This document shows positions 1-64,000 of a DNA stretch of 64,000 nt, piece by piece. The translations under genes were made by a program, and so were the position numbers. Source of the DNA: Chrysophaeum taylorii (lineage: Eukaryota > Sar > Pelagophyceae > Pelagomonadales > Pelagomonadaceae); assembly GCA_029834535.1 (NCBI GenBank), contig JAQMWT010000479.1, positions 62,001-126,000 on the forward strand. Direction: 5' to 3'. The notes under the pieces are model-generated. The model ran no database searches. It was not told the origin of the DNA and saw only the letters and a program-made list of their open reading frames with translations. Positions within the stretch are counted from its first letter, which is position 1. Every line of letters starts with the position of its first letter.

Positions 1-921
1 CTCGCGCCAGCGAAAAATTCGAGCCGGGTGACGATATTTTACGGATTGACCTTGATCGGCGACCCGGTGTGCCACGGCTTCGAAATCGCACGCACCCAGC
101 TCCTGTCGATGCGGCTCGCGGGCCTTGTACCTGGCGCCCAGTTTCACGTTTTCGCAACTGTCATAGCTAACTCTCCTATTATACAACGGTCCGTTCGGAA
201 GAATTGCGGCGACGCCAATCGGACGTCGACAGCCACCGTCGCCGATCTCAAGGCCCTGGTCAACGAGTTCACCGAGGGCTTGGCGACCTTTAATGTCCAG
301 TTTGAAAACGAATACGAATACCCGGCACTCCACGCGCTCTGGAGCCACGCGCGCCGGCAGAGGCGCGACGACGACGAGCTACTGTTGTACTTCCATAACA
401 AGGGCGTCACGCACGCGTCAGACAGCAAGCGACCGCGTTTGGAACGGGAACGGATTCCGAACCACTTTTCTGTCCGTGGCTACCGAACTCTTGAGGAAAT
501 GATTGTGTTCCGCACGTTCGTCGGGGCGTGGCGATACATACCTCCAATATTCGATCATTTCGACCAAGTCGAGCACCTCTCCATAGCGCCGGATACTCTT
601 GGGGTTGGTTACTACAATTTCTGGTGGGCGACGCCGGCGTGGATTCGGATGCACGAAGAGCCGACGAGGCCATCCGAGTTGGCGCAGTTTGAGCGCCATT
701 ACTACGAACACTGGCTCGGCGACACGGGCATACCCGAAGAGCTCCAGCGCGACCCGCTCCCGTGCAAGCACGGCTTTTCTATTGGCGCCTGCGCGGCCGG
801 CTTCTGCTCCTCGCCAGGTGCGAAAAGCGCCTTACACTATCTCAATTACTACGTTTCTGATTTTGCGAAAGAGTTCGACGGGCTAAGCCAAACTTTACTT
901 ACTCCGCCTAATCCGCAATAG
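1..921 (+). CDS. Glycosyltransferase-like protein, 5' end outside window
   Basis: The frame is open from base 1 and ends with TAG at 919-921. The first possible start inside it is a GTG at 28, which a eukaryote would not normally use, and codons 1-27 are also open. The true ATG is therefore probably upstream, or an intron precedes it. About 300 residues are visible. The middle carries LLYFHNKGVTH and later GVGYYNFWWATPAWI and HYYEHWLGD. This YFHxKG ... NFWWA ... YExWxG layout recurs in uncharacterised glycosyltransferase-like proteins of algae and large DNA viruses. That assignment is from memory of the pattern. Substrate unknown. A C-terminal Cys-containing segment (CKHGFSIGACAAGFC) could be disulphide bonded, which would fit a secretory-pathway protein. 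Confidence 0.55.
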   Translation, partial: LAPAKNSSRVTIFYGLTLIGDPVCHGFEIARTQLLSMRLAGLVPGAQFHVFATVIANSPIIQRSVRKNCGDANRTSTATVADLKALVNEFTEGLATFNVQFENEYEYPALHALWSHARRQRRDDDELLLYFHNKGVTHASDSKRPRLERERIPNHFSVRGYRTLEEMIVFRTFVGAWRYIPPIFDHFDQVEHLSIAPDTLGVGYYNFWWATPAWIRMHEEPTRPSELAQFERHYYEHWLGDTGIPEELQRDPLPCKHGFSIGACAAGFCSSPGAKSALHYLNYYVSDFAKEFDGLSQTLLTPPNPQ

Positions 922-1740
922 CGGCGTGGTTATGAAGAAAGACACGAGGAGACGATTTTAAAAGAACGACGGTTGCAGCATGATGCCAGTCCTCCCAAAG
1001 AGTCCCCCATAATATTTTATTTTGTCCGGACGAGGCGACATTTTTTTCCAACGTCGCGCGCACCCAGGATTTCACAATAAGCGCCGCCGGCGGCAAACGA
1101 CCGCGCATAAAGTCATAAGCAGCGTCGGTGCCATGTGCGATCGGGGAAGGACAGACGAATGCGCTCATGGTCGTAAATCAAGTGTCAGGGGGATGTGGGG
1201 AGCTGAGAGACGGGAAGTCAACCAGTCCTGTAACATCAAGCTGGCACGAGTACAAGCGGATAAATTGCGACGTGGGTGGTACATGCCTCGCGTCGTCAGA
1301 CGAACTTCTCACAGAGACTGAATCTCTTTGTGGGCGGCGGCGACCATCGGCCTCTCGATTTCGAGGACATGATCTGTAAGGCATTCGATGTTCGTATAGT
1401 ACGACCATACCCACAATTCTCTCCCCTTTCTTGTTGTGCTTACTCGCCCAACAATCGTTTTCGCTTTTTTTTATTAATCACTTCCTTTCCCAGAAAGCAC
1501 GCTTGGGGCCGTTGAAGAAGGTAGGGCGGTTCGCGCGGGGCCGGGCGCTGATTGCAACCGTCGTCGTCGTCGTCGTCATGGGAAACGAATATCCAACCCA
1601 CCGTGAGTTTCTTGCGTCCGTCCTCGGAGTTCACGCCATATACAGCCTGGATGGTGCCGGGCATCCAGTAGCAGCCCACTACCAGAGAACCTCGACGCGT
1701 CACCAGACCAACGCCAAGTCGAACGTCGGTAGCTTCAAGC
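922..1740. other. Intergenic DNA, no gene recognised
   Basis: Only short overlapping frames with no recognisable protein pattern. A (GTC)n run lies near 1558-1578. Confidence 0.5.
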
Positions 1741-1749
1741 GGCCACGCG

Positions 1750-2530
1750 TTGTCCGCGTCCGCTTCAACTTGGGGCGAGGGGCGCCGCGCTTCTCGGCAT
1801 TGGCCTCGAGCTCACGTCAACGCTCAAGTCGCATCGAGTTCGAGACGCCGGGCCACCGCAGTCCCGACCACTGGCAGCCGCCATCGGCGCTCGCCCGGGA
1901 CAACCGCCTACCAACTCGCAGGAGTCGGTCTTGATCTGCTCGCAGACGCACTTGAGGTGAGGAATCCGACGTAGGCCTTGGAACCTGCCTGGCCAATCCT
2001 CGGGTCCTTGTTGCCGACGCGTAGGACTTGGGTTCGACGTCGCCCGTGCCGACGACGTACCAATCGATTCTTGCCTCGAGAACTTTCATCCGAGCAGCAT
2101 CGGTCGAGAGCGGCTTTAGTGCCGCGTCGTCGAGTCGCCTTTTGACCGTCGAGAGCTGGGTCCTACCGACGAGGGCCTACTCGCAGACGACGACATCGAC
2201 TTTAACGGTCTCCAGGCGCTCTTCTGAGCGCCTTATCGACGACGGCCGCGGCGGCGGCGAAGATGCTCCGTCGCCGCCTCTGGGCGCGCGGTAGCCTTGT
2301 AGTTCTGCCGACCACGTGAGCCACATCCAACAATGCTCCTCGAAGGTCGTCGCCGAACGCGGCGAGGCGCCCTCCACCAACTCGATCGAGCCGTCGTCGC
2401 TCGCCCGCTCCGGGCCGCCTCGACGACCACGGACCTCGGGGATCTCCGAAGGCGCAAGCGAGGCGAGCAGTTTCATACACAGCGCCCTGAGCTTCGAGTC
2501 CCAAGGCGTGCAGTAGTTGCTGGACCACTT
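1750..2530 (-). repeat. Decayed multi-copy element, family B, copy A
   Basis: Read on the minus strand, this stretch matches parts of 39750-41500. Both carry the peptide pattern GAVYET..LA.CAFGDPR (near 2440-2490 here, 41440-41490 there), then EDASPRSATTF or close variants, then a DLKPKSY-like segment at the 3' end (near 2010-2040 here). Copy A is much shorter because blocks present in copy B are missing. No continuous frame spans it, so it is a relic. Function of the parent protein is not recognised; see the copy B entry. Confidence 0.6.
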
Positions 2531-2555
2531 GTTTTTTGGGACTCCCAGTTAGCGT

Positions 2556-3446
2556 CGTCATTGGCCGAGCCGTTCCAACTGTGTGGTGTTCCAACGTCCC
2601 GAAAAACTGTGAACCCAGAAAATCAAACCCAACCAACCAGACCCTAGAAAATCAAATCCCAACCAGGCGAACGCAATCAACCCGAGCAATCCAACCAAAC
2701 CAACCGCCAAGCCAGCCAAAACCAACATCCAGCGTTCTCGGTCGCGTCGTCTTCTGGCGCCCGCAAGACACGCTCGCCGTTCCTTCGGAGCGACGCGCAT
2801 CATTGTGGCCAAAAATCTTGGCATGGAGATGACGAACACGTTCTGAGTTGCTCTCCTCCGATTCGTACGGCGGCATGGTGACGGCCGGCGCTCTAACTCC
2901 CGCCCTGGGACCAACAAAGAAAGATCCAATAGAGGTTTTGCATGTCGCTTCGTTGTAAACGGTGCAGCGGCTTCAGCTGGAGCCGCGGCCGCCGTTGTCG
3001 TCGCTGGTGCCGTTGCCGGTGCTGGCGGTTGCGGCGGCGCAGGCTCTGCAGAGTATTTCTTTAGGATTTCCGCGACGGCAGCGTCGTACATCTCCTGGGT
3101 CAGCAACTTCTCGTCGAACAGGTCCTTCAAATCCTTCAACTCCGCCCGGCGCGCAGCTCGAGCTGTCTCGTCCATATGGTTCAGGAATGCGTCGGAGAAG
3201 AGACAAAAAAAAAAGGCGTGCGTCGGCGAAGAGAATGAATCAAACCAAACCAACCAAAAAAGAATACGTCGGCGGAGAAATGAATCTAACCAAACCAACC
3301 TGGAGACGCGTCGCGTCAAGATGATAATCCAACCCAACCAACTGCCTGCGAAGAAGTACATCGAAACATCCAACAAAAACCAAACTTACACTTTTTTTAT
3401 TTTCATTTTTGGATCAAACCAGGTTAGATCGGCTCGGCCAATGACG
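2556..3446 (-). mobile_element. TIR element, SHOCT-peptide family, copy 1
   Basis: The left end reads CGTCATTGGCCGAGCCG at 2556-2572. The right end is its inverse (GGCTCGGCCAATGACG at 3431-3446), so the unit has terminal inverted repeats of at least 16-17 bp. Inside, arrays rich in CAACCAAACC lie near both ends (2640-2720 and 3240-3350). A related copy in the opposite orientation sits at 53753 to about 54770. No transposase is visible, so the element looks non-autonomous. I could not find a clear target-site duplication. Confidence 0.65.
2558..3175 (-). CDS. SHOCT-like small protein inside TIR element (copy 1)
   Basis: From the ATG at 3175 the minus-strand frame gives an N-terminal segment ELKDLKDLFDEKLLTQEMYD followed by AAVAEILKKY. 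This fits the short SHOCT fold pattern (Leu-rich helix, turn, acidic helix). A Pro/Ala-rich linker follows. The related copy at 54067 shares this start and then, in another frame, a segment ending RLRQLHAEIFGNNAARRSEG. Here the equivalent (RVRHLHAKIFGHNDARRSEG) lies in a different frame from the start. This copy is therefore frameshifted, and the last part of the 206-codon frame runs into the Trp/Leu-rich simple repeat. Probably not functional. Confidence 0.35.
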   Translation of the reverse strand: MDETARAARRAELKDLKDLFDEKLLTQEMYDAAVAEILKKYSAEPAPPQPPAPATAPATTTAAAAPAEAAAPFTTKRHAKPLLDLSLLVPGRELERRPSPCRRTNRRRATQNVFVISMPRFLATMMRVAPKERRACLAGARRRRDRERWMLVLAGLAVGLVGLLGLIAFAWLGFDFLGSGWLGLIFWVHSFSGRWNTTQLERLGQ

Positions 3447-3459
3447 GTATTGCTGCTCG

Positions 3460-3710
3460 AACTCCGTTATTATAGAATACGACGTACAGAATGTGGAAGA
3501 GAAACACGAAAGGGGACCAAAGACGACCGCAGAGGAAGGGGATGGAGAAAGCAGAAAGGAAAATGGCCAAGCAGACGGGAGAAGGCCGGAGGAGGCGGAA
3601 ACGCGGCGAGGAGCATGGTGAGTGCAACGAAAAGAGCTGGGATGAGGCGCAATAGAGGTGTAGAACGGAGGGGACAGACGTGTGAAACGGAGGGGGCAGC
3701 ACACGGGAAG
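3460..3710. other. Purine-rich non-coding stretch
   Basis: The plus strand is dominated by GGA/GAA/AAG runs. The minus-strand frames across it are Ser/Pro/Phe-rich by composition and resemble no protein I know. Confidence 0.5.
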
Positions 3711-3850
3711 GAGTGCACGTAGATTCGGAAGGGGCCAGATAGAGCCTGATAGAGAAGGAAGCATGCCTGATAGAGAAGGAAGCATGAAAGAGTGCACGTA
3801 GATCCGGAAGGGGCCAGATAGAGCCTGATAGAGAAGGAAGCATGAAAGAA
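3711..3850. repeat. Short tandem repeat array
   Basis: Two and a half units. GAGTGCACGTAGAT..GG begins at 3711 and again at about 3790. Each unit continues through GGGGCCAGATAGAGCCTGAT to GAGAAGGAAGCATG, and a partial unit (CCTGATAGAGAAGGAAGCATG) lies between them. Confidence 0.75.
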
Positions 3851-4342
3851 TGCGCCTAAGGGGTAGATCCGCGGCGGAGAAACGAAACTACTACTCCTCC
3901 CGACAATTCGATGATACTGCAAACATTACTGAACCAGGGCCCGCCTTATAGCAAACAAGCAAACATTGAAGAGAGAGAGAGAGAGAGGGGTAGGGAGAGA
4001 AACGAATCGGGCGACGACGGGAGGAGGAGAAGGTCGGAGACAAAAGGAGTCACAAAAAGATGAAAAGTCGAGCGACGAGGAACGGGGGTATTTTGTTAGC
4101 AATCGGCAGGGGTGCTTGACCACAGCGGTCTCTCTGCGCAGGTGTGTCGGATTTGGGCTCGGCGGGAGTCATCTCCGTCGCCCGACGGCGACGACGCCCA
4201 CCGGACATGAGGATCGAAGGGGAGAGCGTCCGCGCGCAGGGGACACCCTAGTAGTTTGAGGCGCTGTTCGGGAGTGAGAGCGAGAGAGGCAATTGATGAA
4301 GTTGAAGCGGCGGGTCGGTGCACCAGAGCAAGGCACCGCGTG
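3851..4342. other. Intergenic, GA-rich, no gene recognised
   Basis: A (GA)n run lies at about 3970-3990, followed by more purine-rich sequence. This is the 3' flank of the minus-strand HAD gene. Confidence 0.45.
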
Positions 4343-5230
4343 TCACGCGGCGGCGGGGATGGTGGGCTCGGTGGTGACGAGGGCCGCGGCCGCCGCCAGG
4401 GGTCTGGCCGGCCGAGTGTCGCCCGAGGGCGCGAGGTCGGGGGGGGTGTCGGGAGGAGGGGTCTCGGGGGCGGCGACATCCAGGTTTCCCTGGAAGCGTA
4501 TCGCCGCGAGGAGCCCCCAGGCCGCGTCGTGCCAGATGCGCTGGAGGAGGTCGGCGCCGGCGTCGTCGGCCGACGACGGAAGGTCGTCGGCGCGGGCCTT
4601 GAGGTGCATGTAGTTGAGAATCGCGGCGACGTCGACGTCGATCGCGTGGTCCGAGTGGACGATAAAGGGGAGGCAGGTTGTCACCGTGTGGAGCTGGCAG
4701 GCGACCGTATGGAGGCGCGGCGAGTCGACGAGCTTGATCGCCTTGGGCATCGCCTCGAGGGGCGCCGCCGCCGCTCGCACCGCGAGGCGCTCGTCGTTCG
4801 AGTCGCCGATCGATATGATCTCGCGCGCCGTCTCATTTTCGGCCGAGCCGAAGAAGGCCTTGGCTACGTGCGTGAACGCGGCAGCCTTCCAACATACCGA
4901 CCGTCCCGGGTACAAGCCCTCGTAGTGCCGCGCCGACACGACCCGCACGCGGCTCAGGAGCGGGACGACGCGGGGCAGGAACCGCGCGCACGAAAACCGA
5001 ACCCACTCCTCGTCGGCGTTAGTGATGACGACCACCGAGCACCCTAAGGCGTCAATGCACCGCAACAATCCGCTAATTCCCTCCTCGACGTGACTCAAAA
5101 TCGCCACGTCCTGCTCCGTCACCTGTCTGTCGGGGGACGACGCGATCCACGACGACGGGCAGCACGTGTCGTCCCAGTCGATCACCACGAGTCTTAGACT
5201 AGAACGCGACTGCGAGTTCGCGCAAACCAT
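4343..5230 (-). CDS. HAD-superfamily phosphohydrolase-like protein
   Basis: 295 residues. HAD motif I is VVIDWDDTCCPSSW, with the nucleophile and acid Asp at residues 18 and 20. Motif II is VVVITNADEEW, a conserved Lys follows in SVCWKAAAF, and motif IV is IISIGDSNDER. This order is diagnostic for HAD hydrolases. The DWDDT..P..W form matches a stramenopile/alveolate family of unknown substrate, as I recall it. The residues expected for catalysis are all present. The last 50 residues are Pro/Ala-rich and look disordered. The ATG at 5230 is the first in frame. There is no signal peptide, so a cytosolic protein is likely. Confidence 0.8.
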   Translation of the reverse strand: MVCANSQSRSSLRLVVIDWDDTCCPSSWIASSPDRQVTEQDVAILSHVEEGISGLLRCIDALGCSVVVITNADEEWVRFSCARFLPRVVPLLSRVRVVSARHYEGLYPGRSVCWKAAAFTHVAKAFFGSAENETAREIISIGDSNDERLAVRAAAAPLEAMPKAIKLVDSPRLHTVACQLHTVTTCLPFIVHSDHAIDVDVAAILNYMHLKARADDLPSSADDAGADLLQRIWHDAAWGLLAAIRFQGNLDVAAPETPPPDTPPDLAPSGDTRPARPLAAAAALVTTEPTIPAAA

Positions 5231-5732
5231 CCTTGACAGTAGAGATTTCAGTACGGCGGTATCAATTCAAAGAACTTTTTTCCTCCGTTTCCTGGTTTCA
5301 AGGGCAAGTCAGTGAGGAGAGAACTGAATAATGCTCCTCAACGGATCTTCCTTTCTTCCCAGAAAGAAACGGGAAATACAAAAATTGACACTGATGACTC
5401 TTTCTTACTACTAATTAAGTACGGAAAAAGAAATCACAAACATCTGCCAATGAGTAGTAAGGATTTTTAGTACGGGAAAAAGAAAAGCCCGCAAGAGAGG
5501 GCTAGGATGTTCTGGCGAAACACAGTCAGTCAGTCAGCCAGCCTGTGGAGAGACTGAATTTAGTTCAAATGGACGTCGCAAAGTCTTAGGAGGCGTGGCA
5601 GGACACGCCCCCGAAATTACTCTGTAAATGAGATTTTACGCAAGGCGGCTTGTGCCAAAGAAACTAAAATTTCATCCAGTACGACGTTCATTTGGTCCCA
5701 AATCTCAAACCCCACAAAGTTTCGTGCCGCGC
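5231..5732. other. Intergenic, AT-richer
   Basis: 5' flank of the HAD gene. It contains a (CAGT)n stretch at 5521-5535 and short AAAAAG runs, with no coding signal. Confidence 0.5.
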
Positions 5733-6527
5733 TCACTTCGGCTCGGTCCCTGGCAAACGCTCGTCCTCCCGAAGGTCCTTCGCCTCTTCATTCTCTGTTT
5801 TTCGGGCATGATGTTTCGCCCTCTTTGGTGAGGTTATTAATTTAGAAACACGCACGAGTCGGTGCTGCGACCATGGGCTCCGCGCTCGACGAATCTGCTG
5901 CGGGAGAGGGGGCGGCTTACCGGGGACCTCGTGGTAGACAAATAGTTGTGCGTGTAGCCGCCGGGGTAGCGTTGTCGGTATCGCGCAGCACGCGTGGGGT
6001 AAGGTGGAATGGTCGACCCAGACGAGGATATCCTCGGGCTTGCCGACTCGGCTGAATGCCACGTAGAACTGGCCGTGGCTGAAGACGGGCTTGGCCAAGA
6101 GGACGCCGACCTTGAGGAGCGTCTCTGGCCCCGGCTCTTGTTGATCGTTATGGCGAAGGTGGGCCGCGAGGGAAAGTGGCGTCGCCGCAGCTCGAAGAGG
6201 AGCGAAGCAACACCACCGGCATGCTGACTTTCTTTGAGCACGAGCTTGTGAGGGCGGCATGCCGTTGATTGTCAGGGAGTTGAGAAACTCGACTGGAAAG
6301 AACGAGGCGTCGTCTTCCGACCCTGCATCGTCGGCCGAAAAGAACTCCGTCGCCTCGTCTCTGGGAAAGACCGCGGTCATGCGCGCGTTGACAGAATCGA
6401 CAACTTCGTTTCGGGGCGTGAGAATTGCGCCGCGCTGGAAGAGCCACCGCGGGCCGTGGAAATTGTCCGCGAAGTCGCTGGAGACGGCTTGCCTCGCGCC
6501 TAGCCTAAACCCTGACTCGTACGACAC
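5733..6527 (-). mobile_element. Helitron helicase C-terminal remnant
   Basis: A minus-strand frame of 264 codons contains ILTPRNEVVDSVNARM, DEATEFFSADDAGSEDDA, FPVEFLNSLTINGMPP and, in the second half, VGVLLAKPVFSHGQFYVAFS followed by RVGKPEDILVW. These are the C-terminal motifs of the Pif1-like helicase of Helitron transposons. The usual stretch between them, containing FAITINKSRGQ, is present only in a neighbouring frame (near 6130-6180). The open frame therefore skips it, which indicates decay. The N-terminal helicase motifs and Rep domain are absent. Confidence 0.75.
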
Positions 6528-6990
6528 ACTACGACCTCAAAACCCTCGCTTGAGGTTAGCTCTCGCCCTCGATCCCTCCCACCCGTCGCCTGTCGATCGA
6601 CGCGCAGCGCAAGTCCACTCTGAGTACCTCGCTCACGCCCGCGACATCGACGCCATCATCACCCAGCCGGGCACGGCACCCCCGCCTGGCTTGCCGGGCC
6701 CTGTCGAGCAGCGGCTACGTAGCTACGGCACCGTCGCCGGCATCGTCTTTGGTGCCGTCGGTGAGGCCAGCGCGGCATGCCACGCCCTCGCCAAAACATG
6801 CGCCGAGCGCATCGCTGCGCGAACCTGGGTGGAAAGCGGCGGCTGCGCCAACTTCACTGAGGCAAAGACGGCCCAATCTCGCCGCATCTACCGCGAGTGG
6901 GGGATCACCAACGCGTTAGGCCGGGCTCGCTGTGCCCTCACCGCCCTCACCCATGTCGCCGCCTCGGGGAACCTCACCCAGGCCGCCTGA
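6528..6990 (+). mobile_element. Transposable-element-derived coding fragment
   Basis: The plus-strand frame ending with TGA at 6988-6990 encodes about 150 residues, including PGPVEQRLRSYGTVAGIVFG, AVGEASAACHALAKTCAERI and REWGITNALGRARCALTAL. From memory this resembles the extreme C-terminal region of reverse-transcriptase polyproteins that are common in algal genomes (GxVxGxxFGxxGE...A...W). The catalytic part is absent. The assignment is tentative. Confidence 0.35.
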
Positions 6991-7183
6991 TCCCAGCAGG
7001 ACCTCACTCTTCGTCGCACATACATCCGGCGACAGCATGCGTACGACCTACGGGCGGGGCCTGTCCTCTCTTGGCTTCCCCCCGGCTCGGCGATGACCCC
7101 GACTAGGTCCCGCATATCCTTCATACCCCACGCCACACATCAAAGCCTACAAGCACCCACACGCATCCCGCCCCTCTTAGCAG

Positions 7184-7225
7184 TCGACCTTTACAGACAG
7201 ACAGACAGACAGACAGACAACAGAC
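7184..7225. repeat. (CAGA)n microsatellite
   Basis: About eight ACAG units in a row, similar to the CAGA/CAAA arrays at the ends of the two Helitron copies (9785-9830, 32850-32890). Confidence 0.85.
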
Positions 7226-7299
7226 AAACCTACTGAGTTTAGTCCGAAACCTACTGCACAGCAGCCGCCGCCCGCCTCATTATTACGCGCAGGCACACT

Positions 7300-7530
7300 T
7301 CGGGGAGCACCAAGACGCTTACAGAAACGCCAACGGCCCCTACGTCTCTCGGCCGCCGGGTCCCTGGCGGCGCCCGGACGGTTAGGGTAGCGCTTACTAA
7401 TCGGCTTGCGTCAACGTCCTTCCTTCCACTCACCCCAGCCCTCCTTTCCGCTCGACGCTCGCACCCCCGCCAATCTAAGCTGCTTAATCAGCGCACGCTC
7501 CGCCCTTTAACCTGTGAGTTTACTCCTAAA
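7300..7530 (+). repeat. Dispersed repeat R, left copy
   Basis: Reverse complement of 35852-36085. Shared blocks include GACGCTTACAGAAACGCCAA, CGTCTCTCGGCCGCCGGG, GCCAATCTAAGCTGCTT and GAGTTTACTCCTAAA. The GCCAATCTAAGCTGCTT block also occurs in both Helitron copies (about 8950 and, inverted, about 33700). No coding capacity seen. Confidence 0.7.
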
Positions 7531-7570
7531 AGCTACTGTACTGTAAATAAACTTTCCTCTCTACATTGGA

Positions 7571-7798
7571 GGACGCTCGCCAAGGCACTCCGGAAATGCG
7601 ACATCCCCTTCAACTCGTGGCACGACCTCGCACAAGACCGAGCGCAGTGGCGTTGCGCCATCAACGCCTTTTCATCCCTCGCCTCTACCCCAACTGTGTG
7701 ATTTTGCTCTGTGATCCTGGACCGGCTCCTGCCGGCCCAGCCTGGCTCCCATGCCCGGGAGAGGTCCGAAGTTAGTTAGTTTGTTAGTTAGTTAATTA
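7571..7798 (+). mobile_element. LINE-type retrotransposon 3' end, copy i
   Basis: A 5'-truncated copy. It encodes WHDLAQDRAQWR, which resembles the extreme C-terminus of non-LTR reverse transcriptases. A conserved 3' untranslated block (GGACCGGCTCCTGCCGGCCC ... GGGAGAGGTC) and a GTTAGTTAG-type tail follow. It is flanked by an imperfect duplication, CTCTACATTGGAG (about 7559-7571) and CTTTACATTGTAG (about 7800-7812). The 3' block is shared with copies ii, iii and iv. Confidence 0.65.
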
Positions 7799-7812
7799 GC
7801 TTTACATTGTAG

Positions 7813-8830
7813 AAGTGCGGCTGAGTGATCGAATAAGAAGGTGCATTTAGCGCCAGGGGCTACTTTCGAGAAATCGTCCTTTTCACGGTTTTCGCCGAGT
7901 ACCGCTCACAATGCTGGCGCCACCGTCGCGAGCTCGTAACTCAGCGGTTTCGTCGAGTTTCGAGGTCGCTCTTGGACCAAAAGAAGCGCATCGAAGAGGC
8001 CGACATCGCTGGCTAGCTAACTCCAACCTGCCCAGTGCCTATTCAATGCAGCTTCCTACTCCACTCGGCCACAAGTAAGGACTCCCGGTTGGTGCAGAAC
8101 GAAGGGGACCGTACTTACTTGAATAGAAACAACCAGGGAAGAAAGGAGCTGGTGAGGGCGCAAGGAAAGCGACAAAAATATAGCAGGCGAAAGGGACTGT
8201 AGATACAGTCAGGGAGAGAAGGGCGCTAGCGCAAGAATTTCGAGAAAAATGTAGATGTACTATGGCTTTATCGTAATCCCGTTTGAAGCAAGAAAGCGCA
8301 AAAGAGGGCGGCAGAAGCAAGTAGGGAGCCAAGAGAGAGAAGGGAGATGAACAAAGAGAAGAAAGGTTGAGTGAGGACGGCAAAGAAGGAACCTCCCTTG
8401 GCATGTTACCCCCGCTCTACTCAGCACGCGTTGTGCGCGGTCACTCTTCTGCCTTAGCACTGTGGCGGCGGATTAGGACTCCCCAAGTACTCGATGGGTG
8501 GCAGCGGCGGCGACATCGGTCAAGGCGGCACTACCTCCGAATCAAGGCCCAACATCTCCCTGTCTTAACTGCGTTCCCCTCCTTTCCGTCTTTAAACGAA
8601 GGTGTCGCCTATCTTTCGCCGCGGACACCCTACTTCTGCCTTAATACTTGCGATCCATAATAATAAGTTTGTGGTTTTTTAAGGCAGATGTCGCACCATA
8701 ATGATTTTCTTTTGAGCCTCGGAGGAGTTGCTTGTACACCATGATGATTCTCACCATAACAGAATTGTTGTACATGTCGTCGGTGGCGACAGGTGTGGTA
8801 AGGAAAAAAAAAGCTCTCGTTATTACACAG
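7813..8830. other. Intergenic, no gene recognised
   Basis: Contains a purine-rich tract at 8130-8400 similar in composition to 3460-3710. The minus-strand frame opposite it (8039-8404) is Ser/Pro/Leu-rich by composition only. Nothing recognisable in the rest. Confidence 0.45.
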
Positions 8831-9857
8831 TACAAGTGCAGGCCAGTAAGTTCACCTACTCCCAATCTCTAAACCCCTCGTCCCAGTAAGTTTCATATAA
8901 GTTCACCTGGTCAGTAAGTTCTCACACCAACTCCTTCGAGCTCGTCGCTCTCGCCTCCGCCAATCTAAGCTGCTTCGATCTGCACGCGCCGCCAACCTTT
9001 GAGTGAGTTTACTCTAAAAACCCTTTGCTCTAAAACCCCAGTATGTTCACCTGGTCCCAGTTTCACCTGGTCACTCAGCTCACCTAGTCCCAATCTCCAA
9101 CCCCAGTAAGTTCACCTGGTCCCAGTAAGTTCACCTACAGTGCGCGTGTAGACGCCGTGAGGGGGCTTATCGGTATTGCGCAGCACGTGTGGGGTAGGGT
9201 GGAGTCGTCGACCCAGATGAGTATATCCTCGGGGATGCCGATCGACAGAGAGCCACGTAGAGCTGGACGTGGCAGAAGACGGGCTTGGGAAAGAGGACGC
9301 CGACCTCGCGGGGCGTCTGGCCCTGGCTCTTGTTGATCGTTTGGCGTAGGCGGGCCTTAAGCGATACAGGTTGGAGGAGCCTCGGTGACAACGACACGAT
9401 CGATCATGTATCTGGTACCGTTGCAGTGGCCGTGCGACGGGTCGAGGTTGCGAAGACATTAAGCTCGCGATCAAAGTCAGCATGCCGTTGGTTGTCAGGG
9501 AGTTGAAAACTCTTACTGTAAAGAGCGAGGCGTCGGCTTCCGACCCAACCTAGTCGGCCGAAAAGAACTCCGACGCCTCGTCTTCGGGAAAAAAAGGCCG
9601 CGGTCATGCGCGCGTTGTCAGCATCGACAACATCGTTTCGACGGGGCGTGAGAATGGCGCGCTGAAAGAGCCGCCGCGGGTCGTGGAAATAGTCTGCGAG
9701 GTCGCCGTAGACGGCTTGGAGGATCACTGTCTGGCTCTCGCGGCGCCTACCTGATCCTTACTCTCGCGCCTATCTGATCCTTACCCTAAATCGAGGGACA
9801 GACAAACAGACAAACAAACAGACAAACAGACAAACATCTGTCGATTAGTAGTTAGGA
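8831..9857 (-). mobile_element. Helitron-derived element, left inverted copy
   Basis: In minus-strand sense the copy starts TCCTAACTACTAATCGAC (9857 downward) and ends GGCCTGCACTTGT (8831). The start is close to the usual Helitron 5' end (TCTCTACTA). It contains a (TGTT/TGTC)n run and helicase fragments (LTPRRNDVVDADNARMTAAF, TINKSQGQTPREVGVLFPKP and VFCHVQLYVALCRSA, in several frames). Next comes a cluster of GGTGAACTTACTGGG repeats and the repeat-R block. Nearly identical to 32833-33865, which is inverted. The helicase frame is broken and most of it is missing, so the element is non-autonomous. Confidence 0.8.
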
Positions 9858-10278
9858 CTGTGCAATAATAATAATGTATCCTCATTTTTTCGTTGTTTTA
9901 ATTCGTTCGCCAAACACCAAAGGGCCCTAACTGCTCGAACGGCCCTAACTGCCAGTAGGTTGACTCTACTTTGTATCATTCTTCTGTATCAAAAGTTCAA
10001 TTCATAATTGTCTCGGGGGGGTGTTGTGCATAACGCCAGCCAAATGGAAGAAAATGCGGCTGCTCCGAACGGACCAAGTACGTCGACGTGCGGACCTGGT
10101 GCCGAGGACAACGCCGCTGCACGCCGGATATAGCCTGTCGGGGGAAAGCTAAGCTGGCCTGTCCTGTTGGGGGGGTCATTGGTGTTGATGTTGATCTTGA
10201 GTAGTACACATTTTAAAGTGTCGAACGAAATCAGAAAATTTGACAACGGATCTATCTCCCAACCCCAATTGCAATATC
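9858..10278. other. 5' flank of the GT29 gene
   Basis: AT-richer, with two GGCCCTAACTGC blocks near 9925-9955. An open frame runs into the gene from 10240, but its first codons begin before the likely signal-anchor Met at 10279. No other coding signal. Confidence 0.4.
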
Positions 10279-12195
10279 ATGGCCGGCGCCGTTTTCTGGG
10301 TGCTGCTGCGCATCGCGTTGGCGCAGGAGCCGGATTGGTCGAGCGTTTGCACGCTCGAACGGCGGCGCGGTATCGCGCACGTGGAGTCGCAGCGATGGGT
10401 CGCGAGACCGGAGCGGCGCGGCGGGTTCGTTTCAAACTCGACGGGCGTGCTGCGGTTGTACGTCGACGGCGTGCTGACGTTGCCCGTGCGGCCGGTACCG
10501 CGGAGCGTGGTGAACGGGACGCCGGTCGTTGTGCGTCTCGAGGCGTCGGCGTTCGCCTTTTTCGAGGACGCGATATTCGTCGATTTGGCCGTCAGCCCCG
10601 AACGCGCGAGCTGCAAAAGGGCGCTAAGATGGCAGCGCGTGGAGCTCGGGACGCGCCTCGAAATGTCCGAGATGAGGACCTCGCGGCAGCTGCGGTCGTC
10701 GAGAAGTCGGTGGGTGAAGCGGATGGCCCAGGTGTCGGCGGAGACGCGGGCGGTGTACGGGGGGTATCCGCCGCCGCCCGAGGCCGTTTGGGATCAGCCC
10801 GCCTCGCGCGCCGTGCTGCACGCCGTCGCGTGCGGTCCCGACTCGAAGAGCCTCGACATCATCAAGGTCGAGTTGAGGATCGTCCCATCGATCTCGAGCG
10901 CGCTGCGCGCCAAGGCGTGCCGTCGCGCGCGACGCCCCGCGCCGCTCCCGCCGCCGAACGACCCGACGCTGTTGGAGCGCGTCCTCGAGACGGGCGCGAG
11001 GGACGAGGTCGCGCGCGCGACCCGGCGCCTCGCGGAGTCCCTCGCGAGACGCGGCATCCTGTGCGACCGGGTAGTCGCCGACCATCTGCGCGATCCCGAG
11101 GGCTGCGCCGCGACCGTCCTCGACGAGTGCCCGGCGTGCGGCAGAGCGAGCGGCGACGACGCGAGCCCCGACTGCCTCTTTGCCAGCAGTGCTGCCGTCG
11201 AGGTCACATCGCCCAAGGTGTGTGTGCGCGTATGCATCGCCGTCACCGCCTGGCGCCACATCTGGGCCGCCGACAAGTCGCGCGGGAAGGACGCGCGCGA
11301 CGACAACGCGAAACCTTGCCGGGTCGTCCACGTTCACGCGCTCGCCGCCTGGGTGCGCACCCGCAGGGACCTCGCCCCCTTCGTGGCCAAGGACAACTTC
11401 GAGACCGACGGGCTCACCCAGAAGTGGGTCGGCCACCAGGACGACCTCGCCGCGACATTTCCCGACACCTCGCCTCTTGGACCCAAGCAGCTCCGCCGAT
11501 GCGCCGTCGTCGGCTCGGGCCACACGCTCCGGTGCGCTTTGGTGCCGTGGGGCTCCGCCATCGATTCCCCGCGGTACGACGCCGTCTTCCGCGTCAACAA
11601 GGCCCAGTTCCAACCGAGGGCGAGGGCAGTGCACATCTGCCAGACGGGCGTCCGAACCGACTTCATCGTCAACGCGTTTTCGGGCGAAAACCCGGCGATA
11701 CCGCTGACGCTCCCCAGCCGCTGGCTCGTCCGCGGCCTCGCCGCCTTGGGTGGGGCCGCCATCGCCAAGTCCCCCACCGACTACCGCGACCACACCCAGG
11801 CGCTCACTAAATTCCACAAGAGTCCGCTCGCCGCCGTCTCGGCCTACCGCTTCGCCGTCAAATCCCTCGACGTCCCCAAGATTGCCCGCGACAGGCTCCC
11901 GCCCCACTCCGTGCCGCGCGTCTACCTCCCGACTCGCCAGGTCTCCTCGCGGGCCCTGGGCTCCGGCTCGGGCTCCACGGCCCTCGGCGTCGCCCTCGCG
12001 GCCTGCACGCACGTCGACGCCTTCGCCTTTGGCGTTTTCCGGGGCAACGCCTCCCACGACTTCCGGTACATGCACTTCTACCAAGCGACCCCCAGCGAGG
12101 AGGACAGCTCCGGGGGCGGCGCCCAGGTCCTCAACTCGGAAATCCGAAACCACATCTTCGACGCCTTTGGGGTCGCCAACTTCATCTGGTGGTGA
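10279..12195 (+). CDS. GT29 sialyltransferase-like glycosyltransferase
   Basis: 638 residues from the ATG at 10279, chosen because a hydrophobic signal/anchor (MAGAVFWVLLRIALA) follows at once. An upstream in-frame ATG at 10240 would put 13 polar residues before it. The sialyl L-motif is RRCAVVGSGHTLRC (about residue 406), continuing to DSPRYDAVFRVNKAQ. The S-motif is GSGSTALGVALAACTHVDAF (about 564), and MHFYQ near 595 may be motif III. I could not place a convincing motif VS His/Glu pair. The N-terminal 400 residues lack known domains. Probably a Golgi type II enzyme transferring a sialic-acid-like or other nonulosonate sugar; the true donor cannot be read from sequence. It is followed 57 bp later by arginase on the same strand. 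Confidence 0.8.
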   Translation: MAGAVFWVLLRIALAQEPDWSSVCTLERRRGIAHVESQRWVARPERRGGFVSNSTGVLRLYVDGVLTLPVRPVPRSVVNGTPVVVRLEASAFAFFEDAIFVDLAVSPERASCKRALRWQRVELGTRLEMSEMRTSRQLRSSRSRWVKRMAQVSAETRAVYGGYPPPPEAVWDQPASRAVLHAVACGPDSKSLDIIKVELRIVPSISSALRAKACRRARRPAPLPPPNDPTLLERVLETGARDEVARATRRLAESLARRGILCDRVVADHLRDPEGCAATVLDECPACGRASGDDASPDCLFASSAAVEVTSPKVCVRVCIAVTAWRHIWAADKSRGKDARDDNAKPCRVVHVHALAAWVRTRRDLAPFVAKDNFETDGLTQKWVGHQDDLAATFPDTSPLGPKQLRRCAVVGSGHTLRCALVPWGSAIDSPRYDAVFRVNKAQFQPRARAVHICQTGVRTDFIVNAFSGENPAIPLTLPSRWLVRGLAALGGAAIAKSPTDYRDHTQALTKFHKSPLAAVSAYRFAVKSLDVPKIARDRLPPHSVPRVYLPTRQVSSRALGSGSGSTALGVALAACTHVDAFAFGVFRGNASHDFRYMHFYQATPSEEDSSGGGAQVLNSEIRNHIFDAFGVANFIWW

Positions 12196-12252
12196 CCTTG
12201 GACCCCCATTTTGAACTAGTAGGTTACTGTACTGTACTAGGTGAGTAGTATA

Positions 12253-13302
12253 ATGCAACGGCGCCTCCTGAGCGGTGGGCCCCACGCTGGGCTGGGCGTG
12301 GGGAACATCAGGAACACGCGCGAGCGCGTTGCGGAGCTCGCGGAGGCGTCGATCGCCGCGCCCGCGTTTCTCAGGCAACCGGCGACGGTCGCCATCATCG
12401 GCGCCCCGCAGAACCGCGGGCAGCCGTACATAGGGACCGACCGCGGCCCCGCTTTGCTGCGACGGGCGGGGGTCCGCGAGATGCTGGCCTCGCTCGGGTG
12501 GCGGGTCGACGACCGCGGCGACTGCGACATGGGCGGGCCGGTCGAGGCAGGCTGGCCCAAAAACGCGGCGGCGGTCGAGGCGGGTTCGCGCTCGCTTTTC
12601 GAGGCGGCCAAGCGAGCCCACGCCGACGGGTGCCTCGTGCTCGCGCTCGGGGGTGACCACTCGATCGCCTTGGGGTCGGTCGCGGCCGCGATCGCGTCGA
12701 GGCCTGAGACGCGAATTCTGTGGGTCGACGCTCACGCCGACTGCAACACGCCCGAGACGTCGCGTTCGGGAAACATGCACGGCATGCCGCTCGGCTACTT
12801 GTTGGGGCTCGACGGATCGATGGGATGGCTCCCCCGCCTCGATCCGCGCCACCTCGCCTTTGTGGGTCTCCGCGACGTCGACCCCGAGGAGCGTAAGACG
12901 CTAAGACGCCTGCGCGACGACGGCGCCTTCGTCTCGACTATGAAAGAGGTCGATGGCCTGGGGATTGGGGGCGTCATGCGCGAGGCGCTCGAAGCCCTCG
13001 GCTTCTTTAGGGGGGGGCATCATGATGAAAAAAGCAACAAAAACTCGCCGCCCCTGCACTTGTCGTTCGACATCGACGCGATCGACCCGCAGATCGCGCC
13101 GGCCACCGGCACCGTCGTCCGCGGCGGGCTCTCTTTCCGCGAGGCCCACTACGTCTGCGAGGCAGTCTGGGAAACGGGCGCCCTCGGGAGTATGGATATC
13201 GTCGAGGTGAACGATGGCCTGACCGACGCCGCCCAAGCGCAAGAGACTGTCGACCTCGCCGCCGCCCTCGTCGTCTCGGCGTGCGGAGACGTCATTTGCT
13301 AA
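12253..13302 (+). CDS. ARG: Arginase
   Basis: Hydrolyses L-arginine to L-ornithine and urea (EC 3.5.3.1). 349 residues from the ATG at 12253; the open frame extends upstream only to a GTG. All Mn-binding blocks of the ureohydrolase family are present: LALGGDHSIALGS, WVDAHADCNTPETSRSGN with HGMPL after it, and LSFDIDAIDP. The arginase-specific end ALGSMDIVEVNDGL is also there. A short insertion rich in His/Asn/Lys (GGHHDEKSNKNSP) precedes the third block, where animal arginases have a tight loop. Length is slightly above the usual 300-330. The N-terminus is basic (MQRRLLSGG) and could target mitochondria. The stop is 20 bp from the stop of the convergent methyltransferase gene, with a (CTAC)n run between. 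Confidence 0.95.
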   Translation: MQRRLLSGGPHAGLGVGNIRNTRERVAELAEASIAAPAFLRQPATVAIIGAPQNRGQPYIGTDRGPALLRRAGVREMLASLGWRVDDRGDCDMGGPVEAGWPKNAAAVEAGSRSLFEAAKRAHADGCLVLALGGDHSIALGSVAAAIASRPETRILWVDAHADCNTPETSRSGNMHGMPLGYLLGLDGSMGWLPRLDPRHLAFVGLRDVDPEERKTLRRLRDDGAFVSTMKEVDGLGIGGVMREALEALGFFRGGHHDEKSNKNSPPLHLSFDIDAIDPQIAPATGTVVRGGLSFREAHYVCEAVWETGALGSMDIVEVNDGLTDAAQAQETVDLAAALVVSACGDVIC

Positions 13303-13322
13303 CTACCTACCTACCTACCTAC

Positions 13323-13979
13323 CTAATGTGCCGTTGGTTGGTTGTGCTGAAACGCGACGGTCGCGACGGTGGCGCCGGTGTGTCCCCCAAACGCAATGGT
13401 CGGGTAGGGGATGTGGGCGAGGACGGCGAGGTCGGAACCCCGAAAGTAATCGACGAGCTCGGATACGGTCGAGTTGCACGAGGTGATGACAAGGTAGCCT
13501 CCGGGCCGCAGCGCCCGCAGCACGGCGGCCCTGTAGTCACCGATGGTCCCCGTCCCCAGCATGTAGGCGTCGAAGGTGCCCTTGTCGTGGACGATGGAGA
13601 AGCTCCCGACGTCGTCCTCGAGGTTTGCGACGCGAAACGTTACCCTCTGCGAGCCATTTTCTTCGGCGACGGCCTTGGCGAGTGCGATGGCGTCGTCGCA
13701 GTAGTCGACACCCACGAGCCGTTCCCAGGGGCTGCGGCGCTCGACCTCGAACAGAAAGGCGCCGTTCCCGCACCCCAAATCGATCATGTCTTTTACATTC
13801 TCGAGGGCAAGCTCCTCGCACAACCATGCCACGAGCGTGTCCCCGATGTTCTCGGCGAACCAGTCGACGCCGGTGTCCCCCGAGTCCGCCAAGTTCGCAC
13901 GCTCGCGCTCGTAATGCGACTCCCAGTAGGCCTTGGTCCCCAGCTCGGACCTTGAAAGCTTTTCGTCGTCGTCCATCAC
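13323..13979 (-). CDS. EEF1AKMT2: eEF1A lysine methyltransferase (METTL10/EFM4 family)
   Basis: 218 residues. The N-terminus (SELGTKAYWESHYERE, then SGDTGVDWF) is the signature of the METTL10/Efm4 family, which methylates a lysine on translation factor eEF1A. The SAM-binding motif I is MIDLGCGNGAFLFEV, with the post-I acidic residue in LVGVDYCDDAI. HDKGTFDAY and GYLVITSCNSTVSEL match motifs IV and VI of the family, and the end (IAFGGHTGATVATVAF) matches FSFGGxxGxxV. Length equals the yeast and human proteins. Cytosolic. Head-to-head with ClpP, with 75 bp between the two ATGs. Confidence 0.9.
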   Translation of the reverse strand: MMDDDEKLSRSELGTKAYWESHYERERANLADSGDTGVDWFAENIGDTLVAWLCEELALENVKDMIDLGCGNGAFLFEVERRSPWERLVGVDYCDDAIALAKAVAEENGSQRVTFRVANLEDDVGSFSIVHDKGTFDAYMLGTGTIGDYRAAVLRALRPGGYLVITSCNSTVSELVDYFRGSDLAVLAHIPYPTIAFGGHTGATVATVAFQHNQPTAH

Positions 13980-14054
13980 AAATAATAAATAAACCTAGAG
14001 CCGTTAGAGCACTTTATAATATCCCGTTGGGCGAAGGAAGGAAGATCCCAAAGG
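13980..14054. promoter_or_regulatory. Shared promoter of EFM4-like and ClpP genes
   Basis: Only 75 bp separate two divergent ATGs, so both promoters must overlap or lie in the coding starts. The methyltransferase side is AT-rich (AATAATAAATAAA). No defined factor site is claimed. Confidence 0.5.
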
Positions 14055-14911
14055 GTGATGGCGGGTGCTTTCTTCTTCCTCGTGACCGCAGTCGCCGGGT
14101 GGCAGGCGTCACCCCGGGCCCTCTCGATGAGAAGACGGGTCGTTGTCGGCTCCGAGCCGGGCCCCTCGCCGCAGCCCCAGCCCCAGCCGACCCCCGAGCC
14201 CGCGCGGCCCCCGCCGCCACCCCCCGTGATCATGCCCACCGTCACGGGCGCCAGCGGCGAGCAGATCGACGTCCTGTCGCGGCTTCTCAAGGACCGCATC
14301 CTGCTTTTAGGCCAGGAAGTCAACGACGAGGTCGCGAACGTCCTGGTCGCACAAATGTTGTACCTCGCGAGCGAAAATTCCGAAGAAGATATTACCCTCT
14401 ACATCAATTCCCCCGGCGGCTCCGTGTCCGCTGGCATGGCTATCTACGACACCATGCAGTTCATCCCCTGCGACGTTTCCACGGTCTGTTTCGGCATGGC
14501 CGCCTCGATGGGGTCCTTCTTGCTGGGCGCCGGTACCAAGGGCAAGCGCAAGTCGCTCCCGAACGCGCGCATCATGATCCACCAACCGCTGGGCGGAGCC
14601 GCTGGCCAGGCCGCCGACATCGAGATCCAGGCCAAGGAAATTCTCTTCACCAAGGCGTGCATCAACAAGTACATGGCGGACTACACCGGGCAGTCCATCG
14701 ATAAGCTCGCCGAGGACACCGACCGCGACTTCTATATGATGCCGTGAGTTACTTGTTGTTGTGGCAGGTTTTTTTTGTTTATCTTTGCCGCCGCCGCCGC
14801 CGCCGCCGCAGGCCCGAAGCCGTCGAGTACGGTTTGATCGACGAGGTCATCAAGACCAAGACCAGCCACATCCAAGTCGGCGCCATGCCCTCGCTCTTTG
14901 CCCGGGTCTAG
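14055..14911 (+). CDS. clpP: ClpP protease subunit, two exons
   Basis: Proteolytic subunit of the Clp protease. Exon 1 is 14055-14743 and exon 2 is 14812-14911. Joining them restores the frame through [17 protein letters not shown] to a TAG, giving 262 residues, whereas reading on would stop at once. Catalytic Ser is in [12 protein letters not shown], His in MIHQPLGG, and Asp in the [11 protein letters not shown] region; [17 protein letters not shown] is the oxyanion strand. The leader [18 protein letters not shown] looks like a signal peptide and is followed by an Arg-rich stretch and a Pro-rich linker. This two-part presequence suits import into a secondary plastid. The canonical Phe after the cleavage site is not seen, so plastid targeting is inferred. 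Confidence 0.93.
14744..14811 (+). other. ClpP intron (68 nt)
   Basis: Donor GTGAGT, acceptor CCGCAG. The usual pyrimidine tract is partly a (CCG)n run immediately before the acceptor. Removal keeps the conserved ClpP C-terminus in frame. Confidence 0.85.
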
Positions 14912-15050
14912 ATCACACACCCCTTTCCTTCTCCTCGGATTACAACAACTACCAGAACACTACCTACCGGGTGTGCGTGTGTAGCAAGTTCGGGCCCTTG
15001 GTGCGTGGGGAAGTTGGGCGCGGCGTTTTTTTCTATTTGGTTTTGTTAGG

Positions 15051-18000
15051 TCAGACGTCGGACATCGCCGAGAGTCTCCTGCCCGAGAAACGCGGTTCCG
15101 GAAACGGCTCCTCCTCGTCATCCGAGTCCCCTTGGTGGGACGGGCGCGCATTCGAAGTCTCAGAGAGCCGCAACGACCGTCGGCTCGCCGGCATTGGAGA
15201 ATCGTCGTCTTCTTGCGTCGTGGCCATGTTCGGGGTGAGGACGCGCGGGGCGGTTGGACGGACGGGAGACCGCGCCCGTCCTTCCGAAAGCGACGACAGT
15301 CGACGCACCAGAGGGGGTGGCGCGACGTCGACTGCGGGGGCGTGGTACTCGTTCTCTTCTTCGATCCTCTCGAGGACTCCCGTAGTTCCTCGACTCCTCT
15401 TGCTCGCAACCGAAGAACTCGAGCTTCGTCTTCCGCGCTTAGACGATCGCGGCACGTCGCGTTGAACCGCGTGCGCGTCGCGATGATCATCCCTCCCCTC
15501 GTCGGCGTGTCGCTCGGGGGTGAGGGAATTTCGTTCGTCCTCGTCCGCCCGCGCGTTGTCGCGAGCGGTCGACTCTTCAGAGTCGCAACAAGCACGAGAC
15601 GACGACGGTTCGTCGAGATCATCCGCGCTGGCCGCTCGGAGGTTGCTTTTCTTTTTCCTCTTCTTCTTCGGCTGTGGTGAGGGCGCCGGCGTCGTCGCCT
15701 CGACGCCTAGTAACTTGTCCTCGAACCGGCCCAGCACGTCGGCGCTGGACGCTGCGAGGGGCTTGGCCGCTCGGATATCGGCGACGAGCTTGTCGACGTC
15801 GAGCGCGCTCACTTCTTCTTCTCCTTCTTCTTCTTCTTCTTCTTCTTCTTCGGGGGAGAGCTTCTTTTTCGCGGCGTTAGGACCGGTCGGTAGTATGTCG
15901 ACGTAAGCTTCGAGAGCTGGGAGGAGGCGTGCCGACTGGGGGAGATTCTCGAGTGCCAGCAGGACGCCCACCTCGATGACGCGCGCGAGGGCGACCGGGT
16001 ACTCAGACAAGCCGCTCGCCTCGGCGAGTGCACTCGAGAATTTCTGGGCGGCGTCGGTGCGCTCCTCGTCGTCGGCGTCAATCACGGTTGAAAGCCCTTC
16101 GTGCAGCGCCTCGATGTGTATATCAGCAACAGCGTTGACATCCTTGCGAGCTCCCTCGCGGAGTTCGTGGACCGCGTTGAGACGGTCGCACGCATCCCTC
16201 AATACTTCGCTCGAGGGCCGAGGAGACAACGCCACGGCCGCCGCGCACCTAAGGAGCTTGCTGGCAGTGCTGATACCGTCCTCATCCTCGTCGTCGTCCT
16301 CGTCGTCGTCGTCCCCGGGAAGGAATCGCCGAGCGCAGCGGCACTCAACCACGGCGATCTTCGCGAGCGGCTCGAAGACGACGCGATTCCAGCGGTCGAC
16401 AAAAATCGCGTCGTCGTCGTCGTCGTCGTCGTCGCGACACGGTTTGGCCAGCCCAGTTGCTCGGGCTGCTTGGGCGCAGGCTTCGTCGACGACTCTCTCA
16501 AAAAGGCGCGCGTGGCGCCACGAAAAGTCGGCGACGAGCCTGGCGAGGCGCGAGGCTTCCTTGGCGGTGAGCGCGAGGTGCTCGAGGCCTTGGTAGTACG
16601 CGAACCTGCGGTCGCACGCCTCGATCACCTCGCTCGCGACCGCCGCGGCGCGGGCTTGCGTCTTGTGGACGAAGATCCATCGCGCTTGCGACGACGAACG
16701 ATCTCGCCGGAGAGAAGCGGTCTCGAGCACGGGCACGAGCGCGCGCGGCAGACAGCGCGTGAGCGCCGCGCGCGTCTCGCGACGGTCGGCGCTCTCGGCG
16801 TCGAGAGACGAGACAGCCTTACGCGTCCTCGCCGTCACGAGAGCGCCCAAAACGTCGAGCGCGTCGAGGACCGCATCGGTCGCGAGGTCGTCCTCGTCGT
16901 CGTCCGCGACCGCTCCGCGTACCCAGGCCGCCACCGAGTCGGCGAGCGCGGCGGCGACGTCGCAGAGCGCGTCCGCCCGACAACAAGACCCGAAATCCAG
17001 CCCTCCCGAGACGATGCTCTTGAGGCGCGACGACGCGGCTCGCACCGCCGCGTCGTCGCCCCCCTCGACAGCCAAGACGAGGCCGCGGGCGAGCCGATCG
17101 CACGAGGCCTCGACGGCCTCCTCGAGGCCGCGTCGGCGCGACGACGACGCGGCGACGTTCGACTCGAGGAGCGCGGCGAGCGCGTCGGCCGCAGCCCGAA
17201 CGACGGCAGGATCGGCAGCCTCTTCGAGGCACCGCACGACGAGCCGCGCCGTCTCTTCGAAGAACAAAGAGCAGGCGGTCGTGGTGGTGCCGACGTGCTT
17301 GGCCAGCGAGACGAGGGGCGCGGCGATCTCGGCCGTTTCCCCGGCGGCAAACTTGGTCAGGAGTCCGGGAATCGCCGGCGCGAGCGCCTGCTCGAGGAGG
17401 TCGTTGTTGTCCTCCTCGGCGGCGGCGCGTCCGGCGGAGGACACCAGGAGACCCACGAGGACGGCGACGGTGCGTCGACACCTCCCGACGTCGACGTCGT
17501 CGCGACCCAAGAGCTCGGCGTAGGCCGACCAGTCGCGCAAGAGGCCGCCCGAGGTGTCGTCGTCGCATTCGTCGTCGTCGAACAACCAGAAGGCCCGGGC
17601 GACGAGGTCGACGTCCGCGGCCGAGACGGGTCCCTCCTTGAGCACCCGCGTCTCGACGAAGGTGGCGAACTTGTAGAGTTTGGCGGCGGCGGGCGCCTCG
17701 GTCGCGAGCACCGAGTCCTCGTCGCCGCCGTCGGCGTATCGCGCGACGTCGTCGGCGCGCTCGAAATCCAGGGCAAAGGCCAGAGCGAGGTGGCGGGCCT
17801 GGTCGGTCGCCGTCGGGTCCAGGAGCGTCTCGTAGGCGTGGGTGGTGAGGGTTTCGGCCGTCTCCGCGTCCAGCTCGATCTCCGAGCGCGCGACGAGCCG
17901 GAGCGCGCGGAGCGCGTCGAGCCTGACCGCCGCGTCGACGTCCCGGCGCGCCATCGCGGCGAGCCTCGGCGCTGCCTCTTCGACGAGGCCACCGAGCCGC

Positions 18001-19178
18001 TGTGCGACGAGGTCGTCGCGGCCTGCTCCCAGCGCGGCGCGGAGCCCCGTACAGGCCGCGCGACGGTCCGAGGCCTCCCGAAAGTGCAGCATCCAGCCCA
18101 AGTACTTGAGGAGCTCGGGCGATACGAACCGGTCGGGCCACGCCTCGAGCCACGACGCGAGGCCCGCCGCGCACGCCTCGCGCACGTCGGGCCGCGCGTC
18201 GCGGTACCGCTGTGCCACGACGGCCTCCACGAGCCGCTTCGAGAGGGCCTCGAACGTCACGAGGTCTGAGCGCCACTGCTTCGCGCGCGCCTCGACGGCG
18301 TCGCGCTTCGACGCGCCCCCGACGGCGCCGAGCTGTCGCGTCGCTTTCTCGAGCTTGGACGCCGTCGATTCCGCGACTGCGGCGACCCCCGCGCCGACCG
18401 CCATGGCCCCCACCGTACCCGCGAGCCGCGCGCTCGCGACGCTCGCGCTCGAGAGCGTCGCGAGCACGTCGACGCAGCACCCGAGCGCCGGCGTCCGTCC
18501 GCCGCACTCGCGCGCGACCGACCGGAACGCGGCCGCGTATCGCGCCGCGAACGCCCCCCCGGCGACCGGTACTTTTTTCCGACCCCTCGTCGTCCGCAGC
18601 TGCTCGGTCAGTTCGTCGAGCCACGCCCGCCACTCGCTCTCGCCGACCTCGCTCGCCTCCACCGCGTCCTCTATAAAGCTCGCGTCCGTCGCCCCGCAGC
18701 ACATAAATACGAAACGCAACAGAGTCGTCGACCCGCCCTGCGCTTCCGAGAACTCCTGCACAAGCGCCGCGGCCGCCGCCTCCACCTTTTTCCCGCTCTG
18801 ACAGCACTCGAACAGCGAGCTTCCGCGCCGATTCCTCTTCTTCTTTCGAGGCGAAGCCATCGCCGCCTCGATATCATCGGATGCCGCACCATCCTTGCGG
18901 CGCGACGCTTTCTTCTTTTCCGCAGCCGCCGCTTTCCTCGTCGTCGTCTTATTCTTCTTCTTTTTCGTTGCGGGCGCCTCGAAGTCGTCGTCCGCCTCCG
19001 ACCGCGCTTCCAAGGCCGCCGCTTCCTCGTCTTCGTCTTCGACCAAAGACGCGCGCGCTTCCTGCTCGGCGCGCGCCTCGTCGTACACGCTCGTCGGCCT
19101 CTTGCGGGCTCGAGTCGACCGCCGAACTCCAGCCATCCTCACGACCTTCTGGATTTGCGAACGCCCAACATCGCGCAC
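15051..19178 (-). CDS. SCC3: Cohesin subunit SCC3/STAG
   Basis: Stromalin subunit of the cohesin ring, needed for sister-chromatid cohesion in the nucleus. 1,375 residues from the ATG at 19178; a second in-frame ATG at 19136 (MAGVRRSTRARKR) is also plausible. The N-terminus is a basic/acidic disordered tail with Lys-rich runs. The STAG domain begins with SLFECCQSGKK (about residue 121). The stromalin-conservative domain is at about 317-400 (AQRYRDARPDVREACAAGL ... LLKYLGWMLHFREASDRR). A HEAT-like helical body runs to about 1150, then a Ser/Arg/acid-rich tail with several SRRSLR-like basic patches. Length is typical of the family. No intron is needed. Convergent with ClpP, with 140 bp between stops. 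Confidence 0.88.
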   Translation of the reverse strand: MRDVGRSQIQKVVRMAGVRRSTRARKRPTSVYDEARAEQEARASLVEDEDEEAAALEARSEADDDFEAPATKKKKNKTTTRKAAAAEKKKASRRKDGAASDDIEAAMASPRKKKRNRRGSSLFECCQSGKKVEAAAAALVQEFSEAQGGSTTLLRFVFMCCGATDASFIEDAVEASEVGESEWRAWLDELTEQLRTTRGRKKVPVAGGAFAARYAAAFRSVARECGGRTPALGCCVDVLATLSSASVASARLAGTVGAMAVGAGVAAVAESTASKLEKATRQLGAVGGASKRDAVEARAKQWRSDLVTFEALSKRLVEAVVAQRYRDARPDVREACAAGLASWLEAWPDRFVSPELLKYLGWMLHFREASDRRAACTGLRAALGAGRDDLVAQRLGGLVEEAAPRLAAMARRDVDAAVRLDALRALRLVARSEIELDAETAETLTTHAYETLLDPTATDQARHLALAFALDFERADDVARYADGGDEDSVLATEAPAAAKLYKFATFVETRVLKEGPVSAADVDLVARAFWLFDDDECDDDTSGGLLRDWSAYAELLGRDDVDVGRCRRTVAVLVGLLVSSAGRAAAEEDNNDLLEQALAPAIPGLLTKFAAGETAEIAAPLVSLAKHVGTTTTACSLFFEETARLVVRCLEEAADPAVVRAAADALAALLESNVAASSSRRRGLEEAVEASCDRLARGLVLAVEGGDDAAVRAASSRLKSIVSGGLDFGSCCRADALCDVAAALADSVAAWVRGAVADDDEDDLATDAVLDALDVLGALVTARTRKAVSSLDAESADRRETRAALTRCLPRALVPVLETASLRRDRSSSQARWIFVHKTQARAAAVASEVIEACDRRFAYYQGLEHLALTAKEASRLARLVADFSWRHARLFERVVDEACAQAARATGLAKPCRDDDDDDDDAIFVDRWNRVVFEPLAKIAVVECRCARRFLPGDDDDEDDDEDEDGISTASKLLRCAAAVALSPRPSSEVLRDACDRLNAVHELREGARKDVNAVADIHIEALHEGLSTVIDADDEERTDAAQKFSSALAEASGLSEYPVALARVIEVGVLLALENLPQSARLLPALEAYVDILPTGPNAAKKKLSPEEEEEEEEEGEEEVSALDVDKLVADIRAAKPLAASSADVLGRFEDKLLGVEATTPAPSPQPKKKRKKKSNLRAASADDLDEPSSSRACCDSEESTARDNARADEDERNSLTPERHADEGRDDHRDAHAVQRDVPRSSKRGRRSSSSSVASKRSRGTTGVLERIEEENEYHAPAVDVAPPPLVRRLSSLSEGRARSPVRPTAPRVLTPNMATTQEDDDSPMPASRRSLRLSETSNARPSHQGDSDDEEEPFPEPRFSGRRLSAMSDV

Positions 19179-20198
19179 CTTGACGGTTTGGTCGTTTCAG
19201 ATCAAATCCTCAAACCCTCGGGCAGTGCGAACCACGATTTGTCGTCTTGCTTCTTCGGTCGGACGCAGTAATGGGACCGTCGTCGGCCTCCCATGGAGGC
19301 ATCGTGTTCCGCGCGATCTTCTGTATAATCAAAGGGTCTCGATCTCTCGCTACCTACGACGGACGACCGAGCTCGTCCTTCGTCCCTCGTCCGCGACGAC
19401 GAAAGTTGACCAAATAGCGAGCGACCGGGAAGGAAAGGAAAGGCTTTCCCAATGGCAAGCCGGTGACGGCGGCAGGTCGTTCCAACACCAGCTCCGGCGT
19501 CGAGAGTAGAACACCGGTCTGATCGTCGTCGCGCATTTAGGACATCCCTCTAGTAGGCAGCGCGGCTGTATGACCTGCGTCGCGTCGTCAAAAGCCGTCG
19601 GACCGTAGTCGCCGGCCCACGACGGGATCAATTCGTAATTTCGACCGATGATGATGTTTTGGGGAGAGGCTCGTCTTGGCCGCGTAGGTGTATATATATA
19701 CACGTGTATTTGTGCGTTCCAGAATCCAGCTCGAGTGCTTCTCCAAAGTGCAATAAAGTGTGTATTGGAAGGAAGTTTCCTGGGAGTGTATAAGGAGGCC
19801 GCGCCCAAAGCAAAGCGAACGCCGCAAGCGACACGCCGCAAGCACCTCGCATTGGCGGCGATTTCATGTTCGGTCCAAACAAACTTGCGGCTTTTGCTGA
19901 GAAAGCCAGAGCCGACGCTGTGATAAAAACTGGCCAGTGCGACACGGAGTCAAACGCCCCGCCGTGATCGAAGAGGATATGCGTTGGAGCCCAAAAAGGC
20001 AGCAGGGAAGTTCGTTCGCACTTGTATCGGGGAAATTGGTACGGTCTCTCCGGCCGGGTCATCCTGCCTAATGATGTCCAATGTCGGCCAAAGATGCGGT
20101 GGAGTTACAGCAACGGACCGGACCTTGGAGATTTCCCGCTTTGTTCCGCTTTTTTGCCAAAACGGCTGCTTCGTCGTCGTGACCCCTCAGAATATGAT
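19179..20198. other. Intergenic region between SCC3 and giant gene 1
   Basis: Shared upstream region of two divergent genes. It contains a TATATATATACACGTGTA block near 19690. A frame open from 20022 runs into the giant gene but starts with TTG and encodes no signal peptide, so it is treated as 5' leader. No other gene recognised. Confidence 0.45.
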
Positions 20199-22418
20199 AT
20201 GGTGAACGCTCTCTGGAACACCGTGCTCGGCTTTGCTGCCGCCGCCGCCGCCGCCGCCGAGGCGCCAATCGAGGCGATCCTTCTGACTGACCGCGTTTTG
20301 CCCTCGGGAGCTACCCTCGCGTCGGTGTGCGTCAACACAAGAGCTTTGCTGAGTTTCCACGTCATCGTCCCCGACCTCCTGGTCCCCGAAACGCACCCGC
20401 CGCCCGCGTGCAAGGGCGCGGCCTGGCGTGTGCTCGCGGAGAGCGCCGTCGCGCGGAGCATCCGCGAGAGCGGGCTACCGGCGACGTGGGAGCTGCGACC
20501 GCGACGCACGAACGTGACGGTACGGGTGGCCGAAGCGGACTTCTCGCCCGAGCATAGGTCCCCGCTGAAGAGCATGCGATTTTTTCTCGCGAGGCTCCCC
20601 GAATTCGCACATCTCGACCGAATCGTGTATATAGAGGACGACGTGATCGTGCAGGGCGACGTCGAGCGGCTCTGGAACTACGGCGGGGCTGCTCCCGTGA
20701 CCGCCGGCTGCCTGAGCTGGCTGTGGAACGACGAATGCGGGCGGTCGACGGCTGTTTCGCGCGCGTCCTACCTCGACACCCCCTCCTTTGGGTTCGGCTC
20801 TTTGTCGTCTTCGAGGAATAACGCGACGTGTGCCGACGACGAGCAGCGAGAGTGCGCACCCCCCGGGTTCTTCGAGTCTCTGTTCTCGCGCGCGGACGTT
20901 GATCTGAAGACGCTCGCCGCGCAAAGCGCGTGGAACTTTGGGATCAACAGGTTCGACCTCGCGGCGTGGCGCCGCCGCAACATCACTGGAAGGTATGTGG
21001 GCTGGATGCTCGCGAACGAGAGAACCGGTTGGTTCCCAGATACGTCTCTCTCTTACGGCGTTGGAATTCCGTATTTGGCGCTAGTCGACGCCGTCGCGTG
21101 CGTCGACGACGACCTCCCGATCCTCCACGGCCTCGGCTTTGTCGAGCTCGACGACCTGAAGATCAGCGTGGACGACGACGACGACGACGACGAAGATGTA
21201 GGAAAGTATTTTGCGCTCCAGTGGAACGGCGACAACAAACCCTGGCTCGCCAAAGGAGCGCCCTACGCCGACGCCTATTTGCGCCACGCCCCGCGTCGGC
21301 TCCGAGACCGGCGCCAACGCCGCCGCGCTGAGGTCGCGACGATGAAGCGGCAGTCGTTCGTGGTGTGGACGGGGCCTCGAAGCGGGTCCGAGTGGTTCAT
21401 GTCCGTCCTGGACGCGCACCCGCGCGTCTGCGCGTCGGGCGAGTCGAGCGGTCGTCGCGGGTGGCCGCGCGAGGCACTCTTCCCGCGCGACACGCGACCC
21501 TGGAACGACTGTCGCCCCAACTCTATTTGCAACTGGTCGATAGCTGCGCGACTTCTGGACGCGCTCCTGCGCGAAGAAGCGCCCCAGCCCGGCGACTTTC
21601 CAGCGCGACGAGCGTGCAACGGCGCGCGGAAGTCTAATCTCGAGGTGCTCTGCGGTCTCCTCGACCGCGCTCTTTCTGCTGCCGCTGCGAGGCGATCGTC
21701 GACGCCGCGTCGTGCCGACATCATGCAGGAGGCGTTCCGATTGTTTGTTGGTCACGCGCTCGGAGGCGCACCAGCCGAGGGGAAGAGCGATTTCGAGATG
21801 CCGTGCAGATGCCCCTACGGGACCATCGCCACCGGCACCAAGGTGATGAACGGGTGGTTCGCCCACACTCGAAGGAAATCTGCGGCCGCATCTTTTTCAA
21901 ATGACCACGTGGTCCAACACCACGAGCACGACATCGCGGGCGTATTGAAGGAACTCGGTGCGAAAGTGATCGTCCTCGATCGAACCAACCTCTTCGCGTC
22001 GTACGTCAGCCTACGAATCGGGCGGCAGATAACGAGCACCTTCTTAAGCTGCGCCGGCGGGCGCTGCGGCCACGAGGCTCGCGTCAACGTCACCATCGAC
22101 CGCCTCTTCCACTTTATCCGCACCACCCTCGCCCAGCGCGTCGCGAGGGATGCGCTGCTCGACGAGACGAAGGCAGACGTCTTGCGCGTCGACTACGAAA
22201 GGTGCGTTGCCAACACCGTGGCGTGCTTCGACGAGACGCTGAGGTTTCTCGAAATCGAACGCGGACCTCTGAACAATACCGCACTCCTGCGTTCCGGGGA
22301 CATTTTCTCGCGCGACGCGCTCCGGGACCGCGTCCTTAACTACGACGTCGTTTCCAAAAGCCTTACCGCCGCGGGCTTTGGCCATTACCTCACCCCCCCT
22401 CACCACCAGAAGGTAAAC

Positions 22419-22452
<34 letters not shown>

Positions 22453-25400
22453 TCCGTGCGGCACGAAATCTGCGGTTGGAACACGACGACAACAACAAAA
22501 ACAACGCTACTTTTCGGAAGTTTGGATCCGACGCGACGAAGGAGCTCGCGAGCTCGGAGAAACTAGCATCGACGAGCGTCCACGTGGCGCTGTTCTCCGA
22601 TCGATCGAACGCGATGGCGGTCACGCTCCACTCAGTGTGCGGAAAATCGGCACCAGTGACTCGACTCCACTTTCACCTGGTTTTGCCGGACGACAGTGGG
22701 CATCCCGCGTGGAACGTTAGAGATTCCGTCGAGAATTGCAAGGGCGCGGCGTTCACTCTACGGCACCTTTCATCCGTCGAGCGCGAGATCGAGCGCGTGC
22801 TTGGTACACCGCCGATTTGGGTATTATGGGACGAAGCGTGGTCGGCGCACGATCGTAAGCACCCGTCGCCGTTTGATCTTCTTTGCTTCTACGTGCCGGC
22901 GCTCTCCGAATACGAAAACGCGAGGACGATCATCTTTCTCGACGACGACGTCATTCTTCAACGCAGCATCTTCACAGCCCACCGAGTCGCAGCGCAACTA
23001 AAAGCTCATCCTTTAGTTGCGAGTTGCCAGAACTGGGTGTGGTCTTCCAGCAGTCGTGGCTTCGTCTGGACGACGCCCAAAACGTTTGAAAAAACACCGC
23101 ACTTTGGGTTCAGACCCGTCCAATTTGGACGGCCGCTTGCCGACACCACGCTCTGCGATACCCTGGTGGAGAGCGACGAGGCGGACTGCATGTCAGATGA
23201 CTTTTCTGACTTGTTGGATCGCGCTGCGCGCGACGTAACACGCGGCGGCGAGCGAGGAATCGCCAGCGACCTGCAGAAACGTGCGGCGTGGAACTTTGGA
23301 GTCGCGGCTATTGATGTCGCGTCTTGGCGCAAACACAACTTGACACGTCTATATCACGAGTGGGGACGTGTTGCCCAAGCGCACCAACTCTTCCCCACGA
23401 GATCTCTCGCGCTCGTCGGATTGGGCCTCGCATACGTCGCGCTGCGCGGACAAGTGTCGTGTTGGACAGACGAGGTCGCAGTCCTCCGAGGCCTCGGTTA
23501 CGTCAAACCGAGGGAGGTTACCGCAGCGGGGCTCAACATCGACGACGCCTTCGCCCTGAAATTCAATGGAGACGACAGGAACCTTCGCGAGTCTCAGTAT
23601 GGCCACATTTGGGAGACGCATGATCGGGATCTGCCGCACGTTTTGCTGGAGCACGGGGGTCGCGATAGAAGCGAACGCGAGCTCGAGGAATCCGGTGACC
23701 TTTACTGGACTTCCCACTCTCCAACCGAAAGTCTGACGCAACGTCCGACGACGCGTAATACGGTGGAGCCAATCGGCGGCGTTCCAATCTCGTCGCCGTT
23801 TACAAGGCCACCGTATCCGTGCCCTTTACGCGTACCAGCGCCAAAGAGCACGTCGCCACAATTTGTCGTTTCGGACGCAGTCCCCGCACCATTGCCGTCC
23901 GGCGTTCCATCACCAGGCATAGTGTCGTTTATTTCGGTTGCGAGCGCCGATGACAACACGGGAAGCCGCAAGCTCGGAGAAACACTCGATAAGGATTACT
24001 GTAGAGAATTTCGAGAATACCGCATGGACTTGTACGTTGCGCCGGTGCTCGAAAATTATTGGTCTATAGCCAATACCACTGGAAACATCATTCAAAGCAA
24101 GGTTTTCTGCCGGAATCAAACGCGCGCCGAAGCCACCCTGCCTGTCGACGCGGCAAAATCGGCGAGAGTTCTTGCTTACATTGTATGGCGGTGTAACGTC
24201 GTGCAAGATTCACCAAAGGCCGACATCACAGCGGCGGCAGCAATTGCGTCTATTCTAGAAGACAATAGCGCCAAGTTCGAAGAAGATGTCGTGGCACGAG
24301 TGAAGGAGAGCACGCGTGAATCGACTCTAGGCACAGGTCACGTGCTCTTTTATATTCAAGATCCAGATTACGGGTTTGCGGGCAGCTTTGTGGACTCGTC
24401 GTTCGCACCTACTATAGCACCGTCTAGTGGCTCCTCGACTTTATTCGACTTCAAACCGACGCGCGATGCAACAGTGGGTTCTTCCACCTTTTCCACAACG
24501 TTGCCGTCGATAGTACCAACCATGTGCAAAGATCAGCCGCAAACATCATCACCGCAGCTACGGACTGCCCGCTTCAGCAACTCTGGCGGGTGGCTCGAAC
24601 TCACGCTTGACAATGACAGTAATCGAGGCGGATACGGTGGACGTGCGTTCGAGTGCGGAAACCTTGTTGCGGTTCGAGGCTCAACGGTGCAATGCGTGTT
24701 TTTGCGCGACGATAGCATCAAAGTTGAGTTGGATTATACGAGTTCGATTATTCCAGGAGACGTTGTGACACTTTTTGGAGGGATCTTATTGCCGAAGAAT
24801 GCGCTTCCTTGCTGGGTGCCAGCTAACGACTCAACCGCTGTTCTACAGTTTCCGATAGCTCCAATTGTTCCTGACATAAAGTTTCAGGCACCGTGTGTTG
24901 TTGGCGTGTGTACGGCGTTGCAGATCGACATATCAGGTTCGTCGGGAGGCGGTGGCAGAGTCTTTGCTGATATCGAGTGGGTTGTTGTCGCGTCCGGTGC
25001 GCCAGCATACATCTCGCGTTTACTTGATCAAAAAGCGGCCGATGCTGCTGGAGTGCTGGAACTGGTAGTAGATGTGGAAATCATCGAGTCGCTTGTACGG
25101 TATGATTTGAGCGTGAGCGCGACTGTCACCAACTTTCTTGGAGGAACAGTGAGCGCGAATCTCCCGGCTATTCGAGTTATCAGCGAGCCAATCCCAGAAC
25201 TGTTTTTTGTAGGGGGTGAACCTCAGCACACGCAACGGCCACGATTAATGTCCGTGGTAGCAATGGCAACACTCTCGAGTTGTGTGTTGTCAACGAATCC
25301 GGATCCTGTGCTTCGCTACACCTGGAATGCTGCGAGCAATGACTCCGCGGGGTCACGTTTTATTTCATCGTCGCGCGATGTGCGGAAGTTCGAACTACCA

Positions 25401-28400
25401 TCGTATTCGCTGTCCCGAGAGGCGTCGCAGCTTGTCGTTGAAGCGAACGTCACTGACTCTGCTGGATTCTCGACGCAATGTGATCACATTATAGATATCA
25501 CCAAGTCACGCCTTGTTGCTGCCATCAATGGAGGTGACACCAGATTCGCATCCGCCGGAGACGTGCTGGTCCTCGACGCGTCTGCATCATATGACCCGGA
25601 TATTGGAAACTCGTCCAATGTCGCATCAGGACTGACCTACGCGTGGTCGTGCTCGCGAGAAGAGGATGTGGAGAATACATGTGCCACGTTCGAGCTGGCC
25701 GATGCGCCAATATTAAGTTTCAACATACCTTCTGGAATCTACGAATTCGAAGTCAACGTGAGCAGTTGCGACGGTCGAAGTTCTAGCGCGCACACCCGCG
25801 TCGAGGTCGTTGACTTGCCTGTGCCGCACTTCGAACTTCTTCCGGTGGTTGCGACGAAGATTGACCCCTCTAAAAAGCTCGTTTTTGAAGCCGTAGTTGG
25901 ACCAAATGATGAAGAGTGCATGATTGCATGGACACTCGAAGATGGCGCACTTTCTGAATCCCTCGCTTTGTCAGAATGGACAACGACTGAGCTGAGTCGA
26001 GTTATCAAGTCCGAGCAGGAAACGTCCATATACCTAGCCCTGCTACCTGGAGCATTGGTATCTGGGGCGACTTACAGGTTCGGTCTTTCGGCAGAGTTTA
26101 CTGAGACAGGCCACAATGGGCAGGCGACCCTTATCGTCACCGCGAACCTAGCGCCTACCTCAGGCTATGTTGCTGTTGACCCGAAGCGTGGTGTGACGCT
26201 CCAGACCAAGTTCAGGGTGAAATGTTTCCTGTGGACGGATGATCCCGAGGACTTACCGCTGACTTACACGTTATCTCAAGCGGTCAGTGCAGGCAGCGGG
26301 ACGGAGTCTTATCTGCGCCTTTTGTCCGGCTCTTATTCATCGACCCACGACGTATTCCTCTCCGAGGGTAATGCCGACCTGAACTACAGTCAGACAGTCG
26401 TTGCATACATCGAAGTACGTAATGCACCTCACATGGAGTATGATCTTTGTGCGCAGGATTATTATGGAGCTCGGGCAACGGCCTTCTCGGATGCCATGGT
26501 TTTTCCATTAGTCGACAATGCGACAGTCTTCGAGCTCGCTGCCGTCACTAACAGTCTTCTCGATGACGCGCTCTCACGCGAAAATGTGGATGAAGTCGCG
26601 CAGATTGTCACTGCAGCGAGCGCAGCGACCGTTAGCCACGGCAGATGCTCAAAAGTTTCCGATGCTTATTGTGTCTCGCTCAATCGGGATTTTTGCTCTG
26701 GAGATCAAACCTGCGGACCTTGCCTTGACGGTTATGATGGAGCCTCTGGCGACGGCAACACACAATGCACTTTGATCCAGGAGGGGTGTTTGGACGGCAC
26801 TATGAATGGAAATGAGACGGACGTCGATTGTGGCGGCGGCCATTGCAAGTCATGTCCTGGCGGCGCTGCTTGCTTCGATGACACAGATTGTCAGAGCAGC
26901 GTCTGCAGTTTCTACACGTGCGGGATCGGCATCGATGGGTGTAGCAGCACGACCTGCACTGGTCACGGGGCTTGTACGTTGCAAGATTACAACGGCGAGC
27001 CCGTTGCTGACATTCGTTCGTGCAGTACATACACTGTGACTGTGGGCACGAAGGTTGTGGACGCTTGCACCGTCATGTGCCAATGTTACGTGAATGAAAC
27101 CAGTGGTGAACCCGTGTGGTATGGAGATGCTTGCAACCTTGGCAAATCAGAATGGGTTACCACGCTGGAGTTACGCGACAGAATGATGTCCGCGTTGGTT
27201 TACGTCCACAAAACACAAACGCCGTCTGTAGCTTCGCTCAATCAACAGGCATCAACTCTCGCCGCTTTGGTTGACGAAGGTACTTTGCTCACCGATCAGG
27301 CACTTGTCACCGCAGTGGATCTCGTGCATTCGATCGCTATGGGGTCTATCAGGGAGGGGCTCGCCGAGGGGACTGTGGATTCGCTCGCGAGCTCTCTGTC
27401 GGGCATCCTTGGTGTGACCGCAGCTCGAAAAAAGGCATTGAGCGCCAACTTCACGCGCGCCATCGACTCATTGACGGCCGCGCTACTCGCCATTGCTGTT
27501 CCTGGAGAGGTGGCGGCGGACGTCGTTACCAGCAACATAATTGTCGTGGCACAACGAGTTATCAACCCCGGGGGTGCCACGCTATCTCTGCCTCGCGACA
27601 GCCCTGATGAGCCAACACCGAGCGTCACATTTCCATCCGATTTCGAAAGCGCTCAGTTTGATGCTGCGTTGATCGAATACCTTGACTCAGTCCATATTTC
27701 TGGGTCAGCTGTTGATTCAACCATAGTTCGCTTCACAACTACTACTGATACTTACACAATGAACTCATCGGGTGAGTTCACATTTGTTCTCCAGCACCGC
27801 ACTCCAATCGTCATCGACGAGGAAATAATCGCAAACGTGACAACGGTGATTAGCTGCGAGCCTGATGCAGCCGAGCTGAAAGTCGAAAGCAACAATTCCT
27901 TTTGCCACGGCTTGGACGTTTCAATCATTCGCGACGTTGCGTGTGCAAATTTAACGCGGCATCACACAGTAGAAGTTGCTTGCAGCAAGCAGGCAGGGTC
28001 CTGCGAGCGTTGGTTTGCTAATTCGACAGATTGGAAAACCGGCGCGTGTGTGCCGACATCCTTCACGTCGACGAACACAACCTGTGTTTGTCCCTCTCAA
28101 ACCGTCATTGGGGTAGATTCCGATTACGCTTCATCTTATAATTCTGCCTCATACTTGAACTATAACAGCAGAGCAGTCACTCAGCCATCTCAGCGATCCG
28201 AGTCCAAAGCAAAGCGTCCGTTGTACGAGTTCATCGGCGTTATGGCGTGCGTCTGGTTTATCCTCGCGATTCTTGGGTCGTTTGGAGACGCACAGAGCAG
28301 GGCCCTCTTGAGGTCCAAAGGGTTTTTCCAACTGCCGCATAAGTTGAATTCTTCGACGCAATTGCTTGGTTTGCTCGAAAGCAAAGACGTGAAGAACAAC

Positions 28401-31400
28401 AACCACAAGGCGTTCGTTGCTGCCGCGCTTCCGTCCGTTGTCGCGATATCCCAGAGATCAAGACATCGCAAGGCATACAACAAGACGCTGCTCGAAGGGC
28501 AGCGGCGCTTCAAGATATTTACCCGTATGTGCGATGTGCTCTCCAAGCAACACTGCTTGTTCAGCTTATACTTCGTCTACGACGAGCGAAAACCGCGCCC
28601 ATTGCGATGTTTCATTTTATTCTTCAAAGCAATGATCATTCTCGTCGGAGAGGTCAGCGCCTTCCACGTGGTGACGGTACAAACTTGTCATGCACACAGG
28701 CGGCCATAATCTGGTACAGCTTCCCAGCGGGTTTGTGCCAAAACGAGGACACAAGAGATTCTTGCGAAAACGCCAAAGGTCCTCTTGCAGCGTCTTGTAA
28801 TCGTACTGAGGATCAGTGTGACTTACTCTTTGCACTTTTCAATTTAGGCTCGTACGTCTTTGGGACAGGGCAACTCTGTCGATGGCACGAAACACATGAA
28901 GATTGCCAATTCAAGGGAGTGACTCACGACCAGGGTGCTATGATCCGCTTCCAAATAGTCTGCATGTGCGTGGCCGTCTCACTCCCATTGATCAAGCTGG
29001 TCGACTTTTTCAGCAACAACTACGTATATGTCACCGTGACCAGTGGCAACAATTCCGACAGCCGTGAGCAAGAAGTGGGTGAAAAAGGCCAGCCGTCGCT
29101 GAGAGCACTGCTGCGGCGAAGGCTCAGCAGGCGCATGAGCAGCGACCTCGACATTGTTCGCTGCAATTCGATTGACTCGCTTCAAAGCAGTGACACCGGC
29201 TTTTCGTCCTTTGAGTCGGATGAGGATGAAGACGCGAATTTTAAGGTGGGGCATGCACTGCTCCGGAACTTTCGCCTCAACGTCACCGAGGCGCTTCAAA
29301 GCTTTTCTAACCTGCGAAGGCATAGCCTCACGTTTGCCGCGGCAGCTCTCGTGCCAACAATGAGCATCGTCCTTCAGCAGAGGCTAGAGCTTACTGACGC
29401 GATTGCCGACATCGAAGCACGCATAAAAATGCGAATGATGCCTGGGGGCGATGCCGCACGGCGTGGATCAGACGCGGAGATGAACGCCATCGTCCAACAC
29501 GTCAAAGTAATCCTCGCTCATCACGACGCCTATTGGGACCTCGACCCAGACGCGCCAGATTGGCATCGCAAGTTCGCGACAAAGGTGCTTGGTGTCCTCC
29601 TGGAATCGTTGCGCATCGCAAAGATGTGGAACGAACGACTTGCACGTTTCGAAAGTGAGATGAACGAAGCAAAAGTGATTCGCGCACTCTATCAGCTCAA
29701 GGTGATCGAAGCGCTGGAACTTAGAGGTGAGCAAAACTTGTACATCCACGAGATGAAGCTGCAAGATCGCCTTGAAGGCCACCACGGCCAGTCTTTGGAG
29801 ACGCGCACGCGAGACCAGAAGGGTGCGGCGCTCTTCGTCGCTTTGGGGGCGTGTATTTGCGCCTTCCTCTTTCTTCTGCAGTTTGGTCGCGTCTCTGGTA
29901 AGTCGCAGATGCAGCTTTGGGTCTGGGGTTCTGTATTTTCGCTGGTCCTCATTCTCTTCGTGTTTGAGTCCATACGCATCTTGATGATTTGGTTCTATGT
30001 GCCATCGCTGTTGATTCCCAGGCTATCGCACATTGGCGACCCGCTTACAATGTCAGTCCCGCGTTTTCGCATGACCTTGGCGGTCCAGCCCGCAGACATT
30101 GTCGACTCGCGGCTCGTTCTTCAAGTCATGCGGTCGCCATTGGTGCCTGACGAAGTAAAACAGACATTTCGACAACGATTCTATCATTCGCAGCGAATGT
30201 CTTCAAACCAGAGACAGCGGTATGCTTCGATGATGTCCGACCTCGCGAGTACTTTCGAGGTGGTATCGGACAAGACTATGTGGAGGAAGGCGAACGAACA
30301 CTACTGCCTCTTCGGGTGCGATGATTCTCTCTCCCGACTCCTCGACGCTGCAGCACTCGTTTGTGAGTGCGAGCTCGACCATCAAGAGTCGGACCATCGA
30401 TTGGTGAACAGAGCGTACCGCGAAGCCAACGCCAAGCGCTGGGAGCTCGCGCATCTGGAGAGCGTGGCGCACGCACTTCGATGGCGCCCACCCCTTTCGC
30501 TTAATGCTCAAACATTTCTCACCGCCATGATTCTGAACACTTCCGACGACATCCAAGATCTCGTCATCGAGGAGGCTACAAACATCGCCGCATTTTCCTT
30601 CATTTATTTCATCGGCCGTGTGAGCGCCGGCCCAACACAGTTTCGACACACCATTGGGGCCTCTGCTGTGTTGCTCGTCGCGTTTATAATCGTCTTCCTA
30701 TGTTGTCTGTGGGCTTCCAGAATTGCACTCGTACCGCTCGCGATTTCTGCGAAAAAGCGCGTCGTGCGCTACTGCAGGCGTGGGAACCAACCCGAGATTG
30801 AATTGAGTGACAGTTCCGAGACTGGCGATAATGAATCAGAAAAGTGGTCAGACGACAAGAGTGAAACATCTGAAAGCGACGACGAGATTTGCGTCATGGA
30901 GAGTTCGTCGTTCGACGGCGCCACGATACACATCGAAGATGAAATCCAAGGGTCCCAAAAGCTGATCCTGAAGTCAACCTTCCTTTCGGCTATTTCGGAA
31001 CTAAACGAGAACGGCCAAGCCATCGATGACGACATCTGGGATGTCGGTGACGGCTATGACTCGCCCACCGAAGACGACGACGAGATTCTAGAGAAGGCGC
31101 CTTCCCGACTTGAGCCTTCGGCGACCGTTCTCTGGGAAACTCCCTCCGACGACGTGGACGAGAGTTCGGTTTCGACAGTATCCGCAGGTTTGTCGAGGCC
31201 ATCACCGTCACTCAATCAATCAGACAAAAACGTACGAGCGTTTGTGCCGTCGAGGCGATGCTCCAACGAGTCAAACTGGTACCTCGAAAGCGTCATGGGG
31301 TATTCAGTCTTGAGAAGGTTAGACACGATTGAAGAGGAGGAGGAGGAGGAGGACGACGAGGATGGTGACCTAATGTCGGTTTTGGGTTCGGACAATTCAG

Positions 31401-32596
31401 AAAGGCGCTTCGATGATGACGTTCACAATGTCTTCCAATTTGAGGAAGAGGGAGAGGTCGTCGACGACGAAGCATTGACCCTAGATCCGTTCTGGCACGA
31501 CGATGACGACGTCGAGGAGGAGGACGACGGGCCGCCGATCCAATCATCACGTATGGACTCCGTTAGTTTGCCCGACGACGACGGCGGTGCCGAGGACGAC
31601 GACGACTGTCAGCCCCAATCACCGCGCTTGGACTCCTGTTCGTGCGAAGACGAGGATGATGGGGTCGTGGACGATATTAATCAGCGGACCGATTCACCAC
31701 TCATGATGGATTTCACTTTGCCCAATGATGATGATTGCGTCGAGGGCGATGACGATCGACAGCCGCAACTTCGACGCCGAGATTCTCTTCTGCTCGACAA
31801 CGACGGTGCCGAGGGCGGCGTCAATTGGCAGGCCCAGAGATCATCGCACTCCTGTTTAGCCGACGACGACGGTGCAGAAGACGGCGACTGTGTGGAAGAC
31901 GACGACGCTGCGAAAGACGAAGTGGACGACGACGATGACGACTCCCAGCCTCTATCGCGGCATTCGGACTCGTGTTTGTCCAAGGATGATGATGATGCTG
32001 ATTATGATGGTGATGGCGACGTAGATCGGCAGACCCAAATGCCGCACTTGGACTCCTTGGACTCATCCTGTTCGCACAACGATGGTGGCGTCGAGGCCGA
32101 TCGCGAGCCCCAATCGCCGCGCGTGGACTCCCTTCTGCTCGAGAATCATAGTACAGACAAGAATTTGCAGGCCCGGAGATCATCGCACTTGGACTGCTAT
32201 TTACCCGACGACGATGGCGTTGAAGAGGATGACGAAGATTGGCAACCTCGCTCGCCTCGCTTCGAGTCTGGTGGACCCGATGCCGAGAACGACGAAGATT
32301 CGCAGGTCAGGAGATCATCGCACTTGGACTCGTATTTACCCGACGACGATGGTGTGGAAGAGGACGAGGATTGGCAGCCCCAAGTGCCGCACTTGAACTC
32401 GCTTCTGCCCGGCGACGATGGTGTGGAGGACGACGTTGATTGGCGGCCCCAGAGATCACCACACCTGGACTCCTATTTACCCGATGACGATGGTGTGGAG
32501 GACGACGTCGATTGGCGGCCGGCCCCATCTGCCAAGGTGGAGTTAGCATCGTTCTCGTTCTCCAGCGACCGGAGGAGGCGTAGTAGTAGTAATTAA
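20199..32596 (+). CDS. Giant GT8-sulfotransferase-GT8-REJ membrane protein (paralogue 1)
   Basis: About 4,124 residues if 20199-28676 joins 28700-32596. The ATG at 20199 is chosen because a signal peptide ([20 protein letters not shown]) follows. Domains in order: GT8 (about 22-350; YIEDDVIVQ, AWNFGINRFDL, LQWNGDNKPWL); sulfotransferase (about 382-730; GPRSGSEWF for the 5'-PAPS loop, VIVLDRTNLFASYVS for the 3'-phosphate); poly-Thr linker; second GT8 (about 791-1130; IIFLDDDVILQ, AAWNFGVAAIDV); a domain shared with paralogue 2 (from about 1262, DKDYCREFREY); REJ/PKD-like repeats (about 1430-2110; LVLDASASYDPD); a Cys-rich module (about 2150-2320; NGNETDVDCGGGHCKSC); then a membrane module with first TM near 2674-2696 and several more to about residue 3510; then an acidic repeat tail. 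The lumen/exterior-facing part would act on glycans with UDP-sugars and PAPS. The His of the GT8 metal motif is Gln in the first GT8 and Lys in the second. Confidence 0.8.
28677..28699 (+). other. Candidate ultra-short intron or frameshift in giant gene 1
   Basis: Homology to paralogue 2 changes frame here. The first frame is coding through FFKAMIILVGEVSAFHVVT and the second from AAIIWYSFPAGLC. The interval begins GTAC and ends CACACAG and is 23 nt; GT dinucleotides at 28671 and 28668 would give 29 or 32 nt. All three restore the frame with the AG at 28698-28699. A one-base assembly error would do the same. Confidence 0.4.
31540..32540 (+). repeat. Coding minisatellite, acidic tail of giant gene 1
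   Basis: More than ten degenerate units of roughly 25-35 codons. The core is SPRLDSxLPDDDGVEDDxDWQPQ-like, for example SYLPDDDGVEEDEDWQPQ and SYLPDDDGVEDDVDWRPQ. Late units are most alike and early ones more worn. The encoded tail is strongly acidic and should lie in the cytosol after the last TM helix. Confidence 0.8.
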
Positions 32597-32604
32597 TTTG
32601 TAGT

Positions 32605-32812
32605 AACTACCTAACTAACTTCAGACCTCTCCCGAGCATAGGAGCCAGGCCGGACCGACAGGAGCCAGTCCGGAATCACGGGCCTGTAGACGAGGAGCGC
32701 CGAAAGGTCGGTCGGCGGAGAGTGACCATCAAGCTTGTCGCCATGCGGCGAGGAGACCGCGATGTGACTGACAACCAACTCGTCGATAACCTTCCGTCTT
32801 CGCCCCCCGGCC
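32605..32812 (-). mobile_element. LINE-type 3' end, copy iv
   Basis: In minus sense it ends GGGAGAGGTCTGAAGTTAGTTAGG. It is flanked by the 9-bp direct repeat ATTTGTAGT at 32596-32604 and 32813-32821. Its body matches copy iii (GTTGTCAGTCAC ... GTCTCC ... TGGCGACAAGC). The insertion site coincides with the last base of the stop codon of giant gene 1, so the element forms the start of that gene's 3' untranslated region in antisense. Confidence 0.75.
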
Positions 32813-32832
32813 ATTTGTAGTGAGTCAAAATA

Positions 32833-33865
32833 TCCTAACTACTAATCGACAGATGTTTGTCTGTTTGTTTGTTTGTTTGTCTGTCTGTCCCTCGATTTAG
32901 GGTAAGGATCAGGTAGGCGCGAGAGTAAGGATCAGGTAGGCGCGAGAGCCAGACAGTGATCCTCCAAGCCGTCTACGGCGACCTCGCAGACTATTTCCAC
33001 GACCCGCGGCGGCTCTTTCAGCGCGCCATTCTCACGCCCCGTCGAAACGATGTTGTCGATGCTGACAACGCGCGCATGACCGCGGCCTTTTTTTCCCGGA
33101 GACGAGGCGTCGGAGTTCTTTTCGGCTGACTAGGCTGGGTCGGAAGACGACGCCTCGCTCTTTACAGTAGAGTTTTGAACTCCCTGACAACCAACGGCAT
33201 GCTGACTTTGATCGCGAGCTTAAAGTCTTCGCAACCTCGACCCGTCGCACGGCCACTGCAACGGTACCAGATACATGAGCGATCGTGTCGTTGTCACCGA
33301 GGCTCCTCCAACCTGTATCCCGTAAGGCCCGCCGACGCCAAACGATCAACAAGAGCCAGGGCCAGACGCCCCGCGAGGTCGGCGTCCTCTTGCCCAAGCC
33401 CGTCTTCTGCCACGTCCAGCTCTACGTGGCTCTCTGTCGATCGGCAACCCCGAGGATATCGTCTTCTGAGTCGACGACTCCACCCTACCCCACACGTGCT
33501 GCGCAATACCGATAAGCCCCCTCCCGGCGTCTACACGCGCACGGTAGGTGAACTTACTGGGACCAGGTGAACTTACTGGGGTTTGAGATTGGGACTAGGT
33601 GAACTTAGTGACCAGGTGAACTTACTGGGACCAAGTGAACTTACTGGGGTTTTTAGAGTGAACGCAAAGGCCAGCGGCGTGTACGGATCAAAGCACCTTA
33701 GATTGGCGGAGGTGAGAGCGACGAGCTCGAAGGAGTGGTGTGAGCACGAGTGGGTTTACGCCGAACTTACTGGGGTTAGAGATTTGGACTAGGTGAACTT
33801 ACTGACCAGGTGAACTTACTGGGGTTAGAGATTGGGAGTAGGTGAACTTACTGGCCTGCACTTGT
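32833..33865 (+). mobile_element. Helitron-derived element, right inverted copy
   Basis: Same content as 8831-9857 but on the plus strand. It starts TCCTAACTACTAATCGAC, preceded by A as expected for Helitrons, and ends GGCCTGCACTTGT. It contains helicase fragments (TINKSQGQTPREVGVLLPKP, VFCHVQLYVALCRSA), then several AGGTGAACTTACTGGG units and a repeat-R block near 33700. Broken and non-autonomous. It ends 52 bp before the CTNNBL1 start codon. Confidence 0.8.
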
Positions 33866-33917
33866 CTCCCCAAAACAAAACCAATAACACTAAATAAACC
33901 CCAGGACCGGGCGGATA

Positions 33918-35678
33918 ATGGTGTCGTTTATCAAGGCTCCTAGGTTCGAGGGCGCGCGACCCCAGTACGTGTTTACGACGCGCGATGAGGGGACGGGGTA
34001 TTACTTGGAAGAGAGACCTGTGAGTCGAGAAGCGAAGCGCGTGAAGTTCGACGAGGCGGCGATCGAGGCCGAGGAGGTCGCCGCCATCATTCGCAAGGGC
34101 GAGGAGGTGGAGGTGAGGGAGGTCGACAGCGAGGCCGTGAAGCGTCTGTTGTTACAATTGGAAAAGAAAATGCTGGTGAACCGGCAGCTGCGGGTGAAGT
34201 ACGTTGACGAGCCACGGCGGTTCGTCGACAGCGAAGTAGACCTCGACGAGGCGATCAAGCAGTCGAGTCTCTTGGCAGCCGCGCCCGAGCTGTACGGTGT
34301 GGTCGTCGCTTGCGGGGGGTGCGCGTCGATCGCGAGCCTGCTGTCGCACGAGAACGGGGATGTTCGTGCGAGCGCGTGCGGGCTCCTGTACGACTTGACG
34401 GAGGTGGACGACGGGGCGGATGCCGCGTCGGTCGAGGGGACGCGGGTCCTCTCCAAGGCGCTGGTCGAGTCCGAGGTGGTCGAGCTGCTGGGTGCGGCGC
34501 TGGAGCGGTTCGACGAGACGACCGAGGAGTCGCAGGGGACGCACGACGCGCTCGGCGTTTTCGAACATCTATTGAGCGAGGACGTCGACGCGGTCCGACC
34601 CGAGGCGGCGTTCGCTTCGTGCGGTGCTTTTTTGGTGCGGCGGGTCAAGAAGCCGAGCTTCGACGCCAACAAGTTGTACGCGAGCGAGGTGCTGGCTATC
34701 CTGCTCCAACGGTCGGAGGGCGCAGCGCGCGCGCTCGCCGCCGCCGAGGACGAGGCGGGCGCGAACGGCGTCGACGCGCTGCTGCAGGCGTGCAACTACT
34801 ACCGCAAGCGGAGTCCCGGGGACGGTGACGAGGACGAGTGCCTCGAGAACATCTTCGACGCGTTGTTCGCTTCGCTCGCGGGCGCCCCCGCGACCAACGT
34901 CCCGTTGTTCGTCGAGGCCGAGGGCGTCGAGCTCATGCTCCGGTGTGCCAAGGAGGGTCGCCGCGCGGCCGCCTGCGCGCTCAAGGTACTCGACGCCGCC
35001 CTCTCGAGCCTCGCGCCCTCGAACGACGCCGCGTGCGCCGCGACGCGCCTCGTCGACGCGGGCGGACTCAAAATTGTCTTTCCTGCGCTTATGGGCAAGG
35101 GCCCCGCGCGCGGTCCCAGACTCCGCGGGACGAAAAAGCGCGCCAAGCGCCGCGCCGACGACCGGCGCGACTGCGAGGAGCGCGTCCTTTCTATCCTCGC
35201 CTCCCTCTGTTTCTACGCAACCCCGGCGGCACCCCGCGATGCGCAAGCCAGACTCGTTGCTAAGTTCAAGGAGCCGGGCAAGATACCCCGCCTCGCCCAT
35301 CTCGCCGCCAAATTCTCCGAGGATCTCGGGAACCAGCGTCGCCAGGAGGCCGATCTCCCGGTAAATGACGACGACCCGGACCGCCTTAAATCCCACGCCC
35401 GCCTCCTCCGTGCCGGCGGCCACGCCCTCCGCCTCGTTGCCGTGGCCCTCGCCTTCTCGCTCGCCAACAGCCCCGCCTGCCGCGCTTCGCTCCGAGACAA
35501 CACCCTCAAACCCTCGGACCTCGTCCATCTCCTCGCCGAGTTCGCTGCCGAGCTCGACGACCAGGGGAAGGACCACCTCGACGACGACGACGACGACGCG
35601 AGAGCGGCGAGACGCGTTGCCGCCCTCCGCGCCGTCGCCCTGCGTGACTGGGCCGCGGCGCTGGCTGCCCTTGACTGA
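33918..35678 (+). CDS. CTNNBL1: Beta-catenin-like protein 1 (spliceosome-associated)
   Basis: 586 residues, close to the human protein (563). CTNNBL1 is an armadillo-repeat partner of the Prp19/CDC5L spliceosome complex in the nucleus. Family blocks are clear: VDSEVDLDEAIKQSSLLAAA, PELYGVVVACGGCASIASLL, SHENGDVRASACGLLYDLTE, FDANKLYASEVLAILLQ, ENIFDALFASLAG, ACALKVLDAAL, LKIVFPALMGK and CEERVLSILASL. A basic nuclear-localisation-like run (RGTKKRAKRRADDRR) lies near residue 394. The ATG follows a short AT-rich leader adjoining the Helitron copy, which may contribute promoter sequence. No introns. Confidence 0.93.
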   Translation: MVSFIKAPRFEGARPQYVFTTRDEGTGYYLEERPVSREAKRVKFDEAAIEAEEVAAIIRKGEEVEVREVDSEAVKRLLLQLEKKMLVNRQLRVKYVDEPRRFVDSEVDLDEAIKQSSLLAAAPELYGVVVACGGCASIASLLSHENGDVRASACGLLYDLTEVDDGADAASVEGTRVLSKALVESEVVELLGAALERFDETTEESQGTHDALGVFEHLLSEDVDAVRPEAAFASCGAFLVRRVKKPSFDANKLYASEVLAILLQRSEGAARALAAAEDEAGANGVDALLQACNYYRKRSPGDGDEDECLENIFDALFASLAGAPATNVPLFVEAEGVELMLRCAKEGRRAAACALKVLDAALSSLAPSNDAACAATRLVDAGGLKIVFPALMGKGPARGPRLRGTKKRAKRRADDRRDCEERVLSILASLCFYATPAAPRDAQARLVAKFKEPGKIPRLAHLAAKFSEDLGNQRRQEADLPVNDDDPDRLKSHARLLRAGGHALRLVAVALAFSLANSPACRASLRDNTLKPSDLVHLLAEFAAELDDQGKDHLDDDDDDARAARRVAALRAVALRDWAAALAALD

Positions 35679-35851
35679 TTCGCATTAATTACACCAGGTG
35701 CGCGTCTTCTTCTGGCCTCGTACTCCCTCGTAACGAACGATCGATCAACGGGGTATACTAATTTTTGCACACAAAATCTTGTGGTGACGTCTCCGTCTTT
35801 TCATCAGAAAAGAGACGCTGTTCGGCGCAGCTGCTGGAGGAGCCTAGCTGG

Positions 35852-36085
35852 GTTTAGGAGTAAACTCAAAGGTTAGCGAACACGTGCGCTGGTCGAAGCA
35901 GCTTAGATTGGCGGGGGTGAGAGCGTCGAGCTGAAATGAGAGTGGGGGTGTAAGGGGTGTAAGGTGTAAGCAAGGACGGCAAGGCGTTAGCCTATAGCCG
36001 TCCGGGCGCCGCCAGGGGCCCGGCGGCCGAGAGACGTAGGGCCGTTGGCGTTTCTGTAAGCGTCTTGGCGCTCCCTAGCGGGGTT
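35852..36085 (-). repeat. Dispersed repeat R, right copy
   Basis: Inverse of 7300-7530. Blocks TTTAGGAGTAAACTC, AAGCAGCTTAGATTGGCGGG, CCCGGCGGCCGAGAGACG and TTGGCGTTTCTGTAAGCGTC are shared. Follows CTNNBL1. Confidence 0.7.
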
Positions 36086-37070
36086 AGGGTACAGTGTAAG
36101 TAGCAGGCGATAGTCAGAGCAAGTAAAATGAAGGGCCCCAAAACCAAATCTCTCAGAGGCTCTACCGTCTCGCAGGTCGAATTTGGGAGAGCTGGACGAA
36201 AAAAAGATCTGCCGTATGGGAGGAGGTCGCAGCAAGAGGGATCCAAAGACTACTGATGAGAATGGAGCCGCCAGAGGCTGGGCGGTGAGGTGAGCAAGAT
36301 GGGCAGTAGCAGCTCTCGGAGCGAACTTCACAAGTAGACTCACACATTTTTATGTTCTTCTACAGTTACGAGAGAAGTGGCCCGCAACTTGATGCTGTGT
36401 GGGACGCACAACAATGGGCGAGCTTGCTGCTGGTGTTCGCGAATCCTAGATTCTCGCAGTTGAGTGCGTTCGTCATGGTGGGAATTTCTGTGCTTAGAAC
36501 ATCATGGTATTGTCCGAATTTTCCACTTTTGCAGAGAGAAAGCGGAATATGATTAGCATTTTTACAATTGAAGAGAAAGGGAACTGATGACATGACGTGG
36601 TAAAAACCGACTCCTTCATCGGCTTCGGCACTAACTGCAATGAGTCCGGCTTCTTCTATGGTGCTCCTGGCTGCGAGAGCCAGGCGTTTAGGTCAACGCT
36701 ACGTTACCATAAACTAAAATGCACGCGTCCGAGCGTGGTCGCATGCTGAGATCCGTCAACACACTGGTGGCAAGACGCACAGAACGGCCACGACCGTATT
36801 CATGCGAGCTTCGTGGGCGACGTCGGTGTGGTGCGCGGCTTTTAAAGTATAGCCCTCCCCATACTACCCCACGAGCACACGAAATAAATACGGAAATAAT
36901 GCGTCAGATTGGGACGTGTTGATTCTCAGAGAACTACTGAAGTGTATCCTAGTTAGAACACACAGGGAACACTGGGGCAGGCGCGGTCAGGAGCTTAGGA
37001 GGAGCAGGTCGCCATCTTTGGCGTCTGGAGGAGGCCAATTGATCACTCGAGGAGACCAAGGGAGCGAGCG
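36086..37070. other. Intergenic, no gene recognised
   Basis: Several short frames without pattern. The last 100 bp are the 5' flank of the ADP/ATP carrier. Confidence 0.45.
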
Positions 37071-37982
37071 ATGGGGAAGGAGAAGCCAAATTTTCTTATG
37101 GATTTCTTAGCGGGCGGCATCAGCGGGGCGATTGCCAAGACGGTTACCGCCCCGATCGAGCGCGTCAAGTTGATCATCCAGACCCAGGACGCCAACCCAA
37201 AGATCATCTCGGGGGAGGTCCCGCGCTACACCGGAATATTGAATACGTTCTCGCGCGTCGCGTCCGAGCAGGGCATACTGGCATTTTGGCGGGGCAACCT
37301 CGTCAACGTACTGCGGTACTTTCCGACGCAGGCATTCAATTTTGCTTTTAAAGATTCGATCAAGGCGTTATTCCCCAAATACTCGAGCAAAACGGACTTT
37401 GGCAAATTTTTTTTGGTCAACATGGCCGCGGGCGGCCTCGCCGGCGCGGGCTCGCTATGTATCGTCTACCCGCTCGATTATGCCCGGACGCGCCTGGCGG
37501 CTGACGTCGGTTCGGGGAAGCAGCAGTTCAACGGCCTCGTCGACTGCCTCGTCAAGACTGCGCGGGGTCCCGCTGGCTTCATGGGTCTATACAACGGCTT
37601 TGGAGTCTCCGTCGTTGGGATAATCCCCTTCCGCGGCACGTACTTTGGAGTCAACGACACGCTCGTCGGCATAAACCCCTATCAGAAGGACCCGGGCCCT
37701 CTTGGCTTGATCTCCAAGTTCTGCTGCGCCCAAACGGCCGCCCTCTCGGCGGCCTACGCCTCCTACCCCTTCGACACCGTACGGAGACGCCTCCAGATGC
37801 AATCCGAAAAACCCAAGTCCGAGTGGGTCTACAAGGGGACCCTCGACTGCTTCGGTAAGATCATATCCGAAGAAGGATTTGCTGCCCTCTTCAAGGGCGC
37901 CGGCGCCAATGCCATCCGTACTGTCGGCTCCGCCCTCGTCCTCGTCATGTACGGCGAGATCAAGACCACTATGGCCAAATAG
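37071..37982 (+). CDS. AAC: Mitochondrial ADP/ATP carrier
   Basis: 303 residues, the family's usual size. Exchanges cytosolic ADP for matrix ATP across the inner mitochondrial membrane. The three carrier repeats each carry the Px[DE]xx[KR] motif: APIERVK, YPLDYAR, YPFDTVR. Other carrier-specific blocks are FLAGGISGAIAKT, FWRGNLVNVLRYFPTQAFNF and IPFRGTYFG. The adenine-nucleotide signature that is usually RRRMMM reads RRRLQM here. The ATG follows a purine-rich leader. No intron. Confidence 0.93.
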   Translation: MGKEKPNFLMDFLAGGISGAIAKTVTAPIERVKLIIQTQDANPKIISGEVPRYTGILNTFSRVASEQGILAFWRGNLVNVLRYFPTQAFNFAFKDSIKALFPKYSSKTDFGKFFLVNMAAGGLAGAGSLCIVYPLDYARTRLAADVGSGKQQFNGLVDCLVKTARGPAGFMGLYNGFGVSVVGIIPFRGTYFGVNDTLVGINPYQKDPGPLGLISKFCCAQTAALSAAYASYPFDTVRRRLQMQSEKPKSEWVYKGTLDCFGKIISEEGFAALFKGAGANAIRTVGSALVLVMYGEIKTTMAK

Positions 37983-38537
37983 GCCGTCCCCGTCGAACAT
38001 CATCAAAACGTCCTCCTCACCAGGTCGGCTCCAATTCATTCATTTATTCTGCCTGTCCTCTTCCTGCTGCTTCTGCTGCATTTTTCTCTCGCGATCGCCG
38101 CGCGCCTCTACGGTGACCGTCCCCCCCTCCCCACACAGACCAAGGTCTGAGGCCCCGGGCTAAACCGCGTGCCGGTGGAGTTAGTTCCCCGACTGCTTCT
38201 CTCCGCAACTACGACATCGCCCGCACGACGTCCCTATCTTCCCCTCCCAGCATCAATCCAGGTCTCCGGTAAGCTCGAGGAGGAAGAAGCTGGTCTCGCC
38301 CGGCGGCTTTCGCTGCGTGCCGCCGAGATCACGGCTGCGCGGAGAACAGACAATATGGGGAGGGTTCGCCGCTGCTGCTGCTGCTGTTGCTTTTGTGGCT
38401 TTTGGCATGGAACGGCGGCGCCTGGAACAGGCTGGGGAAACGAAGTAGGGTTAAGAGGTACAAGCGCTTGATGGCTGTGAGTTAGTTGTTTGTTGCGCTT
38501 GTGTGTGTCCGTTGCGCTCTGATACAATGAAAGAACG
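37983..38537. other. Intergenic, no gene recognised
   Basis: 3' flank of the carrier and 5' flank of the WW gene. Contains a (GCT)n run at about 38370-38390. Confidence 0.45.
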
Positions 38538-39098
38538 ATGAGCATTTCGTTTGCACAGCAGCGCGCTGCAATCCCAGATGGGTGTAGACGCAGGTCGACG
38601 CGACGGCGGAGTGTCTTGACGAGCAAAGCGGGTGAGCCGTCGTTGCCCGAGACCAAGGTGGTGCCTATCGGGCGATCACCGGACGATGGTGAGTGGGTGG
38701 AGGCTATCGATATGACATCGGGCGCCAAGTACTACGCGAATACTCGCACCGGAAAGAGCACGTGGACGAACCCTGCGGACCCGTGGATCGCGGTGACCGA
38801 CGAGGAAAGCAAGGAGGTGTACTATGTCAACGGTGTGACGGGGGAAGTAACGTGGGCCAATCCGAGCGACCCGTGGATAGAAGCTCAAGAGCAGGGGACT
38901 GGCGCGGTGTATTTCGTCAATTTGAAAACTGGTGCTTCTAGCTGGCACAAGCCCATGCGCGGCGCCCCGCCGTGGTCCGAGGCCGTCGACCCGGAGTCGG
39001 GACTCCGGTTCTACCTCAACCCTCAGACGGGGTTTACGACGTGGGACGTCCCTCGTCTCCAGGAACCCCCAGATTCGCCCAGCGTCGCCAACTCGTGA
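38538..39098 (+). CDS. Four-WW-domain adaptor protein
   Basis: 186 residues, almost entirely four tandem WW-like modules after a basic N-terminal 45 residues. The modules begin WVEAIDMTSGAKYYANTRTG, WIAVTDEESKEVYYVNGVTG, WIEAQEQGTGAVYFVNLKTG and WSEAVDPESGLRFYLNPQTG. Each ends STW.NP, TWANP, SWHKP or TWDVP. First Trp, the aromatic pair, second Trp and Pro are all kept. WW domains bind Pro-rich motifs, so this is likely a scaffold. No catalytic domain is attached. Related arrays occur in splicing (Prp40) and in algal signalling proteins; I cannot tell which applies. Confidence 0.8.
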   Translation: MSISFAQQRAAIPDGCRRRSTRRRSVLTSKAGEPSLPETKVVPIGRSPDDGEWVEAIDMTSGAKYYANTRTGKSTWTNPADPWIAVTDEESKEVYYVNGVTGEVTWANPSDPWIEAQEQGTGAVYFVNLKTGASSWHKPMRGAPPWSEAVDPESGLRFYLNPQTGFTTWDVPRLQEPPDSPSVANS

Positions 39099-39745
39099 AC
39101 GCCCTGCGTGCTCACGTTCGCAACCCCTCCGTCTTAGCGGTTAATCAAAACCTTCAAGAGACAAAATTCTTCTACTTTAGAGAGTATGGTCGATGAGGAG
39201 AGAGCACAGAGGGCGCGCATCGTTCGTTCCGATCTTCTAAGGTATGCAAGGGCCTAAGGCTTTGGACTAGCGGGCGGCTAGGGTCACTAAGGGTAGAGCT
39301 AGGTGCGCTGAACAACCCCTCGAATGAGGCTATGGCGCGCATAAGTAATTTTGCGTAGGACACGGCAGCTTCCCAGTCTGTGACAGACGACCTCCGTCTT
39401 CGGCGCTGGCTTTCAGAAACCCGCGGTAGCACTCTGTGCAGAACGAGTGGTCCTATTCAATGACTGCGCCATCCGCCATCAGCCACGCAAACGACCGAAG
39501 GTCCTGTTAAAAAAAAACTCGCCGGCCCCCTGTCCCGCGGGAAGAAGACGTCGTCGAGTGTGATCATCCACAAATCTTGATTGGTGTATACCGCGTCGTA
39601 GGCAAGCGCCGCGCTCAAAAAACAAAACCCCTGAGGCCACGCACGCCCTCTTAGTAGGGCCGGATAAGGAACGCGGGGGTCCCGCGCCGGAACCAAAAAA
39701 TTACCAAGGATAATAAACCGGCTTTGTTGTCTTTCGCAAAGTCGA
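39099..39745. other. Intergenic, no gene recognised
   Basis: A minus-strand frame at 39457-39696 (LWMITLDDVFFPRDRGP) has a protein-like look but no recognised family. It may belong to the adjacent family B element. Confidence 0.35.
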
Positions 39746-39749
39746 CCTA

Positions 39750-42640
39750 AAATGGTGCCGGTTTTATCTTGAGCTCTTCAACGCTCAAGTGCCGCCTCGC
39801 GTCGAACCTCTGGGTCGTCGCGGTTCCAGCTGCCGTCGACGCTCCCCCGGGACCACTGTCTGTCTCGGCGACCAACTCGCGGGAGTTGGTCTTGATCTGT
39901 TCGTAGACGTACTTGAGGTGCGCGCTGAGGAATTCTTCGAGGTTGGCATTGGAACCGGCACGGCCGATCGTCCGGTCCTTGCCCAAGGTGTAGGACTTGG
40001 GTTTGAGATCGCCCGTGCCGATGCCGACGATGGCCGATCGTCGGGTCCTTACCGGATGTGTAGGACTTGGGTTTGAGGTCACCCCTGCCCATATGCCGAC
40101 GACGTACCTACGATGTTCGCCTCGAGGACGTACGACGGCGCAGCGTCGCTTGGGAGCTGCTTAAGTGCCGCGTCGAGTCACCACTTAACCGTCGAGAGAC
40201 TGAGTCCTCCCTAAGTGAGCATGATCGTCGACGACAGGTTCGACTTTCATGGCCTCCAGAGCCTTGGCGTAGTCGTTCGCCCGGCGCTCGAGGGAATTCT
40301 CGACGGCTGCGACGCGGAACGGCGATGGTGCTCCATCGCCCCCTCCCGGCGCGCGGCAGCCTGCGCCTTGAGCGGTTCTGCCGACCACGACGAGCTGTCT
40401 CCATCAAAACTCCTTGAACGTCGTCGCTGAGCGTGGCGAGGCGTCCTCCATCAACAAGATCACCCGTTCTAGCCTTCGACGTCGTCTGACCAGCGACCTC
40501 GTCGCCGGCGCGTCGCCGGCGCTTGACCGCAAAACTCGTGGCGGCGCGGTCAAAGATGTGGTCTCGCTGGATCGAGACGACCCCGGGCGCAGCTTTCGAC
40601 GCTCATATTGAAGAAGCTGGCGTTGTAATACTTCAAGGCGCCAACCTCGCCCTCGACCTTGTACGAGTTCTGCCGCGCGATATCGAAGGCCCTCTGGAGC
40701 TCCACTGATTGACCGCCGCGAGGTCGCCGTCGCCAACGTAGCGCAAAGACTGCCCCCCCTCGAACGTGCGGCGCATGCCGCGGCCCCAGGCCCGGAGCGC
40801 GTCGAGCATGGTCCTGGTCTCTGGATGATTGGCGGGAGAGTAGAGCCGCGCCCGAACGGCCGCGACGTCGTGGATCGTGGACTGGCCGTTTACGCACAGC
40901 TTCGCAGACCCTGCATCTCTAGGAACTCGGCGTATGTGGCGATCTCGGTGTCGGCGGCCTCCTGCTCGGCGGTCGCGACGAATTGTGGATTATCCTGGCA
41001 GACTCTGAAGAAGGCTCGCGCTCGCTCGAGAACCGTCGCGGCGTCAGCTCCGCAGCGCTCCTGGTGAACTTGACGAACGAGCTGGAGCGCTCGATTCATA
41101 TCGCCGAACCGATCGGTGATCGCCTTGGCCTCCTGCCGCGCTCTGGTCAGAGATCTCGTACGCTCTGAGTGTCCAATTCTCCGTTTCACGCCGCGGTTCG
41201 CACGAACCTGGGCGGTCGCAATGCCTTTGCCGGCGAGTAGCGCCGCGTCCGTCGATGCCTCGACGACGTCGTCGTCACCGTAGCCCAGCGCGAGGGCGAC
41301 GACGACATCTTGAAGGACGCCCATCTCGGAGAGCAGGTCGCGAATGCAGCGTTCGGTCGGGAGCTCTATGTTGCTCGCGAGCTCCGAGCTGACGACTGCT
41401 TCGATGACTGAGGCCAGGACTTCGGGGATCTCCGAAGGCGCAACCCGCGAGGCAAGTAGTTTCATACACAGCGCCCTCAGCTTCGATTGCCACGTCGTGC
41501 CCTTGACGGATCCCTTGCCAGAAGGCTTCCGCAGTACCCACGCTTCGGCTTTTTGCTTCTCGAGGCGGTGACCCGCTACCGCAGCCGCTCGATCTCCTCC
41601 TCCTTGGCCTGGGCGCGGCCCTCGGCAGACGCGCGAGCTCGATCTCCATTTGCTTCGCCTCCTGGTTGACGGCGGCGTATTTGTCCTAGAGTTGTCGCTT
41701 GGCCCGAGGGTCCGATTTCTTCGGTCGGTTCCTCTTCCTCGGCTCCCACCGCAGCCTGTCTCGTCGCCTTCTTTGACTGGGCCTTGGTCGTGCTGGGCTC
41801 GTCGATGGATCGCTAAAGCTTCGCGATATTGCGGTCGTCATGCTTGCCCCTCGCGGCAACTTGGCGCTCGTTCCGGACCCGGAGTTGCTCCTCCCGACTT
41901 GCCGCATGCAAAACCTCGTCATCGTACTTCTTCTCAGCCTCGAGACACCACGCCAAGGTCTTAGCCAACACCGTATCGGCATTGAGAGTCTCGGAATGGG
42001 GACTGGTTCCGCCCGCGCTCGGCTGCGGTGGCGCGCCCTTCTTGCACCGCATTGGTTGTCTTGAGACCCTTGATGATCTTGTACTTCTGTGCGAAGTGCT
42101 TCCGAAGCAAGCCGAGGACGGGCTGGGCTCATCGGTTGGACGAGATTGAAGAAAGAGTCGAGCGTGGTTCCGTGCCTCTATGCGCGCCGAGAAACCACTA
42201 TTCTCCTTCTCTGCGCTCTCGCGAACACCGGCAAGGCCAACGTTGACCACCGTCTTATCGACAACGTACTTGACGGTGACCATAGCTGTAACCATCCCGG
42301 GTCGTCATGCATCTCTGAATCACCAACAACCCCTCGTCCACTCTTTGACCGCTCAAACAGTCAAAGCGACGCACACCTTGTCGCCCGGCCGAATCCGCGT
42401 CTTGAGGTGAGTGGTCAGCGCATCCGAGGATTAGCTTGCAAAAGACCACCTTCACGCTTCGTGGGCGCGAAGTCTCGCCTACAAGAGCGAGAGCAAACAT
42501 AAAATAGTAAATGCTGCCGTCGAGTACCGTGATGTTCATGATGTGCCCCAGGTCGAGCAGCTCTCCCGAACGTCGATCACGGTTGGCAAACGCAACAGAC
42601 GCACTCGCCATCAACCAGATCAGTGCGTCTCTCGCGCCTG
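39750..42640 (-). repeat. Decayed multi-copy element, family B, copy B
   Basis: Minus-strand coding relics in several frames, longer than copy A at 1750-2530. From 5' to 3' they include NITVLDGSIYYFMFALALVG, a Glu/Lys-rich coiled-coil-like part (LAWCLEAEKKYDDEVLHAA), KLLASRVAPSEIPEVLASVI, ELPTERCIRDLLSEMGVLQD (frame 40890-41465) and, at the 3' end, LKPKSYTLGKDRTIGR with NLEEFLSAHLKYVYEQIKT (frame 39747-40082). A 70-bp tandem duplication lies at 39963-40102. The parent protein is not recognised. Its presence in at least two decayed copies suggests a transposon-borne or amplified gene. Confidence 0.5.
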
Positions 42641-43500
42641 GCGGCTTTCAAGCGCTTCCCCGACGGATCCGCCGCGTCGGGAGCGTTGGTAGGCTAATCC
42701 CCGACGTTCATAGAAATTCCCATCGGCTCACCCGCCGCCATCGCCCCACCAGGCGCCCGACAGAAGACCGAACGCTACATGTATTTGGTTTCAGGTTTTG
42801 TAGTCTTTCTGCGAGGCTAGGGCCTAGTTTTAAGCGTTCTTATCCGACCCTTTCAAGGAGGAGAGGGGGGGGGGTTCTTCCTAGGTGGTATATATTGTCC
42901 ACCGACCACCCTCGGAAGACAAGACCGCCCTCGGTCGCCGACGAGGCTGCCGCGCCAGTTCTATCAGCGCAAGAGGAAGAACAAGCAGCAACCGACGGAT
43001 GAGTTCTGCCTTTGATAGTCAAGCTTGCCTCGACGACCCACCATCCCGGCGGGCTTCGTCCCACGACTCGACGGTTGCCGAGCTCGGAGCTGGCATCCGC
43101 GATGCTAGGGGCATCGACCCCGCAAGGCAGAGTTTCGTCTGCAATTCTGCTCGCTTTTATAGCGATTTGACGCGCCGACTTTGCCACATCCGGCTTTACT
43201 TTGGTACTCGCCATATCTTACGTATTATACCTTCGTGCTGCGTGTGTCACGACGTCAAGGCAATTCGTGTACCTCCGCACCCGCACCTTTCCTCGACCAT
43301 CAGAGGAAGTGGGAGTCACCGCAGATGTCAAATAATATTATTTTTTATAATGTTTTAAAGCCGACAAACAGGCATATCACAGTACTTTTTAACGACAGAG
43401 ATGTCTCCACAAGCGCAGTTTAAAACAGGGGGGGCGTGTGAGCAGCCACCGACGTCATGTCTGTTTGTTTGCTCCACTCGCCACTTGGCTCCGACTCGAG
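42641..43500. other. Intergenic with one possible small gene
   Basis: The minus-strand frame 42840-43214 (124 codons, starting MASTKVKPDVAKSARQIAIK) begins at an ATG and is not obviously a shadow of anything. It matches no family I know and is opposed by an equally long plus frame. A run of G at 42864-42874 lies at its far end. Left uncalled. Confidence 0.25.
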
Positions 43501-44464
43501 TTAGTGTTGGCTTAGAGGTTGCACAGCACGACGACAATAGGATCGACCGACGTGGCGTCGCTGACCCTTAATGTCGACAAGCGCGATGTCCACTGCGTGC
43601 TCGAGCTCTTTCTCTTCTTCACATGTGAGCGTTTTCAGAGATTTCGTCGTGAGTGGCATCGCCTTCATAAGCTCGGGATTTTCTTCGAACACCTTGATGG
43701 CCTGCTCGACCGGTGCTTCCTGCATCACCTTCTCTTGCGAAAAACGCGACTCGATTGGCTTCTCCACCGGCTTGTCGTACGTCGCCGGATCCACTGGCAA
43801 ATGCACCGGCGTGACATCAGCAGCGTGCTCCTCCGGCGGCTTCGTCGACACAGTCTCCACCGGCTTGACTTCAGCATCATGCAACGAACGCAGCCTGGTC
43901 AACCACAGACCCATTCCTATCTTCCTTCTCTGGAACGTCTTGCTCGACTGGCACCGACTCCACCTTGGCCGTGTCGGTGAGTTCCTCCTTGGATTCATCA
44001 TCCTCAAGTTTAGGCATCTTCGTGAGCGAGTCGTCAGCTGTGAACGCGACCGGCTTGTCGTACGCCTTCTCCTCGGCACGGACCGCAGCAGGTTCGACCA
44101 CTGGATCATTCCTGTCTTCCTTCAGTGGCAAGCCTTGCTTCATTAGCAACGGCTCGATCTCGATCGGCGCCTCCTTGGTTTCCTCCTCCTCAAACTTAGG
44201 CGCCTCACGCACTCTGGAATCAGTCTTGAGGAGCGAGTTCCTCGCCTTGCCGCTCAAAAAACCATGCAGTCCCGTCACCCGCGCCGCCCTCTTCCTTGCC
44301 ACACGAAGCGAGGACTTCCGCTTGAGCAGCGTCTTCTCCGGCGGAGCAACCATGTCTTGCGAAACACTCGCGGAGTAAGTGGTCCACATTGGAGCCACGT
44401 GTTTCTGATAAGATAAATGGGGAAAGGTACGTACATACTGTCGCGACGAAGAATCAAAATTCAA
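43501..44464 (-). CDS. Acidic hypothetical protein, frame change near its middle
   Basis: The first frame (44464-43877) begins MNFDSSSRQY and includes a basic block LLKRKSSLRVARKRAAR. An internal repeat follows: KFEEEETKEAPIEIEPLLMK ... LPLKEDRNDPVVEPA, and KLEDDESKEELTDTAKVESV ... VPEKEDRNGSVVDQA. Coding character then continues in another frame (EVKPVETVSTKPPEEHAAD ... CEEEKELEHAVDIAL) to a stop at 43501. The switch lies near 43880-43900. It could be an indel, a sequencing error or an unusual intron. Near the start, a 30-nt interval (GTACGTACC ... TTATCAG, 44438 down to 44409) looks like an intron but is a multiple of three. No known domain. Probably disordered. Confidence 0.4.
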
Positions 44465-44747
44465 ACCACGTCACCGTATTGAGTTCTGAACTCGGTGTGC
44501 TGTCATCAGAAGAGTAATAAGTATACATCCCATACAGGGTACTGGGGCCGCAGTTTCGCTAACCCTTCGTCGTTAACCTTTCTGTTGCCGCTTTTCTGTT
44601 TTTATGAGGGTTTTTGAATGTCGACTGCTAAATAAAGAGGGTTTCTCGTTTTGTGTTCAAAAAATTAAAATTTAATGAATGCTAGTTCCTAGTTTTAAAC
44701 CTTACCCGTGCCTACTCTTAGATATGATTAGACTTAGTATTAGCAGT

Positions 44748-45132
44748 TGGTTGCGATGGAGGACGGCGCCTAACACGCTTGCTCCCTGCGGCGGCCCCGG
44801 CCGTCCCGGAGTGAGACGGTGCCTGCTCGCCTCCCGAGCTGGCCGGTTAGCACCCGGAAAGTCCGCGCTGGGATGGGGTTCGCTCGGTTGGGCAGAACGC
44901 GACGGACAGGTTGATTGTTCGTGGACCAACACGTCCGCGGCCTGCGACGCTTTTGCACGACCTCGCACAAGACCGCGCGCAGTGGCGGTCCGCCATCAAC
45001 AAGTCCGTCCTCGTCCCTCGCCTCTGCCCCAACTGCGTGATTTTCGTCTGTGATTCCGTACCGGCTCCTGCCGGTCCGGCCTGCCTCCCGTGCTCAGGAG
45101 AGGTCTGAAGTTAGTTTAGTTAGTTAGTTAGT
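44748..45132 (+). mobile_element. LINE-type 3' end, copy ii
   Basis: Flanked by TTAGTATTAGCAGT (44734-44747) and TTAGTATTACCAGT (45133-45146), a 14-bp target-site duplication with one difference. Contains LHDLAQDRAQWRSAINKSV, the conserved 3' block (CCGGCTCCTGCCGGTCC ... GGAGAGGTCTGAAG) and a GTTTAGTTAGTTAG tail. 5'-truncated. Confidence 0.78.
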
Positions 45133-45188
45133 TTAGTATTACCAGTCCACCTTTGAGCACGGGGCAGTCAGTACACGTGCTTTAAGAA

Positions 45189-45757
45189 ATGTCAGTTTCG
45201 TGGGGAATAAGAGGGTAAGTGTAGAGTTGCTGGATCCTAGCAGGGTGTGGGGAGAAATGATTGGTGCTCTGGGCGTGGCGGCTGCATTTGGCACCCCTCT
45301 CGTTCTGTATGCCGCCTCTCGCAAGGTCGCCTCGCTAGTCCCCAAAGAGGACGGCGAAGCCGTGCTCTTCTACGACGGAGTCTGCAATTTGTGTAACGCG
45401 TTTGTAAGCTTCGCCTTGCAGCACGAGTCCAAAGTCAAGTTCGGAGCTATCCAGACGAACGGCGACCTCATGCGCAAGCTCGGCGCAGGGGCCTTTGCTG
45501 AGGGCGGTGACCAGTTCCTCCGTACGGTCGTCCTCATCGAGGGGGGTCAAATCTACATTCGGTCCGATGCTGCGCTGCGGGTCGTTGCTAAGTTCAGCGC
45601 GCCTTGGAAATACCTGGCCGTATTCCACGTGCTTCCTGTGGGCATCCGCGACGCGGGCTACAAAAAGATTGCCAAGTGGCGCTATCGCATCTTTGGCCAA
45701 ACGACCGACCTTCGAGCCCCACCCCCCGAATACAAAGACCGGTTCCTCAACAAGTAA
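45189..45757 (+). CDS. DCC-family (DUF393) thiol-disulfide oxidoreductase-like protein
   Basis: Thioredoxin-like protein with the family's VLFYDGVCNLCNAFVSFAL block, DGxCxxC being the redox motif. QIYIRSDAALRVV and LPVGIRDAGYKKIAKWRYRI match the rest of the DCC family. Two start models exist. The simple one starts at the ATG at 45257. The other starts at the ATG at 45189 and removes a 29-nt intron (45215-45243), giving 179 residues with MSVSWGIRGVWGEMIGALG in frame. A hydrophobic segment (MIGALGVAAAFGTPLVLYAA) near the N-terminus could be a membrane anchor or targeting leader. All catalytic residues are present. Function in redox of thiols is inferred from the motif. Confidence 0.8.
45215..45243 (+). 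other. Candidate 29-nt intron
   Basis: Starts GTAAGT, a consensus donor, and ends CCTAGCAG. Not a multiple of three. Its removal links the ATG at 45189 in frame with the DCC coding region. Confidence 0.45.
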
Positions 45758-45792
45758 CGCGTTTTGAGTTGCTTTATTAAAGGCGGACGTAT

Positions 45793-46133
45793 AACGCGGT
45801 TTGCACTTCCTCTGATTGCTGACCGGTGCCTTGGAACCTGCGCCTCGCAACGGTATCCGTCCTCCCGGCGTAGGCCTGTTGGAAGCCGGGACGGGACAGG
45901 TTATTTGGCCGGGGGACGCAGAAGGAAACGACCACGACGAGGTGGTTGCCGGTCACTTCTTTGTCTCCGCGGCGCATGGCGACAGGCGCCAACTTTCCCC
46001 CGGCGCACCTTCTTCCAGCTCCTCACTCGTCTCTCGGCACCGTGACTTTTATCCCACGCGCCACGGCGCTGGGAATAGGCTAAGCTCCATGCACTGGGGG
46101 CTGGCCTATATATAGTGAGTTAGTTGGAGCGGG
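45793..46133 (+). mobile_element. LINE-like insertion, copy v
   Basis: Bounded by ATTAAAGGCGGACGTAT (45776-45792) and ATTAAAGGCGGGCGTAT (46134-46150), a 17-bp duplication with one difference. Internal sequence (GTTGCCGGTCAC ... GTCTCCGCGG ... ATGGCGACAGGC) is a diverged relative of copies iii and iv. The end, GTGAGTTAGTTGG, resembles their tails. It sits just past the DCC stop codon. Confidence 0.65.
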
Positions 46134-46150
46134 ATTAAAGGCGGGCGTAT

Positions 46151-46464
46151 GTACGGGGCACGTAGACGGAGAGGCTACAAAGACGGTCGCTTCCTGCGCA
46201 AGGGAAGCGTCTATAGTTAAGTACCAAACATCGACGAATTTAAGTCGAGGACGCAGCACCAATCATCGACGAAGTCAACTCAAGGACACAGCACATCGGA
46301 GCAACCCCAGCGGAAACTGCGTTTCGTGTCAGCGCGAAAACCTCTCGCCGAGGTGGGATACGTTGGGATAGGGTGGCCCCTTCGTTTTGTTTCGTTTCGC
46401 TTGGGGACCCCCCCTATATGCGTAGAGGATCCGGATCGTCGTCGTCGTCCGGGTTTGGCAACTT
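46151..46464. other. Intergenic between LINE copy v and giant gene 2
   Basis: Contains a short tandem duplication (ATCGACGAA ... AGGACGCAGCAC, then ATCGACGAA ... AGGACACAGCAC, about 46228-46295). No gene seen. Confidence 0.5.
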
Positions 46465-49400
46465 TCAAATTGCGTCGTGGGTGCTTGATTCGCTAGTGTC
46501 GGTATCGCTGCTCGCGTTGCTGTTTAGCGACCACCGACGGTGGGGCTGCTGATCGACAGCGTCTACGTGGGGCTGCTGGTCGACGACGCCTATATTGACG
46601 GCGATAGTCTCAGCTCTCCGCCGCGCTTCTTCGTCTTGGTTGTTGTTTAAGCCGCCGAAGAACACTTCGTTAAGGGTGTCGTATTCCGAGGACGTTCGAG
46701 GGAGCAATTCGACGAGCTGGGTGTCGTCGCTTGGGGTGCCGGCGCCGCTTTCCTTTCTGGATATCACCTGCTGGCTCCGCGGAGAGCCCTCGGAGTCGGA
46801 TCTGGCGAGATATGGGGAGCTCGGTGCGGTCTTTTCGTCCTCATCTTCCAAAAATGAACCATCGGCGGACCTGGCCACCAAGAACGGTAGGGTTGAAGAC
46901 AAGAGGATCCATGCAACGCAAGTTAAAGCGAGCAGCGAGGTGATAATGTATTCAACACCCGACTCGCCGAGGCAGTAGATCGCGACGAGAGCAACCAGCA
47001 CTATGGTCAAGTCGCACAGCATTTCGCCCGCGCTGCGGTGGTTCCCGAACACAATGGATGCGAGAGACGTTATTGCCGCCTCGAGCCGGGAAGGCTGCCA
47101 CGACACCATTGCCTCTACTCGCTCGAGGTACCCGAGGTTCCATAACCGGCCGTTTCGGTACCGGTGCTCGCGATAGAGCGTCTGGCAGTCGGCTTTGGCC
47201 GCGACAAGCCTATCGCACGCTTGGGCAGCCGCGCCGAGCAAGGTCTTGACGGTGTGGCCGGCTTCGTCCGCGAGCGCGTTCGTCATTGCCGCGAAGTGCT
47301 GCTTCCGCAACAACGTTACTTTTTTCGAGAGATGGTGGCGACGTTCGAGGCGGCGTCTGAGCTTGTCGGGTAGTTCTGTGGCTTGCGTGATTTGCTGTGT
47401 TGTGTGGCGCGCGTCGACGAGTTCGAGGACGTCGACCCCGGTCGAGTTGTAGAACGACAGCAACGGCGACTTAGAAGGGTCCCCGACGCGCTTGAGCCTC
47501 GGGAGAAGGGCAGAGGAGATGCAGCTCGAGACCCACAGAATGCGGAGAGATTCAAAGAAAACAAAAAAGACGAACGATACTGCGGATGCCCGCACCCACA
47601 ACTGCGATTGCTTGGTCACCCATTTGTTGTCGGCGTTTGTCAACTCCGGATCGTACTGGATGAGCACAAATAGGGACGTCGCCGTGACGAGGAGGATGCC
47701 CACGACGCCCAGGCCCGTCTGTGCCTTGGTCGCGCTGCCGGTTCGGGCGCAGAAGCCTTCGAGGATGTTGTGCTGCCTCAGCTCCGTTTCGAGCAGCATG
47801 ATCTCCCGAGTGTTGTTGTTGTTGTCGTCGTCGTCAGCGTCCACCGCTTCGAGCAACTTGAGTTGGTAGACGGAGCGGACCGCGGCACTCTCGTCGTCCG
47901 CCCGATGCATGGTGGCGAGGTGCTTGTCCCACGTGTCGGCGAGGCGGAGCGTCGACGACAGGTGCATGAAGACGCGCTTGGCGAACGGATACTGCCACGA
48001 CACATTCTGTTCGTTTTTCTCTCTGTATTCTTCTCCCGATCGGTAGAGGCTCCAGCGCTCATCGTGGTGCGCGAGCAGACTCTTCAGGCACTCTTGCTTG
48101 CGCTTTCCCTCCATCGAAGACAACGTGTCCGCGTCTGCGATGGCTTCCAATAGTTCGGACCGTTGGTGCAATATGATACTCATCGTCGGCACGAGACAGG
48201 CCGCGGCGTACTGTTGCCACTCCGACTGCAACCACGCGAACCGCTTCACCATCGTCTCCTCGAGTCTGAAGTTGTCGAGAAGGGCCCGCCCGACGTGGTG
48301 AGTCTCACCACGCTTTTTATCGGCGGCGGCGGCGGCGGCCACCCCACCCGGGGTCGCCACTGATTCCGCAAAAACATACTGAAAGCACATGTGGTCAACG
48401 AGTTTGAGAACAGGCGTCGCCAGCGCAACGCTCAAACAGGCAAGGTACGCGACAGTGCCTCGGTCGTGAATTAGGAGCGCGACGCGGTTAGCGCACAGCA
48501 GCACGAGACACTTTAGGAACATGGCAACACATCTCGCGGCACGAGGGCGGTCAGCGTCGAAAACAAATATGATGTTAAGGAGACTGTGCTTCTTGGCAAG
48601 GACCTCGCACATCACACCCATCGGTTTGCAGCACTTCGCGGCGTTGATGAAGAGCTCGCAGTAGCGGTCCCGCACTCGCGAGCTATGGCCGAAGGCGATC
48701 ATCGACGGGAGAGCGGTTGCGAGGTACGTCGAGCAGCACGTGATGAGATATCCTGGCGAATTGAGGGTATCGAGCTCTTTGGTTTTCATGTCGTCGTGGA
48801 GCCGTCCGAGAGAGCGCGCCTTGTCGCTGAAAAAGATGAAGAGCCCGACTCGCGGCGGCGAGGAGGCGCGAAGTTCGCGCCGCTTCGAGCTGTCGGCAAA
48901 CGCCCCGACGAGCGCCATAAGCACCCAAAAGGTAGTCAGACCGATGAGAAAGGTTGCCATCGTCGACAACCCGAGCCTCCGACGTAGAATGTTGCCCGAC
49001 GAAGAAGAAGAGGACGACGAAGGAGAGTCGGCCGTCGGCGCGGAAATAGGGGATGTCGGCTCCATCGTCGGCCGTGGCGAGAGGAGGATCGGCGTGAACC
49101 GCACTTGCACTCCAGAATCTTCTGTCACGTCTGGGGGCTCGTTGGTGCCACGGCTGAGGTGGAACTCGATGGCCTCGATAAAAACCGATGACACGTTTGA
49201 GGAGTTTAAGACGTGGCGAGCCTTCTGCCGCACCTCAGTTTGGAGACTAGAGAGGATGGCGTCGAGGGCGGCTTGCACCGCAGCCTTCGCGGTCGTCTCG
49301 TTTACGCCGTTGAGCAAGCGAAGGTCGACGGTGGCCACGATAGTTGCCATGACGTCATCCGGGTCCTTCCACGCGGGGGCTCGCGGGCTCGAACCGTTGA

Positions 49401-52400
49401 CGCACGTCGTGCTCACGCTTTTGAGCGAAAACTGGCGATCGTCGGCGGTCGTCGACAGTTGAGCGAACATGACGGAATCGTAGTAGGAGCCCATTCCATA
49501 CTTGCCAAACTCCTGACAATACGCGGAGTCTTCGTCGAGGCGGCGGCGGCGGCGGCGGTTCTCGCTGTGGTAAACGGGCACGTAGCCTTCAACGTTCTGG
49601 TAGACCGTGGTGGGCGCGGGGGTCAGGACAGCAACGGCGCCGCGAGAAAAGACATACGAGTCTTCGAGGCGTCGTTCGCTCAAGTTGGACAGGAGAGTCG
49701 ACGACTCTTCATCTTCCGAGGATTTTTTCGAGGCGAGGGCGCGAGTCTTCCAAAAGGCGTTGTACGGGGAACGGGGATCCCACGGTTTGACGTCGCCGTT
49801 GAAGTGGAGCGCAAACGCGGTGTCTATAGAGAGACCCGCCGCATCGATCTCGTCGGGGCGAACGTACCCGAGACCCTGGAGCACGTCGATGTGGTCGGCG
49901 AACGCAGCCGATTCCCAGCACTGGACGTGGCCCCGGAGGGCTACGTAAGCCAGACCGAGACCGTGGGCGAGGGAACCCGGCGGGAAGAGTTTGAAACGCT
50001 TCGCAGCGTCGGTCCACTCGTGGTACTTGGCGGTGAGTTTGTTCTCGCGCCACGACCTGACGTCGATCGCCGTAAGACCAAAATTCCAACCCGGCTCGAA
50101 CTCGAGCGCGCGAAGGTCCTCTTCCCACGAGCAGTCTTTCGCGGTTCGGCACGCCACATCGAACGCCGCTTCCGCGAGGGTGCTCATGAAGGTCGGTGGC
50201 ATGCAGTCGACGTCTTCGCTCGACCTGCAGTAAGCGTCGCTGATCGGGTGGCCTCGCCGGACAGGCCTGAACCCAAAGTGGGGCGTTTCGAACACCCCCG
50301 AGCTGACGCTCGGCTCCATCTTGACGGCGCGATTGATATCGGTGTCGTCGACGAAGCCAATCCAGTTCTGGCAGCCAGCCAGCAGGGTTTTGCTGTTGGC
50401 TTTCGCCGCGACGCGGAGGGCGCGCGCGACGTCGTCCTGCAAGATGACGTCGTCGTCCAACAGAAGAATCGTCCCCGCGTCGTCGAACTCGTCCAAGACG
50501 GGGAGGTAAAAACGCGCGAGGTTGAAGGGAGACGCGTGCTTGGGTGACCGGTCGCGCGCGTACTGCTGCTGCTGCTGCTGCTGGTGCGAGACGTTGTCAG
50601 CGTCGACCTCGAACCCGGCGGCAGCCCAGACCGGCTTGCGCCCCCCGAGCGCGGTCTCAATCTCCGCCTCGACGCTCCTCATCGACCGGAGGCGGAAGTC
50701 GGCGCCGAAGCACTCTTCGGAGACGCGTTGCTGGACGAGCCACGCCGGGTGAAGGAAGCTGTTAGGGAGTACGAGGTGAAAGACGAGGTTCGGGACGTCG
50801 AGGGAGTGCGAGCAGATGGAGCTCAGCGTGGCGCCCAGCGCAGCGTCGCGATCCGTCAAAATAACGACGTGCACCAGACCGTTGTCGTTGTTGGGGTGAT
50901 CTCGCTGTCCCTTCTTGGTGGTGACCGGCGGCGACGGGCTCCCGAGAAGAGATGGTGGTGGTGGTGGTGTTTTGAGTGGTTTCACCGGCAGCAGCGAGGC
51001 CGACCAGGGTTCGCTCGAGGTGGGCCAGCGGGCGTTGCTCTTGTTTAAGTTTTTGCGCGCGTCGACGTCGAGGAGGTGTTTGAAACCGGCAGCGGCGAGG
51101 CCGTCGGCGATGTTCTCGTAGTTGGCGATGCGGTCTTTGAGGGTGCGGGTGTCGCGCTTGAAGGTTGAGGCTCCGAGGAGGTCGTCGAGGATAGCGTGGC
51201 TCGAGTCGACTTGCAAGAAGTCGAGGACGTCCCCGAAGCACCGTCTGTTCATTTCGACGCACGCCTCGTACTCGACGTAGAGGACGGGGATGTCGAGATG
51301 CTCGAGCATCGCGTCGCGGGACAGCCGCTGGGCTAAAGAGGCTCTCACGAACTGGATCAGGCGGTCGATCTGGACAAAGACGCGGCTCGTGTGGTGGCAG
51401 GTCGCGCCAGAGCAGTGGAAACTGCCGGACACCTGACCGATTCGGAGACTCACGTACGAGCCCACGAGGTTCGAGCGGTCGAGGACGATGATCTTCGCGC
51501 CGATGGACCGAATGATCCCGGTCAAATTAAACGCGCCGTTCCCGGCCCGCGCGGTGACCTTATTACTCAAAGGATTCAGGTCGAACCAGCCGTTCATGAT
51601 CTTGAGTCCCGACGACGTCGTGTTGAGCGGACAAGAGCACGGCATCCTGAACCGAAGTCCGGAGCGGGTCGTGTTGTAGGAGTCCGGGAGTGGCGCGTCG
51701 TTGGAGAGATCGGCGCCGACGACTGTCGCAACGAATATCTCGAACGCGGCTTGCTTGAGCCGCGCGTGCCACGCGGCCGTGGTCTCGACGAGATCCTCCC
51801 GCGCTGATTCGTCGTTCACGTTTTGGGCAAAATGGATCGCCCTTTCTAGAAGAGCGCAGATTGTCTCGAGGTGGCTCCCGTAGTACGTGTAGTTGCCGCG
51901 CTCGACTTGGACGGCGTCGCAGGTTTTCGGCAGGCGGAGCTTGTAGTCGATCGAGGGGGCCTCGGGTTCGCGAAGCAGGCTGTCGAGGAGTCGGTTGGTG
52001 ATGGACCAATGGCACAACGACTTTGGCTGGCAGACGTCGGCCCACTCGGTCGCTTCGCGCAACGGAAGCAGCGCTTCGCGCGGCCAGCCTCTCCCAGAAG
52101 ACTGGGCCTCGCCCGAGGCGCAGACGTTGGGGTGGCCGTCGACGACCGCCATGAACCATTCGGATCCCGACCGCGGAGCCGTCCACACGAAGAAGCTCCT
52201 CGCCTGCCGCGCCTTGGAGACGTTCTTCGCGACGTCGATCGCGCGCCTCGCTTCTCGAAATTCGGCGTCGATTTCGGGCGCATATTCGAGGTAAAACGGG
52301 GCGTACTCGTCGATCGCGGTCTGCCAAAGCCAGGCCTTGCGGTCTCCGTTCCAGTGCAAAGCGAACCAACTTCCCAGGTCCTTAGGCTGGAGCGAACTGA

Positions 52401-53391
52401 GCCGGAAATCGTCGGGCTCCACGAACCCGAGGCCGTGGAGGATAGGCATCTGGTCGTCGATGCAGACGAACTCGTCGGCGAGCGCAAGAAACGGAATCCC
52501 GAGCCCGTAGGCGAGCGAATACGTCGGGAACCACCCGTAGACCCCGTTCGCTTGGACCCACGCGATGTACCGCTCGGCGAGGCCGCGCTCGCGCCACGCC
52601 GTCAGGTTGAACTTGTTTAGCCCAAAGTTCCAGGCCAATGTTCCCCGTAGCCCGGCGAGGTCGAGGGCGCGATGATCTTTTCGAAGCGACGCCGACACGG
52701 CCGCGATCGAGTCGAAAAAACCGGGCGGCGCGCACTCCTCGTCGTTTTCGGCGTCGCACGTCGCGTCGCGCTCGTCCCTCTCCTCCGACAGCGCCCCGAA
52801 ACCCAAATACGGCACCTCGACGTAGCTCAAGTTGAACGACGACTGCATCCGCCCGCACTTGGACCACACCCAGTTCAAGCACCCCGCCGAGATCGGTTCG
52901 TCCTGACGATACTCCCACAGCCGCGCGATATCCCCTCGCATAACCACGTCGTCGTCCATAAAAATTATCGAGTCGAGAAACGCGAATTCGGGCAACTTGG
53001 GGAGGTAGAACCGCAAACAGTTGAACACCGAGTTGTGCTTGGCCGACCTGTCCCACGACGCGACCCTGACCGTATAATTCGTCTGCGGCACCTCGATCTC
53101 CCACGTGATCGGAAGCCCCGTCGCGCGGATCGACTGCGTCACGTTGCTCTCGCTCAACAGCCGCAGATCCGCGGACGACGCGCATCCCTCGGGCATCAGC
53201 TCCCGCACCTCGCCGAGACGACGATCGGGGACGACCACGTGAAACCGCACGCGCGACCGCGTGTTCGCGCACACTGAATTCAGCACGGCCGACGTCGGCC
53301 GGATCCGATCCGTCAGAATGATGATCTCCACCTGCCCATCCTCCGCCGCCACGCCGACGGCACACACCCACCACCACCACCACCGCATCAT
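46465..53391 (-). CDS. Giant GT8-sulfotransferase-GT8 membrane protein (paralogue 2)
   Basis: 2,308 residues in one uninterrupted frame. Leader MMRWWWWWVCAVGVAA is a signal peptide. First GT8 at about 21-356: FMDDDVVMRGD (Asp146/147/148), AWNFGLNKFNL, and the metal/phosphate motif HWNGDRK (His346). Sulfotransferase at about 399-770: APRSGSEWF (406-413) and IIVLDRSNLVGSYVS. Pro-rich linker. Second GT8 with LLLDDDVILQDD, GWNFGLTAIDV and ALHFNGDVKPW. Then a domain shared with paralogue 1 (DEDSAYCQEFGKYGM), a Ser-rich stalk, and the multi-pass membrane module starting TMATFLIGLTTFWVLMALVG. It includes KHSLLNIIFVFDADRPR, LLDNFRLEETM, CLVPTMSIILHQRSEL and at least six hydrophobic helices. The GT8 and sulfotransferase motifs look intact, so this is the better candidate for an active enzyme. 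It lacks the REJ/Cys-rich region of paralogue 1. Confidence 0.85.
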   Translation of the reverse strand: MMRWWWWWVCAVGVAAEDGQVEIIILTDRIRPTSAVLNSVCANTRSRVRFHVVVPDRRLGEVRELMPEGCASSADLRLLSESNVTQSIRATGLPITWEIEVPQTNYTVRVASWDRSAKHNSVFNCLRFYLPKLPEFAFLDSIIFMDDDVVMRGDIARLWEYRQDEPISAGCLNWVWSKCGRMQSSFNLSYVEVPYLGFGALSEERDERDATCDAENDEECAPPGFFDSIAAVSASLRKDHRALDLAGLRGTLAWNFGLNKFNLTAWRERGLAERYIAWVQANGVYGWFPTYSLAYGLGIPFLALADEFVCIDDQMPILHGLGFVEPDDFRLSSLQPKDLGSWFALHWNGDRKAWLWQTAIDEYAPFYLEYAPEIDAEFREARRAIDVAKNVSKARQARSFFVWTAPRSGSEWFMAVVDGHPNVCASGEAQSSGRGWPREALLPLREATEWADVCQPKSLCHWSITNRLLDSLLREPEAPSIDYKLRLPKTCDAVQVERGNYTYYGSHLETICALLERAIHFAQNVNDESAREDLVETTAAWHARLKQAAFEIFVATVVGADLSNDAPLPDSYNTTRSGLRFRMPCSCPLNTTSSGLKIMNGWFDLNPLSNKVTARAGNGAFNLTGIIRSIGAKIIVLDRSNLVGSYVSLRIGQVSGSFHCSGATCHHTSRVFVQIDRLIQFVRASLAQRLSRDAMLEHLDIPVLYVEYEACVEMNRRCFGDVLDFLQVDSSHAILDDLLGASTFKRDTRTLKDRIANYENIADGLAAAGFKHLLDVDARKNLNKSNARWPTSSEPWSASLLPVKPLKTPPPPPSLLGSPSPPVTTKKGQRDHPNNDNGLVHVVILTDRDAALGATLSSICSHSLDVPNLVFHLVLPNSFLHPAWLVQQRVSEECFGADFRLRSMRSVEAEIETALGGRKPVWAAAGFEVDADNVSHQQQQQQQYARDRSPKHASPFNLARFYLPVLDEFDDAGTILLLDDDVILQDDVARALRVAAKANSKTLLAGCQNWIGFVDDTDINRAVKMEPSVSSGVFETPHFGFRPVRRGHPISDAYCRSSEDVDCMPPTFMSTLAEAAFDVACRTAKDCSWEEDLRALEFEPGWNFGLTAIDVRSWRENKLTAKYHEWTDAAKRFKLFPPGSLAHGLGLAYVALRGHVQCWESAAFADHIDVLQGLGYVRPDEIDAAGLSIDTAFALHFNGDVKPWDPRSPYNAFWKTRALASKKSSEDEESSTLLSNLSERRLEDSYVFSRGAVAVLTPAPTTVYQNVEGYVPVYHSENRRRRRRLDEDSAYCQEFGKYGMGSYYDSVMFAQLSTTADDRQFSLKSVSTTCVNGSSPRAPAWKDPDDVMATIVATVDLRLLNGVNETTAKAAVQAALDAILSSLQTEVRQKARHVLNSSNVSSVFIEAIEFHLSRGTNEPPDVTEDSGVQVRFTPILLSPRPTMEPTSPISAPTADSPSSSSSSSSGNILRRRLGLSTMATFLIGLTTFWVLMALVGAFADSSKRRELRASSPPRVGLFIFFSDKARSLGRLHDDMKTKELDTLNSPGYLITCCSTYLATALPSMIAFGHSSRVRDRYCELFINAAKCCKPMGVMCEVLAKKHSLLNIIFVFDADRPRAARCVAMFLKCLVLLCANRVALLIHDRGTVAYLACLSVALATPVLKLVDHMCFQYVFAESVATPGGVAAAAAADKKRGETHHVGRALLDNFRLEETMVKRFAWLQSEWQQYAAACLVPTMSIILHQRSELLEAIADADTLSSMEGKRKQECLKSLLAHHDERWSLYRSGEEYREKNEQNVSWQYPFAKRVFMHLSSTLRLADTWDKHLATMHRADDESAAVRSVYQLKLLEAVDADDDDNNNNTREIMLLETELRQHNILEGFCARTGSATKAQTGLGVVGILLVTATSLFVLIQYDPELTNADNKWVTKQSQLWVRASAVSFVFFVFFESLRILWVSSCISSALLPRLKRVGDPSKSPLLSFYNSTGVDVLELVDARHTTQQITQATELPDKLRRRLERRHHLSKKVTLLRKQHFAAMTNALADEAGHTVKTLLGAAAQACDRLVAAKADCQTLYREHRYRNGRLWNLGYLERVEAMVSWQPSRLEAAITSLASIVFGNHRSAGEMLCDLTIVLVALVAIYCLGESGVEYIITSLLALTCVAWILLSSTLPFLVARSADGSFLEDEDEKTAPSSPYLARSDSEGSPRSQQVISRKESGAGTPSDDTQLVELLPRTSSEYDTLNEVFFGGLNNNQDEEARRRAETIAVNIGVVDQQPHVDAVDQQPHRRWSLNSNASSDTDTSESSTHDAI

Positions 53392-53752
53392 CTCTCGCTC
53401 TGTGGTTGTTTGGAGAGGGCGAACGGCATCAGGTTGCGTAGGTGAATTGCATTAAGCCTCTATCCACTTCAACTCACCAACTTGCAGTGGCGATAGAATT
53501 CAATGCTGTTGTCCTCCACGCTATTTTACCAGACCCTCGTAGCTTGACGATTCGTTTTTGCCTTTCATCGTGACGTTCGAAACGCGACGAAAAAACATTT
53601 AGTAGGAATTGGACGCCTGGAAAGAAAAGGAAATCTAACAGGCAATGGTCACGATTCGCCTACTACTGGTCCCCGCCACGTCACTTTTTGCATTTTTTAA
53701 TTGTTAAAACGCTGATAGCGGGTACCATCATCACGAACATTATTACATCACC
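53392..53752. other. 5' flank of giant gene 2
   Basis: AT-richer than the genes. No coding signal seen. Confidence 0.5.
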
Positions 53753-54770
53753 CGTCATTATTGGCCGGCGAGGTTTTTGGTTTGGTACTAAGAAAAAGGC
53801 AAGTTTGGGTTTTGTGGGTGCTTTCGATACAAATCCTCGCGGGCAGTTGGTGGTTGGGTTGAATTAGCATGACGACGCGACGCGTCTCCTGGTTGGTTTG
53901 GTTTAATTCTTTCTCTTCACCGTCGCACGATTTTATGATAGGTTTGGTTTGGTTCTTTCTCTTCCGACGGACGCTTTTTTGCTTGGTTTGGTTCGGTTCA
54001 ATTCTAATTCTCTTCGCCGTCGCACGCATTTTTTAGTTATTATCTTCGCCGAGGCAATCCTGAACCGTGGACGACACAGCTCGAGCTGCGCGCCGGGCGG
54101 AGATGAAAGAGTTGAAGGGTCTGTTCGGCGATAAGATGCAGACCCAGGAGACGTACGACGGTGCCGTTGAGGAAATCCTAAAGATATACGCTGCTGCAGA
54201 GCCTGCGCCGCCGCAAGTTACAGCACCAGCATCGGCACCAGCGACGAGACGGCGGTGGCGGGGGCTCCGGCTGAAGCCGCTGCACCGTTGACAACGAAGC
54301 GACATGCAAAACCGTCGATTGAATCTTTTTTAGGTCCCATGGCGGCTGCTACAGCGCCGGCTGTCGCCATGCCGCCGTACGATTGGAAGAAGGAGATAAA
54401 CTCAAAACGTCTTCGTCAGCTCCATGCCGAGATTTTTGGCAACAACGCTGCGCGTCGCTCTGAAGGAATGGCGTACTAGTCTTGCGGGCCCCAGAAGACG
54501 ACGCGACCGGCTGGGTTAAAAAAAAAAGCTGGATGTTGGTTTTGGTTGGTTTTGTTTGTTGGATTGCGCATGTTGATTGCGTTCGCCTGGTTGGTTGGGT
54601 TTGATTTTCTGTGTTCAAAAGTTTTTTTTTGCCTGGTTGGTTGGGTTTGATTTTCTGTGTTCGAAAGTTTTCGCCTGGTTGTTGGATTTGGTTTTCTGGG
54701 GCAAAACGTTTACGGGACGTTGGAACGCGACTTTCGTCGAGTATGGGCGAACGTACGTCGCACGTCCCGA
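53753..54770 (+). mobile_element. TIR element, SHOCT-peptide family, copy 2
   Basis: Starts CGTCATTATTGGCCGGCGAG, the copy-1 TIR with a 3-4 base insertion. It carries TTGGTTTGGTT arrays at both ends and the same internal peptide. The right end is diverged and I place it only roughly, after GGGACGTTGGAACG. Opposite orientation to copy 1. Confidence 0.55.
54067..54291 (+). CDS. SHOCT-like small protein inside TIR element (copy 2)
   Basis: 74 codons starting MDDTARAARRAEMKELKGLF, the same start as copy 1. The frame ends after a basic stretch (TRRRWRGLRLKPLHR). The expected continuation (AEAAAPLTTKRHAKP, then RLRQLHAEIFGNNAARRSEG and a stop at 54479) is in another frame, so this copy is also shifted. 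No transposase motif. Confidence 0.35.
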   Translation: MDDTARAARRAEMKELKGLFGDKMQTQETYDGAVEEILKIYAAAEPAPPQVTAPASAPATRRRWRGLRLKPLHR

Positions 54771-54893
54771 TCCTGCGGGAATTCGCGTCTGTTGAATGAC
54801 TTCTGGTCTGCCGCGGTTTGTGTGCAGCCAGGCCCTTCGTTGTGCCGGGTGTATCCAGCAGTTTGTGGAATCATTGTGCTTCGCTTGATCCGT

Positions 54894-55066
54894 TGGTTGT
54901 CAGTCACGTCGCGGTCTCCGCGTCGCGTGGCGACAAGCCTGATGATCACTCTCCGCCGACTCACCTTTCGGCGCCTCCCGTCTACAGACCCCCGCGATTC
55001 TGGACCGGCTCCTGTCGGCCCGGCCTGGCTCCCATGCTCGGGAGAGGTCTAAAGTTAGTTAGTTAG
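54894..55066 (+). mobile_element. LINE-type 3' end, copy iii
   Basis: A 173-bp insert with a perfect 14-bp duplication TTCGCTTGATCCGT at 54880-54893 and 55067-55080. It ends GAGAGGTCTAAAGTTAGTTAG. The 3' block CCGGCTCCTGTCGGCCCGG is shared with copies i, ii and iv. The upstream half is shared with copy iv and, more distantly, with copy v. Confidence 0.85.
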
Positions 55067-55369
55067 TTCGCTTGATCCGTCTCTCCCTTTTCTTGGTTTT
55101 GTTTCCCCTCGGTTCACACGACACGCGTTGCGCGCGGGGGCGGCGCTCTCCTGCCATATTTCTGCGGTGAGCATGGGCGGTGAGCGTGGATTGACCCGTG
55201 CTCGCTCAAGGGGCGGTAGCGGTCGCACCTGCCTCTAAACCACCAAGCTCCGACGTCTCCATTTACGTCGTTCTTCTCCGCCCCTTGCTGCGTTGCATGG
55301 CGCCGTAACGCGTCACATCTCCCAAGTGCCGAGAAAAAAACTCACCTGAACAATCGCGCGCAGTCTCAA

Positions 55370-56650
55370 ATGAGAATTATGTCTTTCGAAACGAAGATGC
55401 CGTCCGCGCCAGGATCCGAGTATATCGTAGGGTGGCACGACGTGTCGACGATGTCGGTCTTCTCCATATGGTTGCACTCGCTGAATTCCCAGCACGCCGC
55501 GCCCCCAAATGCGGCATCTTCCTTCCATGTAGACGACGAGTTTTGTTGCCGGCTTTCTTGAAACGACGAAAGAATCTACGAAGATGCACAGGGTGTCCGA
55601 GAATTTGCAGTCTCTCGAGATCCCGGTCGCGTTTTGTGGGGACGGCAGAGCGCGTGTTTCGATTTTTCAATCAAAAAAATTCGAGGTGTCGATCTTTTTG
55701 AGCTCCACGAGCTTCGACGATTGCACCACAACGAGATCGGGCTTGAACACAGACTTAATAATTTCAGGCAAGTGCCAACCGTTGACGTTAATAGGTTTTT
55801 TTTAAGTCGGATTGTCTGGAGACGCGCGAATGCTCTATTAGTGTGGGGGGTTGAACAGCAAGGAGCCGCCGGAAACTATGGACTACGTGGTCCTCGCGGG
55901 CTCGCTCGACAGGGGCACAATCGTGGGCCGAAAACGCCACGCAGCACGTCCCTGCAAATGATATGACCCTTCTACTGGACTCTCGCGAGCGAGTTTTTTC
56001 ACGAACGATGGACCAATTTTCAATGCATTTCGGTGGGTGTTCGCATCGCCCTGAACATCCACAACCCTTGCGAGGCCGGCGTCAAACAACACCTTTACAC
56101 ACTCTAAAGATGGTCATGGAGACCCAACGTTAGAGACATTACCAGAAGCCCGGTTCATCCCGCCAAAATACGACGAGAACCACACGTCATACTTTGATCT
56201 CAACGTCATCATCTTCGGGAACGTGAGCTGTTGTAGGTCGGTGTGCACACCCAACACCATACGTCACAACTACGAGGCTTGCGCCTCGGATCGTCTCGGC
56301 GGCGACGCCCTAGCCACACATTTACGTTTCGATGGGAGATCAGTTTCTCCACAACACGACTATCTTCGGGACCAACATTCTCATTTCGGCGCGCTCGCAC
56401 ACTGGATATCCTCAACTCGATCAATAAGGTGGCATGCGAAGAAAGCTATTGGAACCTCGTGCAGCATCGGCTTTCGCGATGTCGTCAACTTGCCGCCAGG
56501 TACTATCCCGGGGAATTTCTAACGCGAGCCGACTTTGTACAACCCATCAACCGCAAGCTGAAGATCAGCTTGTCGCATCATTTGGGGGGAAAATGGGCTG
56601 GAGACCTGTTTCAAGGTTCTACTCTCATGTTCTTCGAACATAAATAATTT
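55370..56650. pseudogene. Degraded coding region, family unknown
   Basis: On the minus strand, 55800 to 55670 reads PINVNGWHLPEIIKSVFKPD, then LVVVQSSKLVELKKIDTSNF, then a stop. After a gap, other frames give TGISRDCKFSDTLCIFVDSF and KLVVYMEGRCRIWG (55600-55500), and upstream LFDAGLARVVDVQGDANTHR (about 56090-56030). Between 56150 and 56640 the plus strand has an equally protein-like frame (PPKYDENHTSYFDLNVIIFG). The pieces look like one or two genes broken by indels, or exons I cannot join. No family recognised. Confidence 0.35.
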
Positions 56651-57425
56651 CACAATTCGCGCGACGCCCATCTCGGTGTGTCGCAACAACGTAGACTTTC
56701 GTCATTTTATTCCCCAACCATGCAAAGTGTTGCGAAGATCGTCATCCTCTACTAGTCAATCGTAGAAACTCCCCGCTCCAAGCGCCGAGATGAAAGAGCA
56801 CCCGCTCCTTTCCAATGGAGCCAGGTCCTTGTCTGCGGCAATCTGCCTCGCACCCTAGATAGACGGACGGACGGAGTGCGTGATTGGCAACGGCGGGTTG
56901 TGCGTAGTTTGCGGATATCTATCTAAGAGGGGATTGAGGATCCCCAAGTCCTTACAACGTTTTTTTTCACACGGTTCGTCTTGTTGCATTTCCGCACCGC
57001 AATTATCTGGATATCATACGTAGTGTCGGCGGAGCGTGCACAGTGCGGTGCACTATAATTATTATTATAATAATCCACGATCGCAAAACACTTGTAAGCG
57101 CGCGCTCGCTCGAGGGTCCGCAAGCAGCCAGTTGTGGTGGTTTTCCAAAAGGACCGCCGACGTAGGCCTTCTTCAAAACAGGAGTATAATAATAATGAAG
57201 TATTTGACACTTCTCAAAAAAAAAGGAGGATGATGGCACGGTTGTTGTACGCACGCGCCGCCACGTCAAAGGCGGACACACACACGGCGAGGAGACATGT
57301 GGTGGTGAGGAGAATATGTGCGGATAATCGCCAAAAGCGGCGGCCGGCGGCCCAAATCGAACGCGAGGAGGAGGAGGAATAAAGTCGCAACAAAAAGAAG
57401 AAAGACAGGCCGCGTTGTTGTTGGT
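56651..57425. other. Intergenic, no gene recognised
   Basis: 3' flank of the GT15 gene. Contains an ATTATTATTATAATAAT stretch near 57055-57073. Confidence 0.5.
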
Positions 57426-59066
57426 CTAACGCCGCCGCCGCCGCCGCCGGCGGCGGCGATGGGATGAGGGTTGGGCGTCTTGGCGTTGTTTGTATAATCG
57501 AGGGTTGCGGGGTTTGTTGCTAAGGGCGAGTCTGTTGGCGTCGAGGTTGTCGATGGCCCTGGCGAGGACGGAGTTCATCCAGGGGTCGAGAATTTTGAAG
57601 ACGGATGTAGCGAGAAGGGACTTGGCGGCGGGGTCGGGGCGGTAGGTGTCGAGATGGCAACAGCATTCGAGGGGGAGAAGGACGTGGACGTTGAGGAAGC
57701 CAAGGTTTTCGCACCAGACCCCAACCTTCTCGACGAGTTGGAGGAAGGCGAATATGGGAAGGGTGTCGAGGGACTTGCCGTCGCCCCAGTCCCTCATGAT
57801 GCCGAGGTCGAGGAGGTCGCGGATGAAGGTTTGCTTGTGATTGGCGACGGCGACCTTGACGATCTCGTCGATGGTGACGACCGATGCGCCGAGGGTCTCT
57901 TGGAGGGTCGGCTTGGAGTACGAGGTGAGTTTAGTAAAGTAGGAGAGGGCGCCGTCGCAAGCGAGGCACGTAACGGAGCCGTCGACTATCAAGTTGTCGG
58001 TAGAGAAGTGGACGTAGTGGAGTTGGGGGAATTGTTTCGCGCTCGAGCTCTCGTAGCCGTGGTCGAAGGTGGTAAAGAGTCTGACGGCGGCCGTCTGGAT
58101 CGGGGCGTCTCCCCACCTGTGGACGTAAATCGCGCCGGAGGCGTCGATCGCATTATGGTAGGCGCGGACGTCGGGTCGGCGCCAGAAGTCGACGACGGTC
58201 GCGAAAACGTTGTTGAAGAACATGCGTTCGACGATGCTCGCCGCGAGGCTCGCGCAGTCGCGATCGTCGTCGTGGCGGGAGTCGATGATGCTTTGGCAGA
58301 ACGTTTCGACCCACGGGCCAAAGGTAAGGGCGGTGTGGACGTGCGATTCGACCGTCGAGGCGCCGTAGGCGTAGACGGCGCCCGACTCCCACAATACCCT
58401 GAAGGGGTCGTAGTCGACCGTCCGGAGCATGAAGACGTCGTCGTCGACGCGCATGATGAGGTCGAGACCGAGTTTAGTCGCGACGTCGAAGACTTGGATG
58501 CCGTAGAAGCGGCACATGTGTTTGTACCCTTCCGAGCGGTCGGTCGCGTTCCAGGCGTCGGGGGGAGGACGGTCCGCGTTTCCCCAGACGGACGAGACGT
58601 CGTGGAACTGTGTCCACGGGGCCAGGGCGAGGATCGCCCGCTTGTGGTCGGACGGGAAGCCGGCTTCGTGGAACGCGAGGTGCGGGTACTCGCGTTCGAG
58701 CGAAAACGCCTTCCGCAGGCGCCGCGAGCTCTCGACGAACCCCGCGTACCGGTTCGGCTCTCGCGTCGCCCGGAGGAGCGTCACGAACGCACACCGCACG
58801 CTCGAATTCCAGACGCGGCGTACCTTTCGAAACACGGGGATGATCTTCTTCTCCTTAGGGGAGGCGGCGGCGGCGCAGGGCGGCGGACACTGGGGGCACG
58901 GCGGGGGCTTCGCCGCCGCCGCCGCCGCCGCCTTGCCGTAGACCCACAGGAGGCCAAAAGCGACCAACCCGACGACGAGGACCTTGACGAAGACCGCCGA
59001 CCGCCGCCGCCGGTGGCGCCCTCTTCGATAATACATACGAGGAGGATAAAAGATATATGACGTCAC
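57426..59066 (-). CDS. GT15 alpha-1,2-mannosyltransferase (KRE2/MNT1 family)
   Basis: 546 residues, type II membrane topology: a basic cytosolic tip, one TM helix (SAVFVKVLVVGLVAFGLLWV, about 23-42), a Pro/Cys/Ala-rich stem, then the catalytic domain. Family blocks: CAFVTLLRATREPNRY, EGYKHMCRFYGIQVFD, LDLIMRVDDDVFML (DxD metal site), FNNVFATVVDFWRRPDV, AYHNAIDASGAIYVHRWGDA and LHYVHFST. GT15 enzymes add alpha-1,2-mannose from GDP-mannose to N- or O-glycans in the Golgi. About 160 extra residues follow the catalytic domain and end in a ten-residue poly-Arg run made by a CCG-type repeat. ATG choice: first Met at 59066; Met11 is an alternative. Confidence 0.9.
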   Translation of the reverse strand: MTSYIFYPPRMYYRRGRHRRRRSAVFVKVLVVGLVAFGLLWVYGKAAAAAAAKPPPCPQCPPPCAAAASPKEKKIIPVFRKVRRVWNSSVRCAFVTLLRATREPNRYAGFVESSRRLRKAFSLEREYPHLAFHEAGFPSDHKRAILALAPWTQFHDVSSVWGNADRPPPDAWNATDRSEGYKHMCRFYGIQVFDVATKLGLDLIMRVDDDVFMLRTVDYDPFRVLWESGAVYAYGASTVESHVHTALTFGPWVETFCQSIIDSRHDDDRDCASLAASIVERMFFNNVFATVVDFWRRPDVRAYHNAIDASGAIYVHRWGDAPIQTAAVRLFTTFDHGYESSSAKQFPQLHYVHFSTDNLIVDGSVTCLACDGALSYFTKLTSYSKPTLQETLGASVVTIDEIVKVAVANHKQTFIRDLLDLGIMRDWGDGKSLDTLPIFAFLQLVEKVGVWCENLGFLNVHVLLPLECCCHLDTYRPDPAAKSLLATSVFKILDPWMNSVLARAIDNLDANRLALSNKPRNPRLYKQRQDAQPSSHRRRRRRRRRR

Positions 59067-59117
59067 GTCGCGACTGACTAACTACCCGGGTATTCGTTGT
59101 TGTTGTTTCGAATTTTT
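59067..59117. promoter_or_regulatory. Shared promoter of GT15 and P4H-GlcNAcT genes
   Basis: Only 51 bp lie between divergent ATGs. A palindromic TGACGTCA, like a CRE/bZIP site, overlaps the GT15 start codon. Both genes serve protein glycosylation, which would suit co-regulation; that is inference. Confidence 0.45.
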
Positions 59118-60902
59118 ATGCAGCAGCAGCAGCTCCTCCCGAAACGCGTCGAGGCGGCGATACTCGGATTCCTGCCGGCAGCCGCCGTCCCGGCGGCGCC
59201 GGCGGCACCGCTGCTCCGCCGCAAATCAGTTCGGGAGGACAACGACGAGGACGGGCCGCTCCCGCGCGTCGAGACGCCGCTCCCGGCGTCGGTCGTGTTC
59301 GCCCTGGTGAGCGCGACCGGTCCCCGGTGCGCTGTGATCGACGGGTTTATGGGCTCGAGGGGCGCGGAGCTCGCGCTCGATGCGGCGGAGGCGGCACGGG
59401 CCTGCGGGCGGCTGAAAGCGGCGGGCGTCGGGCACGGGGCGGCGCGTCGCGTCGACGCGTCGGCGCGGGGCGACTCGTCGACGTTTCTGGGCGATACGGA
59501 CGAAAAGGACGGCGGTCTCGGGGCCGTGGCCGTGCGGCTGCGGCTCGCCCGAGCGCAGCTGAGCGCTGGCGAGTTCGGAGGCCACATCGACTCGACCGTG
59601 GTGTCGACGCAACTCGCGTGCTACGAGAGGGGCGCGCGGTACGCGCGACACGCCGACAGCGACGTTACCCAAGCCGTGCCGCGTCGCAAGTTCACCGCCG
59701 TGTACTACATGACCTACGGAAGCCAGCTCCGGCTTTACCCGGAGGATAGCCGCTGGACGCCCGACGGGTGCGGGCATCTCGACGTCGAACCGGCGCCCGA
59801 CAGGCTCTTGCTCTTCGCGTCGGACCTCGAGCACGAGGTGCTGCCGTCGACGGGGCTTCGCTTCGCGCTGACGCAGTGGTGGTACGCCAATGACCTTCCT
59901 CCCGTTGATGTTGTGAAGATCCCGAGAGCCCCCCCCCTCCACCCCCCCTCGATCTTCGTCTCGGTGGCCGCGTACCGCGATCCCCTCGCCCTCGCGACCG
60001 TCCGAGACGCGCTCGCCAAGGCCAAAACGGCGAACGTCGTGGTCGGCGTGGTGGCGCAGTACGACGTGATTAGCGGCGCCGACGACGACTGGTTCCGCCA
60101 CGACTACGACCCGCGCGTGCGGTGGGCCCGCGTCGACTTCCGCGACGCGGCCGGTCCGTGTCCGGCGCGCGCGCTCGCGCTCGACCTCCTCGACGACCAA
60201 GACTTCGTACTCCAGATCGACGCGCACACGCAATTTACCGAAAACTGGGATCTCCGTCTCCTCGAGGACCACCGCCGCTGCGGCGGCATCCTCACGACCT
60301 ACCCGATGGATTTCGCGTCGAAAGGAGACGAACGTCCGACGCTTCTGGCGCCCTCTCGCTTTGACGACGACGGAGCTCTCCGAATCGTCGGACGCGTCCT
60401 CCGCGAGCGTCAAGAAATTCCTCTCCCCTCTCCTTTGTGGTGCGCGGGATTCAGCTTTGCCCCCCGGGAAGCGGTTCTCAGGGTCAAGTACGACCCCCAC
60501 CTCCGGTTCCTCTTCTTTGGCGAGGAAATGGTCATGGCCGCGCGTTTTTGGACCCACGGCTACGACTTCTTCGCGCCCTCGAGGGCCGTCCTCTACCACA
60601 AGTGGTCGCGTGCCGGAAGGCCAAACTTTCGCGAGGACGCGCGGTTATACGGGGACCCCCGAGCCGAGCGTCGCTACCGCGCGCGATCCCTGAGGCGCCT
60701 CCGGGCCCTTTTCGGCGCGTCGTCGTCGTCGGGGGACGACGACGTCGGCCCGAACCTCGACTCCTACGGCCTCGGCCACGTCCGCACCCTCGCCGACTTT
60801 CAGAATAAAGTCGGTGTCGACTTCTTGCGTCGCGTCGTCCGCCCTGGCGCTTACGACGCCGGCCACCCGCCCGACGTCTTCGTGCCCACCACCTTATCCT
60901 AA
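59118..60902 (+). CDS. Fusion: prolyl 4-hydroxylase plus Skp1-type GlcNAc-transferase
   Basis: 594 residues from the ATG at 59118. The N-terminal half is a 2-oxoglutarate/Fe(II) prolyl 4-hydroxylase: iron ligands HAD (about 177-179) in RYARHADSD and His in LEHEVLPS, 2OG-binding Arg in LRFALTQWWY, plus KFTAVYYMTYG. The C-terminal half, from about 278 (IFVSVAAYRDPLALATVRDA), matches the Gnt1/GlcNAc family: GPCPARALALDLL, VLQIDAHTQF (DxH metal site), GGILTTYPMDF, WCAGFSFAPREAV and FFGEEMVMAARFWTHGYD. In Dictyostelium and Toxoplasma, separate PhyA and Gnt1 enzymes hydroxylate an Skp1 proline and then add GlcNAc to it. This gene joins both steps in one chain. No signal peptide, consistent with a cytosolic enzyme. 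Confidence 0.88.
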   Translation: MQQQQLLPKRVEAAILGFLPAAAVPAAPAAPLLRRKSVREDNDEDGPLPRVETPLPASVVFALVSATGPRCAVIDGFMGSRGAELALDAAEAARACGRLKAAGVGHGAARRVDASARGDSSTFLGDTDEKDGGLGAVAVRLRLARAQLSAGEFGGHIDSTVVSTQLACYERGARYARHADSDVTQAVPRRKFTAVYYMTYGSQLRLYPEDSRWTPDGCGHLDVEPAPDRLLLFASDLEHEVLPSTGLRFALTQWWYANDLPPVDVVKIPRAPPLHPPSIFVSVAAYRDPLALATVRDALAKAKTANVVVGVVAQYDVISGADDDWFRHDYDPRVRWARVDFRDAAGPCPARALALDLLDDQDFVLQIDAHTQFTENWDLRLLEDHRRCGGILTTYPMDFASKGDERPTLLAPSRFDDDGALRIVGRVLRERQEIPLPSPLWCAGFSFAPREAVLRVKYDPHLRFLFFGEEMVMAARFWTHGYDFFAPSRAVLYHKWSRAGRPNFREDARLYGDPRAERRYRARSLRRLRALFGASSSSGDDDVGPNLDSYGLGHVRTLADFQNKVGVDFLRRVVRPGAYDAGHPPDVFVPTTLS

Positions 60903-61043
60903 CTTGTATATCGACGAGGGCTCGCTCAAATTTCGGTCGTCCGGGCCTCTTTCTCCCATCCAGATCCGATTTGCTGCTGCTGGGGTGCGTTCGGTGCCCT
61001 GGTATGTGGTGTGATGCGTCGCGTCGTCGACAAAATCCACGCT

Positions 61044-63287
61044 CTAGATCCGCGGGCCGCGTACGTAGGCTCGATCCAAGTTCCACTGGGCTCGCGGGCG
61101 CCCGTCGTGGAGGTGTCGTCGTTGCGGAGGGTCCTCGTGGTCCTTGGGCGACATGGAGGGCGGCGCCGAGGGGGTCCGCGGGTGATGGTGCGCAGCAAAG
61201 TACGAACCGTCCTCCTCGTGCGGGCTCCACGAGTGCGGGGAGATCGCCTCGAAGACGTCGGGCCGCCTGAACCGCGACTCGCCCGCGAGCGACCGTTCCG
61301 AGGTCGCCGTCTCGCCCAAGTTGTTGTTGTTGTTGTTGTTGTTGTTGTTGATGTAGGCCTCGTCTCGGCGCCCGAACCGCGACTCGCCCGCGAGCGACGA
61401 CTCGCCCGCCGTCTCGCCCAAGTTGTTGTTGTTGTTGTTGTTGTTGATGTAGGCCTCGTCTCGGCGCCCGAACCGCGACTCGCCCGCGAGCGACGACTCG
61501 CCCGCGGTCTCGCCAAAGTCGTTGTTGCGGTTCGAGCTCTGCCAGGTTCGCAGCTGCTGCGCGTCGGGCGTGCGGTGGCGCGGTTCGTCAAACACGACGG
61601 GGTGCTGGCGCTGCCACCGGGCGACGAGGTCGTCCTCGTCGGCGGGTGGTCGCGACCGCGACGGCGAAGCGGCCGCGTCTTCGTCGTCCAAGGGCGACAC
61701 CGGCACGAAGTTCGAGTTGCCCGCAAGACTCTTCTCGCCCCAGTCGTCGTCGTCGTCGTCGTCGACGCGGCCCGCTTCGTCCCGGCGGCGCTGCTTGGTC
61801 GTATTATTATTCTGGCGCGCCAAGAACGAGAGGCTCGCGGGATCGTTCTGGTCGTAGCGTTTGGCGAGCGCCGCGAGCGAGTAGGGATGGCGCGGCTGCT
61901 GTTGGTGTTTCTCGGCGGCGACGCGGAGCCGCGTCACCTCGTTGGCGACGGCCTCCTCGAACTGCGACGATGCCACGTCGAGCGCCGCCTCGGCCGCCTC
62001 CTGATAGTAATGCTCGCGCGCCGGCGGCTCGTCCCGGCGGACGTCGAGATGCTTGCGGCGCGCCGCGGCCGCCTCCTGCTGCGCCAGGAGGTCGTCGAAT
62101 CGCCGCTGCTCGTCGGCCTTGCGCTTGGCGTCCTCCGCCTCCTTGCGCTTCTTCTCGGCCGCCTCGAACCGCACCCGCTCGCGAAGCTCGCGCTCGTCCT
62201 CGGCGCGCCGCTGGTCCTCTTCCCATTTTTTTTTGGCACGGCGTTCCTCCATCTGCGCCTCGAGCGCCGCCTTTTGCGCGAGCGCCTGCGCGCGCCGCCG
62301 CGCCTCGTGGTCGGCATCTCGCGGCCGCGTCACGCGCTCGGGCGGGACCGAGTAGGCCCCGCCCAACGCGCCCGCGACGTTCGTCTCGCCGTACACGTCT
62401 CGGACGAACCGACATCTCGCGGCCGACCGCGGCGACCGCGTCGTCTCGACCCGCGGCGGCGTCGCCGGCTGCCCGACCGGAGATCCCCGGAGTGGCGGCT
62501 CGTCGTCCCACCTCGTCGTCCTCATATCTCCTCGAGGACTCGCCGCGGCCAGCCGTTCGCGCGACGCCGCGACTTCGCGCTCGCGCTCGAGCTTCTCGCG
62601 CTCCTTCTTCTCGTCGATCTGCTTGCGGAGCTCGGCCGCGTACGCCGCCTGCGCGTCGCGCCGCCCGCCAAAGTGCTGCGCCGGACGCACGCCCTGGAGC
62701 GTTGCCATTCCGCGCCCGAGCGGCGCGCGTTCGTACGGGTCCCGCCGGTAAGACCCCAGCCCCCCGAACGGCGTCTGCTGCCATCGCGACGAGGCGCCGT
62801 ACCCCTCGTAAGTCTGTTCTCGTTGCTGACGCGTATCGTCGTCGCGAGCACCGCGAGTCTGTTCTCGTTGGCGACGCGCGTCGTCGCGAGCGAGCTCGCG
62901 TTCTTGTTCGCGACGCGTATCGTCGCGCGCCAACTCGTAAGTCCGTTGCTGTTGGTGGTGACGCGTATCGTCGCGCGCCAACTCGTAAGTCCGTTGCTCT
63001 TGGTGGTGACGCGTATTGTCGCGCGGCTCGAAAGCCGGTTGCTGCTGATGACGAGTCTCCTTGCGCGATTCGCCGCCGTAACTCTCCCCGTCGTAGTTGG
63101 CGGTGGTGGTGTCGTCGTCGTTACAACTTATCGCCTCGAGCTCTTTGCGCTGCCGGTCCATCTCCGCCTCGACTAGGGAGTCGAAGACGGGGTCCACGCC
63201 CTTGGGCGGGACGGCGCGGCGCCTCGCGAGCTCGGCCTCGACGAGGGCGTCGAACTCGGGATCGACCCCAGGTGGAGGCGGGTCCAT
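61044..63287 (-). CDS. Coiled-coil protein, CSPP1-like
   Basis: 747 residues. It starts with two short repeats (PGVDPEFDALVEAELARRR, KGVDPVFDSLVEAEMDRQR). Next comes a Gln/Arg-rich tandem-repeat part (RTYELARDDTRHHQ), then AAYAAELRKQIDEKKERE followed by a long charged coiled coil (about 210-480). AAELRKQIDEKKxRE resembles the motif of centrosome/cilia proteins CSPP1 and CCDC66. The C-terminal third has three copies of GESSLAGESRFGRRDEAYI followed by poly-Asn runs. A microtubule or basal-body role is plausible but rests only on that motif. Convergent with the fusion gene, with 141 bp between. Confidence 0.65.
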   Translation of the reverse strand: MDPPPPGVDPEFDALVEAELARRRAVPPKGVDPVFDSLVEAEMDRQRKELEAISCNDDDTTTANYDGESYGGESRKETRHQQQPAFEPRDNTRHHQEQRTYELARDDTRHHQQQRTYELARDDTRREQERELARDDARRQREQTRGARDDDTRQQREQTYEGYGASSRWQQTPFGGLGSYRRDPYERAPLGRGMATLQGVRPAQHFGGRRDAQAAYAAELRKQIDEKKEREKLEREREVAASRERLAAASPRGDMRTTRWDDEPPLRGSPVGQPATPPRVETTRSPRSAARCRFVRDVYGETNVAGALGGAYSVPPERVTRPRDADHEARRRAQALAQKAALEAQMEERRAKKKWEEDQRRAEDERELRERVRFEAAEKKRKEAEDAKRKADEQRRFDDLLAQQEAAAARRKHLDVRRDEPPAREHYYQEAAEAALDVASSQFEEAVANEVTRLRVAAEKHQQQPRHPYSLAALAKRYDQNDPASLSFLARQNNNTTKQRRRDEAGRVDDDDDDDWGEKSLAGNSNFVPVSPLDDEDAAASPSRSRPPADEDDLVARWQRQHPVVFDEPRHRTPDAQQLRTWQSSNRNNDFGETAGESSLAGESRFGRRDEAYINNNNNNNNLGETAGESSLAGESRFGRRDEAYINNNNNNNNNNLGETATSERSLAGESRFRRPDVFEAISPHSWSPHEEDGSYFAAHHHPRTPSAPPSMSPKDHEDPPQRRHLHDGRPRAQWNLDRAYVRGPRI

Positions 63288-63384
63288 CGCGTTCGTTCGA
63301 TTTTCAGGGCGTTACGACACAAAACCCTAGCCTCCGACGTACGTCTTCTTCGGCGGGCACCTCCCTCCCTCCCCTTCGCGCGCC
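63288..63384. promoter_or_regulatory. Shared promoter of CSPP1-like and RAD9 genes
   Basis: 97 bp between divergent ATGs. It contains AAAACCCTAG at about 63320-63329, identical to the plant telo-box, and a pyrimidine-rich leader (CTCCCTCCCTCCCC) before RAD9. The functional reading is inference. Confidence 0.45.
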
Positions 63385-64000
63385 ATGGCTTCGTGGGAGG
63401 TGGAAATCGCCGCGAGCCACGTCCGCGTGTTCTCGGCCGCCGTGCAGGCGTTGGCGTGCGTGGGGCGCGAGATATCGTTCACGGTCGAGGCCGAGGGCGC
63501 GGGCACGGCGATGATGCTGACGGCGATGAACGACAACGCAGCCTCGTTTGCGAGTTTTCGGTTCGAGCCGCGATTCTTCGCACGGACCCGCGTCCGGCGC
63601 GCGACGGCCATTTCGTGCAAGGTCGTTGCGCGTGCCCTGGTGCCCGCGTTGCGGCGCGCCACCGCCAAGGCGGCCGTGCGGTCGCGGCAGGTCGCGGGGG
63701 TTATGAAAGTCGTCGTCCGCCACGACGACGACGAGGTTTCGGACGATGATAACGACGAGCTGCGGGCACCGCGGCTCGTCGTCGAGGTCTTTCACGAGGA
63801 CGGCATCCGCGCGCGGTGGCGGCTGTTCTACGAAATGGCCGAGGCCGAGGATGCGGCCTTCGACGAGCGCGATGCCGGCCGCGTCTCGTGCCACCCGATG
63901 CAGCTCGCCTCGGTCTTCGAGCACGTCACCGCGCACGCCGTGGAGGTCCACGTGACCGGAGAAGACCTCGGCGTGTCGAGCCGCGCCGAAGACGACGCGG
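63385..64000 (+). CDS. RAD9: RAD9 checkpoint clamp subunit, 3' end outside window
   Basis: 205 codons are visible and open to the last base. RAD9 forms the 9-1-1 clamp with HUS1 and RAD1 and signals DNA damage in the nucleus. Evidence: the PCNA-like N-terminal fold VRVFSAAVQALACVGREISF, MLTAMNDNAASFASFRFEP, RFFARTRVRRATAISCKVVA, an acidic loop (DDDEVSDDDNDELR) and RLVVEVFHEDGIRARWRLFY followed by CHPMQLASVFEHV. The pattern and order match RAD9 family members. The ATG at 63385 has a favourable context (GCGCCATGG). Confidence 0.85.
   Translation, partial: MASWEVEIAASHVRVFSAAVQALACVGREISFTVEAEGAGTAMMLTAMNDNAASFASFRFEPRFFARTRVRRATAISCKVVARALVPALRRATAKAAVRSRQVAGVMKVVVRHDDDEVSDDDNDELRAPRLVVEVFHEDGIRARWRLFYEMAEAEDAAFDERDAGRVSCHPMQLASVFEHVTAHAVEVHVTGEDLGVSSRAEDDA

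Follow-up and report, generated by a model that had tools for sequence, protein, structure and literature searches.

Fused GT8 glycosyltransferase-sulfotransferase proteins in the pelagophyte Chrysophaeum taylorii: candidate builders of sulfated mucilage

In a stretch of 64,000 nucleotides (the window) from Chrysophaeum taylorii, a mucilage-forming marine pelagophyte alga, we find two inverted paralogous genes whose products place a sulfotransferase (ST) between two GT8 glycosyltransferase domains, ahead of a membrane part. Judging from the sequences, both are members of a GT8-ST(-GT8) family that may build sulfated mucilage, gene 2 as a membrane-anchored synthase-sulfotransferase and gene 1 as a partly inactivated copy attached to a receptor-type chassis, a reading in which we place about even confidence. 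The original prediction spoke of a pair of such genes, which is too narrow, as at least nine C. taylorii loci carry the GT8-ST fusion, seven of them as GT8-ST-GT8 and four with a tail.

Gene 1 (20199-32596, plus strand) starts with a 2913-codon open frame, followed by an inferred 47-nt intron (most likely 28653-28699) that separates exons 20199-28652 and 28700-32596 of a 4116-aa model. Joined across the intron, the protein aligns without gaps around this point with a homologue, P0013 (alignment inspected by eye). The longest frame in 200 mononucleotide shuffles of 20199-28652, read in all six frames, had 313 codons, so the observed frame is not due to chance. Gene 2 (46465-53391, minus strand) is a single open frame, annotated by NCBI as one 2284-aa protein (CTAYLR_006109). 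Gene 2 residues 24-1307 and gene 1 residues 28-1284 are 40% identical, and the membrane parts are 23% identical (E 2e-48), which bears out the predicted positions and paralogy. The two genes had also been thought to share their domain order, and this did not hold. Gene 2 reads GT8 - ST - GT8 - membrane segments, while gene 1 reads GT8 - ST - GT8 - REJ - GPS-like motif - six membrane segments, with REJ and the GPS-like motif in this gene alone. Likewise, the region after the second GT8 is not a domain common to both: the gene 1 segment matches its paralogues C186 and C594 (26-28%) and not gene 2, and the gene 2 linker matches only itself.

Two GT8 stretches per gene were recovered with the Pfam profile, well over the cut-off of 24.3 bits (88.6 and 107.4 bits for the whole proteins). 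The first GT8 of gene 2 (52252-53361, minus strand; GT8 fold by model) reads MDDD and HWNGDRKAW, and the second (49582-50886, minus strand) LDDDV and HFNGDVKPW, so that the metal-binding motifs, DxD and the HxGxxKPW type, are kept in both domains, the first having KAW in place of KPW. The GT8 motifs may resemble those of plant GAUT enzymes, a likeness from which no conclusion is drawn here. In gene 1, the first GT8 (20280-21293, plus strand) has EDD at the DxD position and QWNGDNKPW at the HxG motif; the second (22578-23753, plus strand) keeps DDD and has lost HxGxxKPW (KFNGDDRNL). The histidine is thus missing from both gene 1 domains, and the first aspartate from one DxD. The model of the first GT8 of gene 2 has a GT-A type fold, and in the fold search the GT8 domain accounts for all of the 50 matches listed. 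Against PDB, a profile of the first GT8 gave four matches, the best being a GT8 enzyme (0.0056); a profile of the second gave none up to E 0.1, and whole gene 2 none against PDB sequences up to E 1. Gene 1 sits on a long branch in a tree of the core (8 rows; C529, C575, P0018 and P0020 were excluded for lack of a second GT8). GT8 domain trees were poor: some of the outside GT8 rows had been read in the wrong frame or diverged strongly, and support was unsettled. We therefore do not claim an internal duplication as the origin of the two GT8 domains.

The ST domain of gene 1 (21351-22418, plus strand) contains TGPRSGSEWF and LDRTNLFASYVS, and that of gene 2 (50902-52251, minus strand, including the following linker) TAPRSGSEWF and LDRSNLVGSYVS. 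Both thus have the patterns T(A/G)PRSGSEWF and LDR-N----SYVS, which we take to be the 5' PSB loop and the 3' PB motif of PAPS sulfotransferases. With an E limit of 1, Sulfotransfer_3 matched each of seven paralogue ST domains (lowest E 2e-7), which supports the predicted ST between the GT8 domains, though scores for the window genes were below the Pfam cut-off of 27: 14.8 bits (E 0.035) for gene 1 and 14.5 bits (E 0.043) for the isolated domain of gene 2. When the full-length gene 2 protein was searched to E 1, no ST match appeared. Relatives P0005 and P0018 scored above the curated ST cut-off, P0019 and P0020 under it. The GT8 assignment is clear; by contrast, the putative ST identity is argued from motifs, weak profile scores and the relatives above the cut-off.

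All nine ST matches in the C. taylorii genome adjoin a GT8 domain. Of the nine loci, seven keep DDD and histidine in the first GT8, and eight have PRSGSEWF as their PAPS loop, the other being C186 with PHSGSEWF; the second GT8 has DDD in 7/7 and the histidine in 6/7 cases. Outside this genome, four proteins in other data sets also show the GT8-ST order. Candidate origins outside eukaryotes were looked for in two viral-contig scans (2 and 15 pattern matches) and one scan of prokaryote genome contigs (47 pattern matches); no match was confirmed as a relative, and with the few patterns used these scans do not show absence.

The tail of gene 1 contains a REJ domain (25311-26612, plus strand) that scores 156 bits when the protein is searched and 160.9 when the genome is, against a cut-off of 25. 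It is followed by a GPS-like motif (27999-28091, plus strand), a cysteine/tryptophan pattern seen by eye that has no recognizable HL(T/S) cleavage site. Pfam GPS did not match gene 1 and was below cut-off in P0013 (0.0085); gene 2 matched neither REJ nor GPS in Pfam. A multi-pass membrane module had been predicted in both genes, and a simple hydropathy count indeed gives six segments above threshold in gene 1 (28230-30709, plus strand) and seven in gene 2 (46900-48951, minus strand), versus the 11 helices of polycystin-1. Neither PLAT nor PKD_channel matched the whole proteins (searched to E 1) or their membrane parts (searched to E 10), and none of 13 PKD_channel matches in the genome lay at gene 1 or gene 2. 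The suggested polycystin likeness therefore holds only for the REJ domain and the GPS-like motif; the segment KHSLLNIIFVFDADRPR, on which it had been based, has a conserved counterpart, DHSLFSIFYVYDPRSPR, in P0013, another C. taylorii REJ protein. Pfam matches of the membrane parts to other families were all below cut-off, a membrane module profile found nothing in PDB up to E 10, and the AlphaFold2 model of the module had a mean pLDDT of 46.3. P0013 gave two weak PDB matches (flightin, 0.22; a PKD-repeat protein, 0.61), and five proteins searched against NCBIfam gave none up to E 0.1.

The following mechanism is suggested by this layout. GT8, ST and mostly a second GT8 would be made as one chain across the family, and a signal-like start would direct it into the secretory pathway, where UDP-sugars and PAPS should be on hand. 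The two GT8 domains may add two sugars alternately, the ST between them may sulfate the growing chain, and the product could be a component of the mucilage or theca. Gene 2 is predicted to be the catalytically intact, membrane-anchored form, and in gene 1 this core would be followed by a REJ - GPS-like - multi-pass tail. The original proposal, an enzyme for making a sulfated polysaccharide, is supported, most strongly for gene 2. Gene 1 probably acts as a sulfotransferase, sugar-binding partner or receptor rather than as a polymerase, given the loss of metal-binding residues from both GT8 domains. The proposed alternative of a sensor built from enzyme folds fits gene 1, with its degenerate GT8 sites.

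A broader version of this alternative, in which all tailed members are cell-surface recognition receptors and the enzyme domains non-catalytic sugar-binding heads, seems unlikely to us. Neither UDP-sugars nor PAPS would be expected extracellularly, and the residues lost from gene 1 would suit such a role, as would the brown algal REJ - GPS - 6/7 TM protein Esi0130_0068 of Ectocarpus, which is reported as a candidate gene in male reproduction that shows signs of positive selection (PMC4700764). However, most of the nine loci keep the GT8 and PAPS loop motifs in the proportions given above, and tail-less paralogues exist. A doubtful but possible variant of the synthase reading is that a receptor chassis of the REJ - GPS - multi-pass type acquired a polysaccharide synthase-sulfotransferase by fusion and that one copy, gene 1, then lost glycosyltransfer, leaving a receptor whose recognition head descends from the maker of its ligand; if true, mucilage synthesis would be linked to mucilage sensing.

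That all domains lie in one chain is straightforward for gene 2, whereas gene 1 requires the intron and is split by NCBI after the second GT8: model CTAYLR_006104 (P0016) starts at 20199 and its last matched base is 23919. The NCBI annotation was built from RNA-seq and protein evidence (PMC10366177); the public reads comprise 50-base RNA-seq (SRR22085759) and PacBio data (SRR22085545). Locus 1 could then be two neighbours: a GT8-ST-GT8 enzyme, secreted or in the Golgi, that extends from 20199 to about 23919, and downstream of it a REJ - GPS-like - membrane receptor encoded by its own gene. C594 is likewise divided by NCBI into two genes, its parts lying in different frames, and five of the nine paralogues have no visible membrane tail in the flanks fetched. 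Third-position GC of gene 1 drops at about 23.8 kb, from a range of 0.65-0.82 down to 0.51-0.64; such a step would be expected whether two units were fused or stood apart, and C186 has a similar fall inside one frame. We nevertheless consider two genes improbable, and accept the join in gene 1 because the frame is open across it (0 stops at 23650-24300, versus 4-8 in the five other frames) and C186 has the gene 1 layout within one 4193-codon frame. In addition, gene 2, with its homologous tail, is annotated as a single protein, and NCBI models in linkers look wrong (P0014 and P0007 drop the KPW motif of the frame, and P0007 and P0008 enter repeat translations). An artefactual fusion of unrelated genes by assembly or annotation is hardly credible, since the GT8-ST order recurs at nine loci and in the four proteins outside this genome, even though the linkers of C186 and C594 hold long repeats, where assembly is hardest.

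A literature search of open-licence PMC papers found no description of such a GT8-ST fusion. The closest enzymatic analogy is human LARGE1, a dual glycosyltransferase that we take to consist of GT8 and GT49 and from which alternating addition is predicted here. Unlike in LARGE1, both domains are GT8, an ST lies between them, and a multi-pass membrane part is found at the C terminus. NDST (N-deacetylase/N-sulfotransferase) presumably represents a similar fusion of a sugar-modifying enzyme to a sulfotransferase, but has no glycosyltransferase domain. Stf0/NodH and other PAPS sulfotransferases have a similar 5' PAPS loop and 3' motif, with weak profile matches to SULT1B1 and NodH, and to Stf0 in 2/7 members; the consistent adjacency to GT8 sets the C. 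taylorii domains apart. Much carbon resides in the sulfated polysaccharides of marine algae, whose stramenopile synthases are, to our knowledge, largely unknown; one polypeptide that combines two GT8 domains with an ST is a direct, testable candidate for such a synthase. For the tail, Esi0130_0068 has REJ, GPS and 6-7 transmembrane segments, comparable by description with the REJ domain, GPS-like motif and six segments of gene 1; its description reports a polycystin channel match, not found in gene 1, and names no enzyme domain (PMC4700764). With the polycystin-1/receptor for egg jelly family, gene 1 shares REJ and, as judged by eye, a GPS-like motif ahead of the first membrane segment, but the window genes have no PLAT or PKD_channel match and fewer membrane segments by simple count, and gene 2 has no REJ. 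The layout suggests a route from enzyme to receptor on a chassis that animal egg-jelly receptors share.

Two inverted paralogues, gene 1 (20199-32596, plus strand) and gene 2 (46465-53391, minus strand), had been predicted to encode, each in one chain, two GT8 domains (GT8a and GT8b) with a sulfotransferase domain (ST) between them and a multi-pass membrane tail. For gene 2, this fusion is real. A single open frame of 2328 codons (46465-53451, minus) has its first methionine at 53391, in agreement with the predicted start, and encodes in order a short hydrophobic start, GT8a, ST, GT8b, a linker and seven hydrophobic segments. The NCBI model is also a single protein (2284 amino acids, start at 53388). 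The gene 2 product is 99% identical to CTAYLR_006109 of Chrysophaeum taylorii across 99% of its length, and GC3 is uniform over the whole gene (0.70-0.84).

Gene 1 is spread over two plus-strand frames, an open front frame of 2913 codons (19968-28709) and a back frame (28343-32596) that continues the gene in a different frame. Many GT-AG pairs could link the two. The intron 28653-28699 was selected because the resulting LVGEAAIIWYSFPAGLC aligns gap-free with LFAETVAYWYTQPVGIC of the homologue P0013. The resulting model (4116 amino acids) has a signal-like start, GT8a, ST, GT8b, REJ, a GPS-like motif and six hydrophobic tail segments above threshold. The joining of the GT8-ST-GT8 front to the REJ/membrane back can be doubted: the NCBI model CTAYLR_006104 (P0016) ends at 23919, via a predicted splice into a different frame. 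In favor of one gene, the coding frame contains no stops within 23650-24300, versus 4 to 8 in the five other frames, and the paralogue on contig C186 has the same order in a single frame of 4193 codons. GC3 drops along gene 1, and comparably within the single frame of C186. We consider the predicted fusion likely for gene 1 as well, with the open frame and the C186 order in its favor and the NCBI end point against it. The C-terminal third of the back frame encodes a long acidic repeat tail of DDDGVEEDDEDWQP-like units, which gene 2 does not have.

GT8 profiles scored 88.6 and 107.4 bits in the two genes. In an AlphaFold2 prediction for the GT8a-ST part of gene 2 (mean pLDDT 61.7), residues 1-367 matched the GT8-type structures WbbM, LARGE1, LgtC, UGGT and glycogenin. 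Paralogue ST domains matched Sulfotransfer_3 in 7/7 cases (E up to 1, best 2e-7), Sulfotransfer_1 in six and Stf0 in two. Among 13 PDB matches (E up to 10), all weak (best 0.039), 11 were sulfotransferases and two the regulator LrhA. These sequence matches mark the domain between GT8a and GT8b as a probable sulfotransferase. Gene 2 carries DDD and HWNGDRKAW in GT8a, DDD and HFNGDVKPW in GT8b, and TAPRSGSEWF in ST. The corresponding gene 1 motifs are EDD and QWNGDNKPW in GT8a and DDD and KFNGDDRNL in GT8b, and its ST retains TGPRSGSEWF and LDRTNLFASYVS. Changed GT8 motifs next to retained ST motifs suggest that gene 1 has probably lost sugar transfer and may still use PAPS. These D-to-E and H-to-Q substitutions in GT8 recur in the single GT8 on contig C575; the PAPS loop of C186 reads PHSGSEWF.

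To speak of a pair proved too narrow. With gene 2 ST as query, the genome yielded 14 matches at nine loci, a lower bound, so that at least nine loci encode GT8-ST. GT8 adjoins ST at all nine, and a second GT8 is present at seven (C529 and C575 have one). Four loci (gene 1, gene 2, C186 and C594) have the tail, three of them with REJ; at the remaining five, no tail was found within the flanking sequence retrieved. C594 is annotated as two genes, its two halves lying in distinct frames that overlap. NCBI models for C286, C594 and C186 (P0014, P0007 and P0008) use other frames or odd splices in P/T-rich linkers after GT8b, and annotation may therefore mask further head-tail fusions.

In a core tree of eight rows, with a midpoint root for drawing only, gene 2 grouped with C370 and P0005, both without tail (support 97/96). 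C186, C286, C594 and C544 formed one group (100/100), and tailed C594 and tail-less C544 were sisters (100/100). This mixing suggests repeated gain or loss of the tail. The end branch of gene 1 was by far the longest (1.26 versus 0.14-0.64). Relatives were also found in the lgn source (P0005, GT8-ST-GT8; P0018, GT8-ST) and the jgi source (P0019 and P0020, both GT8-ST, from clusters with 17 and 53 members, respectively), suggesting that the GT8-ST fusion probably predates this species. ST scores were above the cut-off of 27 for P0005 (28.1 bits) and P0018 (32.6 bits), and under it for P0019 (17.2 bits), which includes only the first part of ST, and P0020 (19.3 bits). When ten proteins were aligned, GT8 as well as ST contained invariant columns, PRSGSEW among them. 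The literature searched contained no description of this family.

The tails of genes 1 and 2 are homologous (23%, E 2e-48). That of gene 1 also matches the tail of P0013, another REJ protein of this alga (26%, E 9e-27), and that of C594 matches P0011, P0012 and P0013. Hydropathy analysis gave six segments in gene 1 and C186, five in C594 and P0011, and the order one, two, two, two in gene 2, P0013 and P0012. A structure model of the gene 2 tail was of too poor quality to be usable. The 45 REJ matches across the genome, on contigs C667, C40, C322, C2, C349 and others, represent a large receptor family, with open frames as long as 6175 codons. PKD_channel had 13 genome matches, none at gene 1 or gene 2. 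As the channel domain was matched in neither gene, the polycystin label of the original prediction should be limited to REJ and the GPS-like motif of gene 1.

Other genes in the window include a plus-strand frame (59082-60902) with a 2OG-Fe(II) oxygenase and a PF11397 GlcNAc-transferase (Pfam 3.9e-13 and 1.8e-54), resembling a fusion of the Skp1 prolyl hydroxylase with the Skp1 GlcNAc transferase. A GT15 (mannosyltransferase) domain protein lies near gene 2 (57426-59081, minus, 2e-15), and a GT29 sialyltransferase-like protein, here in an alga, at 10201-12195 (plus, PF00777, 3.4e-9). The putative end of a PIF1/Helitron-type helicase (5733-6536, minus) was recognized by eye and had no Pfam match at E 0.01.

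The window corresponds to positions 62001-126000 of contig C479. The 70.8 Mb genome belongs to a pelagophyte described as forming colonies embedded in mucilage (PMC10366177). By term count, glycosyltransferase, sulfotransferase and polycystin each occur zero times in the main text of that genome paper. Pelagophytes are reported to build theca, wall and mucilage from vesicles of the Golgi; in other genera, the mucilage is reported to stain pink with toluidine blue (PMC12168098). Pink staining is compatible with acidic polymers; it does not show sulfate.

UDP-sugars and PAPS, the donors needed by GT8 and ST, are present in the Golgi lumen, so an active gene 2 product would have to act there, its head facing the lumen. 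We infer every functional step for both genes. The presence of two GT8 domains on a single chain is reminiscent of LARGE1, described as the maker of an alternating polymer (PMC9746966); with an ST placed between the two domains, every repeat could be sulfated. Gene 1 is most simply read as encoding a binding protein or a receptor.

An enzyme head on a REJ-type chassis was found in no paper searched. In Ectocarpus, a REJ - GPS - 6/7 TM protein is reported as the product of a candidate male reproductive gene that bears signs of positive selection (PMC4700764). Its authors also describe a polycystin channel match, whereas PKD_channel is unmatched here; its chassis is like that of gene 1, so a similar chassis is already known in stramenopiles.
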